DNA from: Strigamia acuminata
Taxonomy: Eukaryota; Arthropoda; Chilopoda; Geophilomorpha; Linotaeniidae
Assembly: GCA_949358305.1 (NCBI GenBank)
Contig: OX442318.1
Coordinates: 13,190,517 to 13,250,516, forward strand
Reading direction: 5' to 3'
DNA length: 60,000 nt
Shown here: positions 1 to 60,000 of the stretch, in pieces
Layout of the letters: each line of letters starts with the position of its first letter
Numbering within the stretch: position 1 is the first letter of the stretch
Translations under genes and position numbers: made by a program
Notes under the pieces: generated by a model
What the model saw: only the letters and a program-made list of their open reading frames with translations
Database searches by the model: none
Told to the model about the DNA's origin: nothing

Positions 1-7
1 TGCCCCG

Positions 8-2077
8 TTGCGTGACGCTAACCGCCCGACCGACGTTTTATCGTTGAAGTCTTTTCTCGGGCTGGTTAATTATTATGGTCGTTTTATTCCGAGCCTGTCC
101 ACCTTACTTGAGCCGTTGTACCGTTTAACACGCGACGAGGTCAAGTGGGAATGGACAGAGCAACATGAATCGACATGGAAGGCAGTTAAAGTGGCAGTTT
201 CAATTGAATCAGAGCTTGCACACTTTGACCAGGCCAAGAAGTTATATTTAACTGTTGACGCTTCTCCAGTTGGAGTCGGCGCCTTTCTTTCTCACTTAGG
301 TTCCGATGGCGTCCACAAACCGATCGCATTTGCCAGTTCGTTGTTGTCGGCTGCGCAAAAGAACTACGCGCAAATAGAGCGTGAGGGCTTGGCCATTATT
401 TATGGCATCAGAAAGTTCCACCACTATTTGTTTGGCCGTAGATTCTATTTGCGCACCGACCACAAGCCCCTTGTCTCAATTTTCGGAGATAAGAAAGGGT
501 GCAACCAGGTTGTGGCAGCGCGGCTACACCGCTGGGCAGTTTTCCTCTCTGCGTACGATTACGTCATTGAGCACGTGCCCGCTGCGGACAATGCTGTCGC
601 TGATGGCTTGTCCAGGAATCCACAACCAGTTGTTGATGGCAAGGAGGATCTAGAAATTGGCATTAATTCTATTTTTTCGACTTCAATTTCAGATTTCCCA
701 ATGTCCACCGCTTCGTTGACCGCTGCTTATGCAGCCGACAAAGAACTTCAGTCAGTTCTGCAGCACGTCCGGAATGGATGGGAATCACACTCGACTGACT
801 TGGAATTATTCTTCAAGCAGCGAGAATCGTTCTCAACTTATCAAAATTTTTTATTTTTATCCGATAGGTTGGTCATTCCGTCTTCGGTTCGGCGCTTAAT
901 TCTCATCGAACTCCACGCAGGTCATTACGGCATTGTCCGTACTAAATCGTTGGCACGAGCCACGGTTTGGTGGCCTGGAATCGATGCAGATATTGAGCGC
1001 ACGATCAAGAATTGTGATGTTTGCCAGCGCAGCCTGCCCGACCCGCCTAAAACCAACACCATCAAGTGGCCTGTCCCAGATCAGGTGTGGGGTCGTGTTC
1101 ACTTGGACTTCGCCGGCCCTTTCCACAATTCCATGTTTCTGCTCGCTGTCGACGCAAAGTCAAAATGGTGTGAAGTGCGCGCCATGTCGACAACCACCGC
1201 TGCTGCTACCATTGCTGTCGTGAAGTCGTGGTTTGAGTGCCACGGGTTGCCGCTCCATTTCCACACAGATAACGGGCCGCAATTCACGTCGCAAGAATTT
1301 CGAGCATTTTTGGCAATCAACGGGATCCGGCACACACTTTCGCCGCCGTACCATCCCGCTACGAATGGTGCAGTTGAAGGCTTCGTTAAAACCTTCAAGA
1401 ACCAGGTAGAGAAGTTGTTGGCCAGTAATTTTTCATTGTCGGCTGCAGTATCGCATTTTTTGGCGTCGTATCGCTCCACGCCGCATGCCACAACCAAGAT
1501 TTCGCCCGCGTTAGCGTTTACCAATCGGGAAATGCGTTCGAGACTGCACCTTCTTAACCCGAAATTATTGCCCGAAACTCCCCAAACCAACACGCAGCGT
1601 CGTTTTGAAGTGGACGATTTGGTGTTTGCTCGAGACTATCGAGGCACCAAGCGATGGGTTCCAGGTGTTGTTCGCCGCAAAACGTCTTCTACAACGTACG
1701 ACATTGAGGTCGCTTTGGACGTTGTTTGGAGCCGTCACGTGGACCAGTTGCGCCCAAGATTAGTTGGTGCAAAATTGCCTCATATTGAGGGGGAAAATCG
1801 TGGAAGTTCGCTTCTATCCTTGCTCCCGAATCCACTACTGACAGTTCCGCCGATGAATACGAATAATCCACCCAACTTACCTGCTCAACTTCCAGCTCCA
1901 GCTCCAACCGTTGTACCACAAACCGCTGCCCAGGTCCATGCTCCGCCTTTGCCTGTTCGCGCGCCTTCACCGCCTGCAGTTGCTGGTCCGAGTGCCTCGC
2001 CGCCTCCTGCTCGAAGTCCGCGTCCTGTGCGTGAGAAGAGACCGCCGGACTTTTATGGTTTCCCAGTTAACCAGTGA
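8..2077 (+). mobile_element. Ty3/gypsy retrotransposon, C-terminal part of Pol (RNase H and integrase)
   Basis: Open frame of 689 codons that is the 3' part of a gypsy-type polyprotein; the protease and most of the reverse transcriptase lie left of the window, and what remains starts in the RT thumb/connection. RNase H follows at about residues 75-200 (catalytic LTVDAS, then TDHKPL). The integrase HHCC finger is at about 302-342 (HAGHYG ... CDVCQ). The DDE core has D near 366 (HLDFAG), D near 421 (TDNGPQF) and E near 457 (GAVEGF), the 35-residue spacing typical of retroviral-type integrases. The tail is rich in proline and alanine. There is no interior stop, so the copy may be young. There is no env-like frame downstream. 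Clade (possibly Mag-like) is a guess. Confidence 0.93.
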
Positions 2078-2244
2078 TTTGTTTTGTGTGTTCCTTATTG
2101 AATTAATTCGTTTTTGCATTCATATTTAATTATAATGTTTTTTATTGTTCATCTCTTACATTGTTAAACCGCTAGTGTTATTGCTTTTATTCTTTTAATT
2201 AGTTCATGTTAGTTTTAAATTTGTAATTGGTGTTTTCCCCAATT

Positions 2245-2412
2245 AGAGGGAATGATGGAGTGTTTGACTCCATTGGTCAATCGACCATTTTGTCTTGTAT
2301 GACGCGCTGTCCGCAGCGCCACCTATTTTAACCCTTTGAATTAAAATCACTTATGTAAATTCGTAACCCAAGATGTTCGTTCTTTCGCGTACTCAAATAC
2401 AACCCACAACAA
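2245..2412 (+). repeat. Probable polypurine tract and start of the 3' LTR of the first gypsy element
   Basis: About 170 bp after the Pol stop there is a purine run (AGAGGGAA, 2245-2252) followed at once by TGATGGAGTG. This is the arrangement expected for a polypurine tract and the 5' edge of a 3' LTR. The right edge cannot be fixed because the partner LTR lies outside the window; a CA near 2411 is one candidate. Confidence 0.4.
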
Positions 2413-2616
2413 TCAACTTCGAGAACACAATATTTACTTTCCTGTATATTTATAGACCTTATCCTATCGGAGCACAAAGTAGCTTTATGTCACACGTGAT
2501 GTGAATTATCTAATTGAGTAAAAACCAGGCACCTCCTACAAAATCTTAGTGAGTGTTCGTATATAAGCTGAACTTGCAGGCCAGTTCCTCAAATGTATTG
2601 TCCAATCCAACAAAAA

Positions 2617-2770
2617 CTGCATTTTTTTTTGTCTGAAAATGCATTTTCTGGTCCAAAAATGCATTTTTTGGTTTGAAAATGCATTTTTTGGTTCAAAGAT
2701 GATTTTTTTGGTACGAAAATGCTGTTTTTTGTTCGAAAATGCATTTTTTGGTCCAAATTTATTTTTCACA
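2617..2770. repeat. AT-rich tandem array with TGCATTTT core, about 20-bp unit
   Basis: Six to seven imperfect copies of a unit of about 20 bp built on AAAATGCATTTTTTGG followed by a variable TCCA/TTCG/TTTG. The rest of 2415-3075 shows no gene. Related arrays with the same TGCATTTT core occur elsewhere in the window (18.8 kb, 31.6 kb). Confidence 0.75.
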
Positions 2771-3707
2771 AAAAATGCTTACCCCTGTATCCTAGGAACG
2801 GACCTGTAAACTTGTAAATTAAATTATGACAAGAGGCACGAGCAAGAGGTGCCTGATTTTTTTAGCCCAGTGCGCTAAAAATATGCCAAACACAAACACT
2901 ATAGTAAATTAATCTTTTCTCACCAGTACAACTTACAAAAATGTTGACATGTTATTTCAAATAATTTCTTGTAATCAAAATTAGTCCTAGTTCAGCACAT
3001 CAAACATGCAAAAAATAAAATGGTGATCGATGTAAGGGTTTATTTAAAAATAATTCACTGTGTATTGTAATTTAAATCGTAAAAATAAAAATCACTCGAA
3101 TTATTTACTTACCAAGTACAACTTCTATTTCTCTTTCGTTTCTATTTCTGCGCAGCCTTGTTTGTTCAGTCCGGTTGAATCATTTTTCACACAAAATACA
3201 CATCACGACTCGTACTTGCGTCGGTGATTGTAATCAAGACAGTATTTTCAAATTTGAAATCAAAATTTGGTAGACATGAAGAGAGCAGCAACTAGAACGA
3301 CAAGAAACGCCATCTTTTGTGATTGTTTGAGAATGTGACACGTAAAAATTGAGGAAAACGACAAGAAACGTCATCTTTTATGATCGTTGCTTAATTGTTT
3401 GAAAATGTCTGACGTATATTTTGATGAAAACGACTAACGAACGTCATAATTTGCTCATTTTTAAGCAAACAAAAGTACAAATTTTATACACATTTTAAAC
3501 CCTGGGATAATTTTATAAACCACTCTAACATACATCCTAAATAAAATCAGTTAACCAATGAATTCTTTTTTTTTAAATAAAAAATAAAAAAGGCCTTTCT
3601 GCAGCTTTACTTCAAATATTTATTTTATTTCATTATAGAAATTACAAAAGAATAATAAAAAAAATTTAAAACACACATCAATAAAAATTTTTACAACAAA
3701 ATAAAAT

Positions 3708-4559
3708 CTAAAAAATTACTACTTCCAATTTTCCATTCTTAGCGTTTTCTTGCAGAATTCCACGTCCCCAGTTAGATTCCTGCAATTCGATGACCCCTAA
3801 TAAAACTTCTCTGCGTTGCGCACTGATATTGCTGCCCGCATCGCTCAACAAATTCTTCAATCTCGTCATCTCTATCTCGAAGAAATTATCCGCCGGCTCA
3901 CAATTAGATAATAAATCCGTCAGAACTGCTCCGATCCGGTTCATAACATCCCCAGCACATTTTAAATTCGCATCGTTCGGTGGTGATTGAAGTAACAAAC
4001 CGAGGAAATAACACACGGATTTGCCGAAAAACGTAGTCATCGTCGCGGCGCCGCGCGACAAGACCAAAAGTTCGGCGAAGAAGTAAACGAGTCCGTAAAA
4101 CGTGGCCGCATTCGTCCGCAAAGTCGTTCCGCTTTCCTCGAGGCATTTTTGGCATTTCGTCATCATTATTTGTAGGAAAATTTTTGCGTCCTCGTCTCTG
4201 ATATTGACCGACAAATAGAAACACAAAAGGGCGCTGTTGCGCCTCAAATTCGGCTCCAGGAACGATTCGTTGAAAATGACGGAAACTGCGGCCTTGAGCG
4301 TTGGTTCGTCGTATTTAAAGTCGACTAGTTTGCCCGCACACACTGATTTGAGTTCATTGAATCGCGACGGTTTTAATGCTAGAGTTTTCATATTGTTGTT
4401 CAATTCCCGTAGTAATTTGTACTCGGGACGAACCGTGTGGACTATTGATGCTCTATGGTTTTCTCTCGTACGGCTCAAAATGCGGCGTGGATTTAGCTTG
4501 GCGAGGTCTCTTGCGATCTTCCATAGCGACTCGGTAGACGGGATGTCGTTTGCGGCCAT
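3708..4559 (-). CDS. MIF4G-domain protein, intact copy
   Basis: Single-exon frame of 283 codons, ATG at 4559. The body reads as a helical-repeat MIF4G domain, the fold of eIF4G, PAIP1, CTIF and MIF4GD/SLIP1: about residues 50-75 (FNELKSVCAGKLVDFKYD), 85-130 (AAVSVIFNESFLEPNLRRNS) and the characteristic C-terminal helix near 255-270 (LLGVIELQESNWGRG). Proteins of this family act as cytoplasmic scaffolds in translation initiation or mRNA metabolism. The short N-terminal tail (about 50 residues) does not identify a subfamily. A broken paralogue lies 2.65 kb to the right in the same orientation. The assignment to MIF4G is from pattern recognition and is fairly confident; the specific role is unknown. 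The absence of introns next to a duplicated copy could mean a retrocopy origin. Confidence 0.75.
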   Translation of the reverse strand: MAANDIPSTESLWKIARDLAKLNPRRILSRTRENHRASIVHTVRPEYKLLRELNNNMKTLALKPSRFNELKSVCAGKLVDFKYDEPTLKAAVSVIFNESFLEPNLRRNSALLCFYLSVNIRDEDAKIFLQIMMTKCQKCLEESGTTLRTNAATFYGLVYFFAELLVLSRGAATMTTFFGKSVCYFLGLLLQSPPNDANLKCAGDVMNRIGAVLTDLLSNCEPADNFFEIEMTRLKNLLSDAGSNISAQRREVLLGVIELQESNWGRGILQENAKNGKLEVVIF

Positions 4560-4724
4560 TTTTTGGATAAAAACTGCGTGGATTTGGGGACGTGTGGGCT
4601 AGTGGGTGGTGGAAGCAGTAATGAGGAAAGGTGTTGGTGATTAATTGGGATTTGTTTGGCTTTTGTTTCTGATTGGTTTTTCGTAATCATGTGGTGCGTG
4701 AATAAGTTGTTTGCAGGTAAAAAT

Positions 4725-5060
4725 TTGCATAAATCGTCGACCGATGCGGTATAGGAAAAATATTTTTAAAAAATTAAAATATTGTTTTTTAAGAAATTTT
4801 GAAAAAGTTAAAAATTTTGTTTTTTCAGAAGTTCTTGAATATATTTTTTTTTTAAAAATTTGCATAAATCGTCGACTGATACAGTACAGAAAAAATATTT
4901 TTAAAAAATTAAAATATTGTTTTTTTAAGACATTTTGAAAAAATTAAAAAAAAATTTTTTTCAGAAGTTTTTAAATATAATTTTTTTTAAAAAATTTGAA
5001 TAAATCGTCCACTGTTGCAGTATGTAAAAATATTTTTAAAAAATTTTTAAATATAATTTT
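4725..5060. repeat. AT-rich tandem repeat, unit about 134 bp, about 2.5 copies
   Basis: The phrase ATAAATCGTCGACC recurs with small changes near 4730, 4863 and 5000, each time followed by a long A/T-rich stretch (AAAATATTTTTAAAAAAT). The apparent small reading frames here are low-complexity by-products. Confidence 0.7.
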
Positions 5061-5347
5061 TTTTTGGATAATAAATCGTAATTTAAATGCAAAACATTAA
5101 ATTTTTCGACCATTTTGATTAAAATTGTACACAAATAAAAAAAAAACTCAAACATTTCAATAATTTTTATTAAAAATATCAAAAAACATGCAAACGCAAA
5201 AACAGACTAAGTTAAAACAAACGTTTCCAGTAAATTACGCTACAGTAAATTTATAAACATCGAAATATGAACGAAAAAACCAAGAGACTCGTGAACAAAT
5301 ATTGAAAACATTTTGAAAATCAATAAAACGCAAAAATATCAATAAAA

Positions 5348-5626
5348 TTATTCCCATTCACTTAAAATCCAAACACACTTTCTAGTTTCTACCGTCAACA
5401 GGTCCAAACACACCGATTTAAATTTGTTGAATTGTTCCCATTCCGACGATAAGATGATCATCATTTTCTCGATTTGGAGTAACGTGTCGCGCCGGATTTG
5501 TTCCTTCAGTGTAATACGACGTGGTTTGACCACTGCAATCGGTAGTTCCTGCTCGGAAATGGGTCTCGGGCGCTTTCGCGCTGCTAAACACTCTTTTGGG
5601 GACGAATTTTGCGCTTTTTCGGCCAT
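5348..5626 (-). pseudogene. N-terminal fragment of a second MIF4G-like gene
   Basis: A 92-codon frame starting MAEKAQNSS. Residues 39-75 (ITLKEQIRRDTLLQIEKMM ... FNKFKSVCLDLL) resemble the first helices of the neighbouring MIF4G protein (RFNELKSVCAGKL). It then ends abruptly after LLTVETRKCVWILSEWE, where the copy at 7.7-8.3 kb shows further MIF4G-like sequence. It therefore looks like an internally deleted remnant of a related gene. A short functional protein cannot be excluded. It lies on the same strand, in tandem with the intact copy at 3708-4559. Confidence 0.5.
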
Positions 5627-6362
5627 TTTTGAATTGGTTTGAAGGTGTGAGGACGTTGTACGAGTAAGGCGGAACGTGGGTTGATGGGAGTTGTGAATAA
5701 TTAAAATTAGTTTGATGCGTGATTGGTGTTTGGCGTCGCGACGAATGATGGGAGAAATTCGACAAAATAAAAATCACTCGAGTCATTTACTTACCAAATA
5801 GAACTTTTATATATTTTTTCTCTTTTGTTTCTATATCTGCGCAGCTTTGTTTGTTCAGTCTGGTCACGACTTGTAATTGGGTCGAAGATTGCATTCAAGA
5901 CAGTATTTTCAAATTTGAAATCAAAATTGGTAGACATGAAGAGAGTAGCAACTGAAGTAAAGAGATGGGTGTAAAAACGGCAAAAAACGCCATCTTGTGA
6001 TTGTTTGAGAATGTTTGACGTGAAAATTGATGCAAACGACTAGCAAACGTCATAACTTGCTAATTTTTTTTGCTTCAAATTGAATTTTTAACCTTGAAAA
6101 GCGAAGAAAAGTATAAATTTTATACAAATTTTAAACCCTGGAATAATTTTATAAATCACTCCAATATAATCAGTTAACCAAAAAGAATTCTTTTTTTTAA
6201 AAAAAAATACAAAATACAAAAGGCCTCTCTACAGCTTCGCATCCAATATTTTTTATTTTATTACAGAAATTACAAAAAAAAATAAAAAAATTTTTTAAAT
6301 ACACATCAATAAAAATTTTTACAACAAAATAAAGTCATCTAAAAAATTACTGCTTCCAATTT

Positions 6363-7203
6363 TCAATTATTAGCATTTTCTTGCACAATTCCACGTCCCC
6401 AGTTAGATTTCTGCAATTCGATGACCCCTAATAAAACTTCCCTGCGCTGCACGCTGATACCGCTGCCCGCAACGCTCATCAACAAATTCGTCAATTTCGT
6501 CATCTCGCTCTCGAAGAAATTATCCGCCGGCTTACACTTAGATAATAAATCCGTCATAACTGTTCCGATCAGTTTCATCACATCCCCAGCACATTTCAAA
6601 TTCTCATCGTTTGGTGATTGAAGTAACAAACCGAGGAAATAACACACGCCTTTGCCGAAAATTATCGTTATCTGAGCGCAGCGGCTCGACCGGCTCGACA
6701 TGACCAAAAGTTCGGCGAAGAAGTAAACGAGTCCGTGAAACATGGCCGCATCCGTCCGCAACGTCGCTCCGCTTTTCGCGAGGCATTTTCGGAATTTAGT
6801 CAGCATTAGCTGCAGGAAAATATTTTTGTACTTGTCGCGGATCTCATTTGACAAATGCAAACACAAACGGGCGCCGTTGTGCCTCAAATTCGGCTGCTGG
6901 AAGGATTGGTTGAAAATGACGGAAATTGCGGCCTTGAGCGTTGCTTCGTCGTATATAAAGTCCATTAGTTTGTCCACACACACTCATTTGTATTCTTTGA
7001 ATCGCTCCGGTTTTAATGCTAGGTTGTTCCATCACGTTCTTCAATTCCAGTAGTAATTTGTACTCGCGACGAAACGTGTGGATTATTGCTGCTTGCGGAC
7101 GGTTTTCTCTCGTACGTCTTAAAATGTGGCGCGGAATTAGCGTGGCGAGGTCCCTTGCAATCTTCCATAGCGACTCGGTAGAAGGAATGTCGTTTGCTGC
7201 CAT
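6363..7203 (-). pseudogene. MIF4G-domain gene, second copy, frameshifted
   Basis: Duplicate of the 3708-4559 gene, starting at the same ATG (7203, MAANDIPSTESLWK). The N-terminal part is open to about 7010, then one extra base relative to the intact copy shifts the frame. In the original frame the codon matching TCA of the intact copy is TGA (about 6985). The rest (6983-6363) is open and contains the C-terminal MIF4G helices, ending LLGVIELQKSNWGRG. With a frameshift and a stop it should not give a full product unless initiation occurs internally. It is a clear degraded member of the tandem pair. Confidence 0.75.
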
Positions 7204-7739
7204 TTTTAAAATAAAAACTGCGTTGATTTGGGGATGTGTGGACTAGTGGGTGGTGGAAGCAGCAATGATGAAAGGTGTTGGTGATTAATTGCAATTTATA
7301 TGGCTTTTGTTTCTGATTGGTTTTTAGTAATCGTGTGGTGCATAAATAAATTGTTTGGAGGTAAAAATGTGCATAAATCGTCGACTAGTATATGAAAAAT
7401 ATTTTTAAAAAATTATAAATTATATTTTAAGAAATTTTTGGATAATAAATCGTAATTTAAATGCAAAACATTAAAGTTTTTGACCATTTTGATTAAAATG
7501 TAACAAAAATAAATATAAAGACCACAAAAAATTAATTTTTTCAACAATTTTTATTAAAAATATCAAAAAATATGTCACATCAACCGATTCCATCACTTCT
7601 ATTAAAACTCTTAACAAAAAAAACTATTGCAGTAAATTTATAAACATCGAAATATGAAAATAAAAACCAAAAAACTCATTCACAAATATTGAAAACATTT
7701 GGAAAATCAATTAAACACATAACAACATCAATCGAATTA

Positions 7740-8263
7740 TTCCCATTCATTTAAAATGCAAACATATCACACATGGAACACAGTCGTCATGGGGTGTCCA
7801 TTAGTGGGCCTAAACTGGCCCGGAAAGGAAGACACAGTTTGCACTACATGTTTTTGGGAGTCGTTTGTTTTATTATTCGAGAGTAACAAAGATGTTGCTA
7901 GGCAATGAGTTGCCTAGCAGCTTACATTGTCGCTTATAGTTATTGTTTGTAAGCAAAACATAACACACACTTGCTACCATCAATCTGTTGGAAGGTGGTC
8001 ATTGGAAAGTCGCACACGCTTTGCGAGAAATAGAAACACAAACGTGCACCGATGGACGCCATTTTCGGCAACCTGACGTATTTATCGACGATTATGCAGG
8101 CGGCGGATTCCAGCATTTCGTCGTCGTTTTTGTAGCTAGTAGCAGGTTTAAACACACCGATTTGAATCTGTTGAATTGTCCCGGTTCCGACGATAAGATG
8201 TTCATCATTTTCACGATTAGGAGTGATGTGTCGCGCCGGATTTGTTCCTTCAAATTGCAGTAA
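7740..8263 (-). pseudogene. Fragmented MIF4G-like gene, duplicate of the 5348-5626 remnant
   Basis: Contains the same N-terminal helices (NLKEQIRRDTSLLIVKMM ... FNRFKSVCLNLL) as the remnant at 5348-5626. In another frame it carries further MIF4G-like sequence (DDEMLESAACIIVDKYVRL ... GARLCFYFSQ) that the other copy has lost. No continuous frame spans it. The stretch around 7790-7930 has no similarity to unit 1 and may be an insertion. Confidence 0.55.
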
Positions 8264-8439
8264 TGTTTGCCACAATTAAATTTATGTTCCATTTCAAAGT
8301 AAATTTGCAATTTTTAAATAAATAAGCTTATTAGCTTAAAATGTCGATTTTTGGTCTAAAATTTTTTAATAAAATTTAAAAAAAATGTTTTTTTGGAAAA
8401 TTTTTTGGAAATGTGAAGAATTGGTAAAAAATTTGACTA

Positions 8440-8710
8440 CGAAATCTGAAGCATTGGTCTAAAATTTGACTACAAAATGTGAAGAATTGGTCTAAAATTT
8501 GACTAAAAAATGTGAAGAATTGGTCTAAAAATTCTCTACAAAATGTGAATTTTCAGTCTAAAATTTAAATCCTATGTGAATTATTGGGAAAAGTTTAATG
8601 AAAATGTGAATTTTTGGTCTAAAACTTAACTAAAACATGAATTTTTGGTCTAAAATTTAACTAAAACATGAATTTTTGGTCTACAATTTAATGAAAACGT
8701 GAATTTTATA
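8440..8710. repeat. Tandem array of about 31-bp units
   Basis: Repeated phrase AATTTGACTACAAAATGTGAAG AATTGGTCTAAA (split here for readability) with decay to the right, where the unit becomes CATGAATTTTTGGTCTAAA. It lies between the MIF4G fragment and the HYOU1 relic and has no coding content. Confidence 0.7.
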
Positions 8711-8825
8711 TTAAATTTAAGTCACTCGACACTGTTGTATTTGTTGATTCGAGCTATTTCCAACAACAACAAGAAATTCTAATAATAATCAAAAAAATTC
8801 TGACAATTTACGACTAATTTTAAAT

Positions 8826-11044
8826 ATTTATCCCTCGTCCAACCGATCGGACGCCGCGTTCAGTTCAGTTCGGCCTCGAACTTGCTCCTCGTCTCTTCCG
8901 TGGACGCAATCTGATACTGGTACAATTTGTCCCTGCTGTCCACAATGAACGCCTCCAAAGTCCAAACTATTCTTGGCCTCTTCCCGCTGCTTCCGCTTGC
9001 GGTCCTTCTGATTGAACACTTCGATGCGTTTGGCGCTGGCCACCAGCTCGGCTTCCGGCGGGTCCTCCACGCCCAGTTTCATCTGCAGAATGGAAACCGG
9101 CTCTTTGACGGTCACGATATTCGGATTCCTCGCTTTGGCGTCGTTCTTGGTGTCCGTCGTTTTGTCGATTGTCACGCCGGATGTCGCGTTTGGTGGCGTT
9201 TCCTTTTGTTTATCGGTTTTGGGCGCGTCTTCGATTATGCTGCAGTAGATGGCATCGCTGATGATCGTGTAAAGCTTTGAGAAGGTTAAGAATGAGAAGG
9301 CGTCGCCGGTCTCGACGACTTGTCTGAAGACCGATTCGGCCAAATCCAACGTAAATATACCGCTTTCGTCTATCCGGAAGTGGCTTTTGACGCCTTTGGA
9401 TTTTCTGGTGCGGTTCTAAATGTGCTTGCACCTGTGTGACGTGACGTTGACGCTCTGCAGTTCGATTTTGGAGATTTTGAAGGAACCGAATATCTCGATG
9501 TCTTCGGGTGGCATTTCGATTTTGCCGTAGTTGACTCGGAATGTGAAAGCGTCGTTGGATAATGGGTCGAAGGTGATGACTTTTTTTAGTGGGTAGGGAT
9601 TACCGGAAGCGAATAACTTCCGGCTGACGTATTCAGTCTCTCTTCCATTCTCCAGTTGGCGTTCAAAATCGACTTGTATCGGGTACAAAACGGCATCTTT
9701 GATCAAAAACGTCTTCACGTTGAACTGGTGGGATAAATGCGCAGCTTGGTAGACGGCGCCGAGCGCGGCCGCTTCGTGGCGGGTGTTCAAATTCTGGACC
9801 AATTCCTCTTTCTTCACCACCTGAAGAAGCTTTTCCTGGACCTTTGGCATCCGAGTCGCAGCTCCGACCAAGATCACTTGATCGATGTCGTCCATCGACT
9901 TTGCTGCGGCTTTCAAGGCTTTGTTGACGGGATTGCCGACTCGGTCTAAGAAATCGTCACACATCGTCTCGAGTTCTTCTCTCGTCACTTGCGCGTGGAA
10001 GTCTACATCGTCCAATAAATTATCAACGTGCGCATAATGGTCAGTATTCGCACTAAGAACCGTTTTAACTCTCTCCGCTTCCTTCAACAGCTTCGACAAC
10101 GCTCTATGACTCTTAAAAACGTCATTCTTCGTTTTCTTCTGCTCGTTAAAAACCTTCGCCAAATGATCGCGCAACCGCAGCGTGAAATCAAACCCACCCA
10201 ACTGGCGCTCGTAACCGACCCCCAGAACGGTTAGTTGCGGATTATACTCGACAAATCCCCGTTCCTCCGTCGATCGAAACCAACTGATAAGCTGAAAAAA
10301 CATCGATACAGTTACAAATAAATCGACTTCGGCTTCAATTTCGTCGTACCAACGATGGTGACGGTCGTGACCGACGCGCCCATGTCGAAAAACATGACGT
10401 TTTGAGCGCTCGTGTTGAAATCTTCGCGTCTGAAGACGCCGTAGTTGAGGGCCACTGCGGTGTTGGTGTTGATCAGTTGCAGGACGTCGAGATTCGCCAG
10501 TTCGGCGGCTCGCATGAGCGCGCGGCGCTCGGCTTGGTTGAAGAACACGGGAACGGTTATCACTACGTGTTTGATGGACTGACCGGTAAACTCTTGAGCA
10601 TATTCGCGGGCACGGTTTAACAACATCGAGACGAGTTCTTCGATTTTGAAATAGTTATTCTCGTCGTTTTTGAAAACAATGGTTTGCGTTTTATCATCCG
10701 CGATTAACTTATGGTACGGAAAACGACTCAGATACTTCTTCACCATCGGATTCCCAATTTTTTTTGCCCAACAAATCGATCGTATGAGTATAAGTCGCTT
10801 CTGGAAAGCGAACACCCACAGCTAAGGCAGCCTCGCCAATTTCACGTTTGCCAGCACGAAATGAAATCGCGGCGGGTGTTTTTCGCTTTGATTCTCGATT
10901 CGGGACAATTTCCATCGGAACTCCGGAAGAAGCAACTGCAATTTTCATCCAAGCACTTCCTAAATCGACCGACATGACAGCCAAAACACCGGTTTCTGCT
11001 ACAAATGTGGCCAAACATAGAAAAAGCATTCGGAACGTCCCCAT
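8826..11044 (-). pseudogene. HYOU1: HYOU1 (hypoxia up-regulated protein 1, HSP70 family) pseudogene, C-terminally truncated
   Basis: HYOU1/GRP170 is the large HSP70-type chaperone and nucleotide exchange factor of the ER lumen. The start (11044) encodes a signal peptide, then [15 protein letters not shown], the phosphate-1 loop of the ATPase. VITVPVFFNQAERRA, a DMGAS segment, VLSANTDHYA, VILVGAATRMPKVQ, AALGAVYQAA and the substrate-domain segment SKGVKSHFRIDESG follow in the right order. One 58-bp intron (about 10292-10349) is kept. Breaks: an 8-base A run (10758-10765, minus strand) where seven keep the frame; one extra base near 10270; an in-frame TAG at 9416-9418; a 7-base duplication near 8955-8970; a 5-base duplication near 8861-8872. 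About 300 C-terminal residues and the ER-retention tail are missing. Five breaks argue for a pseudogene rather than assembly error. Confidence 0.85.
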
Positions 11045-11189
11045 GTTGAGAGCGAAAAGCGATCAAGCTAAATACGACGATTGTTGGAGCCGAGTTATAC
11101 TGTATATTGTTACTTACGCTGATGATATTCAGACGTAAAATTTCCGTTTGGTTCGTTTACACGTTTTGCTTTTCTAAATTTCCAACAAT

Positions 11190-11465
11190 AGTTACTGCAG
11201 CAACAGATAAACAAACCTCGAAATGTTAAACAAATAATGGGCGGGGTATAATTCGTCCAAATCAGCCATTTTGCTTCGGCAAAAAATAAAACCAGAAACA
11301 ATAAAAAAAAAAAACAAGCAAAAATGGCGATTGACGTAGCATTCTTACCTGTTTAACATCTGCTTTGTTTACTCAAGAAAAGACATGAATTGCTAATGGA
11401 GGTTTGTGTGTGGTTTGTGTTTTTTAAATTGTTCTGCAATGTAATGTTATTTGTAGGAAGTTATG
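11190..11465. repeat. Array repeat R, copy 1 (upstream region of the LRR genes)
   Basis: About 275 bp (ACTGCAGCAACAGATAAACA ... CATGAATTGCTAATGGAGG) found again at 15245-15540 and 19860-20150. At 19.9 kb it lies directly upstream of the intact LRR gene start, so it is probably that gene's promoter and upstream region carried along in each duplication. In this first copy the LRR gene that should follow is almost wholly deleted: homology jumps near 11540 to the end of the LRR fragment seen at 16120. Confidence 0.75.
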
Positions 11466-11759
11466 ATGCTGAAAAGTGAAAAAGTTCCATTCTGCAATCT
11501 CATTTACAACAACGTCCAACACGTCGGCCAGCTAGTGCGCAACGTTTTGCCGAGTCTTTTGTATTTTCCACTAGCGTGCGTATATAAAATGTGTTTTCTC
11601 TCCAACAAAGCATTTTGCTATGTTCGCTTCTCTGTATAACTCTGTTACCTTTAAATACCTGCTATTACAGCGCCCCTAGTTTGTACAATGAATAAACCTC
11701 CACTTTAATGTTTAACTTATGCAAATGAAGTTTCCTTAGGCATGCATACCTTTGGACTT

Positions 11760-11900
11760 ATCATACCGCCCCGTTTATTAGCCCGGGTTCATTAAGGCGC
11801 CGGCCCCGTTTTTGCACCGGACAGTCATCAGCGATTTATGGAACTGGCGCCGGCCCTGATTAAGCGCCGGGTCCCCATAAATCGCCAACTTTTTGCGAAA
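11760..11900. repeat. GCGCCGG-rich repeat, copy 1
   Basis: GC-rich motifs (AAGGCGCCGG, TAAGCGCCGGG, GCGCCGGCCC) recur at about 25-50 bp spacing inside AT-rich DNA. A second, longer copy lies at 16262-16500. The pattern resembles subterminal repeats of a DNA transposon; no terminal repeats were identified. Confidence 0.5.
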
Positions 11901-12079
11901 AATTGGTAACTTTTGCAGAAATTTCTTTACATTCCATTTGTTGAAAATAAATGTAATAAATATTGATTTCTGCTTGATTTCAGACAAAATTCATAAAAAA
12001 GTTTTGCTCTGGATCTACCTACGAGTATGACACTTGTTTGACAAGGCATATTGACTTTTTATTGTTAAATACAAAGAAA

Positions 12080-15000
12080 TCGAATTAATCCAGACACACA
12101 GCCTCTGACAACTCGTTAGTCGCCATCATTGCCACCGTCATCAACATTATCTACAAGTGCAACAAGAGGCAGTTCTACAATTAGTAGGGGTCCCATTTAT
12201 TGGTCCACTAAATTTCCTTGGATTTCCACTGAAAATAAACTAATTCTTCCACTTACTGAAATTTCCACTAACGCTCCTTTTTTGTTCCACCAAATTTGTA
12301 CACTAAAAAAAAACTAAATCTTCCACTAAAATCAAATTAGGGGAGAAAAAACTAATATTACCACTACTACTTGTATATTTTTTTTTGTGCAGCAGCTGTG
12401 CAAACGTTTGGCTAACGTCGAGGACGACCAACCCTTCCTCGCATGGTCTACGAGCGCCCCAACAGTCGCCCGCTCCCGCAACCTAGTCCCCGCCAAGGCC
12501 CGAGTCCTAGTCCCCAGTCCCCAGTTGGTTGTACTGCTCAATATACAAGAATAAGTTTCTTCAGCCCACTTCTGGTGACAAAATTGTACGACGGCGGCCA
12601 CATCTCGCCGGGCGAAGGCTGGTTCGTCCGGGGCGCATTCGTCGCGTGTCTTCCCGTTTGTCGACTCCCGCCAGTCCTAGTCACGTGTCGGGACCCAGTC
12701 CCAACAAGACCTCGCCGGCCGCAACATCTTCATGGACGACTATGGCCACGCGAATGTCCACAACGACACACCACCCTCGTTTGTTGACCTCTGCCGCTCC
12801 TCGATGAGCCGGTGGACTCCCCAATTGTTGGAAGCTACGCAAAGCGCTGCAGCAATTGGGGAGTCTAGCGATCACGCCGTGGATTATCGGGGAGCGGCGG
12901 GAGTCGACGAACGAGGGTGGTGTGTCGGCGTGGACATCCGCGTGGCCAATGAAGATGGACCCGATGTGCATGCTGAAGGCGATGTTGCGGCCGGCGAGTG
13001 GTCCCGAGGTCTAGTTGGGATGAGGGAACTTGTTCTTGTCCTATGATTGAGCAGTACCTAAGTAGAACGTGCCTTTGGGCGAGAAAAGGAAGCAAGGTAG
13101 ACCATCGAAAGCCAGGAAGGCCTTCCTTTTGTAATAAAAAAAATTAGTAGAAATAGTGGATGTACTTAGTTTTTTATAGTGGGGAAAGTCAGTAGTGGGA
13201 AATTTAGTTTTTTTTTAGTGTATAAATTTAGTGGAACCAAAAAGGAGCGTTAGTGGAAATTTCAGGAAGTGGGAGAATTAGTTTTTTTTTAGTGGAAATC
13301 CAAGGAATTTTAGTGGAGCAATAATATATACCCAATTAGTAGCAACAGGATCACATCGTGTTTTTTAGCCATTAGCTTCAGCGCAGCACGGTCAAAATAT
13401 TGCCTTCTCATCTCATCAATTTGCAAAACCACTACTAACGACCTCAAAGATTCGATTTTTAACAAATCCTCGATCCCCGACGGCCCCAACAAGTTGCATT
13501 CAATAATTTCCAACTTCTGAGTATCCGCTCTGGACTGGCAGATCTGAACAAACGAGGAAAAAAATTCATAGCGACACGGCAGGCCACCGACAAATCACCG
13601 GAATCCGGCGGGGCCAGTCGCGAATAACTCTTCTTCGTCATCACGTCAGCCAACTCGCGCGCAATTTTATTACTGAAGCTGGAGCAACGGACCAGGCTGA
13701 GTTTCTCCAGGTTGGGACATATGGCCAACAGCTCGAACAAATAACCGGAGGTAACCCAACGGTCGATGGGATCGGTTATGAAACCGCAATTCGCGCAAAC
13801 AAACGCTATGTTCAAGTCCGAGTCAAAACGCATGTCGGCCTTCAAGGCATTCAACTGCTTGAATTTTGTCAAACTCTGCAGCATTTTTAGGATGAACATA
13901 TTCGGAGCGATTTGGATTGTGCTAACTTGAGGACACGCGAGCGCGCCCATTTCCAGCTTCTCCTCAATGTGGTCGTCAGGGTGCCACAAAACCAGCGTTT
14001 TCAAATTGTTTGGCAGCGGTGGAGCGTCGGTCGGCAGCAGCGCGTTGAGCCACTTGGAATGGTAAGTGTCCAAATATGTGATCAATTTCATCCTGTTGAA
14101 TATCAAGAGGTAGCATTCCATTGAAAGTTCGTTGCTAAGCGCGACCGTTTGCAAGGTTTTGCAGAGCGTGGAGTTTTGTGAGCAAAGTTTCTGTACAAAA
14201 TGTTCCGTTGCTAGAAAGGCCCTAAGCTCAGTGAGTGGCAGCCGAGCGATGTAGGTCGGCGCGTCGTCTTCAACGATGTTTAACTAAATATCTAGTACAC
14301 GGAGATTTGGCAAAGTCTGGCATATTTGTTTGCAAGTTGTGGTGGTCAGTGTATATCCTTCGGGTAGTTGTAACACCATCAGATTCTGCACGAATAGATA
14401 CAATTTGTAAAATTAAAACAAATTTTTTGTAAAGATGTTTTATGGATTTAACAAATAAAAATTAAAACAAATTTTTTTTATGAACGTCTTCTGGATTTAA
14501 CAAATACAAATTTCTCATACACAAAATGTGTTTACTATTCAATAAAACATTTTTTGTACGAAGAAATGTATTTTTTTTGCAATTTTCGTTAGAAAATGCA
14601 ACTTTTTGTATAAAAATACACTTTTCTGTTAATACATATTACATAATATTCAGACCAACATTTAGTAACGTAATAATTTGTTGTCTTTTACGATTATTCC
14701 CATCACTGTGTGCGGACACTTCTCTTCGCCTACTCACCTTCAACTTGTGGCCACAAACCCTAAGCAAAAAATCCAAATCAAAACTTAAACTCAGACGCAG
14801 CAACTTCAGTTCTTTCTGCTCTTTCTCTACAAATAGAGCGACGTCCCACGCTCCTCGCTCGCAAACACTGTTGTCCCAAAACTTCTCGTGCCAGTGCGTC
14901 AACACATTCAGCAAATCTGCACGAACATTACGAGCTAAATCACACAATTCCAGAGATTAATAATTCCAAAAAAATAATAATTCCAAAAAAAGAATTCGCA

Positions 15001-15248
15001 ACGTCAAGAATCACCGCGAATTTCCCGATATCCCGCCCGGCCTGTCCAGCAAAGACTTCATCGAAGTAATCCATTAATTCCAGTGTGGTAGTCACTCGAT
15101 CTTCCTCTATTTCTTCAACAGGCCGTTGAATAAGACTCCCGAAAAGAGTTTTAATAGACATATCCTTTAATGATTGCATTTTCGATCCTGTGGCGATGTT
15201 CCGACGTGAGATTTTGATCTTGGTCGGGCAGTTATGAATTTCAAACAA
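12080..15248 (-). pseudogene. LRR gene, copy A, broken and interrupted by a foldback transposon
   Basis: Diverged duplicate of the intact gene at 17503-19863. Exon A' starts at 15248 (MFEIHNCPTKIKISRR) but has lost the segment before the first intron. Exon B' is at about 14947-14740 and still ends in a GTGAGT donor. Exon C' runs from about 14390 down (LVLWHPDDHIEEKLEMGAL; RWVTSGYLFELLAICPNLEKLSL). The frame shifts near 13520, before NLLGPSGIEDLLKI. The 1146 bp transposon then splits the last coding part, whose end reappears at about 12178-12118. Several independent lesions make it non-functional as a full-length protein. Confidence 0.75.
12188..13333. mobile_element. Foldback DNA transposon, Mutator-like, 1146 bp with 9-bp target duplication
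   Basis: The whole element is a long imperfect palindrome. The left edge GGGTCCCATTTATTGGTCC pairs with the right edge ending ATAATATATACCC; the outer 150-170 bp (CCTTGGATTTCCACT, GAAATTTCCACTAACGCTCC, ACACTAAAAAAAAAC) match closely in inverted orientation. The GC-rich interior is palindromic as well, centred near 12840 (GACTCCCCAATTG ... CAATTGGGGAGTC). The left arm is longer. AATTAGTAG flanks both sides (12179-12187 and 13334-13342), a 9-bp duplication typical of Mutator-like elements and of Foldback elements. There is no transposase; interior GC-rich frames are mirror-image artefacts. It sits in an LRR pseudogene. Confidence 0.88.
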
Positions 15249-16260
15249 TGGTTACTGCAGCAACAGGTAAACAAACTTCGAAATGTTAAACAAACAATAA
15301 GCGGGGAATAATTCGTCCAAACTCAGCCATTTTGCTTCGGCAAAAATAAAACCAGAAACAATAAAAACGAGACAACCAAAAATGGCGATTGTTATAGCAA
15401 TTTTACCTGTTTAACATCTGCTTTGTTTACTCAAGAAGAGACATGAATTGCTAATGGAGGTTTGTGTGTGGTTTGTGTGTTTGATTTGCTCTGTAATGTA
15501 ATGGAATTTGAAGGAAGTGATGATGATGATGACGCTGAAAAGTGAAAAAGTTCCATTCTGTATCTGATTTAGAACAACGTCCAACACGTCGTCCAACTCG
15601 TGCGCAATTTTGTTACTGAAGCCGGAGCACTGCAAATGAACGAGATTCTCCAGTTTGGGACACTTGTCTAACAACTCGAACAAATAACCAGAACTAACTC
15701 AACGATCTGTGCTCTCATACGGGGAAAATTCTACCAATTTATCAAACCGCAAATCGCGCAAACAAACTCGATCGAACTCATCATTTTCCTCCGCTATTTC
15801 CACGTCCGAGTCATAACGCATGTCGACCTACAACTTCCACAACTGCTTAAATTTCGTCAAACTGTGCAGCAATTTGAGGGGGAAGATTTTCGGGGTTATG
15901 TCGATTCTGGATACTTTAGGACACGTGAGCGCGCCTATCTCTAGCTTCTCCTCAACGTCGTGAGGGAACAACAACACCAATACTCTCAGATTGTATTGCT
16001 GCGATGGCGAGCCGATCAGCTGCAGCGCTTTGAAAGTGTCCAAGTCGTCAATCGATTTCATCGTGTTCAATATCATGCAGAATCAGTCCATCGAAATTTG
16101 ATTGCTCAACTTGAACACTCGCAACATTTTGCCGAGTCTTTTGGATTTTCCATTAATGTGCATGCAAATGTTTCATGTATAAAATGTGTTGTGACGCTGC
16201 TATTACAGCGCCTCTAGTTTGCGCAATGAATAAACATCCACTTTGATGCAAATGTTTGGA
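15245..16260 (-). pseudogene. Array repeat R copy 2 plus LRR fragment, copy B
   Basis: Repeat R (15245-15540) is followed by short stretches of the LRR gene on the minus strand: FELLDKCPKLENLVHLQCSGFS near 15690-15590 (frame ends), the RACLRDLRF-like region near 15740-15770, and MKSIDDLDTFKALQLI ... EEKLEIGALTCPKVSRIDI at 16076-15828. The order and strand match the intact gene but large parts are missing and the frame is broken. It is a decayed partial copy. Confidence 0.65.
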
Positions 16261-16261
16261 C

Positions 16262-16500
16262 TTACCGTACCGCCCCGTTTAATAGCCCGGATTCATTAAG
16301 GCGCCGGCCAGTCATCAGCGATTTATAGAATTGGCACCAGTCCCGATTAAGCGCCGGCCTCCAAAAAAACGCCGACTTTTTGCGAAAAATTGGTGATTTT
16401 TGCAGAAAAATCACCATTCTTTGCCGATTTTTCGGTTATGTGCCGAGCCCAAATAAACGCCGGGCTTCAAATTAGCGCCGGGTGGGAAAGTGTGTGGAGT
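16262..16500. repeat. GCGCCGG-rich repeat, copy 2
   Basis: Longer version of the 11760-11900 repeat. TAAGCGCCGGC, AACGCCGACTT, AAACGCCGGGC and TTAGCGCCGGGTG occur in series. The rest of 16500-17500 has no gene; a segment near 16690-16730 and again 17390-17520 repeats the end of the LRR unit (GACAACTCGTTAG). Confidence 0.5.
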
Positions 16501-17502
16501 GACACTGGTCACCTTTGGGTGGCCAAGCGATCGCAAATGTTTAATTTTTTATGCAGAAAATGATGAAACTGATCTCTAACATTTACTGCCGCCATGTTTG
16601 CCACAGTGTTGAATAAATGCAAAATTTCTTTACAGTTCCATTTGTTGAAAATAAATATGATTAAATATTGATTTCAGACTCAGAAACTTGACAACTCGTT
16701 AGTCGCCATCATTGCCGTCATCATCTTCAAGTACATCATCGTGCGGGGATTGAAATTGTGGACCCACAATCTTTTGGTTACTACAATCCCAGAAAACTTG
16801 ATTTTTCGAAACCATTGTTTAAAGTAGACATACGATGTGACAAAGGTTTGTTCTGGATCTACTACCTAGTATACTCTGGTCAATCTCAAGAGTGCACCTC
16901 TTTCCCATTGGCCGAGCCTGATTACTTCCAACTGTGGACTGTGTTCTACCACTAGGAAAAGTAGTTTTGTTCTGTTTTTAATTTGTTTGATTATTATAAT
17001 AATTGAAATGAAGTAAATTTGTTTTGTTTTGTATTGTTAATAAGGCTTTTTAATAAGGCTTTTTACTTACCGCTGGGTGTAGCTCTACGCGCATGCGCGT
17101 AGCAGCAAATGAGTGGCAAAGACAATGAGCCACAACAACAATGGTAGGATTGACTAAAATTAATTTATTAATTTATTTATTCGATAATTTAAAACGTTTT
17201 TTCCAGTTACTTTGGAAAACCAATCTTACATTCGTTTATTTAAAAAAAAATGGAACATCGCTTTTATTTTTGTTTAGTTTATTGGTTGCTTTGCCACTGA
17301 TCGTCGTAATTCCAGCAAACTATCAACACGCAAACCGCACAAATAATCGCAATCAAACATCGCGTTTTCCTTCAAACATGAATTCACAAAAAAAATCCGT
17401 TCCGGATCTACACATGACACTTGTTTAACATGGCATATATTCACTTTTTATTTTTCAATACAAAAAAATCGAATCAATGCAGAAACAGCCACTGACAACT
17501 CG

Positions 17503-19863
17503 TTAGGCGCCATCATTGCCAACGCCAAGAATATTATCCACAAGTGCAAAATAGGCCGGGTCATCAAATCCTATCTGCAGCATCACACCGTGTTCTTTAG
17601 CCAGAAGCTGCAGCGCAGCAACGTCAAAATATTGCCTCCTCGTCTCATCAACGTACAAAATCACTAATAACTCCTTCAAAGAATCGATTTTTAACAAATC
17701 CTCAATCCCCGACGGCCCCAACAAGTCGCACCCATCAATTCCCAAAACTTTGAGTTTCCGGACCGGGCTGGCAAATCCGGATAGTACGGGCCGCAACAAA
17801 AAATCCATAGCGGCTCGAGCTACCGACAACCTACCGGAATCCCGCGGCGCCAGCCTCTTCTTCGCCATCAAATTGGCCAACTCGTGCGCAGTTTTGTTAC
17901 TGAACCCGGAGCAACGCTGCAGAAGGAGATTCTCCAGGTTGGGACACATGGCCAGAAACTCGAACAAATAACCGGAGGTGACCCAACGGTCGTTGAGATC
18001 GGTCAGGCCAAATTCATACAAGTTTTCGAACCGCAAATCGCGCAAGCAAGCTCGATCGAACGTATCGTTTTCCTCCGCTATTTTCAAGTCCGAGTCGTAG
18101 CGCATGTCGACCGTCAAGATGTGCAACTGCTTGAATTTCGCCAAACTCTGCAGCATTTTTAAGGTGAAAATATTCGGCATGATGTGGATTATGGTAACTA
18201 TTGGACACGTGAGCGCGGCTATCTCCAGCTCCTCCTCAATGTCGTCGTGAGGGTGCGCCAACATCAGCATTCTCAGATTGTATTTCTGCGGTGGCAAAAG
18301 CGCTTTGAGCCACTTGGAATGCTGAGTGACCATGACTTTAATCAATTTCATCCTCTTCAATATCAAGCAGTAGCAGTCCATTGAAAGTTCGTTGCTAAAC
18401 GCGACCTTTTCCAAGGTTTTGCAGAGTGGGGATTCTTGTGAGCAAAGTTTTCGCACGAAATCCTCCGTTGTTCTAAAGGCCTTAAGATCGGTGAGCGGCA
18501 GCCGGGCGATGTAGGTCGCTGCGTCGTCTTCAACGTTGGTGGTAGACATATCGAGTACGTGTAGATTTGGCAAAGTCTGGCATATTTGTTTGGAGGTGTT
18601 GGTTGTCAGTGTACCATCGTCGGGCAGTACTAACTCCGTCAGATTCTGTGCGAATGGATAGAATAGTAGAATTAAGACAAAATCTTTGTAAGAATGTCAC
18701 GCACAGGAATGGCCTGTTGTATGTGCATGTCTATTGGATTTAACAATTGTGTGCATACAGATTTCTCTTCTACGGAATGGGTTTATTATTCAATAAAGCA
18801 TTTTTTGTATGAAAATTTGTCCTTTTATGCAATTTTTGTTAGAAAATGCAATTTTTGTTAGAAAATGCATGTTTTGTTAGAAAATGCAATTTTTGTTAGA
18901 AAATGCAATTTTTGTTAGAAAATGCAATTTTTGTTAGAAAATGCAATTTTTGTTAGAAAATGCAATTTTTGTTAGAAAATGCAATTTTTGTTAGAAAATG
19001 CAATTTTTGTTAGAAAATGCAATTTTTGTTAGAAAATGCAATTTTTGCCCACAAGATGCCATTTTGCACCTCAAAATGCTATTTTTGCACAACAAAAGCA
19101 TATTCCTGCTTGCAAATGTATTTTTTTGCACGAAAATACTCTTTTCAGTTAATATTATCAGACCAATTTTTAGTAACGTAATAATTTGTTATCTCTTCTG
19201 ACTATTCCTTCCCTCTTAACAATAATTTTAAATCCCATCACCGTATGTAGACATTTCTCTTCGCCTACTCACCTTCAACTTGTGGCGACAAACCCTAAGC
19301 AAAAAATCAAAATCAAAATTTGGACTCATAAACAGCAACTCCAGTTCTTTCTGCTCTTCGTGCACAAACGGAGCAACGTCCCACGCCTCTGGCAGGCGAA
19401 CACTTTTGTCCCAAAACTCCGAGTCATCCAACCTCATCAGCATATCTGCACGAACTTTACGAGCTAAATCAAACAATTTTATATTAATTATTACGAAAAA
19501 ATCCATAAAATCGTGACACTCACCTAGTATGTCCTCGGCTAAACCGGGTATGTAGTTATCACTCAGAAATCCGAACAGATTAGGAGGCCAAAGTAACTGA
19601 AAAAAAGAATTCGCAACGTCAAGAATCACCGCGAATTTCCCGGTATTCCGCCCGGCCTGTCCAGCAAAGACTTCATCGAAGTAATCCATTAATTCCAGTG
19701 TGGTAGTCACTCGATCGTCCTCCATTTCATCAACAGGCCGTTGAATAAGACTCCCGAAAAGAGTTTTAAGAGACATATCCTTTAATGATTGCATTTTCGA
19801 TCCTGTGGCGATGTTCCGACGTGAGATTTTGGTCTTGGTCGAGCAGTTCTGAATTTCAAACAA
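17503..19863 (-). CDS. Leucine-rich-repeat protein, intact copy, 3 exons
   Basis: Model on the minus strand: exon A 19863-19524 (donor GTGAGTG), exon B 19463-19273 (acceptor TTTGATTTAG, donor GTGAGTAGG), exon C 18645-17503 (acceptor ATTCGCACAG). Junctions keep the frame and give about 557 residues. The N-terminal 180 residues are helical and charged (MQSLKDMSLKTLFGSLIQR). From exon C on there are leucine-rich repeats: LTELVLPDDGTL, LPNLHVLDMSTTNVED, NLRMLMLAHPHDDIEEE, LRDLRFENLYEFGL, CPNLENLLLQRCSGFSNK, VRKLKVLGIDGCDLLGPSG, IDSLKELLVIL. There is no signal peptide or membrane segment, so it is probably cytosolic. It resembles the FBXL/ZYG11-type substrate adaptors of ubiquitin ligases in layout, but I see no F-box or VHL box, so function is open. 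A later ATG (MQSLKDMS) is an alternative start. Repeat R lies just upstream. Confidence 0.8.
18795..19060. repeat. 19-bp minisatellite in intron 2 of the LRR gene
   Basis: About a dozen almost perfect copies of ATGCAATTTTTGTTAGAAA between 18835 and 19040, with decayed copies on either side. The uniformity suggests recent expansion. The matching intron in copy A (about 14530-14640) has only two or three related units. Confidence 0.9.
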
Positions 19864-20544
19864 TGGTTACTGCAGCAACAGATAAACAAACTTCGAAATG
19901 TTAAACAAACAATAAGCGGGGAATAATTCGTCCAAACTCAGTTATTTGCTTCGGCAAAAATAAAACCAGAAACAATAAAAACGAAACAACCAAAAATGGC
20001 AATTGGTGTAGCATTTGTACCTGTTTAACACCGGCTTTGTTTACTCAAGAAAAGACATGAATTGCTAATGGAGGTTTGTGTGTGGTTTGTGTGTTTGAAT
20101 TGCTCTGTAATGTAATGGAATTTGAAGGAAGTGATGTGAAAAGGTTCAATTCTGCAATCTCATTTACAACAACGTCCTCACTTCGGCCAGCTAGTGCGCA
20201 ATTTTGTTACTGAAGCCGGAGCCCTGCAAAAGAACGAGATTCTCCAGTTGGGGACACATGTCTAACATCTCGATCAAATAACCAGAACTAACTCAACGAT
20301 CTGTGCTCTCATACAGGAAAAGTTCTACCAATTTATCAAACCGCAAATCGCGCAAACAAACTCGATCGAACGAATCATTTTGCTCCGCTATCACGACTGC
20401 GTCATAGTCCACGAAGACGTCCAAGATGCACAACTTCTTGAATTTGTCTAGGGTTAACGCGTGTTTTAATGAACACGTTGGAATTCGCTTCGTGCGAATT
20501 AAGCGATATCGCTTGGATGATTTATTCCAACGTGGATTTACCAC
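19860..20544 (-). pseudogene. Array repeat R copy 3 plus LRR fragment, copy D
   Basis: Repeat R (19860-20150) lies upstream of the intact gene and is followed by LRR gene remnants on the minus strand: around 20160-20280 (LVLLQGSGFSNKIA-like) and 20293-20450 (SFDRVCLRDLRFDKLVEL). It then stops, with unrelated sequence from about 20455. This is the truncated right end of the tandem array. Confidence 0.6.
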
Positions 20545-20848
20545 GTTAAATAAATGTGACTTGGCTTACAGTTGACTTGATCAGCGGGCATCGGTCCTCG
20601 ATCAATCCGATATAATAATAACGGCCTGAAAGGTGAGAAAAGTGATGCTCTTGCTGAAATGTTGTAACTGTAGTGTTAGTTTCCGGTCAGCTTCGGTCTT
20701 ATATACTGACCGGAAGTGACGTCATATGCAAATCATGATGATTATGCAGGCTCGCAGAAATAGGGGACTAGTTAATCTAGTCTATTTCTTCTATTAGCCC
20801 TGGTGGTAAGACTTGTAAACATAGTAAATCTTATTAATTTCACTTCAG
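20455..20848. other. Non-coding stretch with short palindromes
   Basis: No gene is visible. It contains small hairpins: GAATTCGCTTCGTGCGAATT (20479-20500 area) and TTCCGGTCAG ... CTGACCGGAA (near 20680-20715) around a TATATA box. It might be part of an unidentified transposon or LTR. The polypyrimidine stretch ending CACTTCAG at 20848 serves as the acceptor of the next exon. Confidence 0.4.
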
Positions 20849-22585
20849 GTGATTCGGAATCACCACAAGAACACACACAATGATGTGCCTCGTGGTGAAG
20901 ATATCATCGAAGTTCACGTTGTCAATAATTATGTCCAAACATTACAAGAAAGTTTTTCCTGCGACATAATATTTTTGTTGTGCGATATTGGCGGCAACAT
21001 TGGACTGTATTTCGGAATGTCTTGTTTAGCGCTTGTTGAAATATTCATTCACTGCGGCAAGTTATCGTTGATTAATATCAGAAAAACAACAAAGGTCAAT
21101 CCAGAGTTGAAAGAAAAAATTCTGACGGTTTATGGGGAAACGCAAAACCCGTCATCTCTTAACAAAAAACTGAAAATCATCTATTCGCTATTTCTGTTCT
21201 GCATTTCATTTTGTAAAATTTACAGTTTGATATCTTCATATTTTGATTATCCACTCTCGAAAACAGTTGCGCTGAAAAGAGATAATTATATTCACTTTCC
21301 ACTTATTGTCGATTATGGAGAAAATAAACGAATATCAACAGCTAAGATAAATTTAACTCAAAAGCTCAATACAACTTGCCGGAATTACCAACTTTTTGAC
21401 TTACTCCATGATTCATCTCAGTTCGCAAACAAGCCGCTGCAATTATGGAATACCTCTTCAAATTTTGAGCACTTTGAAGACTTCAGAAAATTGTTGAAGG
21501 TAAGCTAAATATTTAATAGTTACCAGAAAATATACATTGCAAAACCTGCATTCTTGAGGGTGATAAAAAAAAACTTGACAGAGCTTATGCCAATTTATCG
21601 CTTGTTGCAACGGAATTTGGAATATGCACAGCATTTAAGAAAGGTAGAAATTAAATAATCAATGCACAATTCCATTTTCAATTCCACTTGAAAATGGTTA
21701 CAGTTGATATGCCATTTTCTCCAAAGCAAAACCGGTTACTGCTTCTTGAATTTTCCGCAAGCGGTAAATGCAACGTCAATGGACAATTAAGATATCTGAC
21801 AGTTTGCATATTGTACGACTCCGATTTGGAGTGCATGCCCTAAAATGCAAGTTTGACCACATCAGGTGATCTATTTGGCTGCTTCTTTTTACGGCATGCC
21901 ATAAAAATCGAATTTCTGCTGAAAAAATTGTCGCACATTTTATCCGGTACGCCATTAGACTCACGGATTTAAGGCATGCCCTTTAAAGCAGGGTAGTACC
22001 ATGCTAGTACTAGTACAGTACAAAGTTTTAAAAATATTCTGTTTCACTTTAATGCATTTTATTAGAACTTCATTCTGCTGCAAAATCAATTTTATCATCC
22101 TAAACACCTTTTCTACGTCTACATTAACTGTTCTCATGAAATCGACATCTCCCGTCAAACGGTAATTTCTGTAACTTTTTATCATACAGTTGAATCTCAT
22201 TATAACAAACTGTAATGTAACAATATTTTTTTATAACGAATAAGAAAAAATGGCTCGGTTGGTTGGGTGGCCGAGAACACCATGATATAACCATTTTGAT
22301 ATAACTAACTACATGAGGTATTTAAAGACTCAATTCAAGATAGATCCTCGTAAAGACTGTCACTGTTCAGCAAGCTGTCATGAAACCATTTATTACCCTT
22401 CGATGACGTGTGTAGTAAAGGACAAAATTACAGGCATTTCTTACCGTATTGACAACAACATTCGAGAAATAATAGCAGAGCAAATAGTAACGTCCTTTGT
22501 AAAATTACTCTGTAACATTGGATCAATTATTGGTATTCTGACTGGTGTCTCAATATTTGCGATAGTCGAATATTTAATTTAATTA
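20849..22585 (+). pseudogene. Tandem DEG/ENaC channel gene, locus A, 5'-truncated and probably decayed
   Basis: Exon A1 (20849-21499, acceptor CACTTCAG, donor AAG|GTAAGC) encodes the end of one DEG/ENaC unit (CDIGGNIGLYFGMSCLALVE, second membrane helix with GxS filter motif). Then in the same frame comes the start of another (KKLKIIYSLFLFCISFCKIY, first membrane helix, then an ectodomain start ending LQLWNTSSNF). Near 21590-21645 the sequence reads ATEFGICTAFKKG, the family's GxCxxF motif, ending at GTAGAA, but the frame does not join without one base in an A run. The last exon (about 22313-22585) has the CHCSASC motif and a final helix with GVS. The cysteine-rich exons of both units and all 5' exons of unit 1 are not found. 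Sodium-channel-type membrane protein by family; probably a relic. Confidence 0.7.
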
Positions 22586-22689
22586 TAAACTAAATTTAAA
22601 ATAATTACAATTGAAAACATGGTGGAAAACAAATCATTCGTGGCAATCTACTTTCATCACTTACATACCAACAGAACTGATTTTTAAAT

Positions 22690-23850
22690 ACGAATGATGT
22701 TGCTAAGGCCTTTGACACACCCCCACGTGAATATGTCTCTAAAGTCCTTTCCGACCAGTCCATTGGCCATACTCCTCTCAAACTAGTCACCTCCTACCTC
22801 TCAGATCGTACTTTCCACATTTCCTATGACCCTCTTGCCTCCGACCACCCTTCTTCCCGTGGAGTCATCCAGGGCACAGTGGCTGGCCCTATGTTTTACA
22901 ACTCCCTGTCCAGTCCTATCCTTGATCTCCCTCTTACTTCTCGCATTCGCTCCTATGTTGACGACAACTTCCTAACCGAGTTAACTACTCGATCTGCCCC
23001 CCCCCCATCCCTTTTCCTCTGACTTATCCCTCCTATCTGATTGGTACTCGGCTCATGACATGTCCTTGAACCAAACCAAGGCCGGTTTCATCACTTTCGA
23101 TCGCCTCCGAGCCCGGGCTCCTTTCCCATCTCATTCGGTGACTGCCCTGGGCCTAGTGCTGGATCCCCACCTCATCTTCGCCCTTCACATCCTCAAAATC
23201 ACCAAATTCCTCTTGCGATCTATTTGTATTATCAGACATATCCGAAAGATTCTTACCCGTCGTGAACTTTACATCCAGACGAAAATCCACCCTACTATCT
23301 CCTACGCCTTTCCTATCTGGAACTCTTTCCCCCATCGCTTCAAAATCCCACTCAAGTCTACATACTACTGTGTATTTCAAGCGGCGTATAAGATCCCCCG
23401 CAGAACCCAACTCGCCCCTTATTGCAATGTTTACAAAATCCTCACATTGTCTAACCTCCTTTGTCTCAATGACCTATCCTCCCTTGCAGACGCCTTACGT
23501 GATCCTGGTCATCCGGCTGACTCGATCGCAGACTTCTACAATTCGAATGTGTCCACCTGGACTACTCGCCGCCACTCCTTTGAAGTTTCCACCCGGGTCT
23601 CCAGCTATAAAGCGAACACCTTTCCCTTCGGTTGCACCGCTGTATGGAACGATCTCCCACTTAATGTCCGTGAGACCGTTTATGACTGCTCCGCATCCCC
23701 TTGCCGTTCGCATTGCCGCCAATTTCATCGTCGTCTCCGAATGTATATACTGTCCACTCAATAGTCTTTAATTGTATTTATATTTTCCCTTGTAATTTGC
23801 TCCATTGGGGCCAGAGAACAATAAACAAACAAACAAACAAACAAATTACT
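22690..23850 (+). mobile_element. Non-LTR retrotransposon fragment (RT C-terminal part), 5' truncated
   Basis: Starts in the RT palm (NDVAKAFD, motif A region), continues through SRGVIQGTVAGPMFYN and the catalytic SYVDDN, then the thumb and C-terminal region, open from 23060 to 23764 (ends MYILSTQ). A frameshift occurs in a C run near 23000. The 3' end is a short (AAAC)n tail at 23820-23847, typical of LINE integration. A second copy of the same family is at 54.0-55.0 kb on the other strand. No first ORF or endonuclease remains. Confidence 0.85.
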
Positions 23851-24746
23851 CCTGTAGCTTTTTTCTATAAACTTCTATTGAAATTACTCTCACAAATAAA
23901 TTAAACTAATATCGGTATGTATATTCATAATCACATCAAAAGTAACTATGTATTCCTTTTTTAAATGTAGTAACATTGCCAATTGACCAGACGTATAAAA
24001 TCAAATACGGGTAAAATTAGTCAAAAACATATAATTCTAAAAATTTATTTTTCTGAAATATAAATGTACAAAAATGTTCAAATTTCTTTCGGGAAAATAG
24101 TATTTATTCAATCATAAAATATTCTCACATAAAAAACATGATTTCCCATGGTGATTAATAAGGAGGACAGTAAAAACTCAGGTTTGTGAAACATACTTGC
24201 AGCCATATTCATTCTTTGTCTGCACAAAAGAAAAGATACATACCGAACACATGGGTTCAAGATTATACAAAAGTTGGTCACATGTGATCAGAATTGATTA
24301 CACCTGTGCTAAAACTATACCATGTATACAGTCGTGTTAAAAAAACAGGACCCTCACTCTATGTTGGTAATTGAAATTGTAAGTAATTTCGTATTTTGCC
24401 ACAAGTACTACATTTACATGCACCAAATATTTTGACAGGTAAAAAAATCGAATTGTTGCGTTTACATGCAGAAAATAATTCGTGACCACTTTCGGAAGCA
24501 ATGCGTACATGCGCAATAAAAATAGTTCGAGTTCACTCGAATTAAACAACCTTCTGCGAGGGATTATTCACTAAGCTTACTCGAATAATCCTTGTCATCC
24601 CTGTTTACATGACAGTTGTGCACATGGAATATTTCATCTCACTCGAAATATTTCATGCATGTAAACACCAGACATCAACAGGTGATAATACTTGTATAAT
24701 ACTTGTATAGCAGACTAAATATGTGAAGCACTTGATCGAAACTTGC
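23850..24746. other. Intergenic stretch, with TTTACATG-rich segment at 24405-24665
   Basis: No gene seen. TTTACATG or its complement CATGTAAA appears several times, partly as inverted pairs (GTTTACATGACAG ... GCATGTAAACACC), together with paired ACTCGAAATATTTCAT. This looks like a decayed short inverted-repeat transposon. It ends close to the 3' end of the gene on the minus strand. Confidence 0.4.
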
Positions 24747-26696
24747 TCAACAATTTGGTCCCAAAGAAAACCTGATAACCTCGGTGTACATGTGTTTTCG
24801 CTCCTCATCCGATTTCGCAAACTGCAAATACTTCGTCTCCAATAACTGCCTTTTGTAGTCCCAAACCACATCCTTAACCGCATTGCCAAACAGCCAATGC
24901 AAAAAGCTATTAACAAATTGAGTTTTAGGCCAGATAATCGAACGAACCACCAAGTCCATAATCTCACCAAAATTTGCCATTTCCTCCCGCTTAAATCTCC
25001 TAACCGTTTCCCCACAGCCCAAACACCAATTCAACAGTGCTTCAACCTCTGCAAACCGCGCGCCTAATAACAAATCTTCGATCGCACAAAAAAATAAAGC
25101 AGAATCTCCGCCAGCGGAAACCAACCCGCGTTTAAACCTCTTCGCCGCATCCCCGGCCAGGAGACACCACTCGACGAATCTATCCATTCGTTCAAACACT
25201 TCTCCTTCGCCGCGAGCCGTACTCAGTCCGCGCAGCAATTTCTCCAACGTATTTTTATCGGTAGCGGTCTGTTGCCGAAATTCGACCACTTTTTCCGCAG
25301 ACATCGCCGAAAAGCGACAAAATTCCTCCATCGCTTCCCGTTGATCGCAATCGCTCAAACTTGAAGTATAAAACACATAATGAGCCATTCGGTTGCAGTC
25401 CGCTTTGAAGATGCGCAATTCTTCATCCTCCGTAAGCATCTCGCACGCGACTGTCTCCAAAAAGCGCCAATCCGACGAGACGATGCATCGGGACAACATT
25501 TTCCGCCTCTCGACCACGCAAAAATCCGCTAAAACCAACTTGACGTTTTGAAAGTCTCTGGATCTGCACAACAGCTTACAGCAGGACTCTTCCGAAGAAT
25601 CGATGCTGTCTTTAGTCTCTCTTCCGACGAAATATTTGCAAAACCCGGACGAATCCTTCTTCCACTTCAACCAAACACTTCGGAAAATCGCCTTGCACTT
25701 TACTCCGTATAAACCGTTGGTTTGGTCTCCCAATTTCATCAATAAAAAATATTTCTCGGCGTCCGAAAGAAAACTACTAACACGATTCACTATCGGCTCG
25801 AAAAAATCCACTAAAATCCAATCAGCAAGCACGAGCTGCAGTATTTTCGCACCGCTTTCAGACAGTACGTACTCCAGTTGCTGCTCATTCATTTGAGACA
25901 GAAAAAACCACAAAATGACCACATTAGCACTCTCGGATAAAGCGGTTCTTAGTGCAGCTCCAGTTACATAATTTGCCATTTTCATATTCGTCACTTTCAT
26001 ATTCGTCATTAGCGCAAAGAAATACTTAACCGCACTTTCATTTTGCACGTCCACCGCGTAATCTAGCAAGTGGTGCACTCTATGATTTATGTCAACCATT
26101 CCAGCACTCTTGGCCTCTATCCAACCGTTGAGAATCGTATCCTGGAATTCCGAGCGATGTTTAAAGTTCATGCCATGCCATGGGATGGGCAACTGCGACT
26201 GGGGATACCAAGTGCGATGAACCGCATCCCTCGCGCAGAATGTAGAAGCTATTGTATTCTTTTCAGCCAATGTTAACCGCCCATTATACAACGAAAGCAT
26301 TTCCACTGTTTTCTGCTGGTCCACTTTGCCATGCGCCGTCCAGTGCGTGAAGGGAATGCAAGTTATCATTTTGAAGTATTCGTGATTGTCGTCTTCGGGA
26401 TGAAATATGTATTCTACAAGATAAGTTAACCAGTTACACAGTTCTTGTCCAACGGACTTGACGATTGGTATTAGTAAAGAGTGCGAACACTTGGTTAATT
26501 CGTTCACTTTTTCGCAGATATTCGCTTCGAGGTGTGGCCATCGGTCGTGTAATGATGCAGATACATACAGGAAACCAGAGTCGGTCATATGCCGCGCAAA
26601 GTCTATGTAGAGATCGGAATTGTGTTTCCATAACAATGTTGCGGTGTAGGTAAGAGTTGCGTGCTGAAGCGACGGGGGTTCGAGACGAAAATTCAT
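24747..26696 (-). CDS. Unrecognised 649-residue protein, intronless
   Basis: Single long frame, ATG at 26696 (MNFRLEPPSLQHATLTYTATLLWK). There is no signal peptide, membrane segment or metal-binding motif. The sequence is rich in helices with regularly spaced aromatic and leucine residues (HLLDYAVDVQNESAVKYFFALM; ALLNWCLGCGETVRRFKRE; FVEWCLLAGDAAKRFKRGL), and the last two look like degenerate internal repeats of about 60 residues. An ankyrin-like or other alpha-solenoid is possible. I recall lineage-specific uncharacterised arthropod proteins of similar style, but this is weak. It is divergent from TRAPPC4: the two ATGs are 278 bp apart. The long intact frame supports a real gene. Confidence 0.75.
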   Translation of the reverse strand: MNFRLEPPSLQHATLTYTATLLWKHNSDLYIDFARHMTDSGFLYVSASLHDRWPHLEANICEKVNELTKCSHSLLIPIVKSVGQELCNWLTYLVEYIFHPEDDNHEYFKMITCIPFTHWTAHGKVDQQKTVEMLSLYNGRLTLAEKNTIASTFCARDAVHRTWYPQSQLPIPWHGMNFKHRSEFQDTILNGWIEAKSAGMVDINHRVHHLLDYAVDVQNESAVKYFFALMTNMKVTNMKMANYVTGAALRTALSESANVVILWFFLSQMNEQQLEYVLSESGAKILQLVLADWILVDFFEPIVNRVSSFLSDAEKYFLLMKLGDQTNGLYGVKCKAIFRSVWLKWKKDSSGFCKYFVGRETKDSIDSSEESCCKLLCRSRDFQNVKLVLADFCVVERRKMLSRCIVSSDWRFLETVACEMLTEDEELRIFKADCNRMAHYVFYTSSLSDCDQREAMEEFCRFSAMSAEKVVEFRQQTATDKNTLEKLLRGLSTARGEGEVFERMDRFVEWCLLAGDAAKRFKRGLVSAGGDSALFFCAIEDLLLGARFAEVEALLNWCLGCGETVRRFKREEMANFGEIMDLVVRSIIWPKTQFVNSFLHWLFGNAVKDVVWDYKRQLLETKYLQFAKSDEERKHMYTEVIRFSLGPNC

Positions 26697-26973
26697 TTTC
26701 TAGTACGTAGCGAGGTATCTAGCGAAGCACCGAGCTCACGTGTGATGGCGGTGTTTCTCAAAATTACCACTAGACGGGATGTCGGATCATACTGTTCAAC
26801 TTTTTAAAAAATAATAAAATCGATGTTTATTTAGATATTTAAAGGAAATTAATGAAAGATAATGGAAAGAAAAAAGACCAAACTCAAGTATGTTTGATGA
26901 ATTATAATTATCTTTCGCGATTTTCGGATTAAACTTCTCAAATCTGTCGTTACGCGTCGCACGTTACGTCAAC

Positions 26974-27874
26974 ATGGTCGTCTATAGTGTTTATGTTGTG
27001 AGCAAAGCCGGGGGTTTAATTTTCCATTACGATCACAAATTCACCAAAGTCGAAGTCGAAAAAACGTTCAGTTATCCCCTCGAATTAGTGCTCGAATGTA
27101 TGAACAAAAAAATCGTCGTGGCTTTCGGGCAGCGCGACGGCATCAAAGGTAATCAACACACACCCACTAATGTTAATTTTGCATCTAAAATTCCATTTCG
27201 TTTCGTTTAGTTGGGCACAGACTGCTCGGCATCAACGGCATGGAGGTGACCGGTCGGCAACTCGAAGATGGCCGTGATGCGATGGACGTGATCGAAAACA
27301 AGGAGAATTATCCGCTAAGCATCAAATTCGGAAGACCGAAATTAAACACGAACGAAAAAATATTTCTTGCCAGCATGTTCCATTCGTAAGAAATTAATAA
27401 ATTGGATTTTTAGGATTTTATTATAATTTTAAATGATTTTTCTTCAACAGATTGTACGCCATTGCGTCGCAACTGAGCCCAGAAGTGCAGTCCTCGGGAA
27501 TCGAAGTTTTGGAAGCGGACACGTTCAAACTTCATTGTTTTCAGACGTTAACTGGTTCGATTTGATCCCAAATTCCTATTTTATTTATTTCTTTCGTCTT
27601 TTTTATTTCAGGAATTAAATTTATCGTGGTCACCGATCCGAAACAAACGGGAATGGACGTTCTTTTGAAGCGTATATACGAAATATATGCGGATTTTGCG
27701 CTTAAAAATCCATTTTATTCTCTGGAAATGCCAATTCGGTAACGGAAATTAGAGAAAAAAAATATATTTTACAAGAAATTAACTTGAATTTGTCGTTTTA
27801 GGTGCGAGTTGTTCGATAAAAATTTACAATTGTGCTTGGAACAAACGGAGAAACTAGGAAACATTGCGTTATAA
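26974..27874 (+). CDS. TRAPPC4: TRAPPC4 (synbindin), trafficking protein particle complex subunit 4, 5 exons
   Basis: Complete gene. Exons 26974-27149, 27211-27390, about 27452-27557, 27612-27739 and 27803-27874, all with GT-AG introns that keep the frame (ends accurate to a few bases). The protein starts [20 protein letters not shown], the longin-type N-terminus of the synbindin family, with an inserted segment ([19 protein letters not shown]), then [34 protein letters not shown] and the final helix with [32 protein letters not shown]4 is a core subunit of TRAPP, the Rab1/Ypt1 exchange factor that tethers ER-to-Golgi vesicles. It converges with IFT57, whose stop lies about 105 bp downstream on the other strand. 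Confidence 0.95.
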
Positions 27875-27978
27875 ATTAATTGGTTAAAAAATATAAATAA
27901 TTTGTAATTAATATAAAAAATATATTAAAACATTAATAAGACACTTTGAATTCACCCTTTTATTTACAAGGCACGTTT

Positions 27979-30342
27979 CTAAAATATGAAATTATCGAAA
28001 GACGTCAATCCGTGCTCGGTCGTGTGCATGTTGTCCTGCAAATTGCTCCTGGCCTTCAAACTAGCGTGCAGTAAAGTCTGCTCGGCGACACCAATCCGCA
28101 CGTTCATCGCCATGATCTCGTTTTTAATCCGTCCCAAAGCTTTTCTCACGTTAACCAATGGCGCTAAAATAGAAAAACATTTTTAAAATCAAAGAAAAAA
28201 TTAAAAACAATGAAAAACTCGAAGAAAACATTGAAAATATTCAAAAATGAAATAAAAACATTGAAAAAATGAAATAAAGACATTGTAAAAGTAAGCAAAC
28301 TTGGATAAACACATTGTAGCACTCACTTCCGTCGGTCATGCTCGATCCGCGCTCCTCCATCTCTTGTTTGACCATGTCTAGCTCGTCGGAAACTTGCGCC
28401 AAAAGCCTGGACCGATCCACCACGCCGCCGCTCACTTGCCTATATTGCTCTTTGGTTTGTGCGAATTGGTCGTTGGCGCCGCGGAACTCGATCATGAGCG
28501 GTTCTAACTGCACGTTCAGGTATTTCTCGCGACTCGTGATTTTCTCCAAAGCGTACTCGATCTCGCCGTGCAGTTTATTTAGGTGCGTCTGGATCGTCGT
28601 CAGGTTTTCGTTGATGCCGGACTTGTAGTTGTGCATTTGTTCCACGTGATTGTGCCAATCCTAGAAAACAATTATTCAATTTTTTTAAATGTTTTTTCTA
28701 AAAAAATATTTAATTTTTTCATGTTTTTAGTAGAAAATCAATTTGTTCATATTTTAGTAGAAAATATTCAATTTTTTCATGTTTTTAGTAAAAATTATTT
28801 AATTCTTTCATGTTTTTAGTAGAAAATATTTAATTTTGTTCATATTATAGTAGAAAATATTCAATTTTTTCATGTTTTTTATAGAAAATATTTAACTTTT
28901 TCATGTTTTTAGTAGAAAATATTCAATTTGTTCATATTTTAGTAGAAAAAATTAAATTTTTTCATGTTTTTAGTAGAAAATATTCAATTTGTTCATATTT
29001 TAGTAGAAAAAATTGAATTTTTTCATGTTTTTAGTAGAAAATATTCAATTTGTTCATATTTCTTATAGAAAATATTGAATTTTTTCATGTTTCTTATAGA
29101 AAATATTGAATTTTTGCATGTTTCTTGTGGAAAATATTAAACTTTGTCATGTTTTTCTTAAGTATTTTCAATTTTTGAACATTTTTAGTAAAACTTGTTT
29201 AATTTTTTGTTCAATTTTTTGTTCAGTTTTTGTCTCGGCCTCACTTTGTTGTCGTTTCGGATCGTCACTTTGAGTTGCGGTAACACGCGCTCGACTTCGA
29301 GACGCCATTCAGTCGTATCGGTCGTCGATTCCAAAATCTCGTCCACTTTTTTCTGCTCGGGGTTCAGATGGAGAAGCGATCTCGTCTTCAAATCGTCCAG
29401 ACCGAGGATTTGTTCTTCCTCGTCCTCGGAATCGGCTTCCTAAACAAAATTTCAAACAAAATTTCACCTTATTCACGACTAAAATTTAACAAAAATAAAA
29501 AATAATTAATTTTTACGTTCAGAATTTCCTCTTCGACTTTGGCTAACGATAATTCCGCTTCATCATCAACCACAAATTCGTCCTCGCTCGTTTCTTGCGG
29601 ATAATTAGGCCTAGTTTGACAAAAATTCCACGTAAAATGCATAAAAACGTCTATAATTCCTCACTTTTTCCAACGAAAACTTCGTTTAACTAAAGCTTCA
29701 TCCGCTAATCGGTTTAAAATGTAAATAGCACGGTCTCCGAATCCTTGTTTTAATTTACTAGGCGGAAAATCAATCGTTTCACCCTAAAAACAAAATATAA
29801 TAAATAAATAAAAAATCAATAAAAAATCAATAAATTCAATTACCAATTCACGAACTACATCTAAAATATTGGAAATAGTCGAATTCGGATCGTCGTACTA
29901 AATAAAATGGTTAAAAAATTCAAAAATTTCAATTTTTTAAACCAAATTTGAGCAATTTTTGCAATTTATCAAAATTCACTTCTTGCGGCGGTTCGAAATT
30001 CTTCCCTTGTTTTCTTATCAACCAAGCACAAAGCGACGTAAACAAATAAAACTGCTCCCCGGAATTCGTCTGTAGCGCGAAATAATGCCTAAATTAAATA
30101 AAAACAAAATAAAAATAAATTATTTTATAAATATAAATATTTTTATTTTTTTCATTTTTTTACCTATTTAGTGGTTTCATTCTCAAATCTCTCACGAATT
30201 CTTTTTCGTAGTCCAGCAACCTCAATTTATCCAGCACTTCATCCATCACGACAAACGGCATGTACACCATTCCCGGTCCGCCATCGACCTCAACGGCTTC
30301 GTCTCCTCGTTTTCTCTCATCGTTCTCCATTTTTACGAACAA
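27979..30342 (-). CDS. IFT57: IFT57, intraflagellar transport protein 57 (IFT-B complex), 8 exons
   Basis: Complete gene on the minus strand: exons 30342-30164, 30088-29980, 29897-29844, 29783-29665, 29610-29517, 29439-29245, 28660-28327, 28163-27979. The N-terminus carries the calponin-like fold ([19 protein letters not shown] ... [16 protein letters not shown], then [12 protein letters not shown]). An acidic linker follows, then the signature [20 protein letters not shown] and a long coiled coil ([17 protein letters not shown] ... [17 protein letters not shown]), ending in [18 protein letters not shown]57 is a peripheral IFT-B subunit needed for ciliary assembly. It shares a 66-bp gap between start codons with COG8. 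Intron 6 carries a large AT-rich array. The second ATG (MENDERKRG) is an alternative start. Confidence 0.95.
28680..29170. repeat. AT-rich tandem array in IFT57 intron 6
   Basis: About 15 imperfect copies of a roughly 32-bp unit containing TTTTCATGTTTTTAGTAGAAAATATT or TTGTTCATATTTTAGTAG (shown in part). It fills nearly the whole intron. Confidence 0.85.
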
Positions 30343-30408
30343 CTTTGTTTACAAACTGGCGTTACCATAGCAGCGAGCCGTTACTCGCAGACCGGAACCT
30401 CGGTAAAC
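30343..30408. promoter_or_regulatory. Bidirectional IFT57/COG8 promoter region
   Basis: Only 66 bp separate the divergent start codons of IFT57 (30342, minus) and COG8 (30409, plus). Both 5' UTRs and any core promoter must overlap here or extend into the neighbouring coding region. No TATA box is seen; the segment is moderately GC-rich (CAGCGAGCCGTTACTCGCAG). Confidence 0.6.
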
Positions 30409-34416
<4,008 letters not shown>

Positions 34417-34610
34417 CCTAAATTTGTTGGTATATTAATTGATTTGTACAGATTACATGAAATAAATTTAATAAATGTTAGTTTCAGTTGTTTGTCAAGT
34501 GATTTTAATGCCATTAAACTACGAAACCATCGGCTTTTCTGCTAGTTTAATTTCTGGAGAAAAGTGCAAGAGTTAAATTGACCAGAAATTAAAAGTGCCA
34601 AAAAGGTGTC

Positions 34611-34802
34611 CAAACAATAGGAAATGAGCGAAAAAATGTATTGTATTGTATAGTATTTGCATATCTGGCATCATTGCAGAAATATGGGCAAAACAGAGTT
34701 TTTTCCAACAATTTTTCTCTTTTTGCCCTTAACACTGCAACAGTACCAGATATATAAATTCCAACTACAATAATTTTTTTTAGTTCATTTCCTATTGTTT
34801 CA
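34611..34802. mobile_element. Possible short inverted-repeat element
   Basis: AAACAATAGGAAATGA (34612-34627) and its complement TCATTTCCTATTGTTT (34785-34800) bracket about 155 bp of AT-rich DNA just after COG8. No target duplication was found. The remainder of 34417-35200 shows no gene. Confidence 0.4.
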
Positions 34803-35200
34803 GCACATTTACGGCCCCTTACGCACTTTCTTGATTTTTTGATCAATTTTCAGTTGTGCCAGTTCCGCCCATAAGTCATCAGTGTGTACTTGTAAGTAGA
34901 ATATTTTAAGAAGTAATTTCGCGATTTAGCAAACAAAATCAATTCTAGCTAATAACTTGAGTTAAATTAAATGCACGCCCGACATCAGTTGGCAAATTGT
35001 AAAACACAGCAAACTAATAAAATTTATTTTCAATTTTTTCAGGTTATACGTATAATTATTTTTCATTTCTGATGAGAAAATTTAAACAAATTTAAGTTGC
35101 GTGTTCTACTTTAGCTGAATTTAATTTAGAAATCGAGTGCTCGGGTGTAATTATTTAAAATTTGTAAGCAGATTTAGTAGTTCTCTGAAAAGCAATGTTA

Positions 35201-35603
35201 GGGGCCGTCCATAAATTACGTAACGCTGATTTTTCAATTTTTAGACCCCCTCCCTCCCCTGTAACAAGGTCGTAACAAATCCACAAACCCCCCCTAGAAT
35301 ATTACGTAACAAAACTGACCACCCACCCCCCAAAAAAAAATTTTGATACAAGCTTATAACACAGAATTGTACAAAAATTTAAAATTGTTGTAAAAAAATT
35401 TAAAATTTTGTAAAAAAATTAAAATTTTTTTACAAAAGTTTAAAATTTACAATACTAATAAATTGAAACAATAAAAGTAAAATTCTCAATTTTTGTTACG
35501 TAACATTATTAAGAACTTCCCCCTCCCCGTCGTAACAACCCATAACAAAATTTGACACTCCCTCCCCCCCTCTCAAGGCATTACGTAATTTATGGACGGC
35601 CCC
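35201..35603. mobile_element. MITE, PIF/Harbinger-like, 403 bp, TTA target duplication
   Basis: The terminal inverted repeats begin GGGGCCGTCCATAAATTACG and match for at least 23 bp at both ends. The 3-bp TTA stands on both flanks (35198-35200, 35604-35606), as expected for PIF/Harbinger. The interior is C-rich near each end and AT-rich in the middle. No coding capacity. Confidence 0.85.
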
Positions 35604-35624
35604 TTACATGACTTGCCGTTAAAG

Positions 35625-35689
35625 AGAAATACGTTGTGTATTCTGCTGTGTGCAAGTGCGCATTTGAACGCCAGAAATCATAAAATTGT
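35625..35689 (+). promoter_or_regulatory. Probable non-coding first exon of DEG/ENaC gene B
   Basis: AAAGAGAAATACGTTGTG ... GCGCATTTGAACGCCAGAAA followed by a GTAAGTGCG donor is conserved at 57295-57358 upstream of gene copy C (there with GTAAGTCCG). Conservation stops soon after the donor. Both coding exon 1 copies begin with an acceptor a few bases before the ATG, so an upstream untranslated exon is required. Confidence 0.55.
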
Positions 35690-36328
35690 AAGTGCGAAAT
35701 TTATAATTTATTTGGTCGGTGCATGACAAGGTGGACCAATCCTTTTGGCAATGAATAGCTTTAATAAAAAGAATTATTGATGTATTTATTCTGTGCTAGA
35801 AATACATTACATGTTAAAAAATTAAAATTTTATACCTATTTGCTTCAAATTCAGCCTTTAATTCGGCATAACATCCACCAACCCCCATAGACACTTGTTC
35901 ATTGCTCATGTGCAGTTTTCTTTTTTTTTATTTTTGGATAAAATTTTGCATTTTTCAAACCGATGTCGAATCGATGTTTATATTTATAATACCAGATCGA
36001 AAAATTATCCGGAAGTCGTTTAGGTTTCATGAATTTATTACAATTTTAAAGAGTGTTTAATGTCTTAAGTTTTGCCATTAAATTTTTAAAAAAATAGAGG
36101 GCGTGACATTTGTTGCAACACGAACTATCGCGACGCAATGTTCGGTGACCAATACACCGTGACTCATACATGAGTTTATTATGTCGTTTAACCATTCCAA
36201 CGCATCTATTCACGCAGCATGTCAGCAATTAGTTTGTTTTTGATTGAAAATTAATTTTACTAAATTGGTACAACATTTTTACCGCCACTGTGTTTGTGAG
36301 TACAACACCTATTTTTGTCTTTAAATAG

Positions 36329-39300
36329 GAAATGAATTTTCACAGACAAAGTCGCAAAAGACTCCGACAAGTAGCAAGAGATATACTCGATAGATTGAAA
36401 GAAGAAAGAAATGTCTTGCAAGTGCTTGAGCCAATGATTGACAAAAATAATGCTCTTGCATTTCGTATTTTTTGGGCTTTTCTCGTTGTACTCTGTATCC
36501 TCATCTATTGTTTCCAGATTTATGACCGCATTTCTTATTACATGCAAAGTCCAAAAGCCGTTGACGTCTATGAAGAAAAGATGGAAGAATTTCAGTTTCC
36601 TGATTCGCACGTGTGTGTACCATCAAATAAGTACATAGCAGCTTACTATGACTCAGCCGGCTTAGATCGGACGGAAATAGATTCTCTAAGCCCAATCGAC
36701 AAACTTATTCCCCGTGATGATGTTGATCTTACAAAATTGTGGAATTTAAACTACAGTTTCAAAGCCATTCATAATTTATTCACGATTGATGAACGACGCC
36801 AACGCAAAGTAAGTTTAATTGTTTTTTTTAACAAGAATAGTAAATCCATCGCAAAACTCTGCCTCCTTAGTGAACCATTGCACAGTGTTTTTAGTGACGG
36901 AAACGTTTTGGCACCCTATGCCGTTGCACTGCTCGATCGTGCTTACGGCCGATCTTAGCAAAGTCACCCAAGGGTGACCTGCGTCACTACCACACTTACC
37001 ACCCAATGGCCCTAAGGTCACCCTTCCTTTTGGAGTGGGATGACCCCGTACGGGAAAGGGGGAGCTGAGTGGTGTAGGGAGTGAGAAGAGCGCTGGGTCT
37101 CAATCGAGACAGACGTTGTCGCGCTCAACTCTAACCGTCGCTAACTCGTGGGTTGATTACTTAATTCGACTAACTCACTACCGCTTTGTCTCAAGCGGTT
37201 TACCCAAAGAAATGATTACACAGATATAAAAGGTAAAATATAATATAGATTTATTCTGTGGGACAATGTACAGATATATCTTATATATATATATGAAAGG
37301 TAGGTAAAAGGTAAATCGGAATGGGTGAAGGGAAATGGAAAGGTAAAGGTATGATGAAAGCTGGCTGGAATCGGCGAGGTCGTCTGTTGTCTCGGTCGTG
37401 TCCAAGATGGCGTCCTCGTTGTGGCAACGTGGTGTCGTCTTGGGCCGGCGTGGCAATATGGCGTCCTCGGCTCGTCTCTGGCTGGTCCTTCGGGCTCACG
37501 CTGGTCGGGCGCGAGTGAATGCTTAGTTAAAAGGCTTACTTCGGTCTGTTGTCTAGGTTTTTTGTGTGGTGTCCGGCGATCACACAGCGGCGGACTCTTC
37601 TGGCTCCCGGCGGTCACACAGCGGCGGGAACGCTCGTCGTGGTTTTACTGCAGTTTAGGCTTGTGCGACCGTTTGTCTGCACAACTCGCTAAACTGGAGT
37701 GGTTTTTACTATTTCTAGCTGGTGTGCTAAAATAGTGTGGTAATCTTATCTCGCAGGTTACTCTGCGGAGTTTGACACTGACCAAACGTACTCACGGTAA
37801 ATTGTCCTTTGTCCTTGGTCAATCCCAGTATATTTACTTGGGCCTGATCTTGTAGGACGACGGGTTTACGTGTGTTTCTCGTTTGATGGTTGTGTTGGTT
37901 CTGCCCGCTCAGTGCAAGGCACATTCCTTTGCACAAAGCGGGGTTGACAGGTGACCGGAATCACCCAATGGTGGGGTGGACGAGCCATCCCCACTCCCTC
38001 AGGGCAGACGCCTGTCCATTGACTAGATGTCAATGCACTGAGGGAAGGGAGACGCGCTTGCGGCTCCCCTTACACCCGAAACGAGGTCACGAGAGAAACT
38101 CTTCGTTGACCCCGGTCCAGTCGGGTCACAACACTTCCCCCTCCGAGCTCAGACCGTGGGGCTGAGCGATCACCTCTTTCCTGGGGGACCCGACACTGAG
38201 TCCGTCACCTGGGCGTAACTCACTCCAGGGACAGGCGGTTGAGTGCCGGGTGGCGCGGGTAGATCGCCTACTAGCGCCGAGGACCGATCACGGGGGTCCT
38301 CATGCTCCGTAATGAAACATAATGCATGGCCGTCAACTGGCTCATGCGGGGCACGCGTCCTCTCGTGTAACCAAACGCTCGGGATGTAGGCGGAGAAGCC
38401 GGTGTTCGTATGCCGGATGGCATTGGCTTCCGCTGGCGTCACTGGCGCACGGTGGGCTCTCAGCAACCTCTGGTGGAAGATGAGGTCTTTAGTCTTCCGG
38501 ATCTGGTTGTGAAGCCAGATGAAGACCGATTTGCCTTTGTCCCGCTGCGCGAGGATAAACCTCCTGGTCGCCGTCGTCATCGAAAGATGGGGAAACTCGT
38601 CGATGATTCGCCCATAATAGTCTGGTGGAGGCGGTGCCGGCTTTGGCTTCTGGGTGGCCGCGGGAATCACGGCTTGCGTCGTTGTCGCCGCTCGGGCCGG
38701 TGAGGTCCCGGGCGGTGTCGGCTTCGTTTGCTCGACGGACCTGACGGGTGGCGTTCGGCACAGCAAGCGCTTTGGTTTACCCGCCACTTCGAACAGGGCG
38801 GGTCCTTGCGGGGATATCTCCGCAGGCATCGGTGGCGGAATCGGAACTCCGCTCGTCGGCGAGATCACCATTTCTACATCCTCTGCCGATTCTTCCGTCT
38901 GGATGGTCAAGGCGCGCAGTTGTTGGGTAGGCGCCGCTGTCCAGGTGGCGGAGGTATAACGAAACGCCGTGCTTCGCAACTTGTACCCCTCAAATTCGGG
39001 GTTTACCACATCCCTGGTTAGCTCGTACCGAGTCAACACAGGGTCGGGCAGAATGGAGCTCCACTCTGCGAGGAGTGCACGGGGAACCTGTACACCCTCT
39101 CTGTCCACGACAGACCATGCGGCCATCGCCTGACGCCCTTCTCCGAAGAGTGCTGGGGTTAGCAGCTGCATCATGACCTTGGTCAATGATAGCTGTAGGC
39201 TGCGACGATTCACTGGATTCGATCGCTCCGAATCCGCAGTGAAGGCACACGAGAGCTTACTCATCATCGCCGTTGCCCATTCGATGAAATATCGCTGGGC

Positions 39301-42300
39301 CTGATCCACACCTCGCAAGGCGGGCGCGGAGACTCTTGGGTCTTCCATCACGAAGCGAAACGCTGAGAGCTCGGAGATAGTCGGATTGGCGGCTTCTCTC
39401 GCGAGTCGCGCTTCTTCGTCTCGCCTCTCGAAAAACAGGGCCGAGGAACCGGATCGGGGTTGGCTCGGCCTGTAAATGCCGGTCAAATTGGCTCGACATT
39501 CCTGCGCAATGCTCTGTCCAACGGGGAGAGGGACTGAGCGGTCGGTGGGTAAATCCGGCGGATCGCTCGAATTCAACAACGACGGCGGCGGCAGGTTCGG
39601 AGGCGGCTGCGTCTTGGTCGGCAGCGTCGGCGTCGGCAGCGGTGGTGTTGGCTGCGTCGGCGGTGGTGGCGTCTCCGTCGTCTGCACTCCAGTCATTGCG
39701 ACTTGGAGCGCCGGGAGATGTTGTCCGGAGCCTGAAGGCTGCACGATGGCGGTTGGCATGCCATCGGGTCGTGGTCGCGAATTAATGTAGTCTGCGAGCC
39801 ACCTTGCCACCTCGTGTGGGGTCACCTTCCCGTCGGTGACAACACCCATCTTCCTGGCGTGTTTCATCGCGGGATCGAAACGTGTCAGTTTCGTCCGCTT
39901 CATCTGAGTCAGAATCTCGCGAAGGTCCCGCGTATCTGCCGCTGGGACGTTTCGCTCACCTGACTGGCTACCACCTCGTCGACCCGCTCTCTTGGAGGCG
40001 TAGGCGGGTTCGGGGATGGGACGGCCCCGAGCTTCGCACCTCGCGAAGTATCGCTCTTTGCGATCTTTTTTCCGCTGCTCGCGATGAGTCAGCGGACGTC
40101 TAGAAGTGCTGGGACGAGAGACTCGCTCTTCGTCACCAGACATCCAAACCTCCTTGCACTCCTTACCGTCTTTAATCTGACGGTTTATGAAAATTCGCGG
40201 TCGGGAATACTGCGAAGGGTCACGCACCGTACTAGTGGATGGCCCAGCTTCGTTGCCTTCAGTCGTGTTTTGAGCGACACGCTGCTTCTTGGTTGTCGCT
40301 GGGGAACGCGACTGGCTGTCCCCGGCGCCTTTGGAGCGCTTGCGCTTCCGCGGGTAGCTGCTCTTGGGCCCCAAAATCCCCAGGTAGTGGAGCTGCCACA
40401 TCTCGGCTTGGGACGTCAAAATTCCCATCCGAGGTCTCCACTGGGGCGTACTCTCTCCCAATCGCAGCCTCTCAAACCACAGATGAATATCATCCGCGGT
40501 CATCCCCTCGTTTTGGAGGATGCGCTCGGCCACTGCCGTAGCGGTATCCACCAGCTGTTGTCTATAATGCTGGTAGATGGCCTCACGGGCCTCTTCTGTC
40601 TCGGCTGCTCGCCACGCATGCAGCACGTGTTCCTCCGCCGGGTTGCCAGTGTACTGACTTGACAATCCGGGGTGGAAAATCGGCGATTTCGGGTCATCGT
40701 CACGAGCTAACTCTGTGGCGATGCCTTCGCGCATTCCCTCCGGGAACGTATCCAGGAGCGTGCAGTCTCGTACCCAACGTCGGGCGATGCATCGGGAATG
40801 TAGTATTCGCAGGCGCCAAGGGTCGGCGTCTTCGCCGAAACATCGTCGGTAAAAATCGGGCAGCGCGCCTCGAAATATCCCGCCACGAGTGATGCAAGCG
40901 GGGTCTAATGGTCCCCATGTTTTACGTAGTGCCATCTGGAAGGATGGAGAAATAAACAATTAATAAAAAGTTAATATTTAAATACGTAGATAAATGGTTG
41001 GTTTCGAGGGACGTTGCCAGTACGTGCAGCCGTCCGTCGAGACCGATTCCTGTCTATCGGTGCAAACGTAGGACGAATTGTCCCTCGTCGGATAGAAAAA
41101 GAGAAGTCATCACGTGAAAAATCTGTCTCATGTCCAAAACGCACAGCGAGACGGAATCGAGCCTTTAATCTGGATTCTTATCATCAGATTTTACTTCAAA
41201 TTAATTCTAACATTAATTAGAACATTACTAATAATTAAATTAATAATTATCAGTCATTCGTAAAAAGAATTCGTCGGGTGTAAATTATTACTAAAATCGC
41301 ACAATAAATGTGCTTGTCGAAATGTTATTAAATAAATAAACCTAATAAAGAATTATTCCGAAGTCGGACTTTGTCTAATTTTTAAAAAAGTTAAAGTCAG
41401 ATTAAATTTATCCAACACACCGAAAAATTCATCGTACGAATGTTAAGTTGCATCAATTTGATGCGTCAAATTACTTGTGGAGAAAAAATATTCTTTTACA
41501 GAATATTCTCCCCTTGTCATAAAATTATCTATGGCTCGAGCCCATTGTCTCGCTCGTGACTCAAGTCATGAGGAATTTTCGAGACGCGAGGCGACGTGAA
41601 GTCTGCGCTCGCACCTCGAAAACAAATTAACAAGGAAAAAAAAATACGATCGTGTGAGCGATCGCGGTTAATAATTAATTATACGCTATTTCGAGTGCAA
41701 AGCACTCATGTCAGGTATTAGTCAACAAAATTTCTTCTTCAGCAGCACGGAACTAGTTCTCATGTGCCGATGCCGACTTCTACCTGATCGGGCTGGACTT
41801 GGTTTACATCGCGGTCCCAGTTTTCCTCGTCCTCGTGCTCGATGGCCAGCACGTCGTTCTCTTCCTCGTCCATGGCGAGGAGCGCGCACAAAAATCTCAA
41901 TCACGATTTAAAAAGGATGATAAAACTATCTCAAAAACTCGGTGAAAAACTCGGTAAAACGTTAAAAACGAGGATCACGCACGAATGCAGCGATCAGCTG
42001 TGAAAAGCGGAAGTCTGTGTGAACACGAGGTAATCGCGATGGATTCTGGGTAATATACTCCAGAACCCGGGTGTTTGAGACTAGTGCGCACCTACCCGTG
42101 CGCATGTTACGCTACGGGTCTCCTTTGTTCTCACTCCCGTGCGCGATTGCTGCTACGGGGTCTTTTGCACGCGGTATCCGACCCGTGCCGATAATTTTGC
42201 TACGGGTCCCGCGTTTCCACGCCATCTCGTGACGCGAATTCGACCGATATCCGCTTTGTTGGACTTAGCGAAATTTTCTGCGACGTGATGGCTTGCACTA

Positions 42301-45300
42301 TCGGTCGATTACATTTATTTTTAGTGCCGCCATCGACTCGTAATTTATTTTACTTCTTTCCTACGACCTTTCCGCCTTTTATGAACGGATTATCTCTTTT
42401 TGGTCGCAGGTTACGGATCGAGGCAGGTACGATATTTTTTGTTGTTTTTTGTGTCTGTACCTCCTCATTATTGTTTTCTTTTTTATCCGTGTTTTTTGTG
42501 TTTGTTTCAGGAGTTTCTCCTGTTTCCCCCCCGACCAAAATTGGATCCGGAACGGATTCAACTATCTCGTTTACCGGAGGTGAAGGGGCGTCGAAATACT
42601 CCTCGTTGTCACTTGGCGGTGCTTTTTCCGACTCGCCAGCGAACATATCGACGATTTGGCCGTCAGTTTTAGACTTGACTTGGCCTTTGGCCCACATTTC
42701 TTGCGGGAATTCCGGAATGTACGGAGTTAACTCTCGTACTTGTATCGACTTATGCTCGGTGTTGTCCTCGAGCTTGCGTAATTTATACGCGTTACCGCCA
42801 TGCTTGCCGATGATCACATACGGACCATCTCTCTTGTCGGCCAAGCTGGCGGTGATCCCTCTCGCTGCATTTGAGAGGGTGTGTGCATCTTTCCACACCA
42901 AATCATTGATCTCGAAATTCACGAATTTCCCACCGCTTTTATCTTGTAAAATGCGGTCGCGCATGTTAAAAATGTGCGCCATCATATGTTTGTATGTGTT
43001 CGAAATTGTTTGCTCCAATTTATATACATACTCATGTGGTTTCTCTGGGTCCACCACATTTACCGACTCTGCCACTCGTGGGTCCCAAGGCACTCGTAGC
43101 TCTCGGGCGAAGTTGAGGTAGGCCGGAGAAAAATCTCTCGTCCTCGAGACTGTTGTTCGTATGCTGAACGCGATCTCCCTCAAGTATTCATCCCACCTAT
43201 TGTGGATGTCAGTGAATATACTTAATGCATATTTAATGTCCCTGTTGAGTCGCTCAACGGGATTTGTTCTGGGATTGTAGGTCGAAGTATGTGACGCCAC
43301 AATCCCGAATTTCTCACAAAACTTACCCCAAATTTTCGAGATAAATTGGGGTCCGTTATCGGATATAATTTTACGTGGAAATCCGTAACGTAACGCCACG
43401 TCGTAGATACATTCAACGATTTTCTCTGCTGAAGGTCTGGCGACGGCGTACAACTCGGGCCAACGAGTTGCCACGTCCATTATAACGATAATGTACGCAT
43501 TTTTATTTCCCGTAACGGGTTTTGGGCCCATCACATCGACACTTAAACAATCAAAAGGCGCGTAAGGCCCTAAGAAAATAGTTTCGAATGGTGATTTACT
43601 CCTCGGCTTGCACGCTTGACATCGCTGACATTGGTGGACAAAAAGAGCAATATCTTTTTTCATCCCTGTCCAGTGAAAAAGCTGTGTAGCACGATAGAGT
43701 GTTCTGCTTACTCCCGCATGGCTCGCAAGCGGGTGCCCGTGTAACAACCACAGCACGCGACCGATTAAGGAAGCAGGTATTACTACCTTTACTGCGGTGT
43801 CCGATTCACTCAAGTCATCTTGGTGATTTGGGTGATGTTTCACTAAAAGGCCGTCATCCAATAGGTAATCTATGGATTCGTGTGCATAACGACGCTTCTG
43901 CCTTCTGGTTAGATTGGGCGGATATTTTCCTGTCAGTACGAATCTAGCTCTGTCCTGACATTTCTTGTCTAATTTTTGTTGCACAATTATTTCCTCCCTT
44001 GTCGGGGGACTGCTTTGCATCTGCTCGCCGACATGAGCGTGGAAGGCGCTTAGAAGCGGGTCATTTATTCTCCGCTCTAGCTTAAATTCCTTCCTTGCAT
44101 TTGGGTAATTGTCAGCAGCTGGTTGGTATAACCGCGTCCAAAATCCACAGAATTTTACATCTGCCGGAGACGCGGTGGGAATTTCATTCATCTTCCTTAA
44201 ATCCCAACGGTGACAACTCGTAGGGCAATAAATGATGCGGGAGTCATCCTCGCCATCATCGTCAGCGTCGATTGGATCTGACACTGGTGCCCGTGACAGA
44301 GCGTCAGCCACGACGTTATATTTGCCGGGCTTGTATTGAATGGTCAAGTCGCATGCCATCAGTTCTAACTGCCATCTGGCTAGTCGACCGGCTGGCTCTT
44401 TTAATTTCATCAGCCATTGTAACGCTTGATGATCTGTGTGGACCACAAATTTGGTATATTCGAGATAATCTCTGAATTTCCTTATGGCCCACACAACGGC
44501 CAAACACTCCAACTCGGTGGCATTGTAATTCTTTTCAGCGCCTTGGAGTTTGCGACTTATAAACATGCACGGCAGGTCTTGTTCGACTCCGTCGCGCACG
44601 TGTGTTTGGAGCAACGCCGCTCCTAACCCAACTCTGCTGGCGTCCGTGTGTAATATGAACGGCCGGTTTAAGTCGGGTAGAGGCATTACGCCGACTTCCG
44701 TCAGCATCCTCTTTATTGCATTAAATGCGATGTTGCACTCATTTGACCATACAAATTCGTTTTCATTCTTCAGGAGGTCGGTAACTGGGGCTGCCACTTC
44801 AGCTAGACCCGGTAGCAACCTGCCGAAGAAGTTTATCATTCCCATAAACCGTTGGACACCTTTAACGTCCTCGGGTGGTGGGAAACGATTAATCGCATCG
44901 ATTTTTTCGGGGCCAATAGCTAAACCATTGACTCCAATGCGATAACCCAGGAAGGCAAGCTCCTTTCGACAGAACTTGCTTTTGCCCGGATGCACGTGTA
45001 ACCCAGCTTTTGCCAGCCGGGTGAGCACTTGGTCGATGTGCTCAATGTGCTCTTCGAATGTTTTAGAGGCAATAACTATGTCATCTAGGTATGCCCACAC
45101 AAACTGATGCAGGATATCACCCAATACGCTTTCGATTAGTCTCTGAAAGGTACTGGGAGCATTCACTAAACCAAATGGCATGACGTTGAACATCAACCGT
45201 CCAATTGGCGAGTAAAATGCTGTTTTTAACTTATCCTCTGGCCTCATCTCAACTTGCCAGTATCCCTTCGACAGATCCATCGTCGTAACCCAAGAAAAGG

Positions 45301-48300
45301 GGCTAAGCTCTCTCAAAATGGATTCGATAGACGGCATCTGTATGGGATCTATTTCTGTCACCGCGTTTAATGGGCGGTAATCAATGCATAGGCGTGGGTC
45401 CGAGCCCGGGCGCATCACGAGCACAACTCGCGTCGCGTATTCTCCCTGGGCCTCGGAGACAATGCCACTGTCTAGCATTTCTTGGCACATTTTTTGCACT
45501 ATTTCACGTTTTTGCGGGTTCATTCCCTTATACGCAACTCGTATAGGTTTATTATCCGTCAATTTAATTTCGTGAATAGCCCTATTCGTTCGGCCCGGTT
45601 TTTTCGACAGGATCCCCTCATATTTAAGTAGGACCCTTCGTAGGGCTGCCGCTTCGTTTAATTCTAAAGCGGCGTCGGCGACAAGCGTTTCCACTACATT
45701 GTCCCGTTGCAATTCTGTTACGAATGCTTTAAAATCGTAATCTTGAACGAATTTCTTTAGGCCTTTCTCCCACTGTGTCTTGTCGGCCGCTTCTTTTACA
45801 AGAGCTGGTGGCACGACAATTGCGGGTCTTTCCTTATCATTTCTGATATAATTCCAAGATTTCGTTATTGGATTGGGTTGTATTTCCATTGACGCCATGA
45901 GGTCTAAGCCCAACAGAAAAATTCTGTCGCATGTGGGCAGGACCAGGAAAGGGTGCTGTTCTACTCCTCCGAGCCACTCCATGGTCAATAATATAACTCC
46001 TTTTGGACGCGCCATTCCGTTGGCGGTTTTTAGACGTATATTTTTATTAACGCCTTTTATCTTATCGGTGAGACCCAATGATGCTACTATGTCTTCGGAA
46101 ACGAACGAGCGATCTGCTCCCGAGTCTAGTAGTCCCATAATTTTTTCACGTTCTATTGTCATGGGCAACATACATAGGCGGTTGGTGTATTCGACCGCCA
46201 CGTTGCACATGAAAACACGAAATTCTTCTGTGTCTTCGACTACTTGAGGTAATTCTTCAAGCAGTAGGTTCGGTTCTTCCGCCTCAGCCTCAGCGTTTGC
46301 GGTAATTACCTGCAAAGCGTTGTTGGCCCTGTCTTGAATTTGGGCGTTAGCTATGTCACTACCCATTTCTTTGACTGGTGGCGGCTTATCGAACCCTTTG
46401 TTAAACCCCTTTTTCTTCATGAATGGCGCAGACGGTCGAGAAATTATTTCTTCGCCGCCTGCGCTGACTCGTTTTTTGACTCGTTTTTTGCCATGGCGAG
46501 TTTAATCTCTGCCATCTGCTTCATTATCGCGTCAAACTTAGCGTCTTCTTTCGCTGTTCTTGGGCACTCATTGGAGTAGTGGCCCGGTTGGTTACACTTG
46601 AAACAGCGAATATTTGATTTGTCTCTTGGGGCTTCAGTCGATTTTTTCTTTTCAGGGTCTGCTTTCGACGGTGGCGTGTAATTTTTCCGAAAATACTTCG
46701 GAATTCGACCGGCATTTGGTTTTAACCTGGCGCGAAATTCTTCTACCGCTCTATCTCGATGGATGAGATGTACTAGCGGTCCTTCCTCATCGCAACCCGT
46801 TGATAAGGTATCGCGATAGCTTCGTATTTCTTCGTCCGTCGAATAATCGTCTTTTTCTTCTTTTTCGTCTGATTTTCCGACATTTTGTTCGGCTTCCTCC
46901 CCCTCCTTGACCTCCTCCAGTGTCGCTTGCATGGCTGACGCTGTCGGTGCCTTTTTAGGGGCGGCCAAAGGGTTGGAAGGCAGCGGGGATGTCAGTTTAT
47001 TTTTTATTTGCAAACCAACGCTAGCTTCTGCCAGCTCCATTATACCGCTAAGATATTCAGTAGGGCGCATAATCTTATCTGTCGCCCCATATCTTTCCGC
47101 ACTCAACTTGAGACGTTTTGCGGTCGCTGCTTTCTCCGCTTCTGGTAAAGCGGAATAATATCTCTTCTCGATATCTATCGTGTTCTCGAACAGGAAGGCG
47201 CTCATCTCCTCGTAGCTACCTCCTGTCGGTGCCCTTTCTTCAAGTAGCACCCTTTGCGAGTATTCCGACAAACCGCCGAGAAAGAAAAGGTTGAATCCCG
47301 TGGCGTGAAATTCCATCGGGGCCTTTTCGAACAACAATCTGGCGCGAATGTCGTAATCCATTATGGTTTCACCAGGCATCTGGCGAAGACCTCGCATCTT
47401 TCGGCTCACCTCTTCGGGTGTCTCGCCGTAGCGCAGGTCGAATCTCATTAAAAAGTCGTCCCAATTGACGCCTTTCAATCCTTGGTACCACTCACGTGCC
47501 GAGCCTGTCATTAGCTCGACAATACCGTGGGTGAGCATGTCTCCTACGGTGGCTTTAGTGGCAGTCTTAATTCGAATTACTTCGTCAAGGAAGCGATCTC
47601 CCGCTTTCCATGACCCGTCGAAACGGTTCTGAATATAAAATTGCCACCTAATATTCCCGGTAACACTCATGGTGTCACGTCGGGAGACAGCGTATTTTTT
47701 CTTTACGCGGTCACCAGTGCTACGATTACGATCGTTTCGTTTGCTCAGATCAATTCCCTCGGCTTTTAACGAGCCGAGTAGGGCTCTTCCAAGCTCTCCC
47801 ATCGTATACTGCCGACCCGTCGAATCGGTAAACGCGCTTTGTCGGGGAAGGTCCTGAAACTCCTCCCGTCGGTGGTCGCTATTTTCCGATCGACGTCGTT
47901 TCTCTCTATCGCGCGGAGAGTTGGATCTCTTCCGGCGATTACTTGATTTTTCCTTTCGTCTGTCGTCGTTGGATGAGGGGTCGGAGCTGGGGTCGGGAGA
48001 CGGTGAGCGGCGTGGCGGGTTGCGCCGTGAAGAGTTTGACTCTTTCCGGCCCCTACGACGGTCGTCACGTTCCCTTTCTCTGCGTTCATCGCGTTCTCTT
48101 TCCCTTCGTCTTTCTCCGGAACCTCTCTCCGAATCGTGATGACTGGGTGCATTTGACTCCAGTCCATCTGACGACGAATCACTATTTCCGTAGTGATAAT
48201 ATTTCGGTCTTTCATCGCGTTTGCCTTCTTCTCGCGAAGAGGTGCGATCATGCGATTGTCTCCTTGACGACTCGTCGTCTTTAAGGATGGGCACTGGTTG

Positions 48301-51300
48301 TTGCCACTCAGTCCCTTGCGGATTATCTTGCTGTTGGCTTGTGAGAGCTTGCTCTTCATTTCGCCTAGCATTATTAGCGTTGATTAACCGCGTTATCGCA
48401 TTATTTGTGGCTGAATCGAGAGCTTGCATGCGGGGCCGAGTTTGTTGTTCTCTGGCCGACGCATCTCTCTTGCGCGGAGTAGCTGGTGTTGCCCTCTCCG
48501 GCTGGGGTTTGGGTTTGGCCTTCGGCGTGCGCTTTGGGTCTCCCTCTAGGCTCTCGTCGGACAGCTCGGATGAACTGACCTCTGGTTTGCGGACGGATTT
48601 CGGGTCATCTCGTCGCAATCTGGCCATAAATGCTCGCTCTGCTTCTTGTTGCGAGTGGAAAGCATATCGATGTGCTCTCAGGGCTCGGTCAACTATTTCT
48701 ACCTCCTCGGGAGTAGTCGGATTGGGCTGGGTTCTGCCGTACTCGAGAGCTTGCGCTTCTCTTTCCGCCAGCTTCCTCCGTCTCTCGCGAATGGCTTGTC
48801 GAGCCTCATTCTCTGCATCCGCTTCAAATTGAGCGGAATCAACCAATTGTTGAGCGTGTGCACCTTCAACAATGGTGATTTGTGGGGATACACTGTGCGC
48901 TTTTAAAGCTGCACGTACGATCTGTAACGTTTCGTACACGGTAATTTTCCCCGTCGGAAGGGTGTATCTCACTCCTTCCGCCTGTGCCAATTGCATCGCA
49001 TCAATCAAGGTGCCCGAGACGCTGTAAGGCTGGCTCGAAACACGCTTGACAGAGGATGAGTTGGACTTGTGTCCTTCGGACCTGACCGAAGCTGGGCGGC
49101 TTTGCGTAATTGGCGTGTTTAGTGCCGAATTAGCGGTCGTATTTGAGGCCGTCTTTTGTATCGGAGACGCTGCTTTCGGACTGCCCACCTCGGTGTCGTG
49201 CGTTAGACGAGGCGATTGGTTACGGGATAAAACCTCGTTTCCGCTCGTCTCGCCGTCACGGTTAGAACGCGGCAGTTTGGAGTGAGATTGTTCTTCACCC
49301 CGCTCTGTCTCGTCCAATCGCTGCCTCGTCTCGGTGCGAGACGGGTGCGATGCCTCGGATGCGCTTCTACGATCGGGTTTAGGCTTACGCCGTTTTTGCC
49401 TCGCTTCGTGCGCTGAGGCTTTGGGTAAGGGACCTCCAGATCGCAAGTGATAGTCGGCGCCTTTACGACTGCCGGCTCTCTTGTTTGCGTCGGAGTCGGA
49501 ATCTGTTACTCGGGTATTATCTGCCATTTCTTGCTTTGGGTATGATGTAATCACAGGTTAGAATCAGTTATTCGACTTGATCCCGGACAGGCCCCCACGT
49601 GTCGCGCTCAACTCTAACCGTCGCTAACTCGTGGGTTGATTACTTAATTCGACTAACTCACTACCGCTTTGTCTCAAGCGGTTTACCCAAAGAAATGATT
49701 ACACAGATATAAAAGGTAAAATATAATATAGATTTATTCTGTGGGACAATGTACAGATATATCTTATATATATATATGAAAGGTAGGTAAAAGGTAAATC
49801 GGAATGGGTGAAGGGAAATGGAAAGGTAAAGGTATGATGAAAGCTGGCTGGAATCGGCGAGGTCGTCTGTTGTCTCGGTCGTGTCCAAGATGGCGTCCTC
49901 GTTGTGGCAACGTGGTGTCGTCTTGGGCCGGCGTGGCAATATGGCGTCCTCGGCTCGTCTCTGGCTGGTCCTTCGGGCTCACGCTGGTCGGGCGCGAGTG
50001 AATGCTTAGTTAAAAGGCTTACTTCGGTCTGTTGTCTAGGTTTTTTGTGTGGTGTCCGGCGATCACACAGCGGCGGACTCTTCTGGCTCCCGGCGGTCAC
50101 ACAGCGGCGGGAACGCTCGTCGTGGTTTTACTGCAGTTTAGGCTTGTGCGACCGTTTGTCTGCACAACTCGCTAAACTGGAGTGGTTTTTACTATTTCTA
50201 GCTGGTGTGCTAAAATAGTGTGGTAATCTTATCTCGCAGGTTACTCTGCGGAGTTTGACACTGACCAAACGTACTCACGGTAAATTGTCCTTTGTCCTTG
50301 GTCAATCCCAGTATATTTACTTGGGCCTGATCTTGTAGGACGACGGGTTTACGTGTGTTTCTCGTTTGATGGTTGTGTTGGTTCTGCCCGCTCAGTGCAA
50401 GGCACATTCCTTTGCACAAAGCGGGGTTGACAGGTGACCGGAATCACCCAATGGTGGGGTGGACGAGCCATCCCCACTCCCTCAGGGCAGACGCCTGTCC
50501 ATTGACTAGATGTCAATGCACTGAGGGAAGGGAGACGCGCTTGCGGCTCCCCTTACACCCGAAACGAGGTCACGAGAGAAACTCTTCGTTGACCCCGGTC
50601 CAGTCGGGTCACAACAACGTGTGAAGTGAAGTCCTGAAGCCAGCAAGAGCAGTCGTGCTCTGTGCTGACTCTGCTCTCCTTGTAGCAGAGGAGAGCGCGA
50701 AAATCGGTCTGAAAACCGTTTGGAAGCGTGAAACGGAGTCGCACTTCACGTGCGAACAAAAGACGATGTTACGGAATTAACCAGACAACCGTAAATCGGA
50801 ATTAACCAGACTGCCGCACTATTCTAAGTGCTTATATGCAGTTAAACAACTTAAAAATATAAAACATTTAATTGAAAAGTGCAAAAACAACTTACAAATT
50901 GAATCCATACATGAGTAGGCTAGTGGCATGCAAGCCGCCATCTTGGAAGTTGAAATACACAAGTGACACACTCTAGTGTCGGAATTATACATTATAAAAA
51001 GGAAAACACTTGAAACTGAACTAAAAGTTACATATAGCATGATACCACATGCTAGATAAAGCAAACACAATAGAAAATACCGTAACTGACACGGTTAATC
51101 AATAAATAGTGATTAATATCGAAAATGCACTATACTAACATTAGAAATGAAATAAATATCGAAGTATCATCACTATATGATATCGGAAAAAGAAACTATC
51201 TTACATCGAGCATTAAATAGGTTTGGAACCAACACTCCTCACTATTCACCACTGTTCAGCTCAGTGATGAGATGTCGGATCCACCACAGCCTCCGCAAGC

Positions 51301-54300
51301 GGTTGCATGGCTGTACAGGTGAGTTCGGCAGAATAGTTATGTCCAACCGGCCACATTATTCATGGTGATCCCTCCCTGTGTGTGACGAGTCGGTTGCTGG
51401 TGTGGCACTGCCAACACATGGTTAGACGGGAAACTCAAACCCCTAGACAACGATTAAAGGCCAACAACCCAACAATCTGGAGTCCTTGTGTTATTTTACG
51501 TGAGTATGCATCCCACCCCATAATATCCCGTCCCCAGGCTACCGTGGCTAAGATCATACCATCACAAATAGTAAAAAAACGATTCTCTAACGTTACCATG
51601 ACACATTAATTTTTTTCGCAACTGCCTATTAAAATATATCGCTTATTTTGGGTCAATCTAGTTCACAAAATGGTGCAGATTAATTGATTTATCTGGAAAT
51701 TGAATACTTACTCTCTTCTGGCAATAGGTCCATGTTCCATTAAATATAACCATGACTGAAGAACTACAGCCGTGGGGTACTTGCACTAAATTTATAGGTG
51801 AGTTAAAAGAAAATCAATTCCTTCAGAAGGTAAAAAGTATTCCAATTATAGTTGGTGGAACTGTGAAGGGTTCTGAAATTTTTACAAGAATAGGATATGA
51901 CATAAGGGCAAATGAATTGAAACGAGGAACATCCTTCACACTGGTAAAGAAAACTTCGTGCAAAAATGTTAATGAATAGTAAGAGTCCTGATTAATTGTA
52001 CATTTTAGATATCAATGTCATTACCATTGGATTTTCAGTTGGGTTTTGTGCAGTCTGCAGCTACTTTTGCCAAACTAGGATTAAGTTTCAGACTGGTAAG
52101 ATTGCATTGTCTGGTAAGATTGCATTGTTCACCTGACGTAACAACCAGTGTGTACAATTTATCCAAATTTACTACTTTTCATATCATGCTGTCATTGTGA
52201 TTTAACCTGGCTCTGTTTACTAAAGAACATTAATTTTATTGAATTTTGTTTTAGCATCGATTTTTAAACACAAAAAATGACCCTTGTCTAGACCTTGAGG
52301 AGTACATGGAGTGTGGTAAAAAATGTGTGGAAACAATTTTAGACAAAAACCACTGCTGGTTTGAGCAAATCAATGTTTAACTGCAATACTCACGTTTTTA
52401 ATAATTTTATTTTCAATTAATAGGTTGCCTTATAGACCAAGATATTCCAAAGGATATATCCTTCCGCTTTGCAATAACTCTAAACAGACATTAGCAATGT
52501 ACAAGAAAAATAAAAACGATTTGGTTGGACCAAACCCCCGAGTGGACTGCGGGTGTACTAGGAGCTGTGAAACCAAAGAAGTTGATGTTCTATTTCGATT
52601 AGAACATAACAGCGATGGCACATCTTTAGGTTCTTGGCACTTACTCGACGATCATGTGGTCGTTATGAAAGAGCGTTTTATCTATGAATTGGGAAATCTC
52701 ATCTGTGATTTTGGTGGAAATCTTGGTCTTTGGTTGGGACTCTCTTCGCTCTCCTTACTAAACTTGATTTTGGTTGTTGGAAAACGTTGTGTTACAAAAC
52801 TCATTAGCCACAAAGATGTTGCAACAAGACAAATTGAAGCTTACGTTAAAGCCAACCAACCAACTCCGAACGGCCAAAAATCAAAAAAGCTATTTTCTGT
52901 CATTTATCTTTGCTTGTTTGGATTCAGTGTATTTATACTGCAACAAAAAATTCAATTGTATTTGGATAAACCCATCCAAAGAACAGTGGCTATAGAAGAT
53001 CCAGCTAATGTGACATATCCAAATATTATCATTTGTGCAGGACAACATAGGGGAAAAATAATAAAAGCTAAAGAAAAGTATTTAAAGCAACAAAAACTTG
53101 ACAACTCGAAATGCAATGTAGATTTATTGGATCTACTCGACTTTGATCACAATCGATTTTCAATACAAAACCTGTGGAATCTGACTTACATGCAACCATG
53201 CCCTCAGGGTATAATCAAATCATTCGTAAGTAAAATTTGGCGATGGTCACCATGGCAGGTTAATTTTTGGCACAACTCAAATTGCAAGGTGAACCCTGCA
53301 ATCATGACTATTCAGTTGGTACTGAATTTTTTATAACTGAATGGTCGTGATTGAAATGGTTGGAAGTTATAATTTGACCAATCAATTTGTGAAAGAAACA
53401 CGCATGTTTAGTAAATAAAAGTAACACACCGCTTTTACTACTGTCTGCTGCCCCGGCCCCCTGTTCACCACTAAAGATATGCCCAGTAAATACCATATGT
53501 CAGGGGTTCCCAAACTTTTTAGCATCGCGCCCCACTTTTTAAGCAAGGCGATCTTCTGCGCCTCACTTCATCTACCAGTGCATTAAATTTTTAAAAAATA
53601 TACTACTAAAAAAAAAAAGAAAAATTTTTATATAATTTTGCATAAAACTTTGTATAATTTTTTATATGATTTTATATAATTTTGCTTAAAAATTTAAAAA
53701 AGTTTGCAAAATAAGCTTGTTTTATTTAGGCATGTATAATGGGTGCGCCCCACCAATAATCAGCTCGCGCCTCACCAGTGAGGCCCGCCTCACCATTTGG
53801 GAAACCCTGCCATATGTTATTGTGAGCGTATTATAAGTGTCAAATATGACAGAAAGAATTTGGGGTCCAAACATAAATTTATACATAAATTCCATACAAA
53901 TAAAGATATTTTATTGCGTATTCCAAACATGAGGATTGCTGAAATCATTATTCTTTGTCATTTTCTGCTTTTTGGGAGCACATGAACTGTTTGCAACATT
54001 TCAAACTGAACTTATTATTATTATTATTATTATTTATTCTTTGAAGCCCGATGGAGTATAAAACGGGGAGGGAGTACAATGATTATTGGGTCGACAGAAT
54101 GTAATTTTTCAGGCGGCGATGAAAGTGTCTGCAGTGGAATTGGCATCTGGCGGCAGGGCAGTCGAAGACGAAAGCGCGGATCTCGAAAGGGAGGACGTTC
54201 CACATCGCTGTACAGTGGAAAGGAAAGGTGTTTGTTCTGTAATTGGAGACACGAGCGGTGACTTCAAACAGGTGGCGGCGAATGGTCCGGGTGGAAACGT

Positions 54301-55992
54301 CGGAATGGTAGAAGTCCGCAATCATGTGGGCGGGATGTCCGGGGTTACGAATGGCATCGGCCAAGGAGGATAGGTCATTTAAGCGCAGGAGATTGGACAG
54401 GGTGAGGATATTCAGGCGTTTACAGTAGGGGGTGAGGCGGGTTCCAGTGGGAATCTTATATGCAGTCTTTAGTAAACGGTAGTACGCGGTCTTGAGGGGA
54501 ATCTTGAAGCGACGGGAGGACGAGTTCCAGCTGAGGGAGGCATAGGAGAGGGTCGGGTGGATTTTCGACTTTATGTAGTTAGTGAGTTCCTGACGGGTTA
54601 GGATTTTCCGGAGATGTTTGATGATGTAGGAAGAACGGGTGAGGAAAACGGTAAGTTTTTGGATGTGAAGAGCGAAGGTAAGGTGGGAATCAAACACAAG
54701 GCCAAGAGCAGTGACGGAGTGGGGATGGGTAGGGGGCTCGGGCTTGGGGACGGCTGAAGGAGATAAGGCTGGTTTTGGATTGGTTGAGGGACATGTCATG
54801 GTTTGTGTACCATTTGGAGAGGAGGGACAAGTCTGCGGAGAAGAGGTCAGGAGGTGCGGGTTGGGCGGTGGATTGGCTGAAGAAATTGTCGTCAACATAG
54901 GAGCGGATGTTAGAAACAAGAGGGAGGTGGAGAACGGGACAGGACAGGGAGTCGTAGAACAAGGGACCGGCCACCGAGCCCTGAATGACACCACTTATAT
55001 CTTTTTAGAATCCATTTCCGGATAATCTTTTTTATGTGCGAACGTTTTCTAACTTCCCAAATCCACTTGGAACTTGCGTTAAACATTCCTTTGGTAATAA
55101 ATTCCTTTCTAATACACAGAGTAAAAAAGATAGATTTTGAATTAGGTTCAATAAAATATCAATTATATACCATGTTCCTTGACTGTATCATAGATATAGA
55201 CAATATGTGCAGACCGGATTATATACAAGTAAATATTGTAAAGGGTACTAATAGTGTAAATATCTAATCACAGAAATTTCAGGTTTATATAACTCCGATT
55301 GAAGATCCCAATTTTTCATTTGATTTCAATGTTGCTTGTTTACCAACACTGTCTACAACTATTCTGCTTAGAAGACTAAATGTATGCATTACATTTCTCC
55401 AATGGTACATATAGAATTCATTACACTTAAACCGTTTCAGAACCATCATCTAAACACTAAACGAAATCCATGCAATGCAAATTTAACTCAATATTACACA
55501 TGCAAACGCCAGTGCATCGACAATGAGATAAAAATCAAACAATTGTGCAGGTAATAGTAAAAGATGTTGGGCACGGTGAAACCATATTTTCTCTATTTAT
55601 TTTCTAGTATGCCCTTTGCTATTAAAAAAGACGTTGCCTTCTGCAACTCTTCAGCATCAGCCAAAGCAGTGCGGGCTTTATACTACGAAACATACGCAAA
55701 AATTGATGTTGAAAAACAATGCTTGTGCCCCCCACCTTGCAAACAACCATTCTACAAACTAAACGACTTTAATTATGCTTCTTTTATAGCAGGCACATCC
55801 ATCATAATAATTACTTTTATTACCAACAAAATAGAAACAATAACTGAAGAATTTAAATATTCTTTTGTTGCATTAGTTTCCGATGTGGGCAATATTTTTA
55901 GTTTGACCATTGGTCTTTCTGTGTTAACTGCAATACATTTCTTATACCATCCCGCACTTTTACTAGCAAAAAAAATAAATAACCGAAACTAA
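36329..55992 (+). CDS. Tandem (two-unit) DEG/ENaC channel protein, gene B, 11 coding exons
   Basis: Coding exons: 36332-36808, 51728-51797, 51852-51943, 52009-52095, 52255-52358, 52424-53225, 55009-55093, 55122-55228, 55283-55381, 55441-55550, 55608-55992; all junctions keep the frame and give 2418 nt, about 805 residues. Unit 1: helix 1 (residues 44-66), WGTCTKF near 175, TKNDPC near 250, CGCTRSC near 320, helix 2 with GLSS (362-396). After a 35-residue cytosolic linker, unit 2: helix 1 (431-452), PLGTCVKHSF near 565, TKRNPC near 645, CLCPPPC near 710, helix 2 with GLS (about 760-790). DEG/ENaC subunits form trimeric, usually sodium-selective channels; here one chain carries two subunits. 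Each ectodomain (about 280 residues) is shorter than usual and no N-terminal HG motif is seen. Exon 3 borders are the least certain. Confidence 0.82.
36332..36808 (+). CDS. Exon 1 of DEG/ENaC gene B (N-terminus and first membrane helix)
   Basis: Begins MNFHRQSRKRLRQVARDIL after the acceptor TTTAAATAG. Basic and charged cytosolic N-terminus, then helix ALAFRIFWAFLVVLCILIY (about residues 44-62), then the ectodomain start (YMQSPKAVDVYEEKMEEFQF) and a LWNLNYSFKAIHNLF segment, ending ERRQRK with donor AAA|GTAAGT. The near-identical exon at 58333-58809 shows recent gene duplication. Homology to the C copy continues about 60 bp into the intron and then breaks near 36872. Confidence 0.85.
37117..38133 (-). 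repeat. 3' LTR of the 13.5 kb gypsy element
   Basis: 1017 bp, same length as the 5' LTR, with TG...CA ends. The small open frames inside are repeated identically in both LTRs and are not likely genes. Confidence 0.95.
38134..38144 (-). other. Polypurine tract of the gypsy element
   Basis: Read on the minus strand, GGAGGGGGAAG directly abuts the 3' LTR. This is the primer site for plus-strand synthesis in LTR elements. ORF3 ends about 25 bp before it. Confidence 0.85.
38170..40959 (-). CDS. Gypsy element ORF3, 929 residues, unknown function, in the env position
   Basis: Open frame between Pol and the 3' LTR, where errantiviruses carry env. It has no signal peptide, membrane helix, furin site or cysteine pattern, so it does not look like an envelope. 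Visible parts: a helical N-terminal block (FRGALPDFYRRCFGEDADPW; WLHFERLRLG-like), a basic nuclear-localisation-type cluster near 205 (PRKRKRSKG), a charged region, a proline-rich linker near 430-490 (PPPPTQPTPPLPTPTLP), a second folded-looking block (about 520-690) and a C-terminal block (YYGRIIDEFPHLSMTTATRR). The second ATG (40935-40933) directly follows TTTCTCCATCCTTCCAG, a good splice acceptor, which suggests expression from a spliced RNA and MALRKTWG as the true start. Function unknown. Confidence 0.75.
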   Translation of the reverse strand: MFISPSFQMALRKTWGPLDPACITRGGIFRGALPDFYRRCFGEDADPWRLRILHSRCIARRWVRDCTLLDTFPEGMREGIATELARDDDPKSPIFHPGLSSQYTGNPAEEHVLHAWRAAETEEAREAIYQHYRQQLVDTATAVAERILQNEGMTADDIHLWFERLRLGESTPQWRPRMGILTSQAEMWQLHYLGILGPKSSYPRKRKRSKGAGDSQSRSPATTKKQRVAQNTTEGNEAGPSTSTVRDPSQYSRPRIFINRQIKDGKECKEVWMSGDEERVSRPSTSRRPLTHREQRKKDRKERYFARCEARGRPIPEPAYASKRAGRRGGSQSGERNVPAADTRDLREILTQMKRTKLTRFDPAMKHARKMGVVTDGKVTPHEVARWLADYINSRPRPDGMPTAIVQPSGSGQHLPALQVAMTGVQTTETPPPPTQPTPPLPTPTLPTKTQPPPNLPPPSLLNSSDPPDLPTDRSVPLPVGQSIAQECRANLTGIYRPSQPRSGSSALFFERRDEEARLAREAANPTISELSAFRFVMEDPRVSAPALRGVDQAQRYFIEWATAMMSKLSCAFTADSERSNPVNRRSLQLSLTKVMMQLLTPALFGEGRQAMAAWSVVDREGVQVPRALLAEWSSILPDPVLTRYELTRDVVNPEFEGYKLRSTAFRYTSATWTAAPTQQLRALTIQTEESAEDVEMVISPTSGVPIPPPMPAEISPQGPALFEVAGKPKRLLCRTPPVRSVEQTKPTPPGTSPARAATTTQAVIPAATQKPKPAPPPPDYYGRIIDEFPHLSMTTATRRFILAQRDKGKSVFIWLHNQIRKTKDLIFHQRLLRAHRAPVTPAEANAIRHTNTGFSAYIPSVWLHERTRAPHEPVDGHALCFITEHEDPRDRSSALVGDLPAPPGTQPPVPGVSYAQVTDSVSGPPGKR
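42094..42207. repeat. Three successive ACCCGT/ACGGGT hairpins in the Pol-ORF3 spacer
   Basis: Hairpins at about 42094-42119, 42136-42159 and 42181-42207 share the form CCCGTGC ... GCTACGGG or GCCGATAATTTTGCTACGGG with 10-15 nt loops and regular 43-45 bp spacing. They lie 130-250 bp after the Pol stop in transcription sense. The rest of the spacer (40960-42349) shows no gene. Confidence 0.6.
42350..46420 (-). CDS. Gypsy Pol polyprotein (protease, RT, RNase H, integrase)
   Basis: 1356 codons from the ATG; the frame is also open upstream back into Gag. Aspartic protease with DSGADRS near 99. RT with LCIDYRPLNAV, VMPFGLVNAPSTFQ and the catalytic YLDD near 444. RNase H with FILHTDAS near 592 and HTDHQAL. 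Integrase HHCC finger at about 893-935 (HGHPLASHAG ... CQRCQACK). DDE core with D near 964 (SVDVMGP), D near 1023 (SDNGPQF) and E near 1056 (NPVERLN). GPY/F-type module near 1200 (DGPYVI ... NAYKL). All catalytic residues are present. It is in the -1 frame relative to Gag, which fits programmed frameshifting. The C-terminal tail is acidic, then basic (RPKRDNPF). Confidence 0.96.
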   Translation of the reverse strand: MKKKGFNKGFDKPPPVKEMGSDIANAQIQDRANNALQVITANAEAEAEEPNLLLEELPQVVEDTEEFRVFMCNVAVEYTNRLCMLPMTIEREKIMGLLDSGADRSFVSEDIVASLGLTDKIKGVNKNIRLKTANGMARPKGVILLTMEWLGGVEQHPFLVLPTCDRIFLLGLDLMASMEIQPNPITKSWNYIRNDKERPAIVVPPALVKEAADKTQWEKGLKKFVQDYDFKAFVTELQRDNVVETLVADAALELNEAAALRRVLLKYEGILSKKPGRTNRAIHEIKLTDNKPIRVAYKGMNPQKREIVQKMCQEMLDSGIVSEAQGEYATRVVLVMRPGSDPRLCIDYRPLNAVTEIDPIQMPSIESILRELSPFSWVTTMDLSKGYWQVEMRPEDKLKTAFYSPIGRLMFNVMPFGLVNAPSTFQRLIESVLGDILHQFVWAYLDDIVIASKTFEEHIEHIDQVLTRLAKAGLHVHPGKSKFCRKELAFLGYRIGVNGLAIGPEKIDAINRFPPPEDVKGVQRFMGMINFFGRLLPGLAEVAAPVTDLLKNENEFVWSNECNIAFNAIKRMLTEVGVMPLPDLNRPFILHTDASRVGLGAALLQTHVRDGVEQDLPCMFISRKLQGAEKNYNATELECLAVVWAIRKFRDYLEYTKFVVHTDHQALQWLMKLKEPAGRLARWQLELMACDLTIQYKPGKYNVVADALSRAPVSDPIDADDDGEDDSRIIYCPTSCHRWDLRKMNEIPTASPADVKFCGFWTRLYQPAADNYPNARKEFKLERRINDPLLSAFHAHVGEQMQSSPPTREEIIVQQKLDKKCQDRARFVLTGKYPPNLTRRQKRRYAHESIDYLLDDGLLVKHHPNHQDDLSESDTAVKVVIPASLIGRVLWLLHGHPLASHAGVSRTLYRATQLFHWTGMKKDIALFVHQCQRCQACKPRSKSPFETIFLGPYAPFDCLSVDVMGPKPVTGNKNAYIIVIMDVATRWPELYAVARPSAEKIVECIYDVALRYGFPRKIISDNGPQFISKIWGKFCEKFGIVASHTSTYNPRTNPVERLNRDIKYALSIFTDIHNRWDEYLREIAFSIRTTVSRTRDFSPAYLNFARELRVPWDPRVAESVNVVDPEKPHEYVYKLEQTISNTYKHMMAHIFNMRDRILQDKSGGKFVNFEINDLVWKDAHTLSNAARGITASLADKRDGPYVIIGKHGGNAYKLRKLEDNTEHKSIQVRELTPYIPEFPQEMWAKGQVKSKTDGQIVDMFAGESEKAPPSDNEEYFDAPSPPVNEIVESVPDPILVGGETGETPETNTKNTDKKENNNEEVQTQKTTKNIVPASIRNLRPKRDNPFIKGGKVVGKK
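46444..49554 (-). CDS. Gypsy Gag protein, 1036 residues, with SR-like domain and zinc knuckle
   Basis: Large Gag for a gypsy element (many are 300-500 residues). The N-terminal half is disordered, with many S, R, P and charged residues. At about 465-560 lies an SR/RE-rich stretch (RRERERDERRERERD; SRRNPPRRSPSPDPSS; RKRSNSPRDREKRRR) like splicing-factor SR domains. The capsid-like retrotransposon Gag domain is at about 635-710 (NRFDGSWKAGDRFLDEV ... REWYQGLKG ... FLMRFDLRYGE). A single CCHC knuckle is near 983-997 (CFKCNQPGHYSNEC). MADNTRVTDS, ten codons in, is an alternative start. It ends AKNESKNESAQAAKK, overlapping the frameshift signal. Confidence 0.92.
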   Translation of the reverse strand: MITSYPKQEMADNTRVTDSDSDANKRAGSRKGADYHLRSGGPLPKASAHEARQKRRKPKPDRRSASEASHPSRTETRQRLDETERGEEQSHSKLPRSNRDGETSGNEVLSRNQSPRLTHDTEVGSPKAASPIQKTASNTTANSALNTPITQSRPASVRSEGHKSNSSSVKRVSSQPYSVSGTLIDAMQLAQAEGVRYTLPTGKITVYETLQIVRAALKAHSVSPQITIVEGAHAQQLVDSAQFEADAENEARQAIRERRRKLAEREAQALEYGRTQPNPTTPEEVEIVDRALRAHRYAFHSQQEAERAFMARLRRDDPKSVRKPEVSSSELSDESLEGDPKRTPKAKPKPQPERATPATPRKRDASAREQQTRPRMQALDSATNNAITRLINANNARRNEEQALTSQQQDNPQGTEWQQPVPILKDDESSRRQSHDRTSSREEGKRDERPKYYHYGNSDSSSDGLESNAPSHHDSERGSGERRRERERDERRERERDDRRRGRKESNSSRRNPPRRSPSPDPSSDPSSNDDRRKEKSSNRRKRSNSPRDREKRRRSENSDHRREEFQDLPRQSAFTDSTGRQYTMGELGRALLGSLKAEGIDLSKRNDRNRSTGDRVKKKYAVSRRDTMSVTGNIRWQFYIQNRFDGSWKAGDRFLDEVIRIKTATKATVGDMLTHGIVELMTGSAREWYQGLKGVNWDDFLMRFDLRYGETPEEVSRKMRGLRQMPGETIMDYDIRARLLFEKAPMEFHATGFNLFFLGGLSEYSQRVLLEERAPTGGSYEEMSAFLFENTIDIEKRYYSALPEAEKAATAKRLKLSAERYGATDKIMRPTEYLSGIMELAEASVGLQIKNKLTSPLPSNPLAAPKKAPTASAMQATLEEVKEGEEAEQNVGKSDEKEEKDDYSTDEEIRSYRDTLSTGCDEEGPLVHLIHRDRAVEEFRARLKPNAGRIPKYFRKNYTPPSKADPEKKKSTEAPRDKSNIRCFKCNQPGHYSNECPRTAKEDAKFDAIMKQMAEIKLAMAKNESKNESAQAAKK
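46471..46489 (-). promoter_or_regulatory. Two -1 ribosomal frameshift heptamers at the Gag/Pol junction
   Basis: On the minus strand the Gag frame reads GC[A AAA AAC] GAG TC[A AAA AAC] GAG. These are two A_AAA_AAC heptamers (46489-46483 and 46477-46471), both in the phase needed for slippage. The Pol frame is exactly -1 relative to Gag and is open from the first heptamer through the Pol ATG. The Gag stop is 22 codons or fewer downstream. Confidence 0.8.
49580..49597 (-). other. Primer binding site, proline-tRNA-like
   Basis: Two bases after the 5' LTR the minus strand reads TGGGGGCCTGTCCGGGAT. As I recall animal tRNA-Pro 3' ends, this is complementary except for two adjacent positions. The run begins with TGG, as required for pairing with the CCA end. 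Confidence 0.7.
49600..50616 (-). repeat. 5' LTR of the 13.5 kb gypsy element
   Basis: 1017 bp; offset of exactly 12,483 bp from the 3' LTR throughout the stretches checked. It should hold the promoter and polyadenylation signals. Confidence 0.95.
50621..51727. other. Rest of intron 1 of DEG/ENaC gene B
   Basis: No gene seen. The first 180 bp (with AGAGCAGTCGTGCTCTG and repeated GGAATTAACCAGAC) and the matching stretch left of the gypsy element (36872-37116, with GTCACCCAAGGGTGAC) do not align with gene copy C, so an older unidentified insertion probably hosted the gypsy element. The acceptor for exon 2 is CTGGCAATAG at 51727. Confidence 0.45.
52424..53225 (+). CDS. Fusion exon 6 of DEG/ENaC gene B (end of unit 1 plus start of unit 2)
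   Basis: One 802-nt exon without stop encodes, in order: the end of the cysteine-rich region (CGCTRSC), the pre-helix segment VVVMKERFIYELG, helix 2 of unit 1 (DFGGNLGLWLGLSSLSLL, with the GxS selectivity-filter pattern), a short basic linker (VKANQPTPNGQKSKK), helix 1 of unit 2 (LFSVIYLCLFGFSVFILQQ) and the start of the second ectodomain (YLDKPIQRTVAIED ... LWNLTY). The acceptor is TTAATAG, the donor TTC|GTAAGT. A comparable exon is at 20849-21499. This is the direct evidence that the two channel units sit in one chain. Confidence 0.88.
53501..53809. mobile_element. hAT-type MITE, 309 bp, 8-bp target duplication
   Basis: Ends CAGGGGTTCCCAAAC and (complement) CAGGGTTTCCCAAA, the usual hAT termini. 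CCATATGT is duplicated exactly at 53493-53500 and 53810-53817. It lies in intron 6 of DEG/ENaC gene B. No transposase. Confidence 0.92.
54012..54995 (-). mobile_element. Non-LTR retrotransposon fragment, second copy
   Basis: Same family as 22690-23850. Read on the minus strand it starts within the RT (near the GVIQGSVAGPLF region), has SYVDDN in one frame and the C-terminal region in another (frameshift near 54710), ends NYILSTQ at 54083, and has an (AAT)n tail at 54012-54040. The 5' truncation point is about 15 bp from the splice acceptor of exon 7 of the channel gene. Confidence 0.88.
55608..55992 (+). CDS. Last exon of DEG/ENaC gene B
   Basis: After the acceptor TATTTTCTAG the exon reads SMPFAIKKDVAFCNSS, then CLCPPPCKQPFY (family cysteine motif), a pre-helix segment and the final helix VSDVGNIFSLTIGLSVLTAI with the GLS filter motif. 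It ends ...AKKINNRN with a short cytosolic tail. The stop is followed by a 3' UTR; an AATAAAA is seen near 56253. Confidence 0.85.
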
Positions 55993-56473
55993 CTTATATT
56001 AAGTATTTAAAGTTGCTCAAATCAATCTACTCATATCTTGCCTATGTTATTGTAACAGTGCAATATTACTTAAAATGAAATGCCTTCAACTCAGTTTAAA
56101 TTCTCTTTTTGAAACATTTCCTCACATGAAAAATGTTGTATGAATGTACAGTATCAAATATGTTGTAGTGTTCTCACTTTTGCAAGATTCAATTTGTAAA
56201 TAACAATATCGTGATCGGCTGCTTATCTCTAACGTAAGTCTTACGTTCAAACAATAAAATAACACTTCAGTTTCTTAAAACGTTATAGTCTAATTTATTC
56301 ATACTAATAATAACAAAATTAATAATCATAACTTGTGACAATTTACTAAGAATAATTTAACAATACAATGAAATGATTATGTGAATAAAATTGGTAATTT
56401 CTCGGCTCGAGAAATTGTACAATGCAGTTTTGCATTTAGAAAATGCATTTTGCATTTTGTGTGTTTAAAAATA

Positions 56474-56775
56474 GGCAGTGGCTACGTTGAGTACGTTCAT
56501 GTCCGACGTGAACGTATTATTTTCATGACGCGCTGTGATTGGCTGAGACCCATTGATGTCGATTCGTTTCCTCGCCGTAAGTTTTCGCCGATGTTCTCGA
56601 GGTTTTAGCTTCTCTTTTTGACCCCCCCCCCCCCCCCCCAGCCCAGACCTAACCTTATTTTAGCAAATTCGACGAAATGAGGATTTTCATCAACGTATTT
56701 CAATGCATCTCTCAACCAATCACAGCGGGTCATGAAAATAATACGTTCACGTCGGACATGTACGTAGCCACTCCG
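56474..56775. mobile_element. Mutator-like MITE, 302 bp, 9-bp target duplication
   Basis: Inverted arms of about 70 bp (AGTGGCTACGT ... ACATGTCCGACGTGAACGT or the left version; TATTATTTTCATGACGCGCTGT) flank a C-rich centre with a long C run (about 56622-56639). TTAAAAATA stands on both sides (56465-56473, 56776-56784). The 9-bp duplication points to the Mutator superfamily. Confidence 0.82.
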
Positions 56776-56959
56776 TTAAAAATAAATATATTTTTGGATT
56801 AAAAATTGCAGTTTGTCTCAAAAACGCATTTTGACACTTAATTTCAATTTTTAGTCTCCAAAAGTTTTGCATCTACGATGTTGAAAAATCTGTATAACTT
56901 GTCAAAAAAGATATCTTTGGTACCAAAAGTTAATTTTGACAAACTAAAAAAGTCAATTT

Positions 56960-57095
56960 TTACGCCTGACACCAGACACCAGACACCTGACAGTTAGTCT
57001 GAAATAGTCAAAGGCCCGACACCAGACGCCTGACACCTGACGCCTGACCACTGACACCTGACTACTGACGCCTGACACCTGACGTTTAGTCCATC
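56960..57095. repeat. TGACACC-rich minisatellite
   Basis: Short units of 7-10 bp (GACACCTGAC, GACGCCTGAC, GACACCAGAC) repeat about a dozen times with a non-repeat gap in the middle. No coding potential. Confidence 0.75.
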
Positions 57096-57294
57096 CCATA
57101 TTACATGACTTATGGTGACACTTGTGCCCCAGATCTAGCCCAGAGAGATGTGTAACCTGGACGATCCAGCTTAGCACTTGATCACTAATTGACGATTTCA
57201 AAAGCTGAATGCATCAATGATGTCCTGCAGGAGAGCCGAATCCCAAAAGCACCCCTAAAAGCGATTCCCACTAAAGTGATATATCGCTCATGTG

Positions 57295-57358
57295 TTGAGC
57301 TTAAAAGAAAATACGTTGTGATTTGTGCGCATTTGAACCCCAGAAATCATAAAATCGT
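57295..57358 (+). promoter_or_regulatory. Probable non-coding first exon of DEG/ENaC gene C
   Basis: Conserved counterpart of 35625-35689: GAAAATACGTTGTG ... GCGCATTTGAACCCCAGAAA followed by a GTAAGTCCG donor. It lies about 970 bp upstream of coding exon 1 of copy C. Confidence 0.5.
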
Positions 57359-57484
57359 AAGTCCGAAATTTATAATATTATTTGAGATTTGTTAAATACC
57401 AATTTAATTTACCGGTAGTTATGGTTTAATTCCCAATTCTAATAACAAACTTTTTGTAACTTTCATTTGAGCCATTTTAGATAT

Positions 57485-58026
57485 TGTTACGTGGATTCGG
57501 GGATGTTAATTAATCACGTAACTCATATTTTCGTTTGACTCAGGCTTTTTGTTATCGAAAATATATATGCTTTATTAAACAGAAGTCGGACATTTGCCTT
57601 AGCAAATGTTCGGTTATAACTTATCAATGAATTTCCTTCAGACAATTACATTGTTCTTAAATCCTAGCTTTAAAGTAAGTTATATAAAATAAAGCAAACT
57701 AGAACTAAATCAAATAAGACTAAATCTCACACATAATAACTAAAGAAATAAGGATGATGTGTTTGTATTTGGAGAGCCATAACTACTGTCACGCTATTAA
57801 CTAGGCGACAGGAGTTTGGCGAGAGCTCAAGGAGAACTGATCAATCGTTATTCCTTTACCCATTAAGAAACCTTATGTTCCCCTTATTGAATCAGTTGAC
57901 TGGTCTGTGCATGTCATTAACGCGCCACGCCATCTGGTGATGGTTTATTGTACTACTAGTAAATTACTATTAAATGCGCATTAGAGCCAGCCGACAAGAC
58001 AAACGGTACGGCTCTACAGCGTGACA
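57485..58026. mobile_element. Possible solo LTR in intron 0 of gene C
   Basis: The 542-bp block starts TGTTACG and ends CGTGACA, a TG...CA pair with short inverted ends, and is absent from the equivalent intron of gene B. The flanks (GATAT and GTATT) do not form a clean duplication, so the call is tentative. Confidence 0.35.
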
Positions 58027-58328
58027 GTATTGGGAAAAAACGTGTACAAATAAACATCCAACAGTTTCTTCTTGACAATGTTTTTATGTTTGTGTTAACT
58101 GACAAAGTGCAACACACGCCATCTGGTACTCACTTGTCAGAAGATATTGATTTGTTGCGTTTGTTTATTATGTCGTTTAACAATTTCGACACATCTATTC
58201 ACTCAGCATGTGAGCAACATTTTTGTTTTTAATTGGAAATGAATTTCACTAAGCTCGCACAAGACTTTTACGGCCACTGCGTTTGGGGATGAGCATTTGA
58301 GTACAACATATATTTTTGTTTTTTAATA

Positions 58329-58809
58329 GGAAATGAACTTTCATAAACAATGTCGCAAAAGACTCCGACAAAAAGCAAGAGATATACTCAATGCATTGGA
58401 GGAAGAAAGAAATGTCTTGCAACTGTTTGAGCCAATGATTGACAAAAATAATGCTCTTGCATTTCGTATTTTTTGGGCTTTTCTCGTTGTAGTCTGTATT
58501 CTCATCTATTGCTTCCAAATTTCTGACCGTATTTCTTATTACATGCAAAGTCCGAAAGCCGTTGACGTCTATGAAGAAAAGATGGAAGAATTTCAGTTTC
58601 CTGATTCGCACGTATGTGTACCAACAAATAAATATATAGTGGATTACTATAATTCGTCTAGCTTAGCACCGACGGAAATAGATTCCCTAAGCCCAATCGA
58701 CAAACTTATACCTCGTGATGATGTGGATCTCACTAAATTGTGGAATTTAAACTACAGTTTCAAAGCCATTCATAATTTATTCACGGTTGATGAACGACGC
58801 CAACGCAAA
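58329..58809 (+). CDS. DEG/ENaC gene C, exon 1 (gene continues beyond the window)
   Basis: Coding from the ATG at 58333 (MNFHKQCRKRLRQKARDIL) after the acceptor TTTTAATAG, to donor AAA|GTAAGT near 58809. It has the same length and layout as exon 1 of gene B: cytosolic N-terminus, helix ALAFRIFWAFLVVVCILIY, ectodomain start, LWNLNYSFKAIHNLF. Most differences are conservative and the frame is open, so this is probably a live duplicate. No further exon is recognisable before the window ends. If intron 1 resembles that of gene B without the gypsy element, the next exons should lie shortly beyond the right edge. Confidence 0.85.
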
Positions 58810-58829
58810 GTAAGTTGCATTGTTTTTTA

Positions 58830-60000
58830 ACAAGAATAGTACTTCAAGGGCGAAACTCTGCCTAGCTTACAAAATTACTCTTTAGTGTGTCACGTGCATG
58901 GTTTTACCCTCCATTTTTATTTTTAAACTTTACCATCCTAAATTCTCTTATTTTTTAATTTTTATTTATTTTGCTGATTCATCTGTAATTTATGCACAGA
59001 AGATCTTTGCGCATACATACAATTACTCTCAACATCATCTTTTTAGTTTGTCCCACCTCTGATCACAATTGAAATGGCTTGTCAATCATGTGATCAGAGG
59101 TGACTTCTGGGCGACACTACTTTCCTAACTCATTTCTTGCTTACCTGTCGACAAGGTAACACCTTTTAGACAGCTAGTTTGAACCTCAATTTTTTTCCAA
59201 TTGACATATGCGCGACACAGAACCTTGTTTAACACCGAGTCAACTGCTAAGGCATGCAGAGGATTTAATTCACACCTGAATATCCTTTGCATCTTCAAAA
59301 GCACATTTCATTACTCATTCTAACCAATTCGTATCAATTGTCAACTATTTTACCATGCTCAGTGAGTATACCTCACCCATACTGAAGTTGAAATCTGAGT
59401 TTGTTACATTTCTTTTTACATTACTTAACCCTGTGTAATAAGGAAACCTTACAAATATAAATGGTTGTTGTGTGGGTCAATTTGGCCCGAAAACAGCGTG
59501 AATTGCACACGTGGAAGCGTGTTTGACAATAATGGCGGCGTCCCGACCCGGGACGACCGTAATGGCATGGTCCTTGGATAGAATGGTCACTCAACTGTAA
59601 CACTAGCAATGGTTCTTGTCATAATAGTAACTAATTCCACCACCCGATGGCGCTGTACACAGTTTTTGGTGGAAAGCTCCATGGTATGTCTATGGTATAG
59701 CATGTAAATAATGAGCGTTTATGTGCTATATACATTATTTTAAGACAAAAACACAAAGAAATTAGAAAAAATTGCTTTAAAATTTTTATACAACTGTTTA
59801 TTTAATGCTTTCTTTAACACTTTATTGTAAATTAGCTTTTTCCTGCAGTTTTTACTTTTACTTTTAGACTTTATATTATTATTAAAGGCTCGAGGAAAGA
59901 AATGCAGTCTGCAAGTTACATAAAAATAAATAGTTTGTGAAGTTAAATGTGACGAATGATTTAAATCTGGACATCCAATTTTAACATTTAGCAGATTATT
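58830..60000. other. Intron 1 of DEG/ENaC gene C, incomplete
   Basis: No exon seen. A hairpin CCTCTGATCACA ... TGTGATCAGAGG is at about 59056-59100. The first 50 bp match gene B, then the two diverge. The rest is AT-rich and featureless. Confidence 0.5.

Follow-up and report, generated by a model that had tools for sequence, protein, structure and literature searches.

Gene 1 of the DNA analysed here most probably encodes two DEG/ENaC channel subunits in a single protein chain, a natural head-to-tail fusion of two units. Judged from the sequence, the probability of this reading is roughly 0.88. The window (the whole stretch of DNA that was analysed) is 60,000 nucleotides long, and positions without a contig name refer to it. 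The gene spans 36332-55992 on the plus strand and was modeled as 11 exons by reading the forward frames together with splice signals. The spliced coding sequence of 2394 nt specifies 797 amino acids plus a stop codon, with no internal stops, and all ten introns (10/10) have GT-AG ends. The original prediction of one gene with 11 coding exons in a single frame is borne out by the splice phases, the 797-aa frame and the intron ends. It had put the length at about 805 codons; the single open frame was confirmed and the length was corrected to 797 aa.

Gene 1 contains two complete DEG/ENaC units

Exon 1 (36332-36808) carries the N-terminus, helix 1 and the first part of the ectodomain of unit 1 (FPDSHVC, LWNL) and is matched by the Pfam ASC profile. 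The next four exons were placed by the splice model: exon 2 (51728-51797, with GTCTKF), exon 3 (51852-51943), exon 4 (52009-52095) and exon 5 (52255-52358, with TKNDPC, ending in phase 2). Exon 6 (52424-53225) is the fused exon and encodes the CxCxxxC motif and helix 2 (GLS) of unit 1, a linker, and then helix 1 of unit 2 with the beginning of its ectodomain. Exon 7 (55009-55093, GTCVKH), exon 8 (55146-55228), exon 9 (55283-55381) and exon 10 (55441-55550, TKRNPC) are again from the splice model. Exon 11 (55608-55992) contains CLCPPPC, helix 2 of unit 2 (GLS) and the stop codon, with another Pfam ASC match. All 11 exons are on the plus strand. Exons 1 to 5 end in phases 0, 1, 0, 0 and 2, and exons 6 to 10 end in phases 0, 1, 0, 0 and 2; both units have the same intron positions. 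A phase series repeated in the second half of the gene is the trace expected from a fusion of tandem duplicates. The weakest splice site of the model is the exon 5 donor GTTTGA at 52359 (phase 2), which yields an open frame and agrees with intron 10. An AG resembling an acceptor (36328) is found 3 nt ahead of the ATG, and a short stretch upstream of gene 3 exon 1 (58219-58266) is similar to the start of gene 1 exon 1. An additional 5' exon is possible.

The family landmarks occur twice and in order (unit 1/unit 2): helix 1, GTCTKF/GTCVKH, TKNDPC/TKRNPC, CGCTRSC/CLCPPPC, and then DFGGNLGLWLGLS/DVGNIFSLTIGLS. The cysteine landmarks GxC, PC...CxxxC and CxCxxxC are present in both units, and the GxS tract of helix 2 reads GLS in both. 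Four hydrophobic segments are found in the chain at approximately residues 39-68, 376-397, 430-451 and 757-789. The Pfam ASC profile (PF00858) matches the whole chain in three stretches with E=1.9e-30 (106.7 bits vs a cut-off of 23.6), and the open frames containing exons 1, 6 and 11 alone are each above the curated cut-off (E=2.2e-8, 1.7e-9 and 6.9e-12, respectively). Two full sets of landmarks, as predicted, are therefore found in the motifs, the four helices and the ASC matches. The expectation that GTCxxF would appear twice was only partly correct: GTC is present twice, with the final F in unit 1 only and an H at the same place in unit 2. Units 1 and 2 share 21% aa sequence identity (E=1e-9). 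Among solved structures the best match to unit 1 is BRTNaC1 (E=1.5e-16) and the best match to unit 2 is PDPNaC1 (E=1.3e-11); further matches of the chain are to FMRFamide-gated channels and, at a weak level, to ASICs. A His-Gly motif before helix 1 is typical of ENaC and ASIC channels; it is not required by the ASC profile and hence is not defining. By eye, the motif is absent from the 38 residues before unit 1 helix 1 and from the linker, which has NG. Fold prediction of exon 6 alone without relatives gave a pLDDT of 41. At the level of the predicted protein it is confirmed that gene 1 encodes two whole, diverged DEG/ENaC subunits in one frame.

The fused exon and the linker between the units

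The linker between unit 1 helix 2 and unit 2 helix 1 is 36 residues long and lies inside exon 6. This exon has no stop codon, and no Met is found from GxS to unit 2 helix 1. The first Met past GxS is located 100 residues beyond the start of unit 2 helix 1. The stop triplet frequency in nearby introns is 0.065. The chance of an open exon of 267 codons is p ~1e-8, and that of the 36-codon linker alone being open is p 0.09. These figures bear on the alternative that the locus consists of two ordinary head-to-tail genes, with the fused exon read through and with separate transcripts or internal starts and ends producing two subunits. Such an arrangement appears very improbable: exon 6 is open far beyond chance length, and neither gene 1 nor its relative in the window (gene 2, see below) has a Met from GxS to helix 1. 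On the other side, many paralogs do carry a Met at helix 1 or within the linker, as two separate genes would lead one to expect. In the 30 best of the 144 places found in the genome with the gene 1 fused exon (see below), 26 have at least one Met in the interval from GxS to the FP/YP motif, so that the missing-start argument is valid for genes 1 and 2 and not for every paralog. The sequence of those 26 paralogs would be compatible with an internal start. A further point against two separate genes is that the two helices are spanned in one frame in 142 of the 144 places although the linker varies from 35 to 42 residues across the 30 examined loci.

Selection on the fused exon was estimated from 24 of the 30 best loci, grouped in five small paralog clusters. 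The loci left out were L012 and L018 (stop), L015 (TAA), L027 and L028 (copies of L026) and L031. Outside the linker the dN/dS ratio is 0.41 (0.35-0.49). For the linker alone it is 0.68 in the same 24 loci, a weak signal with a bootstrap range of 0.46-1.06; by paralog cluster the linker values are 0.43-0.79 (this set also leaves out L035 and L037). The linker thus appears to be under loose constraint. Since its dN/dS signal is weak, the case for translation of the linker rests more on the open frame and the kept phase. Loose constraint would also suit a different fate of the protein, in which the chain is made whole and then cut in the cytosolic linker to give separate units in a fixed 1:1 supply. 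The linker is the least constrained part and looks rich in basic residues to the eye; set against this, a 1:1 supply suits a trimer no better than a linked pair does, and we consider cleavage quite unlikely. An uncut two-unit chain remains the preferred reading. Support for the original claim of a single frame through both subunits comes from the splice phases, from an inter-unit stretch free of stops and Met in genes 1 and 2, from the paralog in the window and from the fused exons of the genome (at least 284).

Genes 2 and 3 in the window

A tblastn search of the window with the gene 1 units located two further loci, both on the plus strand: 20849-22582 (gene 2) and 58333-58809 (gene 3, first exon). 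The fused exon of gene 2 (20849-21499) has 217 open codons and contains unit 1 helix 2 (GMS), the linker and unit 2 helix 1, with no Met after GMS. An exon with GICTAF follows at 21520-21643; its splice sites were taken from the sequence and its phases are 0 and 1, like those of gene 1 exon 7. The last exon (22318-22582, start uncertain) encodes CHCSASC, unit 2 helix 2 (GVS) and a stop (ASC E=1.9e-5). No exon with the thumb cysteines (CxxxC) was found in the enumerated exon chains before the last exon, and no first exons of gene 2 were found within the window. Gene 2 may be decaying, as the missing thumb exon and first exons would suggest.

The alignment of the gene 2 fused exon with exon 6 of gene 1 is uninterrupted from helix 2 across the linker to helix 1 (28% identity, E=1e-19). 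The alignment score is 190, compared to a maximum of 51 among 500 shuffles. For helix 1, the score of unit 2 against unit 2 (gene 1/gene 2) is 86, that between units 1 and 2 of gene 1 is 59, and that of gene 1 unit 1 against gene 2 unit 2 is 41. For helix 2, gene 1 against gene 2 gives 107 (unit 1/unit 1) and 68 (unit 2/unit 2). The scores within one gene are 57 (gene 1) and 77 (gene 2), and the cross scores are 50 (gene 1 unit 1/gene 2 unit 2) and 80 (gene 1 unit 2/gene 2 unit 1). Helix 2 is therefore not clean for unit 2, with pairs at 80 and 77 exceeding the unit 2/unit 2 score of 68. The pairing of the unit 2 helix 1 sequences and the continuous alignment indicate that the fusion predates the split between genes 1 and 2.

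Gene 3 exon 1 is 88% identical to gene 1 exon 1, and the two exons have a dN/dS of 0.24. The next matches on the gene 3 strand are outside the window (C6:13255978-13258383). They include the fused exon L012 (C6:13255978-13256775), which follows gene 3 exon 1 and has one TGA.

Family size and layout in the genome

The host assembly (237.5 Mb, 157 contigs) was searched with the fused exons of both genes. The gene 1 fused exon gave 144 scored places out of 1397 first-look candidates; the gene 2 fused exon gave 150 out of 963, 149 of them besides gene 2 itself. The stretch from GxS to helix 1 was spanned in one frame in all 150 places of the gene 2 query (150/150), as it was in 142/144 of the gene 1 query. 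Spanning places without a stop number 133 (gene 1 query) and 148 (gene 2 query). Merging the two sets gave at least 284 distinct fused exons, at least 274 of them without a stop. Both figures are lower bounds, and a single-frame match search is biased towards in-frame pairs. Most of the fused exons are on contigs C6 (128), C1 (93) and C8 (31). The family therefore has hundreds of members, beyond what the original prediction reported, which would make it very large for DEG/ENaC channels. The number and the divergence of the copies make an assembly artefact unlikely.

The full exon order (first exon of unit 1, fused exon, last exon of unit 2) was found in 76 of the best 80 places, i.e., those scoring at least 129 bits among the 142 spanning places of the gene 1 query. 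Among the other four, two have no last exon, one has no exon 1 and one has neither. The median span is 5.8 kb. Flanking exons had to be on the same strand, at most 20 kb upstream or 12 kb downstream, and not separated from the place by another fused exon of the set. They were taken from the best 83 of 150 matches for exon 1 and the best 84 of 150 for the last exon. One paralog (L071, 6.9 kb, 42-63% identity to gene 1) contains the exon series 1 to 11, with exon 4 not separately matched. In L069 and L070 (6.9 kb read each) the sequence ends before the last exons. Two places from the Pfam list (L072 and L073) each have a fused exon behind an exon-1-like exon. L073, which has a longer linker, was chosen since its 300-aa open frame is the size of a fused exon. 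L072 (C1:7744800-7751800) is a distant two-unit gene with GLA instead of GxS in unit 1.

A chain with more than two units was not encountered among the at least 284 fused exons. Neighbouring fused exons are separated by 4491 bases or more, compared to a distance from fused exon to last exon of ~2.4 kb in gene 1 and <1 kb in L071, and more than two units per chain was rejected on this basis among the matches listed. Two sets of copies with equal scores were observed. Three fused exons on two contigs (L026, L027 and L028 at C3:11014302, C6:2863754 and C6:2938079) have equal scores and an identical linker and appear to result from recent dispersal or segmental duplication. Three others on contig C4 (3023087, 3036452 and 3049801) have equal scores at ~13.35-kb spacing and were apparently multiplied in tandem very recently.

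Single-unit genes of the same family are found in the same genome. Four of them on contig C4 (L002, L005, L007 and L008) share with the two-unit genes a helix-1 exon followed by a terminal exon with helix 2. They differ in that the stop comes directly after helix 2 (4/4), whereas the two-unit genes are open through the linker. A Met precedes helix 1 in L005, L007 and L008; none is found in the frame of L002. L007 and L008 (C4:7368298-7376012) form a tight tandem array with first exons 2.2-2.7 kb apart, and their helix 2 has GFC at the usual GxS position. Such an array speaks for two separate head-to-tail genes, and is also where a fusion would start. The absence of stops from at least 274 of the at least 284 fused exons argues against separate genes and for the two-unit chain.

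Gate residues and assembly of the chain

The pore of PDPNaC1 is narrow at Asp372 and Gly375, which correspond to Asp433 and Gly436 of cASIC1a (PMC12714832). Across the 30 best places (of 144), the Asp is present in unit 1 in 30/30 and is followed by Gly at Asp+3 in 30/30, with one Ser at Asp+2. The unit 2 motif was found in 15 of the 30 loci, as the loci end 1.5 kb past the match. In these 15 the residue at Asp+3 is Asn (15/15), and the acidic residue is Asp in 12 and Glu in 3. Gene 2 has DIGG in unit 1 and NIGS in unit 2. The two units are thus consistently different at the gate and not equivalent, a point that the original prediction did not raise. The GxS tract is kept in unit 1 (GLS, 30/30) and in unit 2 (GLS or GIS, 15/15 where the last exon was found). 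A tree was built from 54 helix-2 segments (~110 residues each, and with support after rerooting that is not to be leaned on); in it, 32 unit 1 and 17 unit 2 segments fall in separate groups. Outside both groups are the other five segments, two from single-unit genes and three from last exons of unknown layout (L001, L003 and L004). The separate groups and the gate difference fit one old fusion with specialisation afterwards. The most likely origin would be an old fusion of two tandem single-unit genes, followed by multiplication.

The N- and C-terminal ends of a DEG/ENaC subunit are both cytosolic, so the linker poses no topology problem. The predicted chain would consist of unit 1, a cytosolic linker of ~36 residues and unit 2, giving four helices with both ends inside. 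The whole chain would be translated, and both ectodomains would be outside. Tentatively, and with somewhat less than even confidence, we propose that one chain occupies two adjacent positions in a trimer, with a single-unit subunit or a unit from another chain in the third. The coexistence of single-unit and two-unit genes means that a third subunit for the trimer is available. Every pore would then be a heteromer, to which unit 1 gives the gate glycine and unit 2 an asparagine.

The main rival assembly is a six-unit complex of three chains, in which the pore is formed by the unit 1 parts only and the unit 2 parts form a second pore or a non-conducting collar. The gate residues would suit it, with Asp and the glycine at Asp+3 present in unit 1 of all 30 loci and Asn at that place in every unit 2 where the motif was found. 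We nevertheless regard it as rather unlikely, because unit 2 has kept its GxS tract, and unit 2 of gene 1 has all landmark cysteines and helices, as would be expected of a pore-lining unit. Placement of the linked pair at two positions of one trimer is the assembly we favor. For the family as a whole, the size and the clusters suggest a role as sensory receptors. The odds are about even that this lineage has rebuilt much of its DEG/ENaC family on linked pairs in hundreds of genes, forming fixed-order heterotrimers with a third unit or six-unit double channels, with a preset heteromer per gene and probably a very large sensory repertoire.

Comparison with known channels

In published descriptions, a DEG/ENaC channel is built from three single subunits with two helices each, and a fixed order of subunits in a heteromer is hard to test. 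In two-pore-domain potassium channels and four-domain voltage-gated channels, pore subunits have been linked by evolution and the units have then become non-equivalent. The two units of a two-pore-domain potassium channel divide the four-fold pore; two DEG/ENaC units, in contrast, do not divide a trimer. Because a naturally linked pair does not fit evenly into a three-subunit pore, it opens stoichiometry and the order of neighbours to direct testing, and the single-unit genes of the same genome provide internal controls. Trimeric channels could then also evolve by subunit fusion, as potassium and sodium channels did.

The centipede channels BRTNaC1 (PDB 8YMR and others) and PDPNaC1 (9JF7) have a thumb motif PC...EEYxxC like that of the gene 1 units, and the pore sequence of unit 1 (D-x-GG-x-x-GL-x-x-G-x-S) is similar to theirs. 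BRTNaC1 and PDPNaC1 are single-unit proteins, whereas gene 1 has two units per chain with no gate glycine in unit 2. PDPNaC1 is a homotrimer (PMC12714832). Linked subunits of this family have been engineered. In two papers, concatemers of two to four linked ASIC1a subunits and trimers of ASIC2a/3 work with 8- and 19-residue linkers (PMC4529235; PMC10329638). A head-to-tail ASIC1a dimer is functional in oocytes in the first of these, which argues for tetramers (PMC4529235), and the 19-residue linkers are those of the ASIC2a/3 trimers (PMC10329638). Gene 1 resembles the engineered chains in its head-to-tail subunits and cytosolic joint. It differs from them in that the concatemers are man-made from vertebrate subunits, whereas gene 1 is natural, its units are 21% identical and its layout is found in hundreds of places. 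Its linker of 36 residues is also longer than the 8 and 19 residues of the engineered chains.

The original prediction also stated that no natural DEG/ENaC concatemer is known to have been described, and none was found in the open-access literature covered. This included the centipede channels, engineered concatemers, family phylogenies, a Drosophila family paper and a mite genome paper. Scans of a viral and a genome contig collection with the fused exon gave no relative, and an animal gene would be expected in neither. DEG/ENaC is itself a known family. The new part would be the architecture and its scale, with absence from the literature covered taken as an indication and not as proof.

Mobile elements and other features of the window

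An LTR retrotransposon (37113-50616, minus strand) is found in intron 1 of gene 1, which is 14.9 kb long because of it. The LTRs (37113-38133 and 49597-50616) are 99.9% identical over 1021 nt. The ORFs of the element, also on the minus strand, are gag (46444-49557), pol (42350-46501) and an additional 929-aa ORF (38170-40959) that has no match in Pfam. The near-identity of the LTRs indicates a recent insertion, and the gene 3 fused exon has a stop, so one may ask whether gene 1 is a decaying relic whose expression was ended by the element. This seems unlikely, given a gene 1 model without internal stop or frameshift and a family with at least 274 open fused exons. Relic status of one copy would in any case leave the two-unit architecture untouched. 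Gene 1 as a pseudogene or a chance open frame was rejected on the stop statistics, the exon 1 dN/dS and the absence of any disabling change in the model.

The other features of the window are all on the minus strand. Intron 6 of gene 1 contains an ORF (54083-54994) with no Pfam match above the cut-off and a related copy near 22859; by eye it looks like the tail of a non-LTR element. Two copies of a 200-300-aa ORF with ~2.64-kb spacing are found at 3708-7385, and the copy at 3708-4598 has no Pfam match. An Hsp70-family gene in pieces is located at 8828-10821 (Pfam HSP70 E=1.6e-42, 9416-10654). A gene in tandem copies occupies 13333-20391, in which one ORF (17503-18696) has a sub-threshold leucine-rich-repeat match (E=0.022). 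An ORF of 650 aa with no Pfam match is found at 24747-26699, and an IFT57 exon (E=4.5e-39) is present at 28241-28660.
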